From a virus, in IMG/VR virus record IMGVR_UViG_3300017746_003582, positions 1 to 39,904 of that record: a DNA stretch of 39,904 nt. One strand, 5' to 3'. Positions 1 through 39,904 of this stretch are shown piece by piece. The notes beneath the pieces were generated by a model that was not told where the DNA came from, ran no database searches, and was given only the letters and a program-made list of their open reading frames with translations. Within the stretch, counting starts at the first letter, position 1. Each line of letters begins with the position of its first letter. A program made the position numbers and the translations under genes.

Positions 1-1
1 A

Positions 2-7
2 TAAATA
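2..7 (+). promoter_or_regulatory. T4-type late promoter for the first fibre gene
   Basis: TAAATA core (ATAAATATAA) at the window start. With T4 geometry (+1 about 6 nt after the core) the transcript would begin near position 13, leaving a short leader that carries the AGGGG ribosome-binding site at about 16-20, before the ATG at 31. Confidence 0.6.
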
Positions 8-30
8 TAACTATTAGGGGATAATAGAAC

Positions 31-2445
31 ATGGCAACAAATATTAAAATAACAGCACTTACAGATATCACAAGTGCAAACGTGACTTACAACGACTTAT
101 TAGCCGTTGTAGACATGAATGGGACACCAGAAACTAAGAAAGGAAACCTACAACTTGTAGGAAATCTGATACTTAATGGTGCAGGCGGAAGCTATTTTGC
201 AAAAGCGGCTCAGGCTACTAACGCAGAGACAGTTTCTAATGCGGCACAACCTGCAATTACATCTGTGGGAAGTCTGACAGCAGTAACTGTTACAGGAAAT
301 GTAGATGCAGGCAACGTAAATGGTACTGCTGGTGTATTTACATATGTATCAGGAGACGGAGCAAACTTAACAAACGTTCCAGCTGGAGCCGCAACAAGTA
401 TTACAGACGGAACATCTAATGTTGATATCCCCACAACAGATGGTAACGTAACTGTAGGAGTTGGTGGAACAGCAGACGTATTGATCGCAACAAGTACAGG
501 TGTTAATGTAACTGGAACATTAAATGCAACAGGCATTATCACAGGTGATGCAGGCGGAATATCAAACGTTGTTTATGCTAATGTAACTGGTACACCAACA
601 CTAGGTAATATCTCAACAATTAATATAGACGGTAATGTTTCTAATGTTCTCAGAGGAGACGGAACATTTGCCGCAGATGCAGATACTGCATACGGTGATT
701 CAAATGTTGTTACTCTATTAAACGCATTTGGTTCAAACACAATTACAACAACTGGTCTTGTTACAGGCGACGGTGGTGGATTATCTAATGTACCATATGC
801 AAACGTAACAGGTACACCTACTTTAGGTAATATCTCAACACTTAATATTGATGGATCAGCATCAAACGTATTATACGGTAATGGAGTATTTGCGGCAGCC
901 TCATCACCAGCATTAACAGGTGACGGATATCAATTATCAAACATTACAGGTGCCAACGTTTCTGGAGAAGTATCATTCGCGGCTACTGCTAACGCAGTTG
1001 CTGGTGCTAATGTATCTGGAGAAGTCACAAACGCCGCTACAGCAAATGCAGTAGCAGGTGCTAATGTAAGTGGTGAAGTCGGATTCTCAGCAGTTTCTAA
1101 CTCAGTAGCCGGAGCAAATGTCTCTGGTGAAGTTACTTTTGCCGCAACAGCAAACGCAGTTGCTTATGCAAATGTTTCAGGTACACCTACTTTAGGTAAT
1201 ATTTCAACAATCGATATTGACGGCGATGCCGCTAATGTCTTATATGGTAACGGTGTATTTGCGGCCGCAACGAGTCCAGCATTAACTGGAGATGGTTATC
1301 AATTATCAAACATTACAGGTGCTAATGTAAGTGGCGAAGTCGGATTTGCCGCAGTTGCTAACTCAGTTGCTTTAGCAAACGTATCAGGCGCAGGTAACAT
1401 TGCGTCAATTAACATCGACGGTGATGCATCAACTGTATTATATGGTAACGGGACATTTGCCGCGATCTCAGCAACAACAGCACAGACTGTAACAACTGCC
1501 GCTCAACCAAACATCACATCTACAGGCACATTAACAAGTTTAACAGTGACTGGTGCGTTAGGCGTCACTACAGGCGTTATTACTGGTGACGGTGGTGGCA
1601 TATCAAATGTAGTCGCAGGCAACATTAGTGGTACAGTCAATAACGCAGTACTTGCACAAGAAGTTATAAACTCAGCACAACCAAATATCGGTTCTGTTGG
1701 TACTCTATCAGCACTAAATGTTAATGATACAATCGTATCAGTAGGCTTGACAGCAAACACAGGCGACATTACAGTAACAGCAGGCGTATTTGCAGGTGAC
1801 GGTGGAAGCATTTCTAACGTAGTCGGTGCTAATGTAACAGGTGAAGTTGGATTTGCCGCAGTTGCTAATAGTGTTGCTATCGCAAACGTATCTGGTGCAG
1901 GTAATATTGCAACAGTTAACTTAGACGGTAACACAGCAAATTACTTAGACGGTACAGGTTCATGGGGACCAGTTACAGCAACTACTGCTACAACAGCGGG
2001 TACTGTAACAACAGCCGCACAGCCTAACATTACTAGTCTCGGTACTTTAGCAACATTAGATGTAACAGGAAACATTTCAGGTGGAAACATTAACGCAAAT
2101 ACAAACGGATTTGCAATAGGATATAAAGAAATTCCCCCAGTCGTATTATCAGGAAATGATACAATCGCACTTGAAGATTCAGGTAAACATTTCAGATCAA
2201 CAACAGCAGGAAATATCACATTATCAATTCCAACAAACGCAACTGTTGCATTCCCAACAGGAACAGCAATCAGTATCGTTGAGCAAGCCGCAGGTAACAT
2301 CCTAGTTAATGCTATCTCTGGCGTAACTTTATATCATGCAGGTAATTCAACTGCAGGTAACAGAGTGCTTTCAACATATGGAGTTGCGACATTAATGAAA
2401 GTTGATACTGATACATGGTTTATTAGCGGCACAGGAGTCAGTTAA
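31..2445 (+). CDS. Repeat-built tail fibre / virion structural protein
   Basis: This 804-aa protein is built almost wholly of short beta-rich repeats: GDGGGLSNV-like units, AQPNITSVGTL-like units, NVSGEV-FAATANAVA units (several in tandem around residues 305-380) and GTPTLGNIS-IDGxxSNVLYGNG units. Such low-complexity Gly/Ala/Asn/Thr composition is typical of trimeric phage tail fibres and of cyanophage and pelagiphage structural proteins. The last 110 residues or so form a different, non-repeated domain (IALEDSGKHF, then VAFPTGTAISIVEQ, ending DTWFISG), the kind of C-terminal cap seen on phage fibres. The start has a good AGGGG site about 10 nt upstream and a late promoter. It ends in TAATG, overlapping the next gene by one base, so the two are probably translationally coupled. 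Its repeats closely match those of the minus-strand fibre genes at 34040-39584. The exact receptor or position on the virion is unknown. Confidence 0.85.
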   Translation: MATNIKITALTDITSANVTYNDLLAVVDMNGTPETKKGNLQLVGNLILNGAGGSYFAKAAQATNAETVSNAAQPAITSVGSLTAVTVTGNVDAGNVNGTAGVFTYVSGDGANLTNVPAGAATSITDGTSNVDIPTTDGNVTVGVGGTADVLIATSTGVNVTGTLNATGIITGDAGGISNVVYANVTGTPTLGNISTINIDGNVSNVLRGDGTFAADADTAYGDSNVVTLLNAFGSNTITTTGLVTGDGGGLSNVPYANVTGTPTLGNISTLNIDGSASNVLYGNGVFAAASSPALTGDGYQLSNITGANVSGEVSFAATANAVAGANVSGEVTNAATANAVAGANVSGEVGFSAVSNSVAGANVSGEVTFAATANAVAYANVSGTPTLGNISTIDIDGDAANVLYGNGVFAAATSPALTGDGYQLSNITGANVSGEVGFAAVANSVALANVSGAGNIASINIDGDASTVLYGNGTFAAISATTAQTVTTAAQPNITSTGTLTSLTVTGALGVTTGVITGDGGGISNVVAGNISGTVNNAVLAQEVINSAQPNIGSVGTLSALNVNDTIVSVGLTANTGDITVTAGVFAGDGGSISNVVGANVTGEVGFAAVANSVAIANVSGAGNIATVNLDGNTANYLDGTGSWGPVTATTATTAGTVTTAAQPNITSLGTLATLDVTGNISGGNINANTNGFAIGYKEIPPVVLSGNDTIALEDSGKHFRSTTAGNITLSIPTNATVAFPTGTAISIVEQAAGNILVNAISGVTLYHAGNSTAGNRVLSTYGVATLMKVDTDTWFISGTGVS

Positions 2446-3164
2446 TGGCAGGCGCAATGATGATGGCGCAAATGTCTTGGCATAGTGCTGAAACCGAATT
2501 ATTATCTCCCACAAATCTTGGAGCAGATGTCTGGGTTGACTTCAGTGATCCAACATCATACACTACAGCAGGAAGCACAATCACAGCCGTAACAGATAAA
2601 GCAAGTAACTTTACAATAACTGTTGACGGCACTCCAACTACTGGCACAACACTAAACAGTCTGGCTACAGCAACTTTTGACGGTAATGAAAATCTTACTA
2701 GTACTGGAACTGGTCCTTATGCAGATAGTGGAAATCATTATGCAGTAGGCATTTTTCAATGGGCAAGTACTACTAGTACAAGAGATAGTTTTTGGAGTGC
2801 TGATGCAGGAAGAACTTATGCAATCAGCAGTAGTGATTCTAGTAACGGTTGGCCTGGCGAAATTGATTATGATGGATCTAATCAAATTTCATTTGGTAAA
2901 GCAAAACAAGACTTTACAGTATCCGTTTCGCAAAACACTTGGACTATAGTTAGTACATCATTTAATAAAACAGGTAATGAAATCTTTGGTAGAATAAACG
3001 GTTCTCAAGCCTCAGCAGGTGATCCATATAGTACCTCTATGAGTTCTGTAGCAGACTTTAGATTAATGCGTAACAGATCCTCTGTTGAATTAGCAGGTAA
3101 AGCCGCTGAATTCTTTTGGGTAGCAGGACCTACAGGCACAGGTGGTACTGATATTCTAACGTAG
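2445..3164 (+). CDS. LamG/concanavalin-like virion protein, apparently frameshifted near its 3' end
   Basis: 239 aa as read. The start overlaps the fibre stop codon (TAATG). The pattern DVWVDFSDPTSYTT, then ATFDGNENL, then AGKAAEFFWVAG is that of concanavalin-A/LamG-type jelly-roll domains carried by many marine phage structural proteins; these are thought to bind glycans or decorate the virion. The reading frame stops at TAG 3162-3164, but the -1 frame continues at once as VEKAEGYIAWKWGLQGNLP and so on to a TAA at 3254-3256. The EGYLAWKWGL...SHPY ending is exactly how this family normally ends. The intact protein would therefore be about 270 aa. A single missing base near 3157-3161 explains it. 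No canonical slippery heptamer is visible, so an indel (real or sequencing) is more likely than programmed frameshifting. Confidence 0.75.
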   Translation: MAGAMMMAQMSWHSAETELLSPTNLGADVWVDFSDPTSYTTAGSTITAVTDKASNFTITVDGTPTTGTTLNSLATATFDGNENLTSTGTGPYADSGNHYAVGIFQWASTTSTRDSFWSADAGRTYAISSSDSSNGWPGEIDYDGSNQISFGKAKQDFTVSVSQNTWTIVSTSFNKTGNEIFGRINGSQASAGDPYSTSMSSVADFRLMRNRSSVELAGKAAEFFWVAGPTGTGGTDILT

Positions 3165-3256
3165 AAAAAGCAGAAGGTTACATAGCATGGAAATGGGGAC
3201 TACAAGGTAACTTACCAGTAAGTCACCCATATAAAACCGCCGCACCAACAACATAA
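3161..3256 (+). pseudogene. Out-of-frame C-terminal end of the LamG-like protein
   Basis: From GTA at 3161 the -1 frame encodes about 31 residues beginning VEKAEGYIAWKWG and containing NLPVSHPYK, then stops at 3254-3256. This is the conserved C-terminus of LamG-type phage proteins, separated from the preceding frame by what looks like a one-base deletion. Confidence 0.7.
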
Positions 3257-3268
3257 ATTTTACCCAAT

Positions 3269-3293
3269 AAAAAAGAGCCCGAAAGCCCTTTTT
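3269..3293 (-). terminator. Intrinsic terminator of the minus-strand early operon
   Basis: On the minus strand the hairpin AAAAAGGGC-(6-nt loop)-GCTCTTTTT is followed by more T. One pair is G-U when read on the minus strand but A-C on the plus strand, so the hairpin is sound only for minus-strand RNA. It would end transcripts coming from the genes at 3418-4724. The stretch 3294-3417 holds a 7-bp inverted repeat (TGCTAGT...ACTAGCA) and no convincing gene. Confidence 0.7.
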
Positions 3294-3417
3294 AATAAGT
3301 GCTAGTTTGATTTGTTTAAAGACAGCTTAAAATACTAGCAAAGTCTGTCTGCAATTTGTTTTTGTTGTTTAATGTCTGTACAAAACGGCGTCAATACGCA
3401 AAAATCAGACTACTTGA

Positions 3418-3789
3418 TTACTCGACTACAGCATCCAATACTGATTCTAATACATCAGCATCTGCTTGTTGTTGCTTACCGCGTTCACGGATAGCATCGA
3501 GTGACATGGTTACAATTGCACCGCTTTTAGGAGCCTTGCTACGATCACAGATTGCATCTGAAATAATAGCCTGATCTTCTGGCGATTGAAAAGTATCATG
3601 TGTTTGCAAAAATTCTAATGCTTCAAGTTTACTCATTTCGTTAGGCAATTCAACAAAGTCGCACCTGCCTTCAGGATGACTTTTTGTGAACTGTTTAATC
3701 CTACGAATAAGATCATTTGACCAACGAATCTTTGCTGGGTTGTTATCATGTTGCGTAATGCCACAGATAGTAAAGGTTTTAGTTGTCAT
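3418..3789 (-). CDS. Hypothetical phage protein (123 aa)
   Basis: I do not recognise a domain with a known function. The start was placed at ATG 3787-3789 (protein begins MTTKTFTICG), because a GGAGAA site lies just upstream. The longer reading from 3855 would run through a hairpin and lacks a ribosome-binding site. The protein is soluble and mixed charged, with a helical, Gln/Ala/Asp-rich C-terminal third (RGKQQQADADVLES). It is the last gene of the minus-strand early cluster and is followed by the terminator at 3269-3293. A probable host-takeover or early accessory protein by position only. Confidence 0.75.
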   Translation of the reverse strand: MTTKTFTICGITQHDNNPAKIRWSNDLIRRIKQFTKSHPEGRCDFVELPNEMSKLEALEFLQTHDTFQSPEDQAIISDAICDRSKAPKSGAIVTMSLDAIRERGKQQQADADVLESVLDAVVE

Positions 3790-3853
3790 AATTTTCTCCA
3801 ATATAACTAAGTTTAATAACCATTGATTAAAGTGCAACTCCCATTGCACTACC

Positions 3854-3871
3854 ATGGCACAAATGTGCCAT
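3854..3871 (-). other. Intergenic hairpin
   Basis: Perfect 7-bp inverted repeat ATGGCAC-(4 nt)-GTGCCAT between two early genes. There is no T-run after it on the minus strand, so it looks like an RNA processing or stability hairpin, or a DNA-binding site, rather than a terminator. Confidence 0.45.
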
Positions 3872-3878
3872 AATTTTG

Positions 3879-4136
3879 TTATGCTTTTTCAAGCATTGAA
3901 AGAGGGACATTGTATCTGCCTTGTGGCATGTTTACAATCGCCTTCTTAATGTTCACTTTAACGACCTCACCTAAAGTACGTTTAGTCTTTTGGACTACAT
4001 ACACTTTATCGCCGATACCAATTGTTGATTTTGCCTGTGACGTTTTCACACTATTGACAAATGCATTGATTGAATTTAACTCATTTAAGTCGAACTCACC
4101 GTTACGAATTGCTTTTTTGATTTGATCTAATGACAT
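3879..4136 (-). CDS. Small phage protein with KOW/SH3-like C-terminal half
   Basis: 85 aa. The N-terminal half is helical (MSLDQIKKAIRNGEFDLNEL). Residues about 42-82 read IGIGDKVYVVQKTKRTLGEVVKVNIKKA, a beta-barrel pattern like KOW or SH3 domains that bind nucleic acid or ribosomal components; this is pattern recognition, not a proven match. An AAAGGA site precedes the ATG, and a strong early promoter lies 30-60 nt upstream (4168-4196). Likely an early-expressed protein conserved in T4-like marine phages. Function unknown. Confidence 0.8.
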   Translation of the reverse strand: MSLDQIKKAIRNGEFDLNELNSINAFVNSVKTSQAKSTIGIGDKVYVVQKTKRTLGEVVKVNIKKAIVNMPQGRYNVPLSMLEKA

Positions 4137-4167
4137 ATTTTTTTCCTTTGATTTAATTTATACAACT

Positions 4168-4196
4168 ATTATAGCACCTTGGGTACCCAAAGTCAA
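4168..4196 (-). promoter_or_regulatory. Early sigma70 promoter with palindromic operator-like element (copy A)
   Basis: Minus strand: -35 TTGACT (4196-4191), 17-bp spacer beginning TTGGGTACCCAA (a perfect 12-bp palindrome), -10 TATAAT (4173-4168). An A-run followed by GGC lies just upstream of the -35 and resembles an UP element. It drives the gene at 3879-4136. Three more promoters in the window share the A-run/GGC/TTGACTTTGGGTA layout. Confidence 0.85.
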
Positions 4197-4204
4197 GCCT
4201 TTTT

Positions 4205-4468
4205 TTAATATTTTTGACATTTCTTTAGGAACCATTTTTCGAGTACTGGAAGACCGAATTCATCTTCATCTACACAGACATACGCAACAGTCTTTTTGAC
4301 TATACCATATCGATATGGAGATCCGATTGTGTCTCCTACCCAAATCTTATGGGGGAAATCTTCACACATAAAGAATGGATCATCATTGAGTGACCATTCA
4401 AAAAAGTTACCACAATCTTTCTCAACAAAAACACCAATAGGGTCCTGAGTATGAGTGTAAAATCCCAT
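4205..4468 (-). CDS. Hypothetical phage protein (87 aa)
   Basis: Not recognised. Small acidic protein rich in aromatic residues and Cys (MGFYTHTQDPIGVFVEKDCG; later YVCVDEDEFGLPVLEKWF). It has an AAGGA site about 8 nt before the ATG. It follows the 81-aa gene by 10 nt, so the two probably share the promoter at 4760-4788. The next early promoter's A-run begins at its stop codon. The conserved-looking beta pattern (KIWVGDTIGSPYRYGIVKKTVAYV) may be a small barrel. Function unknown. Confidence 0.75.
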   Translation of the reverse strand: MGFYTHTQDPIGVFVEKDCGNFFEWSLNDDPFFMCEDFPHKIWVGDTIGSPYRYGIVKKTVAYVCVDEDEFGLPVLEKWFLKKCQKY

Positions 4469-4478
4469 GAATTATTCC

Positions 4479-4724
4479 TTATGCAGTTTGAAGACGATCA
4501 GCAAGAGTGATCTTGCCAGTGTAGCAATCAGCCAGATAGTTGAATTGATCTATGTAATCAATATGTGAGCCAACAGTTAGATCAGAATTGATGTCTGATA
4601 GATCCATGTAACAATCAGCATCAACAAAGTTCCAGTTAATCCCATCTTCTTGGGTTGCATCAATGTTTTCTACATTGGTAACTGCTTTATTGAACGCCTT
4701 TGCTAGTTGAGTATTGATTTGCAT
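4479..4724 (-). CDS. Hypothetical phage protein (81 aa)
   Basis: Not recognised. Very acidic small protein with the internal pattern NWNFVDADCYMDLSDIN. Its start codon has a strong AAAGGAAAGGGAA purine-rich ribosome-binding site. It is the first gene behind early promoter copy B, with the 87-aa gene following at a 10-nt gap. Early expression and size suggest an accessory takeover protein, but nothing in the sequence gives a function. Confidence 0.75.
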   Translation of the reverse strand: MQINTQLAKAFNKAVTNVENIDATQEDGINWNFVDADCYMDLSDINSDLTVGSHIDYIDQFNYLADCYTGKITLADRLQTA

Positions 4725-4759
4725 ATATTTCCCTTTCCTTTATTGTTTAATATGTGTAT

Positions 4760-4788
4760 ATTATACTGCCTTTCTTACCCAAAGTCAA
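4760..4788 (-). promoter_or_regulatory. Early sigma70 promoter (copy B, half operator)
   Basis: Minus strand: TTGACT (4788-4783), 17-bp spacer starting TTGGGTAAG, TATAAT (4765-4760), with an A6-GGC block upstream of the -35. Only the promoter-proximal GGGTA half of the palindrome is kept. It drives 4479-4724 and 4205-4468. Confidence 0.85.
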
Positions 4789-4806
4789 GCCTTTTTTCGA
4801 CTTTTT

Positions 4807-5142
4807 TTAGATTTTTCCCTTATATCCAAGAGTTTCCATTGCGTGAGCAGGTGAGCCAGAAGTCTCATATCCATATTTGCTCATGTATTGAATGTCATGG
4901 CTAGAAAGTCTCATGTACTCTTCAACTGAAGCATTTTTAACCAAAAAGTTAACCCATGCTTTCCAAGGCTTATAAGATCCATACTTGAATCTTGCTACAA
5001 ATGCTGGCTTATTTAGACCTTCCCAAGAAGGGTGTGCGTTAGGGTGAACATCCATCATCTTCTGAGCACCGTCAAAATCGCCTCTGTACATTAAGTACAT
5101 GCCGTCCCAAGTAAAGTCTTCTTTGTTAAATCGTGTATTCAT
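4807..5142 (-). CDS. Hypothetical phage protein (111 aa)
   Basis: The start is placed at the ATG giving MNTRFNKEDFTWDG, which has an AGGGAA site upstream; the earlier ATG at 5166 would sit only about 5 nt after the predicted transcription start. The protein is aromatic- and Trp-rich (FTWDGMYLMYRGDF, YKPWKAWVNFLV) and has no membrane segment. The DGMYLMYRGDFDGA region appears to be conserved among marine T4-like phages from memory, but no function is known. It stands alone behind early promoter copy C. Confidence 0.75.
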   Translation of the reverse strand: MNTRFNKEDFTWDGMYLMYRGDFDGAQKMMDVHPNAHPSWEGLNKPAFVARFKYGSYKPWKAWVNFLVKNASVEEYMRLSSHDIQYMSKYGYETSGSPAHAMETLGYKGKI

Positions 5143-5177
5143 AAGTTGTTTCCCTGTTTGCGTCATAATATAAGTAT

Positions 5178-5206
5178 ATTATACAGGTTTGGGTACCCAA
5201 AGTCAA
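5178..5206 (-). promoter_or_regulatory. Early sigma70 promoter with full palindrome (copy C)
   Basis: Minus strand: TTGACT (5206-5201), 17-bp spacer beginning TTGGGTACCCAA, TATAAT (5183-5178), A6-GGC upstream. This copy has the longest palindrome, TTTGGGTACCCAAA (14 bp, 2 bases of it inside the -35 side). It drives 4807-5142. Confidence 0.87.
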
Positions 5207-5254
5207 GCCTTTTTTCAATTATTTTTGAATTAATTTGCCTTGAGGATCAAGGAC

Positions 5255-5785
5255 TTAGTAGTGAGTGTAGAACTTATGTCTACCAATTTGAGTGACTTCA
5301 GTCATTTGTTCAGCCCATTTAGGGCTTACATAGTCTGCATGATAGTAATTAACATCATCTAATCCTGTGATCCATTGATCTCCATCCAACACAGATTTAG
5401 CAATCCTATGTGATCTGTTCCAGTTTATCCCTGCAGGCAGAGTCCAGTGTTTGGACCTTTGATTTGCCCATGAGAATTGATGTTTATCTAAGACTACCTT
5501 ACAAATAGAGTCAGGATACTTTGGATTTCGGACACGATTTAACGTCACCTGAGCCACAGCATATTGCCCTATTTCTGGCTCTGTTCCTGCTTCATGGAAG
5601 ATGTTCTTTGCCAAACAAAAGAGATCAAGGTCTGTATAAAGAGGACTAGGCTCGATGATTTTTGCAGGAATGTCAACTTGATAAGCGACTTGTCCCTGAG
5701 GGGTATTTGAAGGTACAGGGAATGCGGAGATTATTATCAGCCCTCCCATAACACCTATACAGATGTTAAACATAATTCTAATCAT
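5255..5785 (-). CDS. SleB-type cell wall hydrolase (phage endolysin) with N-terminal membrane segment
   Basis: 176 aa. Residues 1-22 form a hydrophobic signal/anchor segment (MFNICIGVMGGLIIISAFPV). Residues about 55-176 match the Hydrolase_2/SleB family: LAKNIFHEAGTEPEIGQYAVAQV, LNRVRNPKYPDSICKVV, HQFSW, and YYHADYVSPKWA near the end. In FHEAGTE the Glu is the expected catalytic acid. This family cleaves peptidoglycan and serves as endolysin in many marine phages. The membrane segment suggests export by the host Sec system, as in signal-anchor-release endolysins (inference). A late promoter core lies only 4 nt before the ATG, so it is expressed late and probably from a leaderless RNA. Confidence 0.85.
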   Translation of the reverse strand: MIRIMFNICIGVMGGLIIISAFPVPSNTPQGQVAYQVDIPAKIIEPSPLYTDLDLFCLAKNIFHEAGTEPEIGQYAVAQVTLNRVRNPKYPDSICKVVLDKHQFSWANQRSKHWTLPAGINWNRSHRIAKSVLDGDQWITGLDDVNYYHADYVSPKWAEQMTEVTQIGRHKFYTHY

Positions 5786-5789
5786 ATAG

Positions 5790-5795
5790 TATTTA
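5790..5795 (-). promoter_or_regulatory. Late promoter abutting the lysis gene start codon
   Basis: TAAATA on the minus strand with a 4-nt gap (CTAT) to the ATG at 5785-5783. With T4 late promoter geometry +1 falls on or next to the start codon, so no leader or Shine-Dalgarno site is possible. Confidence 0.6.
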
Positions 5796-5831
5796 TTAAG
5801 TCTAATGATTTCATTATACTAGATTTTTATG

Positions 5832-6269
5832 TCAAGGTATATCTTTTTGGGTATCTTTTAAGATATCCCACACTTTGTTTTTCTCAATCAATTCTTTTTC
5901 AAGTTCAACATAACGTTCTCTAAGTTCTCTTAATTCAGACCATTCTTTTTCTAGTTCAGAATTAGGTTGTAAGATCGCAAGTTTTTTGTTTACTTCTTCT
6001 TGCCATTCTTGTAGACCATCTAATGCTTTTAGTTTACGTTCAGTAAGAGTTTCTCCACCAATTGTAATAGTATCACTATATGATGTGTCCCAATTAGTAT
6101 TCAAGGTAAATGAATCTGATGATAAACTATCTAAGATGTTTGTGCCGTTTAACGGATCTAACTTAGAAATGGTTATTGTTGAATTATTATCAGTAGAATA
6201 ATAATCACCTAAGTCTAGGTCCAACTGGCTAGTGTCGATTTCGATCGGATCAGGTTTTGGCCTAATCAT
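5832..6269 (-). CDS. Conserved hypothetical phage protein with C-terminal coiled coil
   Basis: 145 aa. The N-terminal 75 residues are acidic and Ser/Thr/Asp-rich (TSQLDLDLGDYYST; DTSYSDTITIGGETLTERK), and the C-terminal half (about 80-140) is a charged heptad-like helix (NSELEKEWSELRELRERYVELE). This combination is common among T4-like cyanophage and pelagiphage hypotheticals. Its GGGAGGG ribosome-binding site is very strong. It starts 46 nt upstream of the lysis gene's start and could be a structural or scaffolding-type component. Function unknown. Confidence 0.8.
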   Translation of the reverse strand: MIRPKPDPIEIDTSQLDLDLGDYYSTDNNSTITISKLDPLNGTNILDSLSSDSFTLNTNWDTSYSDTITIGGETLTERKLKALDGLQEWQEEVNKKLAILQPNSELEKEWSELRELRERYVELEKELIEKNKVWDILKDTQKDIP

Positions 6270-6347
6270 TTTTCCCTCCCTGTATAGCAGTTCATTTTTA
6301 CTTACAATATTGTCTCACAACTTCATGGTCATTATCAAGTATAATGG

Positions 6348-6527
6348 TCAAACATCATCACCTTTGCGTAATTCTTCTTTTTGAACTCTACGGAAACGTT
6401 TGTTGTAACCACGTTTGATGGACTTAGCAACACCTGAGTTAGTCAGATAAATGTAATATTTACGAGCAGATGTTAGTGCATCATATTCTGCACCACCCTT
6501 CAAGGGTATTCTTTTTTTCTTAGACAT
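6348..6527 (-). CDS. Small basic phage protein (59 aa)
   Basis: The start is placed at MSKKKRIPLKGG, which has a GGAG site 7-8 nt upstream. It is highly basic (KKKR at the N-terminus, then SIKRGYNKRFRRVQKEELRK), which suggests nucleic-acid binding. The central part (EYDALTSARKYYIYLTNSGVAKSIK) looks helical. It overlaps the upstream 53-aa ORF by 8 nt, so it is probably translationally coupled to it. No known family recognised. Confidence 0.75.
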   Translation of the reverse strand: MSKKKRIPLKGGAEYDALTSARKYYIYLTNSGVAKSIKRGYNKRFRRVQKEELRKGDDV

Positions 6528-6681
6528 GCCTATACTCCAAAAAAGTGTAGAATTTAAACCACAGAAATGAAACATCTAAACAATGTTCAGTTAACGATAT
6601 TGAAATAGATGGTAATAAGTAGACAGTTTTTTCATATGTCCACTGATTACTGAAACGATATACTCTTTTACATGACACCAT
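6520..6681 (-). CDS. Small hypothetical phage protein (53 aa)
   Basis: ATG at 6681-6679 preceded by AGAGGTC. The protein is beta-rich and aromatic (KRVYRFSNQWTYEKTVYLLP; then SFLWFKFYTFLEYRHV). Support comes from the ribosome-binding site and from the coupled overlap (8 nt) with the start of the 59-aa gene. A hairpin (6690-6705) can hide its Shine-Dalgarno sequence. A longer reading starting at 6741 runs into a structured RNA region and is less likely. Function unknown. Confidence 0.55.
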   Translation of the reverse strand: MVSCKRVYRFSNQWTYEKTVYLLPSISISLTEHCLDVSFLWFKFYTFLEYRHV

Positions 6682-6689
6682 AGTAGTGA

Positions 6690-6705
6690 CCTCTATTAAT
6701 AGGGG
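6690..6705 (-). promoter_or_regulatory. Hairpin covering the ribosome-binding site of the 53-aa gene
   Basis: Minus strand CCCCTAT-TA-ATAGAGG forms a 7-bp stem (one G-U) whose 3' arm contains the GAGG of the Shine-Dalgarno site 8 nt before the ATG at 6681. Read-through RNA from the tRNA genes would be translationally closed, a control type known in T4 (for example e and soc). Confidence 0.5.
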
Positions 6706-6775
6706 TGGGGCAGAGTGACAGGGTTTGCATGTCTCAAGCATCCGATTGAGGCTAGTGTTGTTCTAGCCGTACCCC
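6706..6775 (-). ncRNA. Candidate structured small RNA next to the tRNA pair
   Basis: Immediately after tRNA-Arg(TCT), minus-strand RNA can form GGCTAG-(7 nt)-CTAGCC (6750-6768) and CTCAA-(8 nt)-TTGAG (6733-6750), closed by GGGGTA (6775-6770) with TGCCCC (6712-6707). It is cloverleaf-sized but has no T-loop or valid anticodon loop, so it is not a functional tRNA. T4 carries stable RNAs C and D in its tRNA cluster; this may be an analogue or a decayed tRNA. Structure read by eye only. Confidence 0.35.
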
Positions 6776-6779
6776 AATT

Positions 6780-6855
6780 TGGCCCGCCCTCCAGGATTCG
6801 AACCTGGGACCTACTGCTTAGAAGGCAGTTGTTCTATCCACTGAACTAAGAGCGG
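6780..6855 (-). tRNA. trnR: tRNA-Arg (anticodon TCT)
   Basis: Full cloverleaf on the minus strand: acceptor CCGCTCT/AGGGCGG, anticodon loop CTTCTAA with anticodon TCT (reads AGA), T-loop GGTTCGAATCC, discriminator G, and an encoded CCA at 6782-6780. It reads the AGA codon, which is favoured in AT-rich genes. Confidence 0.95.
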
Positions 6856-6883
6856 TAAAACTTTTCCTTATGTTGATTGCAAT

Positions 6884-6960
6884 TGGCGCGGCTGGAAGGA
6901 GTCGAACCTCCGACTTCCTGGTTCGTAGCCAGGTACTCTATCCAGCTGAGTTACAGCCGC
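6884..6960 (-). tRNA. trnR: tRNA-Arg (anticodon ACG)
   Basis: Cloverleaf on the minus strand: acceptor GCGGCTG/CAGCCGC, anticodon stem CCTGG/CCAGG, loop CTACGAA with anticodon ACG (CGN arginine codons after A-to-I editing), T-arm GAGGTTCGACTCC, discriminator G, encoded CCA. It begins 7 nt after the DUF2693 stop codon and is evidently cotranscribed with it. Confidence 0.95.
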
Positions 6961-6967
6961 GGGCTAA

Positions 6968-7372
6968 TTAGTCTTTATATAAGACTTGTGTGATATTTTT
7001 AATAACGAAACTTCTCCAACCTTCTGCGTTGATATCATAGACTGCGAGACTGTTATTAGGGTTTTTAATCTTTCTTTCTGGCTTCTTTTCTTCACCCTCT
7101 GTAACTACTTTCGCAGGCAATATTTCAGTGTTAAGTGTACAAGTCATTACCCTTGTCTCACCATTAAGTTTAGTAAATGTTACTTCAGCAGTCTTAGTTT
7201 GTAATTCATGCTTAAGAACAGTTCTAAACGTAATCCAATCACCTTCTTCCCAATTATCTACTGGTTGCAATGCTGTTTCTCCTTTTCCACCGCGTGTTGA
7301 ATCATTTGTAAGAACTCCAGTTACAAAAGTAACTTTAGTATCTACATCAAAATTATTAATTTTTTCGTACAT
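6968..7372 (-). CDS. DUF2693 / SH3-barrel-fold phage protein
   Basis: 134 aa. The C-terminal half carries the family signature: RVMTCTLNTEILP at about residue 73, then NNSLAVYDINAEGWRSF at about 107-123, ending in KNITQVLY. Family members are small beta-barrel proteins of T4-like and other phages with no known function, often encoded among early genes. An AAGGATAG site precedes the ATG. The gene has a 146-nt structured leader and is followed after 7 nt by two tRNA-Arg genes, so it sits in a mixed mRNA/tRNA operon. Confidence 0.8.
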   Translation of the reverse strand: MYEKINNFDVDTKVTFVTGVLTNDSTRGGKGETALQPVDNWEEGDWITFRTVLKHELQTKTAEVTFTKLNGETRVMTCTLNTEILPAKVVTEGEEKKPERKIKNPNNSLAVYDINAEGWRSFVIKNITQVLYKD

Positions 7373-7384
7373 TTCTATCCTTGT

Positions 7385-7518
7385 AAAAAGCGAGAGTAGA
7401 TGAACAGTGTAAATCTTAAGACTTACCTAGTCCTTCAGCGGACTCCAGCCACCTACTCTCTAATGTTTAAGACACGCTCCCTAGCAATAATTAGCAATTT
7501 AACGTTTCGTGTCTTATG
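7385..7518 (-). ncRNA. Structured 5' leader RNA (candidate cis-regulatory element)
   Basis: Minus-strand RNA starting near 7518 can fold into two domains. First comes a 9-bp stem, TAAGACACG with CGTGTCTTA (about 7516-7508 with 7476-7468). Then comes a three-way junction closed by a 12-bp helix (7460-7449 with 7404-7392, GAGAGTAGGTGG pairing with TTCATCTACTCTC, with G-U pairs and one bulge). The junction holds the hairpins AGTCC-(6 nt)-GGACT and GTAAGTCT-AGATTTAC. The closing helix is followed by GCTTTTT (T-run 7389-7385), as in a terminator, 13 nt before the DUF2693 ATG. This layout suits a riboswitch-like attenuator or a small RNA ending at the T-run. I cannot match it to a named class. Confidence 0.5.
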
Positions 7519-7524
7519 TCCTAT

Positions 7525-7530
7525 ATTATA
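7525..7530 (-). promoter_or_regulatory. Possible promoter of the leader RNA / DUF2693 / tRNA-Arg operon
   Basis: TATAAT on the minus strand inside AGTATAATATAGG, just after the metallophosphoesterase stop codon. The best -35 at 17-bp spacing is a weak TTTATT. +1 would fall near 7518, right at the foot of the first leader hairpin, which supports the assignment. Confidence 0.5.
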
Positions 7531-7534
7531 CTAC

Positions 7535-8134
7535 CTAGTGGGAGTTAAATAAAGCGTTCTGGGCAGATTGATCTTTCTTAGGAGTCGGACCGTTACCTTG
7601 TACCATACCTAACTTGCCACCTTGTGCTACAATTCTGTCAACCATATCTTCAAACTCAATAGGCTTTAAGTCTGTATGCTCAACAGAGACACACAAGAAT
7701 CTAGGGTCGATCTTATCACCTTGCATAACTCTATTCATATGTAAGTGACCATGTACGTTGCATCCGAATCTGCCTAACTGATCAACATGTATTGGTATGT
7801 GAGTAAACACTAACCCGTTCATTACATGACAGCCTCTGACATCTTTGAACACATCTACGTACTTGTTTAACTTCAACTGATCATGGTTACCCTTGACAAG
7901 TATTTTGATGCCATTCATTTGCTTAACTTTGTCAAGCCCTCTAGCATTAAAAGCAATGTCTCCTAACATGTAGACTTTATCAGTAGGCTTGACAATCTCA
8001 TTGTGCATTTGAACCATAGCATCTTCCATATCTTGCACAGTATCAAAATCACGGGCTTTTGTTCCATCCGTGTTTTTAAAGTTGACCACATTGTTATGGC
8101 CAAAATGCAAATCTGCTGTAAAAAACTGAGACAT
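7535..8134 (-). CDS. Calcineurin-like metallophosphoesterase
   Basis: 199 aa with the complete dinuclear-metal motif set: DLHFGH (residues 8-13), LGDIAF, VKGNHDQ, FTHIPIH and VHGHLH. These give all Asp/His/Asn ligands of an active calcineurin-like phosphoesterase. The compact form resembles phage and bacterial phosphodiesterases that act on nucleotides or phosphorylated nucleic acid ends; the substrate is unknown. It has an AAGGATAAAC site before the ATG and follows the 167-aa gene by 19 nt, so both are transcribed from early promoter copy D. Confidence 0.87.
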   Translation of the reverse strand: MSQFFTADLHFGHNNVVNFKNTDGTKARDFDTVQDMEDAMVQMHNEIVKPTDKVYMLGDIAFNARGLDKVKQMNGIKILVKGNHDQLKLNKYVDVFKDVRGCHVMNGLVFTHIPIHVDQLGRFGCNVHGHLHMNRVMQGDKIDPRFLCVSVEHTDLKPIEFEDMVDRIVAQGGKLGMVQGNGPTPKKDQSAQNALFNSH

Positions 8135-8153
8135 TGTTTATCCTTTTATTCTA

Positions 8154-8657
8154 TTAAGCGGCTTTATGAAAAGCCTCTACCTCAACATTAAGTTGAGGAT
8201 CTTTGCTGTCGAACCAACCATTATCAACTTTGTACTGACAAGCATAGTTGGTGCGTTCTTGCTCAGGGAGCAAGTCCCATTGTTCAGACTTAGCATGAAC
8301 TGCTTGGTTCATGCAACCCATATCACTGTTAGTAGTGAACTTAAGAGCAGACCATTTGCCGTCTGCATACTTAAGAATAGTAGGAGTTTCCCACTTCTCG
8401 CACACAACCGCATTATCGTCCTCAAACGACCAGTCAATGATGTACTCGGCAGAGACAGAGTTAGAGTACTCGATCAAGCCAGTAAGAGTAGGAATACCCT
8501 TCTCAGCAATGCTAAGGCACTGGTTAGGAGTCAAACCCTCAACTACGTAAGTGTCGCCACCCTTGAACTTCCAATGGGCTTCAGGACCCTCTACAGGATA
8601 ACCATCGTTATCAAAAGAGTAGTTTTCTTTGTACTGTGTGTTGATTACTAATTTCAT
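8154..8657 (-). CDS. Conserved hypothetical phage protein (167 aa)
   Basis: First gene behind early promoter copy D, with a GGAG site 7 nt before the ATG. The protein starts KLVINTQYKENYSFDNDG, contains HWKFKGGDTYVVEGL and several Trp residues, and looks like an acidic soluble alpha/beta protein. Similar sequences are, as far as I recall, frequent in marine myoviruses, where they remain uncharacterised. The following gene is a metallophosphoesterase, so the pair may act together early in infection. No function can be given. Confidence 0.75.
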   Translation of the reverse strand: MKLVINTQYKENYSFDNDGYPVEGPEAHWKFKGGDTYVVEGLTPNQCLSIAEKGIPTLTGLIEYSNSVSAEYIIDWSFEDDNAVVCEKWETPTILKYADGKWSALKFTTNSDMGCMNQAVHAKSEQWDLLPEQERTNYACQYKVDNGWFDSKDPQLNVEVEAFHKAA

Positions 8658-8697
8658 ATTGACTCCGTCGCATTGACTTATTGTTGAATATGTACAT

Positions 8698-8726
8698 ATT
8701 ATACGGGGTATTTACCCAAAAGTCAA
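8698..8726 (-). promoter_or_regulatory. Early sigma70 promoter (copy D, spaced operator)
   Basis: Minus strand: TTGACT (8726-8721), 17-bp spacer TTTGGGTAAATACCCCG, TATAAT (8703-8698), A7-GGC upstream. The palindrome here is GGGTA-AA-TACCC, the same half sites with a 2-bp insert, which supports a dimeric protein site or a conserved promoter extension. Confidence 0.85.
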
Positions 8727-8777
8727 GCCTTTTTTTGCTTTTTTTTTGATTTTTTTTCTGGTAGTATGGGTCCTTAC

Positions 8778-8783
8778 TAAATA
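8778..8783 (+). promoter_or_regulatory. Late promoter abutting the nucleotidyltransferase start
   Basis: TAAATA followed by exactly 5 nt (TATGC) and the ATG at 8789. The predicted +1 coincides with the A of the ATG. No Shine-Dalgarno sequence lies within reach. Confidence 0.65.
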
Positions 8784-8788
8784 TATGC

Positions 8789-9493
8789 ATGAACATACTA
8801 ATATTAGCCGCTGGACTTGGCACTAAATTTGAAGGGACACACTCTGATCATAAAAGCCTAATCCCTGTGAATGGTCAGCCAATGTTAATCAAAGCCATCA
8901 AAAGTTTAGAGATGGACAAAGATGAGGGTAACAACTTCATTTTCTTAATACCGAGTGATTCCGACATCGTTTCACAACTAGAACCAGAGATTAGGAAAGC
9001 GTTCCCAACAAATTGCAGAGTTGTAGTTGTAAATGATCCTACTGAAGGACCTGCTGATACTGCAATTAAAGCATCTGATTATATCAACACAGATGAAGAA
9101 TTGCTAATTGTCAACAGTCATCAAATTTTATATTGGAGCGATGCTCAAAGAGATAATATCTTTGATACATTGCGAGATTTTGATGCAGGAGTTATCACTG
9201 TTAAAAGTGATGATCCTAGTCATTGTTATATCGATTTAGATTCAGGACAGTTAGTAGAAAAAGAAGTTGTTAGTGATCAAGCATTAATAGGGCTTTACTG
9301 GTGGAAACAAGGCACAGACTTTGTTAGTTCTACTAAGTTAATGATGCAATCTGGCTTAAGATCAAATGGTGAGTATGCTCTTGGACCAGTCTACAATTCA
9401 TTTTCTGGACTTGCTGGATACTATGAAGTCGAAAATTCTATTATTAAATTCATACGCACACCTGAAGAGTTAGAATCATACACTCACTTATAA
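8789..9493 (+). CDS. Nucleotidyltransferase-like protein (MobA/GlmU-type fold)
   Basis: 234 aa. The N-terminal signature NILILAAGLGTKF, then DHKSLIPVNGQPML, is the nucleotide-binding loop of sugar-phosphate nucleotidylyltransferases, which make NDP-sugars or CDP-alcohols. NDPTEGPADTAI (about 82-93) and ELLIVNSHQILYW (about 105-117) follow at the expected places. In relatives the latter reads NSDQ or NGDQ, with the Asp binding the metal; here it is His, so activity may be altered. It is a single-domain protein of ordinary length for small members. It leads an island of odd late enzymes and has an apparently leaderless late transcript. It may prepare sugars for capsule, LPS or virion modification (inference). 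Confidence 0.75.
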   Translation: MNILILAAGLGTKFEGTHSDHKSLIPVNGQPMLIKAIKSLEMDKDEGNNFIFLIPSDSDIVSQLEPEIRKAFPTNCRVVVVNDPTEGPADTAIKASDYINTDEELLIVNSHQILYWSDAQRDNIFDTLRDFDAGVITVKSDDPSHCYIDLDSGQLVEKEVVSDQALIGLYWWKQGTDFVSSTKLMMQSGLRSNGEYALGPVYNSFSGLAGYYEVENSIIKFIRTPEELESYTHL

Positions 9494-9930
9494 GATTTAA
9501 GTATTTCTTGCATTAGTTGTGGTTGACGATGTGCTACATCTAGTTCCCAAGGCAACATCAAATATTCTTTATATGGTATATCTTCGATAATTATTTCATA
9601 TGGCACAGTGTCCCAGACATAGATACTATCATGTGCAATCATCAATCTACCTTCATGCATTTGATTAACATGTATAAGTTCATGCACTAATGGAGTAAGT
9701 ATATCGTTGAGTTCAAGTTGCATATTCATTCTAATATGCTTTTCACTGCCATGTTTTAATAATGAATCTGCATAGTTACTATTGCCTAGTTCACAAAACT
9801 CTATTGTCAATACATCAGGAAAAGAGAGATGTTCGCTTACTGCATCACATACTGATCTGGCTATCTTACATTTATTAGTATCTTTATCAGTTAAGAGATG
9901 ATCTTTTGGAAACAAGAATTTTAATTGCAT
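9484..9930 (-). CDS. Putative zinc metallopeptidase-like protein (HELIH)
   Basis: 148 aa from ATG 9930-9928 (MQLKFLFPKD). A longer reading from 10101 is rejected because it runs through the divergent promoter and the 2OG oxygenase gene. LVHELIHVNQMHEG (residues 82-95) is a classic HExxH zinc site in a helix, with a possible third ligand at E129 or D131 (PWELDVAHR). Overall it resembles small SprT/gluzincin-like peptidases found in phages; target unknown. It converges on the nucleotidyltransferase gene with a 10-nt overlap, and its late promoter lies 5 nt before the ATG, back to back with that of 9959. Confidence 0.7.
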   Translation of the reverse strand: MQLKFLFPKDHLLTDKDTNKCKIARSVCDAVSEHLSFPDVLTIEFCELGNSNYADSLLKHGSEKHIRMNMQLELNDILTPLVHELIHVNQMHEGRLMIAHDSIYVWDTVPYEIIIEDIPYKEYLMLPWELDVAHRQPQLMQEILKSYK

Positions 9931-9935
9931 ACTAC

Positions 9936-9941
9936 TATTTA
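9936..9941 (-). promoter_or_regulatory. Late promoter abutting the HELIH gene start
   Basis: TAAATA on the minus strand with exactly 5 nt (GTAGT) before the ATG at 9930. It is divergent from, and only 5 bp away from, the plus-strand core at 9947-9952. Confidence 0.62.
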
Positions 9942-9946
9942 CTGAA

Positions 9947-9952
9947 TAAATA
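9947..9952 (+). promoter_or_regulatory. Late promoter abutting the first 2OG oxygenase start
   Basis: GAATAAATA with a 6-nt gap (TAGAAT) to the ATG at 9959. Together with 9936-9941 it forms a very compact divergent pair of late promoters feeding two leaderless genes. Confidence 0.62.
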
Positions 9953-9958
9953 TAGAAT

Positions 9959-10594
9959 ATGGCCACTTTAACAGATTTTATCGTCAACTGGGGAGAAGTC
10001 GTAGAACTAGACTTTCCTAAAATGGACTTGAACCATGTCAAAAATGTTTGTGACAAGCATCCAGGTTGGAAAGAATACCAGTCACATAAAAAGCCAAACA
10101 ATCGTCATGGATTAAGTGTAACTAGTTTAGATGGCGGATTTAGTGGAGAGCCAGATTTGTTTAGTTTACGAGAGTGGGGTAAAATTCATGGAGAGTTTTA
10201 TTCAGAGGGTGATATTAAAACTCGTACAAATGTCTGTGCATTAATACCAGAACTAGATGAGTTCTTAAATTTCTGGGAACCTAACTTAGGCAGAACACAC
10301 TTCTTAAGATTAGATCAAGGTGGACACTTTCCTCCTCATAGAGATAACGGAGCGATAGTAGCAGTGCCAACATTTAGAATTCTTGTGCCTATATACAACT
10401 TCGGTCCTAACGACATGAAGTGGATACAAGAAGATCGTGTGTTGAACTTAGAATTAGGCGCAACATACTTTATTAACACAAGCAGATTGCATAGTCTGTT
10501 TAGTTTTGTTAATAACTGTTTAATGTTAGTTATTAACGTGAATACAGATGAGCATATTTTAAATAAGATGGTGAGAAAAATTGTCGCAATATAA
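9959..10594 (+). CDS. 2OG-Fe(II) oxygenase / Asp-Asn hydroxylase-like protein
   Basis: 211 aa. The double-stranded beta-helix core is at about 112-195: HFLRLDQGGHFPPHRDN provides the metal-binding H127-x-D129, RILVPIYNF follows, and the distal His is probably H178 in INTSRLHSLFSF. The arrangement resembles aspartyl/asparaginyl beta-hydroxylase and other iron/2-oxoglutarate oxygenases that hydroxylate proteins or small molecules. The substrate is unknown. It overlaps the PP-loop gene by 14 nt, suggesting that the two proteins are made together and may act in one pathway. Late promoter core 6 nt before the ATG, no Shine-Dalgarno site. Confidence 0.75.
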   Translation: MATLTDFIVNWGEVVELDFPKMDLNHVKNVCDKHPGWKEYQSHKKPNNRHGLSVTSLDGGFSGEPDLFSLREWGKIHGEFYSEGDIKTRTNVCALIPELDEFLNFWEPNLGRTHFLRLDQGGHFPPHRDNGAIVAVPTFRILVPIYNFGPNDMKWIQEDRVLNLELGATYFINTSRLHSLFSFVNNCLMLVINVNTDEHILNKMVRKIVAI

Positions 10595-11603
10595 AACAGT
10601 ACCCTTTTACAATGATTGGCTAAACATAGACGGCATGACTGCTGGCAATGGCATAGATCATACAATGAATTTAGATGTAGACTTTTTTGAAAAGTTAACA
10701 CCGTTCAATGATGCAAAATTAAAACAATGGCGAATAGAAGCCGCACAAAGATGTGCTGAAACATTAGGTCCTTTCCCAGCATTGTGTTTTAGTGGTGGAG
10801 TTGATAGTCAAGCAATGCTACATTGTTGGGCAGAAGCAGACCTAGAAGCACATGTTATCATCTTTACATTTAAAGACGGACTAAACAAGCAAGATTGTGA
10901 ACATGCTAAACAATACTGTCAAAAATTTGATATCCCATATAGAGAAGTAGAATTCGATATTGTATCATTTCTAACTAGAGATAATGCAGACATGACAACT
11001 AAGTATGGAAATATAAGTCCACATTTTAATACACATTATCGATTCATAGAAATTTTAACTCACATGGGTTATACTGGAGTTTGCTTTGGTGGTCAAGCAC
11101 CTGATAGAAATTGCGGAGAATACGGAGTAAACACATCAAAAGTTCCATACTATTGGGCTACATGTGCTGAGAAGTTTGATATTGCAGTTCAAGGAAGTTT
11201 CTTAAGTTTTAGTCCTGAGTTAGCATGGGCAATTTCTGTATCTACGCCTGATGTAGAAGTAATAGGACATAACAATAGAGAATCAACAGCATTGAGAGAT
11301 TGGGAGAATGAACAAAAAGCAATAGCAAAAAAATATGATGCTAAGTTAATTGGTTATCGAAGAGTAGGCTTTGATCTTGTTCCTCAACCACAAAAGTATA
11401 CAGGTTTTGAATTAGTTAAAGATTATTTTGCAGAAAAAACTGGTGACGGTTGGGCATTTGAAACTCAATTTAGATTGCCTTTGACTAGAATGAATGGCGG
11501 CATATATAATAAAGATCAACACATATACAAAATTAATTTAAGTGCCTCTCAAGTAAGAGCAATAGACTCAATCTACCTCAAGCACTTTCCCCCTAGCGAT
11601 TGA
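10581..11603 (+). CDS. PP-loop ATP pyrophosphatase (PAPS-reductase/asparagine-synthase-like)
   Basis: 340 aa, starting with TTG at 10581 (GGTGAG site upstream) inside the 3' end of the oxygenase gene. ALCFSGGVDSQAMLH (residues 67-81) is the PP-motif of N-type ATP pyrophosphatases, which adenylate a substrate, as in NAD, tRNA or PAPS chemistry and asparagine synthesis. HVIIFTFKDGLNKQD and the later GVCFGGQAPDRN and VIGHNNREST segments fit an adenine nucleotide alpha-hydrolase fold. No C-terminal glutaminase or tRNA-binding domain is seen, so the substrate is open. It converges with the next minus-strand gene with a 36-nt overlap. Confidence 0.8.
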   Translation: MSQYKTVPFYNDWLNIDGMTAGNGIDHTMNLDVDFFEKLTPFNDAKLKQWRIEAAQRCAETLGPFPALCFSGGVDSQAMLHCWAEADLEAHVIIFTFKDGLNKQDCEHAKQYCQKFDIPYREVEFDIVSFLTRDNADMTTKYGNISPHFNTHYRFIEILTHMGYTGVCFGGQAPDRNCGEYGVNTSKVPYYWATCAEKFDIAVQGSFLSFSPELAWAISVSTPDVEVIGHNNRESTALRDWENEQKAIAKKYDAKLIGYRRVGFDLVPQPQKYTGFELVKDYFAEKTGDGWAFETQFRLPLTRMNGGIYNKDQHIYKINLSASQVRAIDSIYLKHFPPSD

Positions 11604-12401
11604 TCCTCTGCCAGGATTAGAACATAACTTAGCACCTAAAAAGTTAACTGATTTTTCGTGGTGTGAAGTTACCCACAGTCGATCACCATCACCAGGCTGT
11701 CCTTTTAAATGCATTTTATATGGAGAATATTTGATATTGTCTAGTCTAGGATCTTTATATGGATTAAGATGTGTTACGACAATACCATAATGTTTATATG
11801 CAATTTGTTCTGTTTCCCATTTTCGTAACTTGTTTTCTTGCTCTAAGAATTTTTCTTTTACCCATTCAGGAGTTGCCCAAGCAATACCATCACTAAACAA
11901 TCTTAAATCTGTATTAGGCAATCCTGCTGTTTCGCCATAATGTGTCTTTGTTTGACCTTGACAGACTGTTTTATGAAACCAAGTATCTTCCCAATTATCA
12001 TATGATATAATATTAGGAAATCCAAAACACGGCCATACAGCAACTGTTTGACCAGTCTGTAGTTCTATCAACAGTCCTTGATCGTCTCTATAATCTTTCC
12101 AGTGAAGATTGTTAGGCCAATCAGTGTTTTGTTTACGAGTGCTTATAGAAATTTCTTGTTCATCTTTGATTTTATCTGTATGACGTAAGTATCTTTCATA
12201 AGTTCCATCATTAAAAACAAATTGTATATTAGGATAAAGAGTAGCAATTTGAAATGCATAATGCCAACTTCGTTTTGAAGACCAGCCTAAGTTTCCATTC
12301 ATTATAACTAGATCAACATCTGGTAATGTCAAGTCTTCACTTGATGTCGGTTCATTAAATCCGTAGAAAAGATCATGTATTATATGTACTTTGAATGACA
12401 T
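11568..12401 (-). CDS. Degenerate metallophosphoesterase-fold protein
   Basis: 277 aa. The order of blocks follows calcineurin-like phosphoesterases: VHIIHDLFYGF, DLVIMNGNLGW, FVFNDGTYERY, GIVVTHLNPY, LWVTSHHEKSV, ending LCSNPGRG. Several ligands seem replaced (NGNLG for the usual GDxxG, NDGT for GNHE, SHHE for GHTH), so it may be catalytically altered or only keep the fold. The LCSNPG ending is typical of the superfamily. It may instead be a separate phosphoesterase branch. It has a late promoter core 5 nt before the ATG and no ribosome-binding site, and overlaps the PP-loop gene by 36 nt at the 3' ends. Confidence 0.55.
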   Translation of the reverse strand: MSFKVHIIHDLFYGFNEPTSSEDLTLPDVDLVIMNGNLGWSSKRSWHYAFQIATLYPNIQFVFNDGTYERYLRHTDKIKDEQEISISTRKQNTDWPNNLHWKDYRDDQGLLIELQTGQTVAVWPCFGFPNIISYDNWEDTWFHKTVCQGQTKTHYGETAGLPNTDLRLFSDGIAWATPEWVKEKFLEQENKLRKWETEQIAYKHYGIVVTHLNPYKDPRLDNIKYSPYKMHLKGQPGDGDRLWVTSHHEKSVNFLGAKLCSNPGRGSIARGKVLEVD

Positions 12402-12406
12402 AATAA

Positions 12407-12412
12407 TATTTA
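12407..12412 (-). promoter_or_regulatory. Late promoter abutting the degenerate phosphoesterase start
   Basis: TAAATA on the minus strand, exactly 5 nt (TTATT) before the ATG at 12401-12399. Confidence 0.62.
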
Positions 12413-12436
12413 GTTAGATAGCGGTATCAAGTATAA

Positions 12437-12442
12437 TAAATA
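12437..12442 (+). promoter_or_regulatory. Late promoter upstream of the protease region
   Basis: TATAATAAATA; the TAAATA core lies 9 nt before an ATG (12452) that opens a 20-codon ORF (to 12514) of doubtful reality. It could add to the expression of the subtilase gene. Confidence 0.4.
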
Positions 12443-12498
12443 GTAGTGGAAATGATTATCTTCAACGTTGCTAAAAGACGTATTCCAGCGAGGATTGA

Positions 12499-12504
12499 TA
12501 AATA
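12499..12504 (+). promoter_or_regulatory. Late promoter of the subtilase gene
   Basis: GATAAATACATA. +1 would be near 12510, giving a leader of about 39 nt that holds a GGAG site before ATG 12549. Confidence 0.5.
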
Positions 12505-12548
12505 CATATATTAGTTATATACCTAACCATATTTGGAGCCAAGACGAA

Positions 12549-14336
12549 ATGAGTAAAATTAGAGTTACATTTGATAGTGATGCTAGTGCAATAGCATTTG
12601 CAGATAAATGGAAGATATCTGCACCAGCAGGGAATTCCCTGGACATAGATTGGCACCTTGCTGAAGATGCAGTCAAAGATGCTACAACAAGTAGCCATGA
12701 GCAATTGGACGCATCTGAGCATGAATTCATCGTGCAAGGAGAAAGAGCAACATTAGAAGAACACGGAACAGTTGTTGCAGATTTAGGAGATGGATTCTTT
12801 AAAGTATCATCTACTAATGGAGTTGCTTTGGCATCAGCCGCTGACTCTATCGATGATTCAACTGGCGAAGTAGAATTCTTAGCATCTTCAATCTCTTCAA
12901 TGGATCCTACAGCAACAGAATTAGATCCTACAAGTGCAGAAGGACAATGGGCAAGAATTCGTGTTGCGAGTACATATCGTCCATTAGCACCTGCATACAC
13001 AATGCATGATGCAACATACTTATCAAAGCCTGAATTATATATCATGGACACAGGTGTTGAATCTTCACATGCTGAATTTCAAGGCACTGATTTAGAGATT
13101 GATACATTTTGGAGTTTGCCAGGTATATGGGAAGCAGGCGATCAGAAAGGTCACGGTACAGCAGTAGCAGGTATGGCAGTAGGTAAAAATTTAGGTATTA
13201 CAACTAATGTTAAACTCAGAAACATAAAAATTGCTGGTAACAAAACAGACGTAGATGGTAACTTAATCGACCCTGGTCAACCTAAATCAGCAACAGTAGG
13301 TGAACTAGGCGATGCACTTGATGCATTGTTAACACACGTATTAGGAGATGCAGGCAAGACACGTATTCTTAACTGTTCTTGGGGTGTTACACGTTCAGCA
13401 TATTTAGATGCTAAATTTCAAGCACTTATGGACGCAGGTGTCACACTTGTTTCAGCCGCCGGTAACAGCGGTATTGATGTTAGTTTAGTTACACCAGCAG
13501 GTATAACTGAAAGTTTAACTATCGGTGCTACAGACAAATTTGATATCCCAGCAGGTTTCAACAACATTTCACCAAGTGATAGTGGTGTTGCAACAGCGGC
13601 TGGACTAGAATTAGACATGTTTGCTCCTGGTGATGAAGTTATGACTGCTCACGTTGTTGGTGCAGGCGAGATTGCAGGACAATATGGTATTAACTCAGGA
13701 ACTTCATATGCGGCTCCATTAGTATCTGGTATCGCATGTGTTATTGGTTCTATGTCAGAAGGCCTAGTTGCAATAGATGTAATGAAAAATCAGATCGTAG
13801 ATACTGGAACAAAAAATGCACTGTTGTTTGAAGACAGTACATTCACTGAATTACAAAACAATTTAGCATATGTGTTTACTACTGATCCTCTTGGAAGTTA
13901 CAAGTCGAGTGACATGGTATCTTACTTAGGCGTAATGAACGAAGATCCGATCGTTGCTGATTTAAACAGTAACTTAGGCTTAACAATGTGGACTGACATG
14001 TATCCAACAGATACATTTACATATACGTTAGAATATCCAGATTCAGCAGTCGAAGCAAAATATTCCCCTTATATCACAGTTGATAGTGCAACAGGTATTG
14101 TAACAATTGAACAAGCACCAAGAGATGTTGTAGTATTACCTGATGAAGTCAAATTAGACGAGATTGAATTTATTGGCGTAGCAACAAACTCTAAAGTTGC
14201 AGTCAGATCAAACAAGTTATTCTTGTTCAATTCAAACCCTACATATGCAGACACAGTGAATGATGATGTCACACTAGCATTAACAGATGTTAACAGTATC
14301 AGTTTCTTTGGATACTGGTCAAACCCTCTCAAATAA
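12549..14336 (+). CDS. Subtilisin-like serine protease (peptidase S8) of the phage
   Basis: 595 aa from ATG 12549 (MSKIRVTFDSD, GGAG site 10 nt upstream); a TTG at 12468 would add 27 residues and is less likely. The S8 triad is complete: D167 in YIMDTGVESSH, H202 in GHGTAVAG, S386 in GTSYAAPLVSG, with oxyanion N306 in AAGNSG. Residues 1 to about 140 look like a propeptide or N-terminal virion domain, and about 440-595 a beta-rich C-terminal region. Subtilases occur in the virions of some T4-like marine phages, perhaps for particle maturation or degradation of host surface proteins (inference). No signal peptide. The downstream lysis-like cassette starts 12 nt later, on the same late transcript. 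Confidence 0.88.
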   Translation: MSKIRVTFDSDASAIAFADKWKISAPAGNSLDIDWHLAEDAVKDATTSSHEQLDASEHEFIVQGERATLEEHGTVVADLGDGFFKVSSTNGVALASAADSIDDSTGEVEFLASSISSMDPTATELDPTSAEGQWARIRVASTYRPLAPAYTMHDATYLSKPELYIMDTGVESSHAEFQGTDLEIDTFWSLPGIWEAGDQKGHGTAVAGMAVGKNLGITTNVKLRNIKIAGNKTDVDGNLIDPGQPKSATVGELGDALDALLTHVLGDAGKTRILNCSWGVTRSAYLDAKFQALMDAGVTLVSAAGNSGIDVSLVTPAGITESLTIGATDKFDIPAGFNNISPSDSGVATAAGLELDMFAPGDEVMTAHVVGAGEIAGQYGINSGTSYAAPLVSGIACVIGSMSEGLVAIDVMKNQIVDTGTKNALLFEDSTFTELQNNLAYVFTTDPLGSYKSSDMVSYLGVMNEDPIVADLNSNLGLTMWTDMYPTDTFTYTLEYPDSAVEAKYSPYITVDSATGIVTIEQAPRDVVVLPDEVKLDEIEFIGVATNSKVAVRSNKLFLFNSNPTYADTVNDDVTLALTDVNSISFFGYWSNPLK

Positions 14337-14348
14337 AAGGTAACTATT

Positions 14349-14552
14349 ATGGATAAAATTAAAGCAATTTTCAGTTTCGTTAAAGGTTGGATCAGTGCAA
14401 GATTAAAAGAAAGAACATCTTGGGACGGCGCCGCTTTGATTACAGCAGGTGTTTGTTTCTTAATGTTCAAAGGTATTGCAACTCTAGTTGCTTACGCCGC
14501 TATAGTATATGGTGGATGGACATTATGGAAAGAAGAATACAAAAAGGACTAA
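14349..14552 (+). CDS. Small membrane protein, lysis-cassette candidate
   Basis: 67 aa with an amphipathic N-terminus (MDKIKAIFSFVKGWISARL), one or two hydrophobic segments at about 28-58 (LITAGVCFLMF and TLVAYAAIVYGGWTLW), and a charged tail KEEYKKD. Its size and layout would suit a holin-like or other inner-membrane protein. It has an AAGGT site before the ATG. The lipoprotein gene begins inside its 3' end in another frame, a nested arrangement often seen with phage lysis accessory genes. Function inferred from context only. Confidence 0.6.
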   Translation: MDKIKAIFSFVKGWISARLKERTSWDGAALITAGVCFLMFKGIATLVAYAAIVYGGWTLWKEEYKKD

Positions 14553-14731
14553 TCAGTCTATTCGCAGTTTTTTGCTTTTTAGCATTACCTAGTTGTACAA
14601 CACTCCCTGAAGAACCCACAGGCCCTACAGAAATGACTGGGGAGCCTGTAAATGTTATTCTAAAAGGCCAGAAAGAAATGTGTGAACGTGAACCTGAATC
14701 AATACTTTGCAAAGAGGAAGAAGATGAGTAA
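14525..14731 (+). CDS. Small lipoprotein (o-spanin-like candidate)
   Basis: 68 aa. It begins MERRIQKGLISLFAVFCFL with the lipobox LPSC (Cys at about 24), so a diacylglyceryl-modified outer membrane lipoprotein is predicted. The mature part is Pro/Glu-rich and contains two further Cys (KEMCEREPESILCKEE). The start overlaps the upstream membrane protein gene by 28 nt in a different frame, the nested architecture of Rz/Rz1 spanins. However, the upstream protein lacks the long periplasmic coiled coil of an i-spanin, so the spanin assignment is tentative. The C-terminus overlaps the next gene by 8 nt. Confidence 0.6.
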   Translation: MERRIQKGLISLFAVFCFLALPSCTTLPEEPTGPTEMTGEPVNVILKGQKEMCEREPESILCKEEEDE

Positions 14732-15131
14732 GCAAATCGCAGATAAAGTACATGCATTAGTCGAAAAAAGATTCACATATGTACATGATGATAAGCAATA
14801 CATGATGAATGAACACTGGACTAGTCATGCAAACGAAGTATTAGCAGGCGACAAGTTTAGTGATGACTGTGATGGCTTTGCCAATACATGTGCAGAGTTA
14901 TTAATCAAAGAAGGCATTGACAAGAAAGATGTCTCTGTTATATACTGCGTTACTGAAACAGGCGAAGATCATTTAGTGTGTGGTGTTGCTATTGAAGGCA
15001 AAACTTGGATACTAGAAAACAGATACAATAAATGCTATGACTGGGCAGGAAGTTTTAAACCTGGCAAGTATGAATGGAAATACTTTATGAAATTTGACGA
15101 TCCAGGTCAATGGTTCAAAGTTAATAATTAA
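14724..15131 (+). CDS. Transglutaminase-like cysteine proteinase (BTLCP-like)
   Basis: 135 aa from ATG 14724 (MSKQIADKV), with a GAGGAAG site supplied by the overlapping lipoprotein gene. FSDDCDGFANTCAELL (about 45-60) carries the catalytic Cys of the bacterial transglutaminase-like cysteine proteinase family. GEDHLVCGVAIEGKTWILENRY supplies the His and the following Asn/Asp. No signal peptide is seen. Proteins of this kind are encoded by several marine phages, sometimes close to lysis genes, where they may cut a protein or a cell-wall peptide; this is inference. Nothing is seen between its stop and the late promoter at 15149. Confidence 0.75.
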   Translation: MSKQIADKVHALVEKRFTYVHDDKQYMMNEHWTSHANEVLAGDKFSDDCDGFANTCAELLIKEGIDKKDVSVIYCVTETGEDHLVCGVAIEGKTWILENRYNKCYDWAGSFKPGKYEWKYFMKFDDPGQWFKVNN

Positions 15132-15148
15132 GTAAACCCCAAACGTCA

Positions 15149-15154
15149 TAAATA
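15149..15154 (+). promoter_or_regulatory. Late promoter abutting the second 2OG oxygenase start
   Basis: TAAATA, exactly 5 nt (TCTTT) before the ATG at 15160. No ribosome-binding site. Confidence 0.65.
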
Positions 15155-15159
15155 TCTTT

Positions 15160-15948
15160 ATGCACGTTGATCACTATATAGAAGACACGCCAGATGTACA
15201 TTGGCCAGAAATTCTACAACCTCTAAACTTATATACATATAAAAATGTATATGATGATCATATCTACAAGCAATTAAAAAATACCATAGTTAGTCACTTA
15301 AACAATCATAATCAAGTAACTTCTGCAGGGTACAAAACACACAACACGACATTTATTCATAACGATAGAAAATTACATTTGCTTTCTAATGTATCAAAAA
15401 CAGTTCAAAGATATCAACAAGTATTTTTTGATTTGTCTATGGAGAGAAATTATTGGCATCAAACAAAAGATACAATACATGATTGGGCATGGAATGAGTT
15501 ACACAAAACTACTCACCCTTTACTGTATCATCACTTATCGCATTTCAAGTCTATAGAACCACATGATGAAGATTCTTGGATACCTGTAAGATGTCATATC
15601 AATTATTTAGAATACACAAAGTATCTTTACATGCATATAGACATGCAAGATAGCATGTTTAATACACCAATGGCTTCATTTGCTAAAGCAAGAACATTAA
15701 CGTTTTATCTATACAATCACATAGAAGGTGAGGGTGGAGAATTCTATACTCACAATGGTTTTGTTTATAAACCCAAAGAGAACGAAGCCATATCGATTAA
15801 CGGAAACGCAGTACTGCACGGAGTTAATTCTAACATGAATAGTAATATTCCGAGACTTGCATTTTCAGTTCGTTGGGTTCACAAAGATGATTTATATCTA
15901 CCTGGTCATCCTGACAAATCGATGTATACACAGGAGTTTTTTGATTGA
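15160..15948 (+). CDS. 2OG-Fe(II) oxygenase-like protein
   Basis: 262 aa. The beta-helix core is at about 145-245: YMHIDMQDS gives the metal pair H159-x-D161, RTLTFYLYNHIEGEGGEFYTH follows, NAVLHGVNSN supplies the distal H220, and RLAFSVRWVH the 2-oxoglutarate-binding R232. The His-rich first 140 residues are specific to this protein. It resembles the prolyl/small-molecule hydroxylase-type oxygenases that are frequent in marine T4-like phages. Substrate unknown. Its TGA stop overlaps the TTG start of a GNAT gene, so an acetyltransferase and an oxygenase are coproduced. Late and probably leaderless. Confidence 0.78.
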   Translation: MHVDHYIEDTPDVHWPEILQPLNLYTYKNVYDDHIYKQLKNTIVSHLNNHNQVTSAGYKTHNTTFIHNDRKLHLLSNVSKTVQRYQQVFFDLSMERNYWHQTKDTIHDWAWNELHKTTHPLLYHHLSHFKSIEPHDEDSWIPVRCHINYLEYTKYLYMHIDMQDSMFNTPMASFAKARTLTFYLYNHIEGEGGEFYTHNGFVYKPKENEAISINGNAVLHGVNSNMNSNIPRLAFSVRWVHKDDLYLPGHPDKSMYTQEFFD

Positions 15949-16505
15949 TTGCTTTAAAAAAAATTACATGGGAAGAGATTTTACCTATGTGGCAAGAACA
16001 TTTATCAAACATGTCACTAGAAGCAAATAGTGCTATGAATTTACTTAATGATAGAAAATTAAGTGAAGACACAGAGAATCCAATATGGATAGATGTGCAT
16101 AGTTATGACTTACAAAATATGGAAACTACCCCTACGTTTTGGGGAGCATTTCATAATGATAAATTAGTAGGCGTAAACTCTGGTCACATGTGTCTTAACA
16201 AATTATATAGATCACGTGGATTGTTTGTACTTCCAGAATATAGAAATTTAATGATTGCACAAAAACTATTGATGAAGACTATATCACAAGCATCACATGA
16301 AAAAGCAATTGCTTGTTGGAGTTATCCAAAACAATCTGTTGAGCAAGTATACAGACACCAAGGATTCACTACTTCAGGCAAAGAGTTTTTCTTCAACTAT
16401 GATGAGGGTGTTTCTTCTAAGGGAGAAACTACTTTAAATATAAAAGCAGTGAGAGTTCTAAAAGAGAAAGAATTTGATGCTTATTGTGTGAAAGAGAATA
16501 GGTAG
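15945..16505 (+). CDS. GNAT-family acetyltransferase-like protein
   Basis: 186 aa, TTG start overlapping the upstream TGA (TTGA), with a GGAG site about 9 nt before. The core reads TFWGAFHNDKLVGVNSGH, then SRGLFVLPEYRNLMIAQKLL (the acetyl-CoA-binding segment; the usual Q/RxxGxG/A is replaced by RNLMIA) and VEQVYRHQGFTTSGKEFFF near the end, the typical GNAT beta4-alpha4 close. The acceptor is unknown. The 3' end overlaps the minus-strand 57-aa ORF by 25 nt. It probably works with the preceding oxygenase in a modification pathway (inference). Confidence 0.72.
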   Translation: MIALKKITWEEILPMWQEHLSNMSLEANSAMNLLNDRKLSEDTENPIWIDVHSYDLQNMETTPTFWGAFHNDKLVGVNSGHMCLNKLYRSRGLFVLPEYRNLMIAQKLLMKTISQASHEKAIACWSYPKQSVEQVYRHQGFTTSGKEFFFNYDEGVSSKGETTLNIKAVRVLKEKEFDAYCVKENR

Positions 16506-16654
16506 AAACCAAGCAGACCAATTGCAACTGTACCCAAAAATATTGTCGCAAGGAGGAAAGCAAAAATCAAAATATTTGACACAGTTGGCTCAAATGGCCC
16601 ACTTGGTTTACCTAAACCTAGAAAGGCTTTAAAAGCACTTTCTAAAAAACTCAA
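16481..16654 (-). CDS. Small membrane protein (57 aa)
   Basis: ORF starting with TTG that overlaps the upstream TGA (TTGA). The N-terminus (SFLESAFKAFLGLGKPSGPF) is followed by a long hydrophobic stretch at about 26-53 (ILIFAFLLATIFLGTVAIGL), so one transmembrane helix or a hairpin is predicted. It is the last of five tiny ORFs in tandem. Its 3' end overlaps the convergent GNAT gene by 25 nt. No ATG is available in this frame, which lowers confidence, but codon-level continuity and coupling favour a real gene. Confidence 0.55.
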   Translation of the reverse strand: MSFLESAFKAFLGLGKPSGPFEPTVSNILIFAFLLATIFLGTVAIGLLGFYLFSFTQ

Positions 16655-16818
16655 AACAAGTAAGAGTTAAATAACATTACCAATCCCATCATACCCAAGC
16701 ACATAACTTGAATAATTGCCGGGACTACTACAAACAACTTCATTACATCAAAGTCACCTTTCATAAAGAAATCAGTCTCAAACCATTCCTGCTGTTCTTC
16801 TGGTGTTGCGTTTCTCAT
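16651..16818 (-). CDS. Small membrane protein (55 aa)
   Basis: ATG at 16818-16816, 6 nt after the previous stop. Acidic, helical N-terminal part (MRNATPEEQQEWFETDFFMK) and a membrane segment at about 27-50 (LFVVVPAIIQVMCLGMMGLV). The predicted orientation is N-in or N-out undecided. The ribosome-binding site is weak (AAAGTAGC), so translation is probably coupled to the 43-aa ORF. Function unknown. Confidence 0.6.
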   Translation of the reverse strand: MRNATPEEQQEWFETDFFMKGDFDVMKLFVVVPAIIQVMCLGMMGLVMLFNSYLF

Positions 16819-16824
16819 GCTACT

Positions 16825-16956
16825 TTACATATAAAAAAGTTGTGACATACATAAAAACATTGATCCCCAAAGCATAGCATAACATAATGCTTCTAACTTC
16901 TGTTCAAATTTTTTAAAAATGCCGGTTTTGTCTATTACTAATCTAATAGTATTCAT
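16825..16956 (-). CDS. Small membrane protein (43 aa)
   Basis: ATG at 16956-16954 overlapping the upstream TGA (ATGA), with an excellent GGAG site. Basic amphipathic N-terminus (MNTIRLVIDKTGIFKKFEQK) followed by one hydrophobic segment, about 21-43 (LEALCYAMLWGSMFLCMSQL). It is a typical single-span phage microprotein. Function unknown. Confidence 0.6.
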   Translation of the reverse strand: MNTIRLVIDKTGIFKKFEQKLEALCYAMLWGSMFLCMSQLFYM

Positions 16957-17072
16957 AATACTCCTGTGTGTACGTGTTGTTCTTGTATATCTCTTAATAC
17001 TCTACTGATGCCTGCCGCACTATCCATATGCAGTGAAAACATCAACATTGTATAAAATGTAATCCTAACCAT
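16953..17072 (-). CDS. Small hypothetical protein (39 aa)
   Basis: ATG at 17072-17070 with GAGAGAGA upstream. Short hydrophobic Met/Phe-rich N-terminus (MVRITFYTMLMFSLHM), then a polar helix (RVLRDIQEQHVHTG). Coupled by ATGA to the 43-aa ORF. No family recognised. Confidence 0.5.
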   Translation of the reverse strand: MVRITFYTMLMFSLHMDSAAGISRVLRDIQEQHVHTGVL

Positions 17073-17089
17073 GTGTCTCTCTCTGTGTA

Positions 17090-17191
17090 TTATATCGTCG
17101 GACTCACTGCCATTATAGACAAACAAAAGATAGTAACAAGACACAGCAATTCACACTGCTCTCTTACCTTCGCTATTTTCTTAACTGACAT
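17090..17191 (-). CDS. Very small membrane protein (33 aa)
   Basis: ATG at 17191-17189 with an AGGA site 5-6 nt upstream. Basic N-terminus (MSVKKIAKVREQ) and one hydrophobic segment (CELLCLVTIFCLSIMAV). It is the first ORF of the tiny-gene chain behind the late promoter at 17256-17263. Short, so confidence rests on the ribosome-binding site, promoter and tandem arrangement. Confidence 0.5.
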   Translation of the reverse strand: MSVKKIAKVREQCELLCLVTIFCLSIMAVSPTI

Positions 17192-17255
17192 GATTTCCTA
17201 AATATAAACGTAACTGATATCATTTTATAACACAAGGTTATAAAACTTTCGACTC

Positions 17256-17263
17256 TATTTATA
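17256..17263 (-). promoter_or_regulatory. Perfect T4 late promoter (TATAAATA) for the microprotein operon
   Basis: Full TATAAATA on the minus strand, 65 nt upstream of the first tiny ORF. It lies between that ORF and the terminator of the outer-membrane protein gene, so the microprotein operon has its own late transcript. Confidence 0.7.
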
Positions 17264-17320
17264 CCAATTTTTCCATAACTAGATTTAACTGCCATTTTTT
17301 TCAATTTATAAATTGAAGCC

Positions 17321-17346
17321 AAAAAAAAGCACTCCGAAGAGTGCTT
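17321..17346 (-). terminator. Intrinsic terminator after the outer-membrane protein gene
   Basis: Minus strand AAGCACTC-TTCG-GAGTGCTT, an 8-bp stem with a UUCG tetraloop, followed by eight T. It lies 21 nt after the stop codon of the gene at 17367-18023. Confidence 0.9.
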
Positions 17347-17366
17347 AAATTTAGAGATTGTTTCGA

Positions 17367-18023
17367 TTAAAAATGATAAACGTAATTAACAAATAAGTTG
17401 TCTTCGTCTATAAATCCGGAACCATCATCGGCAGTAAAATCAGTCCAACCAACTTTTACATGTCCTTTCAAAAGATCGAAACCTCGTGAAATTGAATAAT
17501 GAGTTCCTTTACCATCAGCATCACCATATGCTAAGTCTACAACTTTTAATAACCCAGTTGAAAATTCAGTATAGTCAGGTGCATCGTCTTGTCCCATAAA
17601 ATGAGATAGAGTTACACCAGCGATTGTAGCAGATAACAATATTTCTTCTCTGTCTAATGCTGAGTGGCCTCGGTATGCGTAGTCGATATATGCTACATTA
17701 ATACCAAAATGATCCCAATCTTTTTTAAGACCGATAACAGTATCGATTTCATGTGTGGCTTTGCCATCACCATAATCAACTTCTGATACCCAAGCACTAG
17801 TATAGATGCCACCAATTAAATCAGCATCAATTGATGCAGATAATGCGTAACTACCTTCATGCTGTGATATGCCTCTAAAGACATAATCTGATCCTACGCC
17901 AACACTGCCACTGAACGTGGAAGCACTGACTCCATTTGCAATACAAACTAATGATATTGCTATCACTAATTTAATTACGTTATCGAAATGGGCTGATATT
18001 AAGCCCTTTATTTTTTCTAACAT
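17367..18023 (-). CDS. Outer-membrane beta-barrel protein of the TIGR02001 (Gcw_chp) type
   Basis: 218 aa. Signal peptide at about 1-35 (hydrophobic IKLVIAISLVCIANG, likely cut after VSA). The mature start, SGSVGVGSDYVFRGISQHEG, is the family signature of TIGR02001 outer-membrane proteins. Alternating beta strands follow (YTSAWVSEVDYG, GINVAYIDYAYRG), and the C-terminus ends in an aromatic residue (VNYVYHF), as in BamA-inserted barrels. This is a bacterial envelope gene, rarely seen in phages. It has a strong AAGGAG site, a late promoter (18057-18062) and a strong terminator, all signs of a functional, well-expressed cargo gene. It may change host permeability or block superinfection (inference). 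Confidence 0.82.
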   Translation of the reverse strand: MLEKIKGLISAHFDNVIKLVIAISLVCIANGVSASTFSGSVGVGSDYVFRGISQHEGSYALSASIDADLIGGIYTSAWVSEVDYGDGKATHEIDTVIGLKKDWDHFGINVAYIDYAYRGHSALDREEILLSATIAGVTLSHFMGQDDAPDYTEFSTGLLKVVDLAYGDADGKGTHYSISRGFDLLKGHVKVGWTDFTADDGSGFIDEDNLFVNYVYHF

Positions 18024-18056
18024 ATGTTTCTCCTTGCGTTTTGCAATTATTATTAT

Positions 18057-18062
18057 TATTTA
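18057..18062 (-). promoter_or_regulatory. Late promoter of the outer-membrane protein gene
   Basis: TCTAAATAATAAT on the minus strand. +1 near 18051 leaves a 28-nt leader with the AAGGAG site. Confidence 0.5.
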
Positions 18063-18074
18063 GATTAAGTTTAC

Positions 18075-18227
18075 CTATTTACGTTGGGTATTCTTATAAC
18101 GGCTAATACTTCCTCCGCCGCCCCCACCGGAGCCTCCGGCTTTACCATTTTTGTCTTTTCTTTTTCTAATTACAAAAAAGATGACACCGCCAATAATAGC
18201 GATTGCTAGTAGTGTTTGAAAATCCAT
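18075..18227 (-). CDS. Small membrane protein with glycine-rich tail (50 aa)
   Basis: ATG at 18227-18225 with a perfect GGAGGAAAG site. N-terminal membrane segment (MDFQTLLAIAIIGGVIFFVI), a basic stop-transfer stretch (RKRKDKNGK), then AGGSGGGGGGS and a short polar end. The type I or III orientation would put the Gly-rich tail in the cytoplasm. Oligoglycine-tailed single-span proteins of this size occur in marine phages; function unknown. It is directly upstream of the outer-membrane protein gene. Confidence 0.75.
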   Translation of the reverse strand: MDFQTLLAIAIIGGVIFFVIRKRKDKNGKAGGSGGGGGGSISRYKNTQRK

Positions 18228-18266
18228 AAACTTTCCTCCTTTAGAATTTTTCGTTTATAATCAAAC

Positions 18267-18274
18267 TATAAATA
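18267..18274 (+). promoter_or_regulatory. Perfect late promoter sequence (TATAAATA), plus strand
   Basis: TATAAATA 118 nt upstream of the gene at 18392, within a region with no other plus-strand gene. It gives a second, longer transcript for that gene. The 164-nt gap 18228-18391 otherwise holds only the promoter at 18381 and the leader of the 50-aa gene. Confidence 0.5.
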
Positions 18275-18380
18275 GTTTTCTTACTCCCATATTTACCGGT
18301 TTTTAGGGCAGTAAAGACTATGTATACAAAATATAGTAGCACTTAGTTATGGCTTTAAAAAGCTATAGGAATCGACTGCA

Positions 18381-18386
18381 TAAATA
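18381..18386 (+). promoter_or_regulatory. Late promoter abutting the start at 18392
   Basis: ATAAATA core with exactly 5 nt (CTCAC) before the ATG at 18392. No ribosome-binding site. Confidence 0.65.
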
Positions 18387-18391
18387 CTCAC

Positions 18392-19063
18392 ATGAGAAAA
18401 AAAGTTCAAGTTATCATCTATATCACTGGCTTGGGCGGTAACATATTAAGATTCTTGCTGTCTCTTCACAATAACACTTATCCATTATATTCCAAAGATT
18501 TATGGAACAATAACAAACCTCGACATGAAATGTACTCATTCAAAAATATAGAAGAAGAGTATAAAAGTTGGGCTGATTATGAATGTTCAGTGCAATGGAA
18601 TAAACCAAATACAAATACAACATTAAACGACTTTATAGCAAATGATGAATACGACACACTAACAGTTGCTGATAATCCAGATGCTATAGACTTAGAAGAT
18701 TTCAGAAGACCAAACATAGATGTAACTTTGTTGACCATTGACATTAGTGAAAAACATGAACCGATGATACAAGAGTTTTTAAAAGCAAATCAAAATGATT
18801 TCGAGTATTTTACTCTTCGAGGATCTGTTACAGATAATAGACAACGAAAACTTATGGATATCTTCCGAAAAGATTATAAGCCATATTCTTTTAACCATGA
18901 TTGTTTTATTGAAGGAGAAGAATCATTCATAGAAGAATACAAAAAGTTATTAATACATCTTAGATACAAACATGATGAAACTGTGCTACAAGATGCAGTA
19001 ACATTATATCGCGGTTGGCATGATGCTAGAATGGCTAAATTACCCGAAAAAACCTCTATTTAA
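18392..19063 (+). CDS. Hypothetical protein (223 aa), weak sulfotransferase-like start
   Basis: The N-terminus VQVIIYITGLGGNILRFLLSLHNN looks like a nucleotide or PAPS-binding strand-loop-helix (G-L-G-G-N), as in sulfotransferase-like proteins of marine phages, but the usual sulfotransferase 3' motif is not evident. The middle and C-terminal parts are charged and helical (HEPMIQEFLKANQNDFEYFTL; KKLLIHLRYKHDE). It belongs to the group of late genes whose promoter core is 5 nt from the ATG. Function unknown. Confidence 0.6.
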   Translation: MRKKVQVIIYITGLGGNILRFLLSLHNNTYPLYSKDLWNNNKPRHEMYSFKNIEEEYKSWADYECSVQWNKPNTNTTLNDFIANDEYDTLTVADNPDAIDLEDFRRPNIDVTLLTIDISEKHEPMIQEFLKANQNDFEYFTLRGSVTDNRQRKLMDIFRKDYKPYSFNHDCFIEGEESFIEEYKKLLIHLRYKHDETVLQDAVTLYRGWHDARMAKLPEKTSI

Positions 19064-19106
19064 CAACAATTTAAGAATACTTCTTTATAAACCCCTCAAA
19101 TCCTGC

Positions 19107-19112
19107 TAAATA
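19107..19112 (+). promoter_or_regulatory. Late promoter of the 73-aa membrane protein gene
   Basis: GCTAAATATT. +1 near 19118 gives a leader of about 40 nt ending with a GAGGAGG Shine-Dalgarno sequence. Confidence 0.55.
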
Positions 19113-19158
19113 TTAGTGAGGAAAAGCAATAATGCAAAATATTTGAGGAGGACTCAAT

Positions 19159-19380
19159 ATGAATAATGTAATAGCAATAGTCAATGACGCGGTCAAAGGA
19201 CTTACTAGCATCTTTGTAGGCCTATTAGGTCTCGGTGTGGTAGCTGGCATAGTATTCGGTGACTTGATGGGAATCGATGTTGTCGGTGGATTGTTAGGAT
19301 TAGTTAATCAACTAGGTGAAGCCGGATTTGTTGGCTTACTAGTAGCAATCATTTTAGTTCATTTATTTACAAAAGAGTAA
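19159..19380 (+). CDS. Small hydrophobic membrane protein (73 aa), probably abundant
   Basis: Two glycine-rich hydrophobic segments, about 15-35 (LTSIFVGLLGLGVVAGIVFG) and 42-68 (VGGLLGLVNQLG, then GFVGLLVAIILVHLF), with a short charged end TKE. It has a canonical late promoter, a very strong GAGGAGG site and a good terminator 20 nt after the stop, the signature of a highly expressed late gene. It could be a holin, a membrane-remodelling protein or a virion membrane-penetration peptide; sequence alone cannot decide. Confidence 0.75.
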   Translation: MNNVIAIVNDAVKGLTSIFVGLLGLGVVAGIVFGDLMGIDVVGGLLGLVNQLGEAGFVGLLVAIILVHLFTKE

Positions 19381-19394
19381 ATTTAAGAATTTAT

Positions 19395-19421
19395 AAAGAG
19401 CAGACTTAAGTCTGCTTTTTA
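19395..19421. terminator. Bidirectional terminator between convergent genes
   Basis: Perfect 18-bp palindrome AGCAGACTTAAGTCTGCT followed by TTTTT on the plus strand. The minus-strand side has a weaker CTCTTTAT tract. It ends the membrane protein transcript and probably that of the reductase gene coming from the other side. Confidence 0.85.
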
Positions 19422-19425
19422 TTGG

Positions 19426-20139
19426 CTATTGATCTACGAATGCTTTTTCAATAACGAACTGACCAGGCTCTCTGTTTGACCCTTCAGTCATGCCTAATGC
19501 TTTACACCATTCAACAACATCATAGTTGAATTGTAAGTTACCACAAGCCATGACACGATCATCTGATTGTATAAATCTTGCGTCTATACGTTCATCTCCT
19601 TCGCCTGTGACTAATGCTGTATATTCTAGTTTGTCTTTTAACAGTTCATGCAAATCAGGTTCGTCTGCAAATATAGATAGCAACTCTTGCTCATATGCGA
19701 GGTCATCTCTACTTCTTACACTATGTACTACATGTATAGATTCGTATGCTTCAACTAAATCTATATCTCTTATCGTTGACATGAAAGGAGCAAGACCTGT
19801 TCCTGTTGCTAGTAATATTAATCTTTTACCACCTTCAGTGAGGAAAGTATCACGTAATGTTCCAGTGCATTTAGGGAGTAACAATACTTCTGTACCTTCT
19901 TCTACCTTACTAAGTTGATTTGTTAACGGGCCTACATCTTTGATGCTTAGAAATTCTAAGTAGTCAGCCCAAGAAGGACTAACGATACTATATGCACGTA
20001 ATACTCTTTTGCCATCTACTTCTTGTCCGATCATCGCAAACTCACCAGAGTTAAATCTAAACGATTCACTTCTAGTTGTTTTAAAACTAAATGTACGATC
20101 AGACCAATGATTGATTTGTATTACTTTTTCTGTTAGCAT
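19426..20139 (-). CDS. fpr: Ferredoxin/flavodoxin-NADP reductase
   Basis: 237 aa, the usual size of bacterial FNR. RAYSIVSP (R48-S51) binds FAD, ATGTGLAPFMSTIRD (about 111-125) binds NADP(H), ACGNLQFNYDVVEW is the C-G-N nicotinamide site, and the protein ends in VIEKAFVDQ, as in bacterial Fpr enzymes. It moves electrons between NADPH and ferredoxin or flavodoxin in the cytoplasm. In a phage it may feed ribonucleotide reductase or radical SAM chemistry (inference). The ATG lies only 5 nt after the encoded CCA of tRNA-Leu, without a Shine-Dalgarno site, so tRNA 3' processing would leave a nearly leaderless mRNA. Confidence 0.9.
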   Translation of the reverse strand: MLTEKVIQINHWSDRTFSFKTTRSESFRFNSGEFAMIGQEVDGKRVLRAYSIVSPSWADYLEFLSIKDVGPLTNQLSKVEEGTEVLLLPKCTGTLRDTFLTEGGKRLILLATGTGLAPFMSTIRDIDLVEAYESIHVVHSVRSRDDLAYEQELLSIFADEPDLHELLKDKLEYTALVTGEGDERIDARFIQSDDRVMACGNLQFNYDVVEWCKALGMTEGSNREPGQFVIEKAFVDQ

Positions 20140-20144
20140 AATAT

Positions 20145-20231
20145 TGGTACCCGGAGCCGGACTTGAACCGGCATGACATTACTGTCGAGGGATTTTAAGT
20201 CCCTTGTGTCTACCAATTCCACCACCCGGGC
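20145..20231 (-). tRNA. trnL: tRNA-Leu (anticodon TAA)
   Basis: Class II tRNA on the minus strand with a long variable arm (GACA-GTAA-TGTC), acceptor GCCCGGG/TCCGGGT (G-U at both ends), anticodon loop CTTAAAA (TAA, reads TTA), discriminator A and encoded CCA. Its first base is also the last base of the TAG stop of the upstream 68-aa ORF. Confidence 0.93.
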
Positions 20232-20437
20232 TAATCTAGTTTCCACTCCATGTTTTCTTCAAGTGCATGTTGCACACCTTGAATATAATCCCTATCTTCC
20301 TCACTCAAAATTTCCCATGCAAAAGTAACTTTGTCTAGTAGATCATGTACTTTATCTGGGTCTGCAAGATGTTCATTTGCTTCCATAATACGTTGTATTT
20401 CATCCATTCTCGCAGTCAACTTTTCACGTAAATTCAT
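20231..20437 (-). CDS. Small helical hypothetical protein between tRNA genes (68 aa)
   Basis: Start at the ATG giving MNLREKLTARMDEIQ, with GAGAGAG 4-10 nt upstream. Acidic and fully helical in character (HDLLDKVTFAWEILSEEDRD), ending ENMEWKLD. It lies 20 nt after tRNA-Ala, and its TAG stop shares a base with tRNA-Leu. Because RNase P must cut right behind its stop codon, translation and tRNA maturation may compete. A conserved-looking phage protein of unknown function. Confidence 0.75.
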   Translation of the reverse strand: MNLREKLTARMDEIQRIMEANEHLADPDKVHDLLDKVTFAWEILSEEDRDYIQGVQHALEENMEWKLD

Positions 20438-20457
20438 AGACTCTCTCATATAGTAAG

Positions 20458-20533
20458 TGGTGGAGCGAATAGGGATCGAACCTACGACCTGCTGGTTGCA
20501 AACCAGCCGCTCTCCCAACTGAGCTACCGCCCC
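20458..20533 (-). tRNA. trnA: tRNA-Ala (anticodon TGC)
   Basis: Acceptor GGGGCGG/TCGCTCC, anticodon stem GCTGG/CCAGC, loop TTTGCAA (TGC, reads GCA and GCG), T-arm with GGTTCGATCCC, discriminator A and encoded CCA. Confidence 0.95.
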
Positions 20534-20540
20534 AAAAAAC

Positions 20541-20616
20541 TGGAGCTCCTGGACCGAGTCGAACGGACGACCTACTGATTACAAATCAGTTGCTCTACCA
20601 ACTGAGCTACAGGAGC
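20541..20616 (-). tRNA. trnT: tRNA-Thr (anticodon TGT)
   Basis: Acceptor GCTCCTG/CAGGAGC, anticodon stem ACTGA/TCAGT, loop TTTGTAA (TGT, reads ACA), discriminator T, encoded CCA. First gene of the tRNA operon, 7 nt upstream of tRNA-Ala. The decoded codons (ACA, GCA) dominate the repeat-built fibre genes. Confidence 0.95.
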
Positions 20617-20636
20617 TATTACTATATTTAGTGTCT

Positions 20637-20664
20637 ATTATATCACATAAAATAATTTTGTCTA
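20637..20664 (-). promoter_or_regulatory. Sigma70-type promoter of the tRNA/reductase operon
   Basis: Minus strand: -35 TAGACA (20664-20659), 16-bp spacer, -10 TATAAT (20642-20637), about 15 nt before tRNA-Thr. A TAAATA core nearby (ACTAAATATAG, 20630-20625) could add late expression. Confidence 0.65.
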
Positions 20665-20681
20665 CGTGGTATTATCCCAAT

Positions 20682-20687
20682 TAAATA
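20682..20687 (+). promoter_or_regulatory. Late promoter abutting the methyltransferase start
   Basis: TAAATA, exactly 5 nt (GTACT) before the ATG at 20693. No ribosome-binding site. Confidence 0.65.
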
Positions 20688-20692
20688 GTACT

Positions 20693-21244
20693 ATGGACTT
20701 ATTATCATTTTCTCACGGACAAACACAAAGCAAACTTTGGCTCTGTGAAACTATTGAGCAGTATCTACCAAAAGATGCTGTAGTTGCTATAGTTGGATGC
20801 TGGTATAATATGTTAGGTTTTATGCTTTTAACTCGTAACAAAAGCATGTATCAGCACATCTTAGGCATAGATATTGACTCAGAAGCGATTAGTATCGCTG
20901 ATAGGCTATGTCAAGGCTTCATGCTTGGAGTAGATTCACGGATTAAAAATACACATGCAAATGCAGATACACATAACTTGCAAGGACACAACGTAGTAAT
21001 CAACTGTAGTGTAGAGCATATGTCTGATGACTGGTTCAATAATGTAGATCCAAATGCATTAGTTTGTATACAATCAAGTGATGTATCTAAAGAAGAAGAA
21101 CCTTGGTTAGTCACTAATCCTTGCTCATCATTAGAAGCATTAAAGGAACGATTTCAACTATCTGAAATATTAGTTGAAGAAACAAAACATTTTAATTATG
21201 GGAGTTCAAGTTACAATCGTTACATGATCATTGGCAGAAAATAA
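20693..21244 (+). CDS. Class I SAM-dependent methyltransferase-like protein
   Basis: 183 aa from the ATG giving MDLLSFSHGQTQ; a codon at 20666 would lie upstream of the promoter. VVAIVGCWYNMLGFML (about 29-44) is the SAM-binding motif I position, ILGIDIDSEAISIADRL (about 56-72) the acidic motif II, NADTHNLQGHNVVINCSVEHMSD the motif III/IV region. The substrate is unknown. Its stop overlaps the radical SAM gene start (TAATG), so a methyltransferase and a radical SAM enzyme are made from one late transcript and probably share a substrate or both use phage-made SAM. Confidence 0.72.
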   Translation: MDLLSFSHGQTQSKLWLCETIEQYLPKDAVVAIVGCWYNMLGFMLLTRNKSMYQHILGIDIDSEAISIADRLCQGFMLGVDSRIKNTHANADTHNLQGHNVVINCSVEHMSDDWFNNVDPNALVCIQSSDVSKEEEPWLVTNPCSSLEALKERFQLSEILVEETKHFNYGSSSYNRYMIIGRK

Positions 21245-22386
21245 TGTATGATTACAATGACATTAGAACAGTACATTTAGAAATTACAGAAAAGTGTAAT
21301 GCAGCATGTCCCATGTGTGCGAGAAACATAAACGGAGGGGAGGACAATCCTTGGTTACAAAATGCTGAATTGTCATTAAATGATATCATTACTATTTTCC
21401 CTGACAAATTTATTCAACAATTAAATCATATTTTTATGTGTGGTAATTATGGAGATCCTATAGTTGCTAAAGACACATTAAAAGTATTCAAACATTTCAG
21501 AAACATAAACCCAACATTATATCTTGGCATGAATACAAATGGTTCAGCAAGAACTGTGTCATGGTGGAAAGATTTAGCAACAATGATTGGCTCTGATGGT
21601 TATGTTGTTTTTAGTATTGACGGACTAGAAGATACTAATTACTTATATCGCAAAAATACAGTTTGGGAAAAGATAATAAAAAATGCAAAAGCATTTATAG
21701 ATGCGGGCGGAATTGCACATTGGGAGTATATAGTTTTTGAGCATAATGAACATCAAGTCGAAGAGGCCAGAAGACTTTCAGAGCAAATGGGTTTCCAAAA
21801 GTTTCAAGTAAAAACATCTAGTAGATTCTTTTCAAGTGTGTCAGGATCAACTAAATCATACATCAAAACAATTGACAGAAACGGCTCTGAAATCGTCATT
21901 AGAGAGCCCAGAGAAGCCCTCTACGCTAATCCAATGACTAAAGAGATGTCAAGTATAGCCGAAGAAAAAGAGATCATTTTTCCAACGAAAAAAGCAGATT
22001 TGTTAGGAAAATTAAACCCAGAAATGTTTAATTCTAACTCTAAAGTTCAGCAATATTATGACACTACTCCTATTAAATGTAAAGTAAAAGAAGAGAAAAG
22101 TATCTATATTAGTGCTGAAGGAATCTTGCAACCATGTTGTTGGGTTGCTGGTCAAATGTATAATTGGTATCATACACCTAAAGGTAGTCAAATATGGTCT
22201 GTGATTAATAAAGTGGGTAAAGAAAATATTAGTGCGTTGAATTACACTATCGAAGAGATATTAGATAATGAGTACCTTAATCTAGTTGAAGAGAGTTGGA
22301 GTAAGTCTAGTTGTAATGAGGGGAAATTACAAGTTTGTGCAAAGACATGCGGCTTAAACGATGCCTTTGCACAACAATATCTATAA
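21244..22386 (+). CDS. Radical SAM enzyme with SPASM/twitch-like C-terminus
   Basis: 380 aa. EKCNAACPMCARN gives the cluster Cys triad C18-x3-C22-x2-C25. GDPIVAKDTLKVFKHF and MNTNGSAR are typical of the TIM-barrel strands. The C-terminal part has further Cys residues (IKCKVKEEKS, ILQPCCWVAG, SSCNEG, QVCAKTCG), which suggests one or two auxiliary Fe-S clusters as in SPASM proteins. Such enzymes modify peptides, carbohydrates or cofactors. The start overlaps the methyltransferase stop (TAATG). SAM (metK), Fe-S (iscU) and reductant (fpr) functions are all encoded within this window. Confidence 0.88.
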   Translation: MYDYNDIRTVHLEITEKCNAACPMCARNINGGEDNPWLQNAELSLNDIITIFPDKFIQQLNHIFMCGNYGDPIVAKDTLKVFKHFRNINPTLYLGMNTNGSARTVSWWKDLATMIGSDGYVVFSIDGLEDTNYLYRKNTVWEKIIKNAKAFIDAGGIAHWEYIVFEHNEHQVEEARRLSEQMGFQKFQVKTSSRFFSSVSGSTKSYIKTIDRNGSEIVIREPREALYANPMTKEMSSIAEEKEIIFPTKKADLLGKLNPEMFNSNSKVQQYYDTTPIKCKVKEEKSIYISAEGILQPCCWVAGQMYNWYHTPKGSQIWSVINKVGKENISALNYTIEEILDNEYLNLVEESWSKSSCNEGKLQVCAKTCGLNDAFAQQYL

Positions 22387-22387
22387 G

Positions 22388-22909
22388 TTAACCTAAGAGT
22401 TCTTGACCTTCTTCCCAAGCACAGCCTGTGAGTCCGCCTGCTTGTAATGCTTTTAATGTTCTTAATACTTCATCTGCATTTCTGCCTGTATCTAAAGCAT
22501 TGATCGATGCATGTTGAATAGTTCTTTCTTTATCAAAGATAAATGTTGCTCTATAACAAACACCTGCTTCTTCATGTACGATACCTAATTCACGTGATAA
22601 TGCTAGTCCACAGTCTGCGGCTAGAGTATGTTTGATATCACCTATCAATGCATTCTCTTTCTTCCATGCAAGTTTGCAGAATTCATTGTCACCGCTGATG
22701 CCTACAACATTAGCATGTTCTGCTAAAACATCCATGCCAGCAATTTCAGTTGGACAAACAAAAGTAAAGTCTTTAGGATAAAAATAAACTACAGACCAAT
22801 CTTTTTTATGTGGGGTGTAACTCTCATGTATGTCTACTTGGACAAACTCGTTATTTTCATCAATACCCGGCAATGAGAATGCGGGAAATTTATCGCCTAC
22901 TGTTTTCAA
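22388..22909 (-). CDS. Peroxiredoxin (AhpC/TSA family)
   Basis: 173 aa, TTG start with AGGAGA 7 nt upstream. FYPKDFTFVCPTEIAGMD carries the peroxidatic C52 in the canonical PxxxTxxC context. A C-terminal TGCAWEEG Cys (about 163) is the likely resolving Cys of a 2-Cys enzyme; VCYRATFIFD and CGLALSRELG fit the thioredoxin fold. It reduces peroxides using a thiol reductant and may protect Fe-S and ribonucleotide reductase enzymes during infection. Convergent with the radical SAM gene (1-nt gap). A late promoter (22938-22943) precedes it. Confidence 0.9.
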   Translation of the reverse strand: MKTVGDKFPAFSLPGIDENNEFVQVDIHESYTPHKKDWSVVYFYPKDFTFVCPTEIAGMDVLAEHANVVGISGDNEFCKLAWKKENALIGDIKHTLAADCGLALSRELGIVHEEAGVCYRATFIFDKERTIQHASINALDTGRNADEVLRTLKALQAGGLTGCAWEEGQELLG

Positions 22910-22937
22910 TATGTTCTCCTAAATAAGTTATTGTTTG

Positions 22938-22943
22938 TATTTA
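22938..22943 (-). promoter_or_regulatory. Late promoter of the peroxiredoxin gene
   Basis: ATTAAATACAA on the minus strand. +1 near 22932, leaving a 22-nt leader with AGGAGA. Confidence 0.5.
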
Positions 22944-23040
22944 ATTGATTTATAAAGAGTAAAAATATTTTTTTTGAAAGAAAAGGCATATATACTTATA
23001 TGTCACAATTTTGTAACATAACTGTCACATGGGAGAAACT

Positions 23041-23133
23041 ATGACACTAGAAAAACTATTAAAGAAACTTCACAAAATAATGAAGTCTGGAAGAATCCAC
23101 AAAGTTTGGAACAAATCAATCACTATTTCTTAA
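23041..23133 (+). CDS. Possible 30-aa basic microprotein
   Basis: ATG with GGGAGAAAC upstream; the peptide MTLEKLLKKLHKIMKSG continues with RIHKVWNKS. It is basic and amphipathic. Two TGTCAC direct repeats lie just upstream and may mark a promoter region. It overlaps the 3' end of the SGNH gene by 11 nt in convergent orientation. Small size makes it uncertain. Confidence 0.35.
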   Translation: MTLEKLLKKLHKIMKSGRIHKVWNKSITIS

Positions 23134-24217
23134 TAATCGCTGAATCCGATTTAATCTTATCGAAAAAATAATCACTGACCATTTGATTAGACATTTGACT
23201 CATATGTCTATAGTCTCTATTTCGATAAAAGTAAGACTTGCAAAGTGGTTCGATTAACTTCAAAAAGAAATATCTATCTACGTCACTTAATATATTATCT
23301 AAATGATTATGCATTGCCAGTTCATGGTATATTGCGTCTAAAGAAGGCCAGTTAGAAGTCGCCATTTCTCGGTACTTCGGCATAATCAAAAACGTAAACA
23401 AATCATAAGGGACATCTTTGTATTTAAAATCATAATCTCTCATGTATGCATGAGCATCTGGAAAATGTTTAAATAAAATCTTTTGCATATCCATATCCCA
23501 ACACCAAGGGGGAATAAATGCTATCTCAGAACCATGAGGCCATTCATAAGATTTAAGAATATGTATCTTTTGTTCTGTGCAATTAGCATCTGCTAATTGA
23601 TCTGCTGTGGCGCCACCATGTAAGTTAAGCAAACAAAATGTATGTTGTACATCAAAATACTTTCTCATTTTGTCTACGATAAGATGATAAGAGTCAGGTC
23701 CTAATCCATCTACTCCACCATTCAATACTGGCAGATTAACTCGTTCTTGTAACTGACTAGGCCAACTATGTTCTAAAGGTCCGCCAACATTCATAGTGAA
23801 ACTATCACCGATTGCTAATATGATCTTTGCTTTTTCACCGTCTACGTTTAAATCTTCGTAGTTATAATCTGCACGAAATCCCCATGAATTAAAAGTATAC
23901 TGAAAATCTCCTGCAAGAGGATGAAGTTGCATGTATGTATTGTAGAAAGGCATCCTACTGAACATTTCATCTGATGCACATTTGTCTACTGTTTTGTTAC
24001 GATACTTTAATAATTGTCGCCAAAGTTTTTTTGGTAAGCCGAAACCTTTAGGTGTTATATCCATTTCTTTTATTGGTCCTTCGCCAAGACTAGGGTTCTT
24101 AAATTTAATTGATTCATTATTTGCCTGCGTTTTGTCTCGCTGTAAGAGAGCCACTCGGCGATTTCTTTGCTGGTTCTGTTGCAACCGGCGCACATGTCTT
24201 CGTCTGTTATTCGGCAT
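23123..24217 (-). CDS. SGNH/GDSL hydrolase-like protein with basic N-terminus
   Basis: 364 aa. The Arg/Gln-rich N-terminus (RRRHVRRLQQNQQRNRR) may bind nucleic acid or a membrane. KIILAIGDSFTMNVGG (about 132-147) is block I with the catalytic Ser; PVLNGGVDGLGPDSYH is the block III region. RDYRHMSQ near the C-terminus offers the DxxH pair. This suggests an esterase or acetyl-transfer type enzyme acting on a glycan, as found in phage and capsule systems. No signal peptide is seen. It starts 18 nt after iscU, so the two are cotranscribed. A short hairpin includes its start codon. Confidence 0.72.
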   Translation of the reverse strand: MPNNRRRHVRRLQQNQQRNRRVALLQRDKTQANNESIKFKNPSLGEGPIKEMDITPKGFGLPKKLWRQLLKYRNKTVDKCASDEMFSRMPFYNTYMQLHPLAGDFQYTFNSWGFRADYNYEDLNVDGEKAKIILAIGDSFTMNVGGPLEHSWPSQLQERVNLPVLNGGVDGLGPDSYHLIVDKMRKYFDVQHTFCLLNLHGGATADQLADANCTEQKIHILKSYEWPHGSEIAFIPPWCWDMDMQKILFKHFPDAHAYMRDYDFKYKDVPYDLFTFLIMPKYREMATSNWPSLDAIYHELAMHNHLDNILSDVDRYFFLKLIEPLCKSYFYRNRDYRHMSQMSNQMVSDYFFDKIKSDSAIIKK

Positions 24218-24235
24218 TTTTTAATGCAAGGTGAT

Positions 24236-24628
24236 TCAATTTTCATCCTTTATTTGTTTACTACGAAAATCATTTACTGCGGCTTTAATGGCATCCTCTG
24301 CTAATACCGAACAGTGGATCTTGACCGGCGGGAGTGCGAGTTCTTCCGCGAGTTCAGTGTTTCTAATTGCTTCTGCTGATTCGAGGGTTTGTCCTTTGAC
24401 CCACTCTGTGAGGAGACTACTTGAAGCAATTGCAGACCCGCACCCATACGTTTTAAACTTAGCATCTTCTATAACTCCTTCGTCATTAACTTTGATTTGC
24501 AACCGCATGACATCTCCACATGCTGGAGCACCTACCATCCCAGTACCTACAGTGACATCCTTGTCGTCCATCTTCCCTACATTTCTAGGGTTTTCGTAAT
24601 GATCAATTACCTTATCACTATAAGCCAT
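24236..24628 (-). CDS. iscU: IscU/NifU-type Fe-S cluster scaffold
   Basis: 130 aa from ATG 24628-24626 (MAYSDKVIDHYENPRNVG). The three cluster ligands are present: C37 in VGAPACGDV (with D39), C63 in YGCGSAIASSS and C106 in HCSVLAEDAI. The LPPVKIHC segment is the HscA recognition motif of IscU. It assembles [2Fe-2S] or [4Fe-4S] clusters on a scaffold using a host cysteine desulfurase. No desulfurase or chaperone gene is in the window. It is placed between metK and an SGNH hydrolase, and its start codon is just behind a strong hairpin and a possible leader peptide. Confidence 0.92.
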   Translation of the reverse strand: MAYSDKVIDHYENPRNVGKMDDKDVTVGTGMVGAPACGDVMRLQIKVNDEGVIEDAKFKTYGCGSAIASSSLLTEWVKGQTLESAEAIRNTELAEELALPPVKIHCSVLAEDAIKAAVNDFRSKQIKDEN

Positions 24629-24671
24629 GAGTATCAACTCTCGTTGATACTACGTTATTAGTCTTGCCCAT
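24618..24671 (-). CDS. Possible 17-aa leader peptide overlapping the iscU start
   Basis: ATG at 24671-24669 with an ideal AAAGGAG site; reads MGKTNNVVSTRVDTHGL and stops inside the iscU gene in another frame. Translation of it would melt the 24631-24650 hairpin. Alternatively it is only a relic of an earlier start. Low confidence as a protein, better as a regulatory ORF. Confidence 0.4.
   Translation of the reverse strand: MGKTNNVVSTRVDTHGL
24631..24650 (-). promoter_or_regulatory. Hairpin at the iscU ribosome-binding site
   Basis: GTATCAAC-GAGA-GTTGATAC, a perfect 8-bp stem with the purine tetraloop GAGA. It ends 2 nt before the iscU ATG, so the only Shine-Dalgarno-like bases are in its loop. 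It resembles phage translational operators. Confidence 0.6.
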
Positions 24672-24692
24672 GCTAGACTCCTTTGTCTACTA

Positions 24693-25826
24693 CTATTTAT
24701 TCTTTATCGCTTTCTTCTTCGGACTTTCTTCAGGGAATAAATTGATTTGTTCCCAAGGCAAATAATCTTTTCCAAAATGCCCATAGTTTGTAGTTCCAGA
24801 ATAGATAGGACTAAACAAGTCAAATCTGTCAATAATGCCTTTTGGAGATAAATCTACGTTCTCTGTAATCCATTTCGTAAGTTCTCTACTGTCTCTGTCA
24901 CTTTCAACATAGACACTAGTAGGTTGTTCTACTCCAATTGCATAACTTAATTGAATAGTAGCCCAATCTGCTCTGCCTGTTGCTACAATATTTTTAGCAA
25001 GATAACGAGCCATGTATGCCGCTGATCTATCTACTTTAGAAGGATCTTTTCCTGAGAATGCTCCGCCACCATGAGGTGCTAATCCACCATATGTATCTAC
25101 AATAATCTTACGACCAGTTAACCCAGTATCTCCATCAGGACCACCAACAACAAATCTACCTGTTGGATTAATTAAGAATTCTGTTTTATCATCTACGAGT
25201 TCGTCTGGTAATATATTAACGATGACTTCTTTAATTTGATCTCTAACTTGATCTATATGTACTGCATCTGCGTGTTGAGTAGAGCAAACAATTTTATCGA
25301 TACGTTTAACTGTGTTATCATCATTGTATTCCATAGTGACTTGAGATTTAGAATCAGGGCCTAACCAAGGCAACGTACCTTGTTTTCTAAGAACAGCAAG
25401 AATTTCTACTATTCTATGTGAATAATAAGCAGGGGCAGGCATGTAATTATCTGTTTGATTACATGCATAACCAAACATGATACCTTGATCTCCAGCACCA
25501 AAGTTATCAGTTCCTAAAGCAATATCTGGACTTTGCCCGTGCATAAGATTAGTAACTTTCAATGTATTCCAATGAAATCCTTCTTGCTCATATCCAATAT
25601 TTTTAACAACTCTACGAACCAAGTATTCAACATCTAAATCATCGATTTGCCCTTTGTATTCTCCAGCAACAATAACTTCATTTGTTGTCACAAGAGTTTC
25701 ACATGCACAACGAAGTGCTGGGTTTCTATATTGCATAAAAGAATCTAAAATTGCATCACTGATAGCATCAGATACTTTATCAGGGTGCCCTTCGGATACG
25801 CTTTCGCTTGTAAAATAATAACTCAT
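24693..25826 (-). CDS. metK: S-adenosylmethionine synthetase
   Basis: 377 aa, near the usual 380-390. The family motifs are intact: SESVSEGHPDKVSDAISDA at residues 7-25 with the catalytic His in GHPDK, GAGDQGIMFGYACNQT (ATP-binding hexapeptide), and GGGAFSGKDPSKVDRSAAY (P-loop-like). The enzyme makes SAM from ATP and methionine in the cytoplasm. An AAGGAG site precedes the ATG, and a sigma70-type promoter (25854-25882) suggests early or middle expression. With phage methyltransferase and radical SAM enzymes in the window, extra SAM supply has an obvious use. Confidence 0.96.
   Translation of the reverse strand: MSYYFTSESVSEGHPDKVSDAISDAILDSFMQYRNPALRCACETLVTTNEVIVAGEYKGQIDDLDVEYLVRRVVKNIGYEQEGFHWNTLKVTNLMHGQSPDIALGTDNFGAGDQGIMFGYACNQTDNYMPAPAYYSHRIVEILAVLRKQGTLPWLGPDSKSQVTMEYNDDNTVKRIDKIVCSTQHADAVHIDQVRDQIKEVIVNILPDELVDDKTEFLINPTGRFVVGGPDGDTGLTGRKIIVDTYGGLAPHGGGAFSGKDPSKVDRSAAYMARYLAKNIVATGRADWATIQLSYAIGVEQPTSVYVESDRDSRELTKWITENVDLSPKGIIDRFDLFSPIYSGTTNYGHFGKDYLPWEQINLFPEESPKKKAIKNK
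24694..24699 (-). promoter_or_regulatory. Late promoter inside the metK stop region
   Basis: AATAAATA on the minus strand overlaps the metK TAG stop. +1 near 24688 would give an iscU transcript with the leader peptide and hairpin. Confidence 0.5.
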
Positions 25827-25853
25827 ATTTCTCCTTTAAAATTCTCAGTGTTA

Positions 25854-25882
25854 AGTATACACTATTATTTACCGTAAGTCAA
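25854..25882 (-). promoter_or_regulatory. Sigma70-type promoter of metK
   Basis: Minus strand: TTGACT (25882-25877), 17-bp spacer starting TACGGTAA, TATACT (25859-25854). It is reminiscent of the early promoter family (TTGACTTxGGTA) but lacks the palindrome and the A-run/GGC block. Confidence 0.75.
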
Positions 25883-25899
25883 CGGGCAGATAAAAAAAG

Positions 25900-28800
25900 T
25901 TAGGTAATTAAATCCCAACAATCACAGTTACATAATATAACTTGTTCTATCGCCGCATCAGGACTAGGTTGACTTTTAGGAATTGTTCCTGGTTGGAACG
26001 TTGGTCTGTCTGGCACACTTATGACAGTTGTTGGTGGGGGAGGAGATGGAATTGCAGGTCCATCTTGTGTACCACAGTTAATAATGGAACCAACTTGAGG
26101 ATAAGGGTTGCCATCTAAAAATTGCATATATGTTCCTATTTCTATACATGTCATAGGAAAGAATACACCAGCAATAATTTGACCAGGAGGAACAATTCCA
26201 GTTCCACCAATACCATCAGCAGGAACTGGAGGATCAATAACAGGCCATGCTGGATTAGTCATTATATGACCGAATGGTTCTATTGGACCGATTCCAGTGA
26301 TTCCTCCTGGAGTCGTATTATTTGCTTTTAATACATTAACAACATCAATTGGCATAGTATCTGCTATATTGTCTGATAACGGAATACCACAGTCAGCAAG
26401 TCTTTTTTGATTTCGTTCTGATCTCATCATTGCTACAATGTTTTGTCCTACATCACAATTTCTATCTACAATCATTTCAATTGTTTGTGCTGACATATGA
26501 GGGCGTGTGTCTTGTGCGTATGTTGGTAGAGTATCAACAAACGTAATTAAATTCTGATTACTATTAATGAAAGGATCTCTCGGAATTTCTACAGGATTAA
26601 AAGCATTGTATCTTGTTCGTTGCTCCATAGCCAATTGTCTTCCTAAAACGTCCCATGCCATATTTAATTCTGATACTCCACCTGAGTATTCAATATTTGG
26701 ATTAGCAATGTTTCGTATTTCTGTGTTAGACTCATCTATATAATATTGAACTACTGAATCATAATTAAAACTTGATCCGAATGCTGAGTTAGTTGCAGTC
26801 ATTGCAAAAGGGGCATAAGTTCCTGTAGGGGGAAATTCAGGCTCAGCCACTATGTCTGTATTAGCAACTGGTGCACCATAACCTGGATTAGAGTCTTGTG
26901 GACTTGAGATTCCACTAAAGCCTGGGGGAGGTCCATCTGGTACTCCTTGTGTTGCAGGGATAGGTGAAGGTGTACTAGCCCATTGTGTAAACGTTCCGCC
27001 TGAAGTAGATGCGCCTTGTATCCTTCCGAATGTTCCGGCACCATTGCTTCCTGCAAATTGATCACTTCTGCCAATACCATTTAGTGTTACACCTGTACCG
27101 TCTGAACTATAACTTCCATAATTAATACTACATATTGGGTCAGGTGCTCCTCCTCTTCCATATCCTCCACCATCGCCTGCTAACACATCTTCACTTTTAA
27201 CTTTATATTGACCAAAGAATGTAGCAACTGTCCATTGATCCATTGTCTTAATACTATTGTCATTATACTCTAAGTATGGAAAAGGATCAGGATCTGGTAA
27301 GGCCGGATCTGGTTGATAATCTGGGTTTGCTGGGTTTGCATATTTTGGTGTATTCTGTACACACTGATATTGTAATGAAAGAGTTATCGCAGGTGCTTCC
27401 CATGTTACTGCTAAAAATAGTTGTTGATATATTTTTGCAAGGGTAGATCGGGAGGCAATTTGTGTTGCGCCAGTCTCATTAATAAGTGTGTAAATTCTTT
27501 CCCAAGCATATGGAAGACCTGACATACAACCAAAGAAATCAGAGTATGTATATGTTCCTGCCCAACCAGAACCAAGTGAGATTTCTTCTGGTACTGTTGC
27601 TTGTAGTGATTCATTAATAGGTTTTGCAAGTCCTGTAGGACTTCCTTCTGTGCCGTTAGCACCGCTACCATTTTCAGTATTAAGTTCTAATTGCCCAACA
27701 CATCTACCAATTGTTCCTGGCGTTAATTGATCTATGTTCGTAATTTGAAGCATTGCATATCTAAATGCCGCCGCCGCTAATCCTATCTCAGTAGGCAATA
27801 CGTTATTAGCACCTCCTAAATAAGAATCATATCCTTTAGGCAATTCACTTATTTGTTCGTCTGTAGAACTTGTTGTCGATGGTGTTCCATTTACTATTAA
27901 CGTACCAACTCTGTTTTTGACTGCATCAGTATTGAGTGCTCCGTTTACTGAACCGTCACTGTTATAAATCAAATAGTAAGTCTTTGCCCCAGTTGGCAAA
28001 TCAGTTGTTGCATTATAAAGAGGAACAGTTAATGTTGACCAACAGTCTAGTAAGAAAAACAGTCTTCTTACATTTAGACAATCTGCTAACGTTCTAATAG
28101 CATCATCTGTTAGGCACCAATCAACAAATGGTGTCATAGGAGCAATACAGTTCTTTAAATTTTCTCCTGAGATTATTACATATGCCGCATAAAGTTGTTT
28201 TTCTTCTAATGCTGTTGCGACTGTTTCTCCTTTTGAAATCAGTTTTAGTCTATTAGCCGTGAGTCCTGCCGCACCGATTGCTAAGTTTAAATCTTGTGTT
28301 AAGCCACCATTTTTAAATAGTTGTTGTAGTAGAGTTGATGGAAATCCAAATTTATCTAAATTCTTTAGATCGATTAGTTTGCCTAAAAATTTTAAATTAT
28401 CTCCAAATAAACCAAGCGACTTAGTTACTCCTGAAAAATCTCCTGTGATAAGATCATCCATATTAGAAAACGCACCTTCCATAAATTCTGGAGCATTTTC
28501 TGCTATGATTGCAACTGGATTGTTTGCATTTATCCAGCCTTCTGCTGTTTGAAAAGATGCAGTGAAGTCTTCATATTTTGGAGATGGATTAGAATTTAAA
28601 ACTGCACCTTCTAGTCCTTCTTTTGCATGATAGTTAAATTCATTATGTGCTTGTAATGCATGACATCGTATCCATCCCCATTGAGTTATACTTTTGTTTA
28701 CATTACTAGAATCATATGGAGCCCAAGTTGCTGATTGTCCGTAATCTGTGTTACCTGCTACAGAATATCCTGCATTGGCTGGACCACCAGCATAGAGTGC

Positions 28801-29145
28801 CCCTGCTTCTTTTGATTTATCTGTCCAGACTTCTGAAGGATCTTCGACTACATATGTAGGAGGTTTTGAATTTCCTAATGCATAACATTTACCATTACCA
28901 CTAATTGAAATGATATTATCATATACACCGTTACTTACTAGACCTCGCAAATAAGCATCATTGATAGACCAAGTAAGCATTCTTAGTACTGTTCCTTCTA
29001 CTAATGTGCCGAAAGTGTACTGATCGTTTGATCTACTAATACCCATGTAATCCTGAGCATTAGGATTGATCTGAATGCATCTATTTTGTAATAGACCTCC
29101 TAATACGTTTTGACCTAATGGACTCTGCTTACCTGTATCTGCCAT
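25900..29145 (-). CDS. Large virion structural protein (1081 aa)
   Basis: It starts MADTGKQSPLGQNVLGG, with RSNDQYTFGTLVEGTVLRML soon after, a pattern I associate with virion structural proteins of marine T4-like phages. Middle segments are rich in Leu and Cys (about 330-400). The stretch from about 620 to 760 is Pro/Gly/Ser-rich and disordered (DPALPDPDPFPYL; GGGYGRGGAPDP), and the C-terminus is Pro-rich and ends in CNCDCWDLIT. No transmembrane segment. Immediately upstream lies a PAAR protein, so a tail or baseplate role is plausible. Function unknown. Confidence 0.78.
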   Translation of the reverse strand: MADTGKQSPLGQNVLGGLLQNRCIQINPNAQDYMGISRSNDQYTFGTLVEGTVLRMLTWSINDAYLRGLVSNGVYDNIISISGNGKCYALGNSKPPTYVVEDPSEVWTDKSKEAGALYAGGPANAGYSVAGNTDYGQSATWAPYDSSNVNKSITQWGWIRCHALQAHNEFNYHAKEGLEGAVLNSNPSPKYEDFTASFQTAEGWINANNPVAIIAENAPEFMEGAFSNMDDLITGDFSGVTKSLGLFGDNLKFLGKLIDLKNLDKFGFPSTLLQQLFKNGGLTQDLNLAIGAAGLTANRLKLISKGETVATALEEKQLYAAYVIISGENLKNCIAPMTPFVDWCLTDDAIRTLADCLNVRRLFFLLDCWSTLTVPLYNATTDLPTGAKTYYLIYNSDGSVNGALNTDAVKNRVGTLIVNGTPSTTSSTDEQISELPKGYDSYLGGANNVLPTEIGLAAAAFRYAMLQITNIDQLTPGTIGRCVGQLELNTENGSGANGTEGSPTGLAKPINESLQATVPEEISLGSGWAGTYTYSDFFGCMSGLPYAWERIYTLINETGATQIASRSTLAKIYQQLFLAVTWEAPAITLSLQYQCVQNTPKYANPANPDYQPDPALPDPDPFPYLEYNDNSIKTMDQWTVATFFGQYKVKSEDVLAGDGGGYGRGGAPDPICSINYGSYSSDGTGVTLNGIGRSDQFAGSNGAGTFGRIQGASTSGGTFTQWASTPSPIPATQGVPDGPPPGFSGISSPQDSNPGYGAPVANTDIVAEPEFPPTGTYAPFAMTATNSAFGSSFNYDSVVQYYIDESNTEIRNIANPNIEYSGGVSELNMAWDVLGRQLAMEQRTRYNAFNPVEIPRDPFINSNQNLITFVDTLPTYAQDTRPHMSAQTIEMIVDRNCDVGQNIVAMMRSERNQKRLADCGIPLSDNIADTMPIDVVNVLKANNTTPGGITGIGPIEPFGHIMTNPAWPVIDPPVPADGIGGTGIVPPGQIIAGVFFPMTCIEIGTYMQFLDGNPYPQVGSIINCGTQDGPAIPSPPPPTTVISVPDRPTFQPGTIPKSQPSPDAAIEQVILCNCDCWDLIT

Positions 29146-29154
29146 TATCGTAAC

Positions 29155-29445
29155 CTAAGGCACAAAAACATCTGGCGAGCCTTGAGATATTTTATGAGTT
29201 TTGCAGTCATTGCCTGATCCTACTCTGAGTACTGGAACTCCGTCAGCAAATACTGTTGGGCTACCTTCTGTAGTTTTTGCCGCTTTGTGAGGCTTATGTT
29301 TTTTCTTTGGTGAAAAAGGTTTATGAGGAGTTATCTCACTAACATGTAAGCCTACAGGAATGCTATTAGCAAACACGGTTTCAGAACCGCGTTTAATCTT
29401 TCCGCCTGCATCATTCTGATCACCTTTTCGGCTTAGTTTAGCCAT
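29155..29445 (-). CDS. PAAR-repeat spike-tip protein (T4 gp5.4-like)
   Basis: 96 aa. AKLSRKGDQNDAGGKIKRGSET is followed by VFANSIPVGLH, GSPTVFADGVPVLRVGSGND and QGSPDVFVP: the repeated GS-x-V-F-x-G-x-P pattern of PAAR proteins. These fold into a small cone that sharpens the central tail spike and binds a metal ion. A Lys/His-rich insert (FSPKKKHKPHKAAK) separates the two halves. It lies 9 nt upstream of the 1081-aa gene, in the same transcript. Confidence 0.88.
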   Translation of the reverse strand: MAKLSRKGDQNDAGGKIKRGSETVFANSIPVGLHVSEITPHKPFSPKKKHKPHKAAKTTEGSPTVFADGVPVLRVGSGNDCKTHKISQGSPDVFVP

Positions 29446-29451
29446 GTAATT

Positions 29452-29760
29452 TTATCCTAATACTAGTTTTTTCTCTGGGACTTGAATCCCTGTTGTTGCT
29501 TCTCTGTACTTGTCTCTAACTGAAGTTTCAGTTTCTGCAAAGAGTGCAACGCTACTAGTATTTAGTGTTACGGATAACTGTGGATCGTTGGTGAACATAC
29601 TTGGGATAAGTCCCATGCCTTGAGGGCCAGGAGCACATGATACAGGGTGTTCGATAATAAAATTATCACCGTCTGTATCTATGACTTTCGCAATCAATTC
29701 TTCTCCACTGTTTAATTTAAATGTGTAAACTGTGTCCTTTTTTGCATCTGCTATATTCAT
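29452..29760 (-). CDS. Sm/LSm-like small phage protein
   Basis: 102 aa. Residues about 10-75 show the bent five-strand pattern of Sm-like barrels: TVYTFKLNSGEELIAKVID, then DNFIIEHPVSCAP, a Met/Pro-rich loop and LSVTLNTSSVALFAE. Related small proteins are widespread in marine T4-like phages without assigned function. RNA binding or a virion role are both possible. Neighbours: PAAR gene 6 nt downstream, glutaredoxin gene 1 nt upstream; a GAGGGATA site precedes the ATG. Confidence 0.72.
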   Translation of the reverse strand: MNIADAKKDTVYTFKLNSGEELIAKVIDTDGDNFIIEHPVSCAPGPQGMGLIPSMFTNDPQLSVTLNTSSVALFAETETSVRDKYREATTGIQVPEKKLVLG

Positions 29761-29761
29761 A

Positions 29762-29986
29762 TTATCCCTCTAATTTTGTTTTTAATTCAGTGAATCCACC
29801 AACATAATCTTCGTCTAAAAAGATTTGTGGTGCAGTACGAGCATTTGGTACTACTGCAAGTAAGTCTTGCAAAGTGTAGCCATGCCCAATTTTCTTTTCC
29901 TCAACTTCGATACCTTTTGTTTCTAGCAATTTTTTTGCTTGATCACAATAAGTACAATTGTCTTTACTCCATACAACAGCCTTCAT
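29762..29986 (-). CDS. grx: Glutaredoxin
   Basis: 74 aa, full length for a phage glutaredoxin. SKDNCTYCDQAKKLL carries the CxxC dithiol (C11/C14), ARTAPQIFLD the cis-Pro, GGFTEL the glutathione-binding glycine pair. It is the hydrogen donor for class Ia ribonucleotide reductase and sits just downstream of nrdA/nrdB, like T4 nrdC in function. AGGAG site; a late promoter core (30022-30027) in front suggests late expression together with the PAAR and structural genes. Confidence 0.95.
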   Translation of the reverse strand: MKAVVWSKDNCTYCDQAKKLLETKGIEVEEKKIGHGYTLQDLLAVVPNARTAPQIFLDEDYVGGFTELKTKLEG

Positions 29987-30021
29987 TATTTCTCCTGGTT
30001 ATTTTTAAATGTCGATAACTA

Positions 30022-30027
30022 TATTTA
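30022..30027 (-). promoter_or_regulatory. Late promoter upstream of glutaredoxin
   Basis: GATTAAATATAG on the minus strand. +1 near 30016 leaves a 30-nt leader with the AGGAG site; it separates the late block 29986-25900 from the nrd genes. Confidence 0.55.
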
Positions 30028-30063
30028 ATCTGATCACAAGTACTCAAATTATATTTTAGTCTC

Positions 30064-31164
30064 TTACAACTGAGGTAAGGCATCATAATCAAGTGATTCT
30101 GACATAACACCAATAACATAGTTAGTTGATTCATTCTCTTGTAATGCTGTTTGCTTCTTACTAGTATCACTATGCTTGTTGAACCAAGGAATAGGAGATA
30201 CTTTTGGGGCAGGCTCATTGTATTTTATATTAATTGCTTTAAGTGATTCTAATGCTGTGTAGTCTACAAATTCTTTAAGAATGTTTGCATTCAAACCGAT
30301 CACAGGTCCTTTCTTAAACAAGTAATCTGCCCATTCTTTTTCTTCTCTGATAACATCCATATACATATCGTATACTTCTTTCTCACATTCTTTTGCCACT
30401 TTTGCGAATCTCGGATCTTCTTTAACAACTTGCTTAATGATCCAGCCTGTCCAACCTTTGTGAAGCAGTTCATCTTGTAAGATTAATGAAATGATATTGC
30501 CGTTACCCATAAAGATTCTATTTTCTACCATTGCCAATGATGTAGCAAATGATACCATAAATCGTAATGCTTCTAAGGCATAACTTGCATGTAAAGCCAT
30601 CCAAATTGCTTTGATATGTTTTTCTTCATCAATTTTTTTGCCCATTTCTTTTTGACAGTTGATTTCATGTAAGCCATCATAGTAATCACAAACTGAAGAT
30701 GCCATATCTGCAATTTCTTTTGTGTCATGGATAGTATCAAAGATATCTTTAGGCACATTATAAATGTTTCTAATGATATGACTATAGGAACGTGAATGTA
30801 TGTTAGTCTCAAAGAATGACCAGTTATACATTAATGCTTCTAGTTCAGGTAGACTTACGACAGGAGTAAAGACTTGTACAGGACCTCTACCTTGTAGACT
30901 ATCTAATGCTGTTTGTCTGAGTAAGTTAGCAGTAAAGATATGTTTAACTGCATCACTGGCATCTTTAAAATCTCCTGCATCTTTAGTCAGACTAATCTCT
31001 TCTGGTATCCAAAAGAAACCTCTTGCAGTTTCTTCAAAGTTTGCTATTTTATCATACTTAACTTCTTCAAACCTTTGTATAGTAACTGGACCAGCTGGGT
31101 CTAAAAACATTTTGTTGTCTAAGTATGTTGTTTGTTTTGTTAAATCGTATTGTTCTTTGCTCAT
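30064..31164 (-). CDS. nrdB: Ribonucleotide reductase class Ia, small subunit
   Basis: 366 aa. Iron ligands and radical site are recognisable: D88 in TALDSLQGR, E119 and H123 in FFETNIHSRSY, the radical Tyr Y127, the Glu of EALRFMVSFA, and the E/H pair in LQDELLHKGW. Between the first Glu and His there is one more residue than in E. coli or T4 (ETNIH instead of ETIH). The C-terminal tail (ESLDYDALPQL) is the NrdA-binding peptide. It houses the diferric-tyrosyl cofactor for dNTP synthesis. It starts 9 nt after nrdA, with an AAGGG site; no separate promoter is seen, so nrdA and nrdB are cotranscribed. Confidence 0.96.
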   Translation of the reverse strand: MSKEQYDLTKQTTYLDNKMFLDPAGPVTIQRFEEVKYDKIANFEETARGFFWIPEEISLTKDAGDFKDASDAVKHIFTANLLRQTALDSLQGRGPVQVFTPVVSLPELEALMYNWSFFETNIHSRSYSHIIRNIYNVPKDIFDTIHDTKEIADMASSVCDYYDGLHEINCQKEMGKKIDEEKHIKAIWMALHASYALEALRFMVSFATSLAMVENRIFMGNGNIISLILQDELLHKGWTGWIIKQVVKEDPRFAKVAKECEKEVYDMYMDVIREEKEWADYLFKKGPVIGLNANILKEFVDYTALESLKAINIKYNEPAPKVSPIPWFNKHSDTSKKQTALQENESTNYVIGVMSESLDYDALPQL

Positions 31165-31173
31165 TGTTTACCC

Positions 31174-33507
31174 TTATAATTTACATGCTTCGCAATCATC
31201 GTCTTCAAAGACTGGCTCTGCTAAGTATTGTTTTGCTATTTCTACTGGTTCATCATCTAGTCGTTTGACTCCTGCTTTATTTATTAAAGAATAATAAAAA
31301 GTCTTAAGTCCCCATTGATGTGCCTGCATTAAGTTCTTTGCGATTAATGTCGTAGGCACTTTTTGATCTTTAAAGTGTGCTGGATTGTAGAATGTATTCG
31401 TTGAAATACTTTGATCTACATATGCCGCTAACACTGATGCTGTTTTTAAATATGCATCACAGTCTTCTTGTTCCCACATCAACTGATAAGAGTTTCTTAC
31501 ACGTTTAATGTGATAGTCTGGTACTACTTGAGTCAATGACCCTGCTTTACTTTCTTTAACAGAGATTAAACTCATTGGCATTTCAATACCGTTTGTTGAA
31601 TTGATTACTACACTAGATGATTCTACAGGAGCAATCGCCATTAGAGTTGCATTTCTAACACCATGCTCTTTCATATCTTTTCTTAATGATTCCCAATCAC
31701 ATTCTGGTTTGAAGTTTGCTAGTTTGTTTACACCCTTTGCTCTACGTTCCCAAGGAAACTTGCCTTTACCATACCATGTCTTATCACTATCTACACACTT
31801 GCCTCTTTCTTTTGCCATTTCAACTGTTGCTTCTGTTAAGAAGAATGCTTGATGTTCCATCCATGATTTAACATCTTGTAGTGCATCTTTGTCACCATAG
31901 ATGTAATCTCGTTTTGCATGCCAGTATGCTAAGTTAGTAACACCGATACCCAAAGGTTGTATTTCGTCATTACTTAACTTGCTCTGAATCGATAAGAAGT
32001 CTTGGTAATCTAAGATGTTGCATAGACTTCTCTGAAGTATACGACATGCTCTACGCATGTCTTCTGGGTTACGGAAAGCACCCCAGTTGATCGATCCAAG
32101 TGTACATAGTGCAATACGTCCCTCATCATCATCTAAACGCTTAAAGGGCTTTGTAGGCAATAATATCTCACAACACAAGTTACTTTGATAGATTGGATGC
32201 TCTGTAGTGTCGAACGGGCCTTGATTAGATACATTGTCAACATAGACTAAGTAAATTCTACCTGTGTCTGTTCTTTCTTTTAAGATACCAGACCTAAACA
32301 CTTCTTCTGCTGACATTACTTTTTTACGCAGACTACGGGACCTTTCGTATTTGACGTAGAGTTCTTCAAATTTAGCAGTATCTGAATAAAATGCTTCGTA
32401 AAGATCAGGTACTTCATTTGGATCAAAGAATGTAATGTTACCTTTGTCTTTGAATCGTTTCCAAAAGAATGCATTTAGACATACACCATAGTCCATATGT
32501 CTAACTCTAGTTTCATCTGTTCCTTGATTGTTCTTAAGTACGATTAAGTCATCAAACTGATGATGCCATATAGGATAAAATACTGTAGCACTAGCATTAC
32601 GAATGCCACCTTGTGAACAAGAACGTAAGTCTCCGAACCATTTCTTTAAGAAGGGTATCATACCCGTATGCATGATCTCTCCGCCTCGTATAGGGGCTCC
32701 TAGGGGTCTTAAACGCCCTATCTCAAGTCCTATGCCGGCTCTTTTACTTGCATACTTTGCCATCATTTCACCCGATGCAAAGATACTATCTAAATCATCA
32801 TCACTCTTAATAAGAACGCAAGAACTAAACTGTTTAGTAGGTGTGCCGAGTCCTGCAAGTACCGGAGTTGCTAAGGTAAAAAGACCTTCACTAGCACAAG
32901 CATAATACTCCTTAATGAATCTCATTCTTGCAGACTCAGGTTCTTCTTTATGAAATACTGTTGCGGCGGCTACCATATATCTTACTTGTGGAGTTTCATA
33001 TATCTTTCCTGTTGATCTATTTCTTACTAGATACTTACCTATCATTTGTTCAACAGCGGCGTAAGATGCATTCTCATCTTTCTCATGGTTAATGATCTTT
33101 TCCATCTTGTTCCAATCATCTTCTGAATACCATTCAAGTAACTCTGGCGTATAAAGCCCTGCTTCTATGTTTGTTTTTACTATTTCGTATAGGTGCGGAG
33201 GATTATAACAACCATATACATCTTTACGCAACATTGATAAACGTTGTTTACCTGCTACGAATTGATAATTAGTGTGTCCTGTTTCTGGTGCTTGTTCTTC
33301 ATCGATAAGATCAACAATAGCACGTAGAGTAAGTTCATCGATTTCTCTGGTAGTAATACCATCGAAAAAATGTGGCTGTGATGTTATCTCAATCATAGAC
33401 TGTGACACATCTGAAACGCCTTCACATACCTTTGCTACCTGCGCCTGCCACTTTTCAAGTGCTAGGTCTTCTACACTGCCTGATCTTTTGGTAACTTTTA
33501 TATTCAT
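31174..33507 (-). CDS. nrdA: Ribonucleotide reductase class Ia, large subunit
   Basis: 777 aa, close to E. coli NrdA (761). An N-terminal ATP-cone is present (IKVTKRSGSVEDLALEKWQ to about 90). Active-site elements are FSSCVLI (first redox Cys), NLCCEI (thiyl Cys), CTLGSINWG (second redox Cys) and APVESSSVVINSTNGIE. The C-terminus ends DDDCEACKL, with a CxxC in place of the E. coli CxxxxC shuttle. It reduces ribonucleoside diphosphates. Its ATG overlaps the TAA of the upstream 146-aa gene (TAATG), with AGGAC as ribosome-binding site. Confidence 0.97.
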   Translation of the reverse strand: MNIKVTKRSGSVEDLALEKWQAQVAKVCEGVSDVSQSMIEITSQPHFFDGITTREIDELTLRAIVDLIDEEQAPETGHTNYQFVAGKQRLSMLRKDVYGCYNPPHLYEIVKTNIEAGLYTPELLEWYSEDDWNKMEKIINHEKDENASYAAVEQMIGKYLVRNRSTGKIYETPQVRYMVAAATVFHKEEPESARMRFIKEYYACASEGLFTLATPVLAGLGTPTKQFSSCVLIKSDDDLDSIFASGEMMAKYASKRAGIGLEIGRLRPLGAPIRGGEIMHTGMIPFLKKWFGDLRSCSQGGIRNASATVFYPIWHHQFDDLIVLKNNQGTDETRVRHMDYGVCLNAFFWKRFKDKGNITFFDPNEVPDLYEAFYSDTAKFEELYVKYERSRSLRKKVMSAEEVFRSGILKERTDTGRIYLVYVDNVSNQGPFDTTEHPIYQSNLCCEILLPTKPFKRLDDDEGRIALCTLGSINWGAFRNPEDMRRACRILQRSLCNILDYQDFLSIQSKLSNDEIQPLGIGVTNLAYWHAKRDYIYGDKDALQDVKSWMEHQAFFLTEATVEMAKERGKCVDSDKTWYGKGKFPWERRAKGVNKLANFKPECDWESLRKDMKEHGVRNATLMAIAPVESSSVVINSTNGIEMPMSLISVKESKAGSLTQVVPDYHIKRVRNSYQLMWEQEDCDAYLKTASVLAAYVDQSISTNTFYNPAHFKDQKVPTTLIAKNLMQAHQWGLKTFYYSLINKAGVKRLDDEPVEIAKQYLAEPVFEDDDCEACKL

Positions 33508-33947
33508 TATTGTCCTATTTTGTTCTTTAGATAATCTACACTGATATTTTTTATATTACTGAAATCTGACAGCTCCGTATTTACTACTGAATTGGGCCAG
33601 TAATTCATCACATACTTTGCGTTGTCTACCGTGGCTAATACAACATCAACTTCATTATAATCTTTTGCAGAGAAAAAGTCAACATCTTTTATACCCAATA
33701 GCAACAATGTGTATACTATACCCAATCCCCTAGAATAATAGCAATATGTGTTATCATGTAGTAATTGCCAAGGGGTAGGCCAATCTTTAATATCATGTGG
33801 ATGTAGATAGTAATTATTTAATGGGCATTGTTGCCAAAATTTATCTACTTCTATACAAACATTTTCTAAGTCTGATTCTTGTAATGATTTTCTTAAATCA
33901 TACCATTCTGCAAGTCGAGTATCAAAACTCAGTGTAAAAACATTCAT
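33507..33947 (-). CDS. Conserved hypothetical protein leading the nrd operon (146 aa)
   Basis: It begins MNVFTLSFDTRLAEWYDLRK and contains DWPTPWQLLHDNTYCYYSRG and LGIVYTLLLLGIKDVDFFSA, a strongly patterned region that I associate with conserved unknown proteins of T4-like phages near DNA-metabolism genes. Its stop overlaps nrdA's start. A 7-bp inverted repeat (33957-33982) sits directly upstream of the ATG. Role unknown; coexpression suggests nucleotide metabolism. Confidence 0.75.
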   Translation of the reverse strand: MNVFTLSFDTRLAEWYDLRKSLQESDLENVCIEVDKFWQQCPLNNYYLHPHDIKDWPTPWQLLHDNTYCYYSRGLGIVYTLLLLGIKDVDFFSAKDYNEVDVVLATVDNAKYVMNYWPNSVVNTELSDFSNIKNISVDYLKNKIGQ

Positions 33948-33956
33948 ATACTATAC

Positions 33957-33982
33957 TTATCACTTTACAGAATACGTGATAA
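33957..33982 (-). promoter_or_regulatory. Inverted repeat before the nrd operon
   Basis: TTATCAC-(12 nt)-GTGATAA, perfect 7-bp arms, ending 9 nt before the ATG at 33947. It may be an RNA hairpin or a dimeric protein site. AT-rich TATAGT (33955-33950) between it and the ATG could be a -10 element. Confidence 0.45.
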
Positions 33983-33991
33983 ATTCTACCC

Positions 33992-34021
33992 AAAAAAAAG
34001 AGCAACTAAGTTGCCCTTTTT
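33992..34021 (-). terminator. Intrinsic terminator after the large fibre gene
   Basis: Minus strand AAAAAGGGCAAC-TTA-GTTGCTCTTTTTTTT: 12-bp stem with one G-U pair that would be A-C on the other strand, so it is directed to minus-strand RNA of the gene at 34040-37954. Same design as the terminator at 3269-3293. Confidence 0.85.
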
Positions 34022-34039
34022 ATATATTGTTAATTTAGA

Positions 34040-37000
34040 TTAACATCTACCGACCATGACTTCAACAACGCCATCTAAGCCATCGTTGAATGCGCCAATT
34101 GCTTTACCGATAATAGTACCTGGCTTCACAGTTTCTGGATCTGCCGCACAACCGAATCCTGGCATTTCAGAAGAAACAATTAAGTCTCCTGGCATGATTG
34201 GAGCAATAACTTTACATGGAACTCGTCCAATAAGTGCTACGTCTACAACATGCTGTCCTTCGCCTGCTTCTAATGCCGCATTATAAACTTGTGCTGGATT
34301 AGTTGTAACGATACCTGCAACAAATGATGATGCGTTTTGACCACTTGCCATAACTTCAGCAGTTGGACTACCGAATAATACTACTGTACCTGGCTCGTAA
34401 TCTTCTTCACCTAAATATTTCTCCGCCAAGTCAGCGTAGGTTGCGTTAAGTGTTGATCCACTTGTTAGAGTGTAGTCACCAGTAATAGTACCTGCTGTTG
34501 AACTAGACCCTGTAGTGATCGTAGCAGACTGCAATGTACCTGTTGTAGTTGTTCCAGCAACACTTAATGATGATAAAGTACCTGTAGAAGTAATGTTGGG
34601 CTGAGCCGCTGTTGTTACAGTGCCTGCTGTTGTTGCAGAACCTGCTGAACCTGATACACTAATACCCCATGAGCCTGATGCGCCTGAACCAGTTACACTA
34701 GGTGCGCCAACAGTGTTATAAGAAATAGTTCTTGTTGCACTACCGTCATAAGTTGTACCTGAAGACTCTCCTGAGCCACCATTGTTGAATGTGACTGCAT
34801 TGTCAACACTGCCTGCTGAACCTGTTGTGTTCTGATTCAGAGTTGAAACGTATGCCGCTCCGATTGCTGTACCTTGCCATACACCTGTATCAATTGTACC
34901 AACTGATGTTAGTGATGAATCTACAACACTAGAGTTAAGAGTTGAACCACTCAATGCACCTGCACCTGCAGTAATTTCAACGTTCGCCGCCGCTGTTACT
35001 TGACCTTTACCATTCACTGTGAATGTTGCGTTATGTGTTCCGTTACCGTATGCTTGTCCAGTTACTGCTGTATCTGTTATTGAGAATGTTGAACCAGTTA
35101 GTGTAAGTCCTGCGCCTGCTAAGAATGAGCCTGCTCCTGAGAACTGAACAAACGTTGCTGGGTCTGTACCGATTGTTGCTACTGGGTCTGTCATTACAAA
35201 ACCAGTGTCATTTAATGTTGAACCTTGTTGTATGAATACAAAGTCACCGCCAGCCATTTCAGTTGGTGTATCAAAATCACTTGCTCTTGTTAGAACAGTT
35301 GATGATGTCTTAACATAGATACCATTGTTTGCTGTGGTTGCTTCGTTTTTAACTAGAACTCTGTCATCAGTTGAAATACTAATGCCGTCTAGTGTATCAA
35401 AGTTACCTGAAGATGTTGTTAATGTTGCACCAACTCCTGCTGTACCGTTATCATAAGTGATTGTTCCACCTGTGATAGATGTAAGTGTACCAGGTGTTCC
35501 TGCTATACAAGGTGCTTGTATTGCAAGTCCTTGTGCTAAGTCATCAACATACTGCTTAGTAGCGGCATCTGTTGATGCAGTTGGTGTTGCTAAGTCTAAA
35601 ATTCGTTTTGAACTGACTGATACTCCACCTGTTCCTGTTGGAGCAAGTGTGACTGGCTGATTAGTTCCAATTGATGTAATTGTAATGCCTGCTGATTTAC
35701 CAACGATGTTATCAGTTACAACGTTTCCTGTAGTATCTACGTTTCCTGTAGTTGTTACAGATGCGAGAGTTCCTACTGAAGTAATGTTAGGTTGTGCCGC
35801 AGTTGTTACAGTACCTGCTGTTGTTGCAGTTGCTACTGTACCAGTAATGTTGCCTGCTATAACGTTTGATAATCCACCTGCATCACCTGTAAACACTCCT
35901 GTGTTTGCTGTAATTGCTGAAGCAGTAATTGTTCCGTTAACACCTAAGCCAGTTAATGTACCAACTGATGTAATGTTTGCTTGTGCCGCGCCTGATACTG
36001 TACTTGCTACTGAAGCAAGAGGAACTGTTCCAGAAACATTTGCTCCTGCTACTGTGTTAGCAGTTGCGGCGAATGTTACTTCACCACTTACGTTAGCACC
36101 TGCTACTGCATTTGCTGTTGTTGCGAAAGTTGCTAAGTCTGCTGTACCATTCAAGTCACCTACAATTGGAGCAGTTACTGCTAGTGAACTCAAAGTTCCA
36201 ACTGATGTAATTGCACCTTGTGCCGCAGTACCTAATGTACCGTTTAATGTAGTTGCTGTAACAGTCGTTGCTGATAAGATGTTTGTATCTTTATCAAATG
36301 TGAATGTTGAGTCTGCACCAAAATCTCCGTCATCATTAAAGATAACTTGAGTGTTTGAGCCTGCTGGTTGTTGTAAGTCCCAAGGATTACCGTTTGCATA
36401 GTAAAGATTATCTGTTTTAACACCTGCTGTCGCAGTAATGTTGCCAGTTACATTCAAGTAACCAGACATGAAGACACCTTCTGCGCCATCAGTTGATTCT
36501 ATTGATAGGATATTTGCTTTGCCGTTTGTAGCAAATTCTAAAGCCTTTGCATCGTTGTCAACTACTTCCCATACTGCTCTGTTTTCTATAGTTCCGATAC
36601 CGCCTTGTGCGATATACAAAGCATAATTGTTTATGTCTGAACCTAATGCCGCACCATAAAGACCAACGTTCATGCCACTAGCATGAGTAGCATTTGCGAT
36701 ACCTCTTACACCTACTGCGGCTCCTGTATCACCAGTAGCACTTACAGTACCTAGTCCATATACACCAGTTGCTTTAGTTCCGCCGTTTGTTTCACCAATA
36801 CCATATACACCGATACCAGTAATTGATGCATCGCTTGAATCACCCTGTGCTTCACCAACAATACCGATGTGATCACCAAGTGATCCGCCTGTGTTGTCTG
36901 CTCCGAAAATACCGACTGCATTTCCAAAATCTGATGCTGAACCTAATCCACCAACAAGACTTGTTAATGTGCCGACAGAAGTAATGTTTGGTTGTGCCGC

Positions 37001-37954
37001 TGTTGTTACCGTACCTGAAGTAGTTGCCGCTGTTGCTAATGGTACTGTTCCTGTTACGTTTGCTCCAGCAATTGCTGATAGACCTGCACCAGAACCGATG
37101 AATACGTTACCATGAACATTACCGAATGTATTAACTGTGATTACTTCGTCTGTGTTAGTAACATCAGCACCGAAGATAAATTCACCTGCTGAGTTGTCCC
37201 AACCCATAAATGCTGATAATGCACTTGAATCATAATATTCTAATTGTGTACCGCGATCTTTGCCATCGTCAGAAACAGGTGTTGCGCCATTAGCGCCGCC
37301 GCCCATTGTGATAATTGGATCTTCTACTTCAAAAGAACTTACATTGACATAAGTTAGATCACCGTTAACTGTTAAGTTTCCACCGATAACACCGTTACCT
37401 GACATGTTTAAGTCTGCACCAGCAACTTCGCCTGTTACGCTTATGTTACCACCGCCAATGTTGCCTGTCACAGATAGGGCTGTTAAGGTTCCAACACTTG
37501 TAATGTTTGTTTGTGTACCAGTTGCTAATAGACCAGAAATGTTTGTTGATGTTAATGTATCTGTATCTTTGTTGAAAGTAAAGTTTGTGTCTGCTCCAAA
37601 ATCTCCGTCATCGTTAAAGATAACTTGAGTGTTTGAACCTGCTGGCTGTTGGAAATCGTATGCGACACCATTAGCATATAAAAGATTGTCTGTAAGAACT
37701 CTTGTTGCCGCAACATTTCCTGTCACAGTCATTACACTTGTAGTTTTGTTAAACGTAAAGTTTGCCGCTCCAGCAAGTGCTGAGTCATCGTTAAAGATAA
37801 CTTGAGTATTTGCTCCGCCAACTGTTGGGAACGATGTAACTGTTCCACCACTGTCTTTTACAGAAAGTACGTCACTGTCATTTAAGAAGATAGTACCTTT
37901 GCCGGCAGCCGGTGTTGGGACTGATCCTGATACATTTTGTTTTAATATTAGCAT
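34040..37954 (-). CDS. Giant repeat-built tail fibre protein (1304 aa)
   Basis: Dozens of short repeats: SNTQVIFNDDGDFGAD-FTFNKDT units (three near the N-terminus, one about 530), AQPNITSVGTLTSL units and GANVSGEVTFAATAN units. A Gly-rich insert at about 340-450 (GIGVYGIGETN; VGVRGIANATH) looks like a beta-structural knob. Around 810-990 there is the tail-fibre module TDAATKQYVDDLAQGL, DRVLVKNEATTANNGIYVK, LTRASDFDTPTEM known from many phage fibres. The last 133 residues (TYADLAEKYLGEEDYEPG to VEVMVGRC) are a conserved C-terminal domain of marine phage fibres, perhaps for trimerisation or receptor binding. AGGGT site; late promoter cores at 37978 and 38005. Confidence 0.88.
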   Translation of the reverse strand: MLILKQNVSGSVPTPAAGKGTIFLNDSDVLSVKDSGGTVTSFPTVGGANTQVIFNDDSALAGAANFTFNKTTSVMTVTGNVAATRVLTDNLLYANGVAYDFQQPAGSNTQVIFNDDGDFGADTNFTFNKDTDTLTSTNISGLLATGTQTNITSVGTLTALSVTGNIGGGNISVTGEVAGADLNMSGNGVIGGNLTVNGDLTYVNVSSFEVEDPIITMGGGANGATPVSDDGKDRGTQLEYYDSSALSAFMGWDNSAGEFIFGADVTNTDEVITVNTFGNVHGNVFIGSGAGLSAIAGANVTGTVPLATAATTSGTVTTAAQPNITSVGTLTSLVGGLGSASDFGNAVGIFGADNTGGSLGDHIGIVGEAQGDSSDASITGIGVYGIGETNGGTKATGVYGLGTVSATGDTGAAVGVRGIANATHASGMNVGLYGAALGSDINNYALYIAQGGIGTIENRAVWEVVDNDAKALEFATNGKANILSIESTDGAEGVFMSGYLNVTGNITATAGVKTDNLYYANGNPWDLQQPAGSNTQVIFNDDGDFGADSTFTFDKDTNILSATTVTATTLNGTLGTAAQGAITSVGTLSSLAVTAPIVGDLNGTADLATFATTANAVAGANVSGEVTFAATANTVAGANVSGTVPLASVASTVSGAAQANITSVGTLTGLGVNGTITASAITANTGVFTGDAGGLSNVIAGNITGTVATATTAGTVTTAAQPNITSVGTLASVTTTGNVDTTGNVVTDNIVGKSAGITITSIGTNQPVTLAPTGTGGVSVSSKRILDLATPTASTDAATKQYVDDLAQGLAIQAPCIAGTPGTLTSITGGTITYDNGTAGVGATLTTSSGNFDTLDGISISTDDRVLVKNEATTANNGIYVKTSSTVLTRASDFDTPTEMAGGDFVFIQQGSTLNDTGFVMTDPVATIGTDPATFVQFSGAGSFLAGAGLTLTGSTFSITDTAVTGQAYGNGTHNATFTVNGKGQVTAAANVEITAGAGALSGSTLNSSVVDSSLTSVGTIDTGVWQGTAIGAAYVSTLNQNTTGSAGSVDNAVTFNNGGSGESSGTTYDGSATRTISYNTVGAPSVTGSGASGSWGISVSGSAGSATTAGTVTTAAQPNITSTGTLSSLSVAGTTTTGTLQSATITTGSSSTAGTITGDYTLTSGSTLNATYADLAEKYLGEEDYEPGTVVLFGSPTAEVMASGQNASSFVAGIVTTNPAQVYNAALEAGEGQHVVDVALIGRVPCKVIAPIMPGDLIVSSEMPGFGCAADPETVKPGTIIGKAIGAFNDGLDGVVEVMVGRC

Positions 37955-37977
37955 TTCTAATTACCCTATTTTAAATT

Positions 37978-37983
37978 TATTTA
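37978..37983 (-). promoter_or_regulatory. Late promoter of the giant fibre gene (proximal)
   Basis: GTAAATAAAT on the minus strand; +1 near 37972, 18-nt leader with AGGGT. Confidence 0.5.
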
Positions 37984-37984
37984 C

Positions 37985-38000
37985 CATGCTACTGAGCATG
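37985..38000 (-). other. Hairpin between two late promoter cores
   Basis: CATGCT-CAGT-AGCATG, a perfect 6-bp stem without a T-run. It separates TAAATA cores at 38005-38010 and 37978-37983. Confidence 0.4.
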
Positions 38001-38004
38001 ATTA

Positions 38005-38010
38005 TATTTA
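38005..38010 (-). promoter_or_regulatory. Late promoter of the giant fibre gene (distal)
   Basis: GATAAATATAAT on the minus strand, 51 nt before the ATG at 37954; its transcript would include the 37985-38000 hairpin. Confidence 0.5.
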
Positions 38011-38033
38011 TCTTGTTCTGTTTTTGCATATGA

Positions 38034-39584
38034 TTAATCTGGTACATATGTTCCTAATAAGTTAACACTTGTACTTGAGTTAGTAGGCGTTGCTCTTAAT
38101 AATATATTACTGCCACTTACGACTGTAGTTAATGTTATTAAGTCTGCACCTGTAGTCGATAAACTACCATACACAGTTATTAAACTAGTTGTCCCGTCAT
38201 GTACTAATAATACTTCAAGTGCTTGATAACCTGTGTTATCTGACACTTTAATTGTATATTTTGCTGATCTATAAGTAGATGCGGCAAATGTATCAATCGT
38301 GGTGTTTGCACTCCCTACTGAGACTGCTGTTCTACTACTGTAGAAATCTTCTACTGATAGTGTTGTTGATGTTATGTTGTCAGCACTGACATTACCACGT
38401 GCTGTTAACGTTTTTCCTGTACCACAAAGTGTAACGTTAGCATTTAAACCAATGTTAACATCTGTCATTGTAGTTGTAAAGACACCTGCAGTTGTTGTAC
38501 CAGTATCTACTGAAATTAATCCGGCGCCTACGCCAGTTCCAAATCGTACATCGCCTGATGTAGATATATAATTGTTACCAGATACGTTGCCTGTTGCTGT
38601 TACTAAACCACTTGTTTTATTAAGTGTAAATGATGCTGATCCGCCGAATGCAGTACCGCCGTCATTGAACTGAATTTGTGTATCTGATCCAGCCGCATTT
38701 GAACCAAATGTTACTGCTTGTCCGTTTGCATAATAATAGTTGTCTGTTTTGACACCTAATGGCACAACATTACCTGTTGTAGTTAATACTCCGCCACCGG
38801 TCATTGAAAATACGTCAGCATTTCCTGCAACACCCATTGTTACTGATGCATCTGCTGAGTCTATAGATACATTTGAAGTACCATTGTTTATTGCATATTG
38901 GTTCCAGTCTGTAGAACCATCAAAAATAAATTGCCCACCGTCACCATTAGTTAAAGTTAGTGCGCCGTTTGATTCTTCTTGTATTAGAGCATCACCAAGG
39001 TATATAGTTTGCCCACCTAAATATAAATCTTTCCATCTGTTTACTGATGAACCTAAATCGTAAGTTATGTTTCCTGTAGGAAGAGTGTTTCCAGAAATAG
39101 TAACATTACCTGGTACTAACAATTCACCAGTCGCTGGTGTAAATGTAAATCCTGTATTACCAGTTAACGTTCCATTAGAATCAAAATAAACTTGTGAAGA
39201 TTCTGCATTCTGAGATGTACCAACTTCGATAAGAATACCATCGACAGTTAATGACCCTTCAATTTCAATTGCTTCTGAATACAATCCTTGAAAGTTATCT
39301 TCCAATACGAAATCATCACTAGAAGCAATGAAGTAAGGCATATTAGTGACAGAATTGGCTGCCTGCCCAGTAGCACCAAATGATAACCCACCTGAGCCAT
39401 CTGTGATAATACCTTGTCCGCTTGATCCGCCAGTAATTGTAACATTGCCGATCGCACCGAGATCAGATAGTCCAGCACTAACGTCTAAGTTAGTTGGTGT
39501 AACGTTACCTACGTTACTGACTATCTCAACTGGTGTTTCGGCTACTGAGAACCCGCCAACTGAATTGAAGGACCTAATTGCCAT
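38034..39584 (-). CDS. Repeat-built tail fibre / structural protein (516 aa)
   Basis: It starts MAIRSFNSVGGFSVAETPVE, common for proximal fibre pieces of marine phages. SDTQIQFNDGGTAFGGSASF and the NLTVNG/ITGNTG-like units are shared with the giant fibre. GNITYDLGSSVNRWKDLYLGG is a known fibre motif (RWKDLYL) placed at about 175. The C-terminal 110 residues (SVEDFYSSRTAVSVGSANTT, then KYTIKVSDNTGYQALEVLLVHDG) form a separate beta domain of the type that ends many marine phage fibres. It follows the partial gene upstream by 2 nt and belongs to one late transcript with it. Confidence 0.85.
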   Translation of the reverse strand: MAIRSFNSVGGFSVAETPVEIVSNVGNVTPTNLDVSAGLSDLGAIGNVTITGGSSGQGIITDGSGGLSFGATGQAANSVTNMPYFIASSDDFVLEDNFQGLYSEAIEIEGSLTVDGILIEVGTSQNAESSQVYFDSNGTLTGNTGFTFTPATGELLVPGNVTISGNTLPTGNITYDLGSSVNRWKDLYLGGQTIYLGDALIQEESNGALTLTNGDGGQFIFDGSTDWNQYAINNGTSNVSIDSADASVTMGVAGNADVFSMTGGGVLTTTGNVVPLGVKTDNYYYANGQAVTFGSNAAGSDTQIQFNDGGTAFGGSASFTLNKTSGLVTATGNVSGNNYISTSGDVRFGTGVGAGLISVDTGTTTAGVFTTTMTDVNIGLNANVTLCGTGKTLTARGNVSADNITSTTLSVEDFYSSRTAVSVGSANTTIDTFAASTYRSAKYTIKVSDNTGYQALEVLLVHDGTTSLITVYGSLSTTGADLITLTTVVSGSNILLRATPTNSSTSVNLLGTYVPD

Positions 39585-39586
39585 TA

Positions 39587-39904
39587 TTAAATAAACCTAT
39601 ATTGTGTTGTCCACACTGTTGAATCTGTCGCCGCTGGTGTTACCAACAATTCTAAATCTGCTCCATTTAACCCTACTGCTAATACTCCAGCAGATCCAGT
39701 TAAGAATGATTGACCATAAGTAACAAAGTCAACTGTTGATCCATCTGTCACAGAAAGTACTGATGCTACACTAACATTACCTGATGTTGCGTCTATTCCT
39801 TTTACTAAGAACTCTACGCCATTAACTCCAGAAACTGCAAAACTTGCAATTGCTTGTTGAGATGTAGATGTAGTAGTAACTGTTGCCGCCGCTAATGTTG
39901 AAAT
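39587..39904 (-). CDS. Structural/fibre protein, 3' part only (window edge)
   Basis: The reading frame enters from beyond the window and codes for 105 residues up to TAA 39589-39587. The visible part (TSTSQQAIASFAVSGVNGVE; KGIDATSGNVSVASVLSVTDG; ending DSTVWTTQYRFI) is a beta-domain resembling the C-terminal domain of the 516-aa fibre. The stop is 2 nt before the next ATG (TAATAATG), so the genes are translationally coupled. Confidence 0.8.
   Translation of the reverse strand: MSTLAAATVTTTSTSQQAIASFAVSGVNGVEFLVKGIDATSGNVSVASVLSVTDGSTVDFVTYGQSFLTGSAGVLAVGLNGADLELLVTPAATDSTVWTTQYRFI

Follow-up and report, generated by a model that had tools for sequence, protein, structure and literature searches.

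Late promoter cores placed against start codons

In the 39,904-nt viral DNA fragment analyzed here (the window), eight genes begin almost directly behind a TAAATA late-promoter core, which raises the question of whether these genes are transcribed from their own start codons and translated from mRNAs that have no leader. As shown in Table 1, the cores lie at the positions and spacings given in the initial annotation and, also as claimed there, none of the eight genes has a Shine-Dalgarno (SD) site. The genes cited there for comparison do possess SD-like sites, namely GAGGAGGA for 19159, AGGA for 17191 and those listed in Table 1 for 18023 and 22909. TAAATA lies 46 nt upstream of 19159, at 52 nt as well as at the tabulated distance for 18023, and at 64 nt for 17191, where its role as the promoter is doubtful. 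The promoters of 9930(-) and 9959(+) stand back to back (TATTTA-CTGAA-TAAATA), with only 28 bp from ATG to ATG.

Table 1. Late-promoter cores and associated genes in the window
Feature	Position	Strand	Remarks
Late core TAAATA + 5 nt + ATG, NTP transferase-like gene	8778..8791	+	Spacing 5 in 5/5 family members
NTP transferase-like gene of the class	8789..9493	+	PF12804, E 4.8e-6
Late core + 5 nt + ATG, gene 9930-9484 (unassigned product)	9928..9941	-	Spacing 5 in 6/7 family members
Late core + 6 nt + ATG, gene 9959-10594	9947..9961	+	Spacing 6 in 5/6 family members
Late core + 5 nt + ATG, gene 12401-11568 (unassigned product)	12399..12412	-	Spacing 5 in 7/7 family members
Late core + 5 nt + ATG, gene 15160-15948	15149..15162	+	Spacing 5 in 6/6 family members; very weak 2OG-Fe(II) oxygenase match
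Late core + 5 nt + ATG, gene 18392-19063 (unassigned product)	18381..18394	+	No SD site
Late core + 5 nt + ATG, gene 20693-21244	20682..20695	+	Family spacing 5 in 11/12, 4 in 1; very weak methyltransferase match
Late core + 4 nt + ATG, gene 5785-5255	5783..5795	-	No SD site
Cell wall hydrolase gene of the class, endolysin-like	5255..5785	-	PF07486, E 5e-25
Leadered-gene late core, contrast	18057..18062	-	Gene 18023, 33 nt from ATG, SD AAGGAG
Leadered-gene late core, contrast	22938..22943	-	Gene 22909, 28 nt from TTG start, SD AGGAG

The hexamer is not enriched in the window as a whole (51 observed, 57 expected), and neither is the full TATAAATA octamer (2 observed, 5 expected), which was rejected as the signal on this count; the signal is therefore positional. 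Among the 183 window ATGs that open at least 100 codons, the core is found 5 nt upstream of 6 and 4–6 nt upstream of 8, compared to means of 0.16 (maximum 3) and 0.50 (maximum 4), respectively, in 2,000 shuffles. The pattern TAAATANNNNNATG occurs eight times in the window and its reverse not at all; six of the eight occurrences are gene starts, and those at 23413 and 37997 are not.

Distance peak in related phages

A search for relatives with the SAM synthetase encoded at 24693 found 80, and a search with the 15160 protein found none. Distances from TAAATA to ATG, pooled over the window and 16 related contigs, are bimodal: 87 starts lie at 5 nt, with 24, 14 and 10 at 4, 6 and 7 nt, followed by a nearly empty zone at 8–16 nt and a second, broad hump at 17–34 nt in which SD sites are common. 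The spacing described in the initial annotation is retained in related genomes as a sharp 5-nt peak over background, which is seen in each relative examined singly and also in pooled loci. In a ranking of positional 6-mers over 1,165 genes, TAAATA at 5 nt comes first (60 vs 5.8), ahead of the SD motifs, and cores with a single mismatch reach at most 9 each at this position, compared to 72 for the exact hexamer. Apart from overlaps with TAAATA itself, the only 5-nt spike among permuted hexamers is an unrelated one, TTAAAA, whose count of 39 takes in close relatives repeatedly. Orthologue families hold 5 or 6 nt although the spacer sequence diverges, whereas the distances of leadered genes mostly drift among family members. 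The two groups also differ in their surroundings, with a divergent gene arrangement in 53% of the class and in 22% of leadered late genes.

Promoter anatomy and start codons

The 8-bp late box of T4 begins at −13 in the published numbering and is not accompanied by a −35 element; the late octamer of cyanophages is also relaxed, to NATAAATA. Upstream of the exact hexamer, class promoters have A at −12 in 35 of 74 cases and T at −13 in only 8 of 74, and the T4 consensus TA at these positions is not retained. No conserved block was detected at −31 to −14 in class promoters, and these likewise have no −35 element. A pyrimidine directly precedes the ATG in 65 of 74 cases. Leadered promoters favor A six bases past the core; they have it there in 46 of 82 cases among relatives and in 44 of 69 among cultured phages, which is the highest A count among the 16 bases read downstream of the core. 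This preference, taken with the T4 numbering, places the predicted +1 on the A of the ATG in the class, and the proposal of a fixed-distance late-promoter class of this kind is supported and extends by conservation to related phages. Spacings of 4 and 7 nt would imply a start shifted by 1–2 bases or a leader of 1–2 bases.

Start codons at 4–7 nt are ATG in 115 cases, GTG in 8 and TTG in 5, compared to 267, 27 and 39 for SD-led genes; the class prefers ATG starts, as expected of leaderless mRNAs. A strict SD is present in 67% of leadered TAAATA genes, and the core's own presence accounts in part for the low SD rate inside the class. The true starts do not appear to lie downstream behind SD sites: the ATG starts are conserved without an SD-led alternative, and an in-frame, SD-preceded start lies within 25 codons in none of the eight window genes and in 1 of 104 class genes, compared to 3 of 104 for a stretch deeper inside the genes.

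Gene functions and distribution of the class

The class had been described as mostly enzymes with structural genes excluded, and this did not hold. Only two of the eight window genes, the NTP transferase and the cell wall hydrolase, reach the Pfam cut-off; weak, sub-threshold matches to hydroxylase, oxygenase and methyltransferase families occur among the others. In relatives, the class takes in the gp25 baseplate wedge, a tail tube protein and a DNA end protector, as well as other baseplate proteins and an endolysin, and an enzyme-only class is ruled out by these structural late genes. Divergent arrangement is a better marker of the class than enzyme function. True late genes carry the class spacing in Pelagibacter phage HTVC008M and Xanthomonas phage XacN1, the two cultured phages that share the class, the latter with a genome of 50% GC. 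The HTVC008M members include gp25 at 31132, the tail tube gene at 75830 and the end protector gene at 18916. The gp25 gene is of the leaderless type in both of these phages and in contigs G018 and G019, and is leadered with an SD in G021.

At the 5-nt distance, the class was absent from T4, Syn9, S-CRM01, PA5oct and Atu_ph07; the few T4 sites at 5 nt look like chance, and in S-CRM01 and Syn9 TAAATA forms the 17–34 nt hump only. The gp23 protein was found in relatives, and the class is scattered over the capsid tree. A gp55 homolog is encoded by G003, G008, G018, G019, G021 and XacN1 (profile E 1e-23 to 3e-63), and the gp45 profile matches, among carriers, G018 and, weakly, XacN1 only. For the window, a 39.9-kb fragment, dependence on gp55 is presumed from these relatives.

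Alternative explanations

Bacterial transcription start sites slide by 1–2 bases, and the spacing in the class ranges from 4 to 7 nt, as would be seen if a real promoter started 1–4 bases before the ATG and produced ultra-short leaders, still without an SD. This is unlikely given that the spacing is exactly 5 nt in 87 of 135 starts, that the pyrimidine before the ATG is the base expected just 5' of +1, and that A is the favored sixth base after the core in leadered promoters. An origin by chance in an AT-rich genome, aided by miscalled starts, would agree with the lack of overall TAAATA enrichment, but the shuffles, the conservation across contigs, the distance peak in independent genomes and the presence of the class in XacN1 at 50% GC make it a negligible prospect.

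TAAATA could also be no promoter at all but an A/U-rich element that enhances the translation of leadered mRNAs from upstream promoters; A-rich start regions aid translation in certain bacteria, Flavobacterium among them (PMC6847099). We regard this as very improbable, as no one-base change in the hexamer is tolerated and the same hexamer gives the 17–34 nt hump before SD-led genes, the sole hump in S-CRM01 and Syn9. The divergent upstream neighbor found in about half of the class, as in the cramped 9930/9959 pair, moreover leaves little room for another promoter. A host sigma-70-type promoter that makes leaderless mRNAs early in infection is suggested by the TANNNT box located ~10–12 bp before the start of bacterial leaderless genes (PMC3160421). 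It is likewise very improbable here, as the hexamer is TAAATA, TATAAT has no peak at 5 nt (1 vs 5.7), no −35 is conserved, and the gp25, tail tube and gp2 orthologues have late functions.

Proposed expression of the class

The eight window genes are, in our view, very probably late genes of a T4-like phage that are expressed from leaderless mRNAs, the leaderlessness of the messages being probable and strongly suggested by the sequence. We infer the actual 5' ends, the ribosome mechanism, the late timing and the gating as follows. The late sigma factor gp55 would recognize TAAATA at −11 to −6, and transcription by RNA polymerase would begin six bases past the box, on the A of the ATG. Ribosomes would then initiate, without SD contact, on the AUG that forms the 5' end of the message. 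The 14-bp unit TAAATA-N5-ATG would combine promoter and translation start, so that a gene can face away from its neighbors, in keeping with the divergent arrangement and the occasional back-to-back promoters. Earlier read-through RNA would offer no ribosome-binding site for class genes, and their translation is thus likely to be tied to late transcription.

More tentatively, and with somewhat less than even confidence, several T4-like lineages, including SAR11 phage HTVC008M and XacN1, may run two late regulons from one hexamer, one leadered with SD sites and one leaderless, in which the distance to the ATG sets the translation mode and limits the second set to late-initiated mRNA. Ribosomes altered in the course of infection might serve this set; HTVC008M and G017 encode bS21. 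PA5oct and Atu_ph07 also encode bS21 and it was not found in XacN1, and phage bS21 was rejected as the cause for want of a consistent link. Phage IF3 was rejected as a factor, too: it turned up in RaK2 and Atu_ph07 alone, both without the peak in the searches made, which amounts at most to a negative association of two phages.

Late transcription in T4 is textbook knowledge, and the mRNAs that it yields are assumed to have leaders with ribosome-binding sites. The initial annotation held that such a class had not been described for T4-like phages, and no earlier description was found in the literature searched. If the proposal is true, promoter position alone switches translation mode in a conserved leaderless late class, a 14-bp promoter-plus-start signal is gained, gene-start annotation changes in many aquatic phages, and a late shift of ribosomes toward leaderless mRNA by phages becomes testable.

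Comparison with known systems

The lambda cI mRNA is leaderless, beginning with AUG and translated without an SD, as is predicted here; cI, however, is a single repressor gene of a temperate phage, whereas the present set is a class of late genes. In bacterial TA-led leaderless genes, the promoter box at a similar distance from the start is likewise the mark of leaderlessness (PMC3160421), but that box is of the host sigma-70 type, in contrast to the phage late-sigma hexamer and the temporal class of a lytic phage seen here. The late promoters of phiKZ contain TATG and are started at the G by a phage-encoded multisubunit RNA polymerase (PMC7598289). Transcription start in this jumbo phage thus also overlaps an ATG-like motif, but the polymerase is the phage's own, the start is at G and there is no gp55-type box. 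In T4, the ribosome-binding sites of I-TevI and lysozyme e are hidden in a hairpin in early RNA (PMC3014915), so that only the late transcript is translatable, as we infer for the class; the site is masked in T4, whereas class genes would have none.

The T4 late promoters themselves (gp55/gp33/gp45; TATAAATA) share with the class TAAATA at −11 to −6 and the lack of a −35; the relatives encode gp55 homologues, and the late genes concerned, gp25, tail tube and gp2, are those of T4. The leaderless-type class differs in not keeping the upstream TA of the octamer, and in T4 and the cyanophages the box lies mostly 17–34 nt from the ATG, often with an SD after it.

TAAATA placement and the start codons

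The initial annotation placed TAAATA cores directly before eight ATGs of the window, and all eight positions were borne out. The hexamer shows no overall enrichment in the window; its placement is enriched instead, with a core at 4–6 nt before 8 of the 183 ATGs that open at least 100 codons, as compared to a mean of 0.5 and a maximum of 4 in 2,000 dinucleotide shuffles. A distance count over related genomes, also proposed in that annotation, peaks at 5 nt: across 80 relatives and the window, in which close relatives enter repeatedly, 45 starts fall at 5 nt and at most 15 at any other distance. Permuted hexamers mostly gave nothing like this peak, though one control hexamer also spiked. For the window together with 16 larger contigs, 24, 87, 14 and 10 starts lie at 4, 5, 6 and 7 nt, followed by 1–8 starts per position at 8–16 nt and a second hump beyond; the 5-nt peak is present in all ten contigs analysed one by one. 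An unbiased scan of every hexamer at every upstream position before 1,165 gene starts ranked TAAATA at 5 nt first, with Shine-Dalgarno (SD) motifs behind.

Nine families, each represented in three or more contigs, keep a spacing of 5 (or 6) nt with rare exceptions and varying spacer bases; the family of the gene starting at 20693 has 5 nt in 11 of 12 contigs, with spacers including GTACT, CTATT, TCTTT and CATAT. Distances in leadered families are mostly variable (e.g., 25–34 or 27–36 nt). An in-frame start with an SD site in front of it lies within 25 codons in just 1 of 104 class members, a lower rate than deeper inside the genes. Start codons at 4–7 nt spacing are ATG (115), GTG (8) and TTG (5); GTG or TTG opens 20% of SD-led genes.

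A T4 review numbers the 8-bp late box from −13, which puts its last base at −6 and makes the sixth base past it +1. Leadered late promoters, where this position is free of the ATG constraint, have A there in 46/82 cases in these phages and 44/69 in four cultured phages, a higher A count than at any other position past the box in either set. In the class, T or C directly precedes the ATG in 65/74. Together, the sixth-base preference and the preceding pyrimidine point to a predicted +1 on the A of the ATG at spacing 5.

Membership and orientation

The leaderless set had been described as mostly enzymes, a description that fails in relatives. Class members in Pelagibacter phage HTVC008M include the baseplate wedge gp25, tail tube, DNA end protector, a second baseplate protein and a 2OG oxygenase; contig G018 contributes baseplate subunits along with tail tube, end protector and homing endonucleases, and Xanthomonas phage XacN1 an endolysin and structural proteins. 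The gp25 gene is leaderless-type in four lineages and leadered and SD-preceded in contig G021, so the mode can switch within one gene family.

Orientation is the best general mark of the class: the upstream neighbour is divergent in 67/126 members versus 28/129 leadered late genes (Fisher 2e-7), and in 109/978 other genes. Back-to-back cores (TATTTA-N5-TAAATA) are over-represented, with 11 at 5 nt, some orthologous, and 0–4 at other distances. At 9928–9961, TATTTA-CTGAA-TAAATA forms the predicted back-to-back late promoters of the divergent leaderless-type genes 9930 and 9959, whose ATGs are 28 bp apart, an arrangement that recurs in relatives.

Relatives and taxonomic spread

Features of the window, a 39,904-base IMG/VR fragment, and of compared phages
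Feature	Genome	Position	Strand	Remark
SAM synthetase	window	24693-25826	minus	named from phage homologues; metK-like, phrog_1569
Ribonucleotide reductase small subunit	window
Subtilase	window	12468
Cell wall hydrolase	window	5255-5785
FAD/NAD-binding reductase	window	19426-20139	minus	close to leaderless-type genes
Radical SAM protein	window	21244-22386	plus	close to leaderless-type genes
bS21	HTVC008M (KC465899)	91237
bS21	PA5oct (MK797984)	170985
bS21	Atu_ph07 (MF403008)	489120
bS21	uncultured relative G017	144594
IF3-like protein	RaK2 (JQ513383)	138590-138841
IF3-like protein	Atu_ph07 (MF403008)	256-501

By SAM synthetase, the nearest relatives are uncultured contigs (71–99% identity among the 80 best uncultured relatives); phage GenBank records share ~47–54% identity among the matches listed. 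The window by itself is insufficient to show T4-like status, and the phage is classed as T4-like because its larger relatives carry the major capsid gene gp23 and encode the late sigma factor gp55. The closest cultured phage to contig G006 by gp23 DNA comparison is Pseudomonas phage PA5oct. Two segments at 6787–6953 show a ~91% match to tRNA-Arg genes, those of RaK2-like phages and of DLP_6.

In HTVC008M, 12 genes carry the core at 5 nt. XacN1, at 50% GC and with few chance TAAATA sites, has 9, 6 and 2 genes at 5, 6 and 7 nt (its terminal repeat duplicates some of them), none at 9–13 nt, and a leadered hump. The peak is absent from T4, Syn9, PA5oct, Atu_ph07 (400 kb read), S-CRM01, CP220 and KVP40 (part read); in RaK2, 121Q, CBB, GAP32, Munch and other T4-likes, compared solely by count against a reversed control, the 5-nt pattern shows no clear excess. 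Carriers fall in two separate parts of a gp23 tree in which many forks are weakly supported: HTVC008M and G018 lie close to cyanophages, and XacN1, with G003, G006, G008, G019 and G021, close to PA5oct and RaK2. Either ancestral presence followed by losses or repeated gain may explain this distribution.

Proposed mechanism

In the proposed mechanism, gp55 would direct initiation on the A of the ATG, and translation would proceed from the 5'-terminal AUG. We infer that translation of the class would be restricted to late RNA. The same outcome is known for T4 I-TevI and lysozyme, but there it is hairpins that restrict translation to late RNA (PMC3014915). No description of such a class was found in a mainly open-access literature, in which leaderless mRNA was looked for together with T4-like phages, with late promoters and with phage transcriptomics. 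The class appears new within that literature, which takes in few subscription journals and probably misses some of the papers on cyanophage transcriptomes.

In a purified translation system, ribosomes carrying HTVC008M bS21 showed ~5% activity with a GFP message (PMC6375957). A shift of such ribosomes toward leaderless messages might be one explanation. Presence of bS21 does not track presence of the class across the phages compared. RaK2 and Atu_ph07 encode IF3-like proteins, which to our knowledge are unusual in phages.
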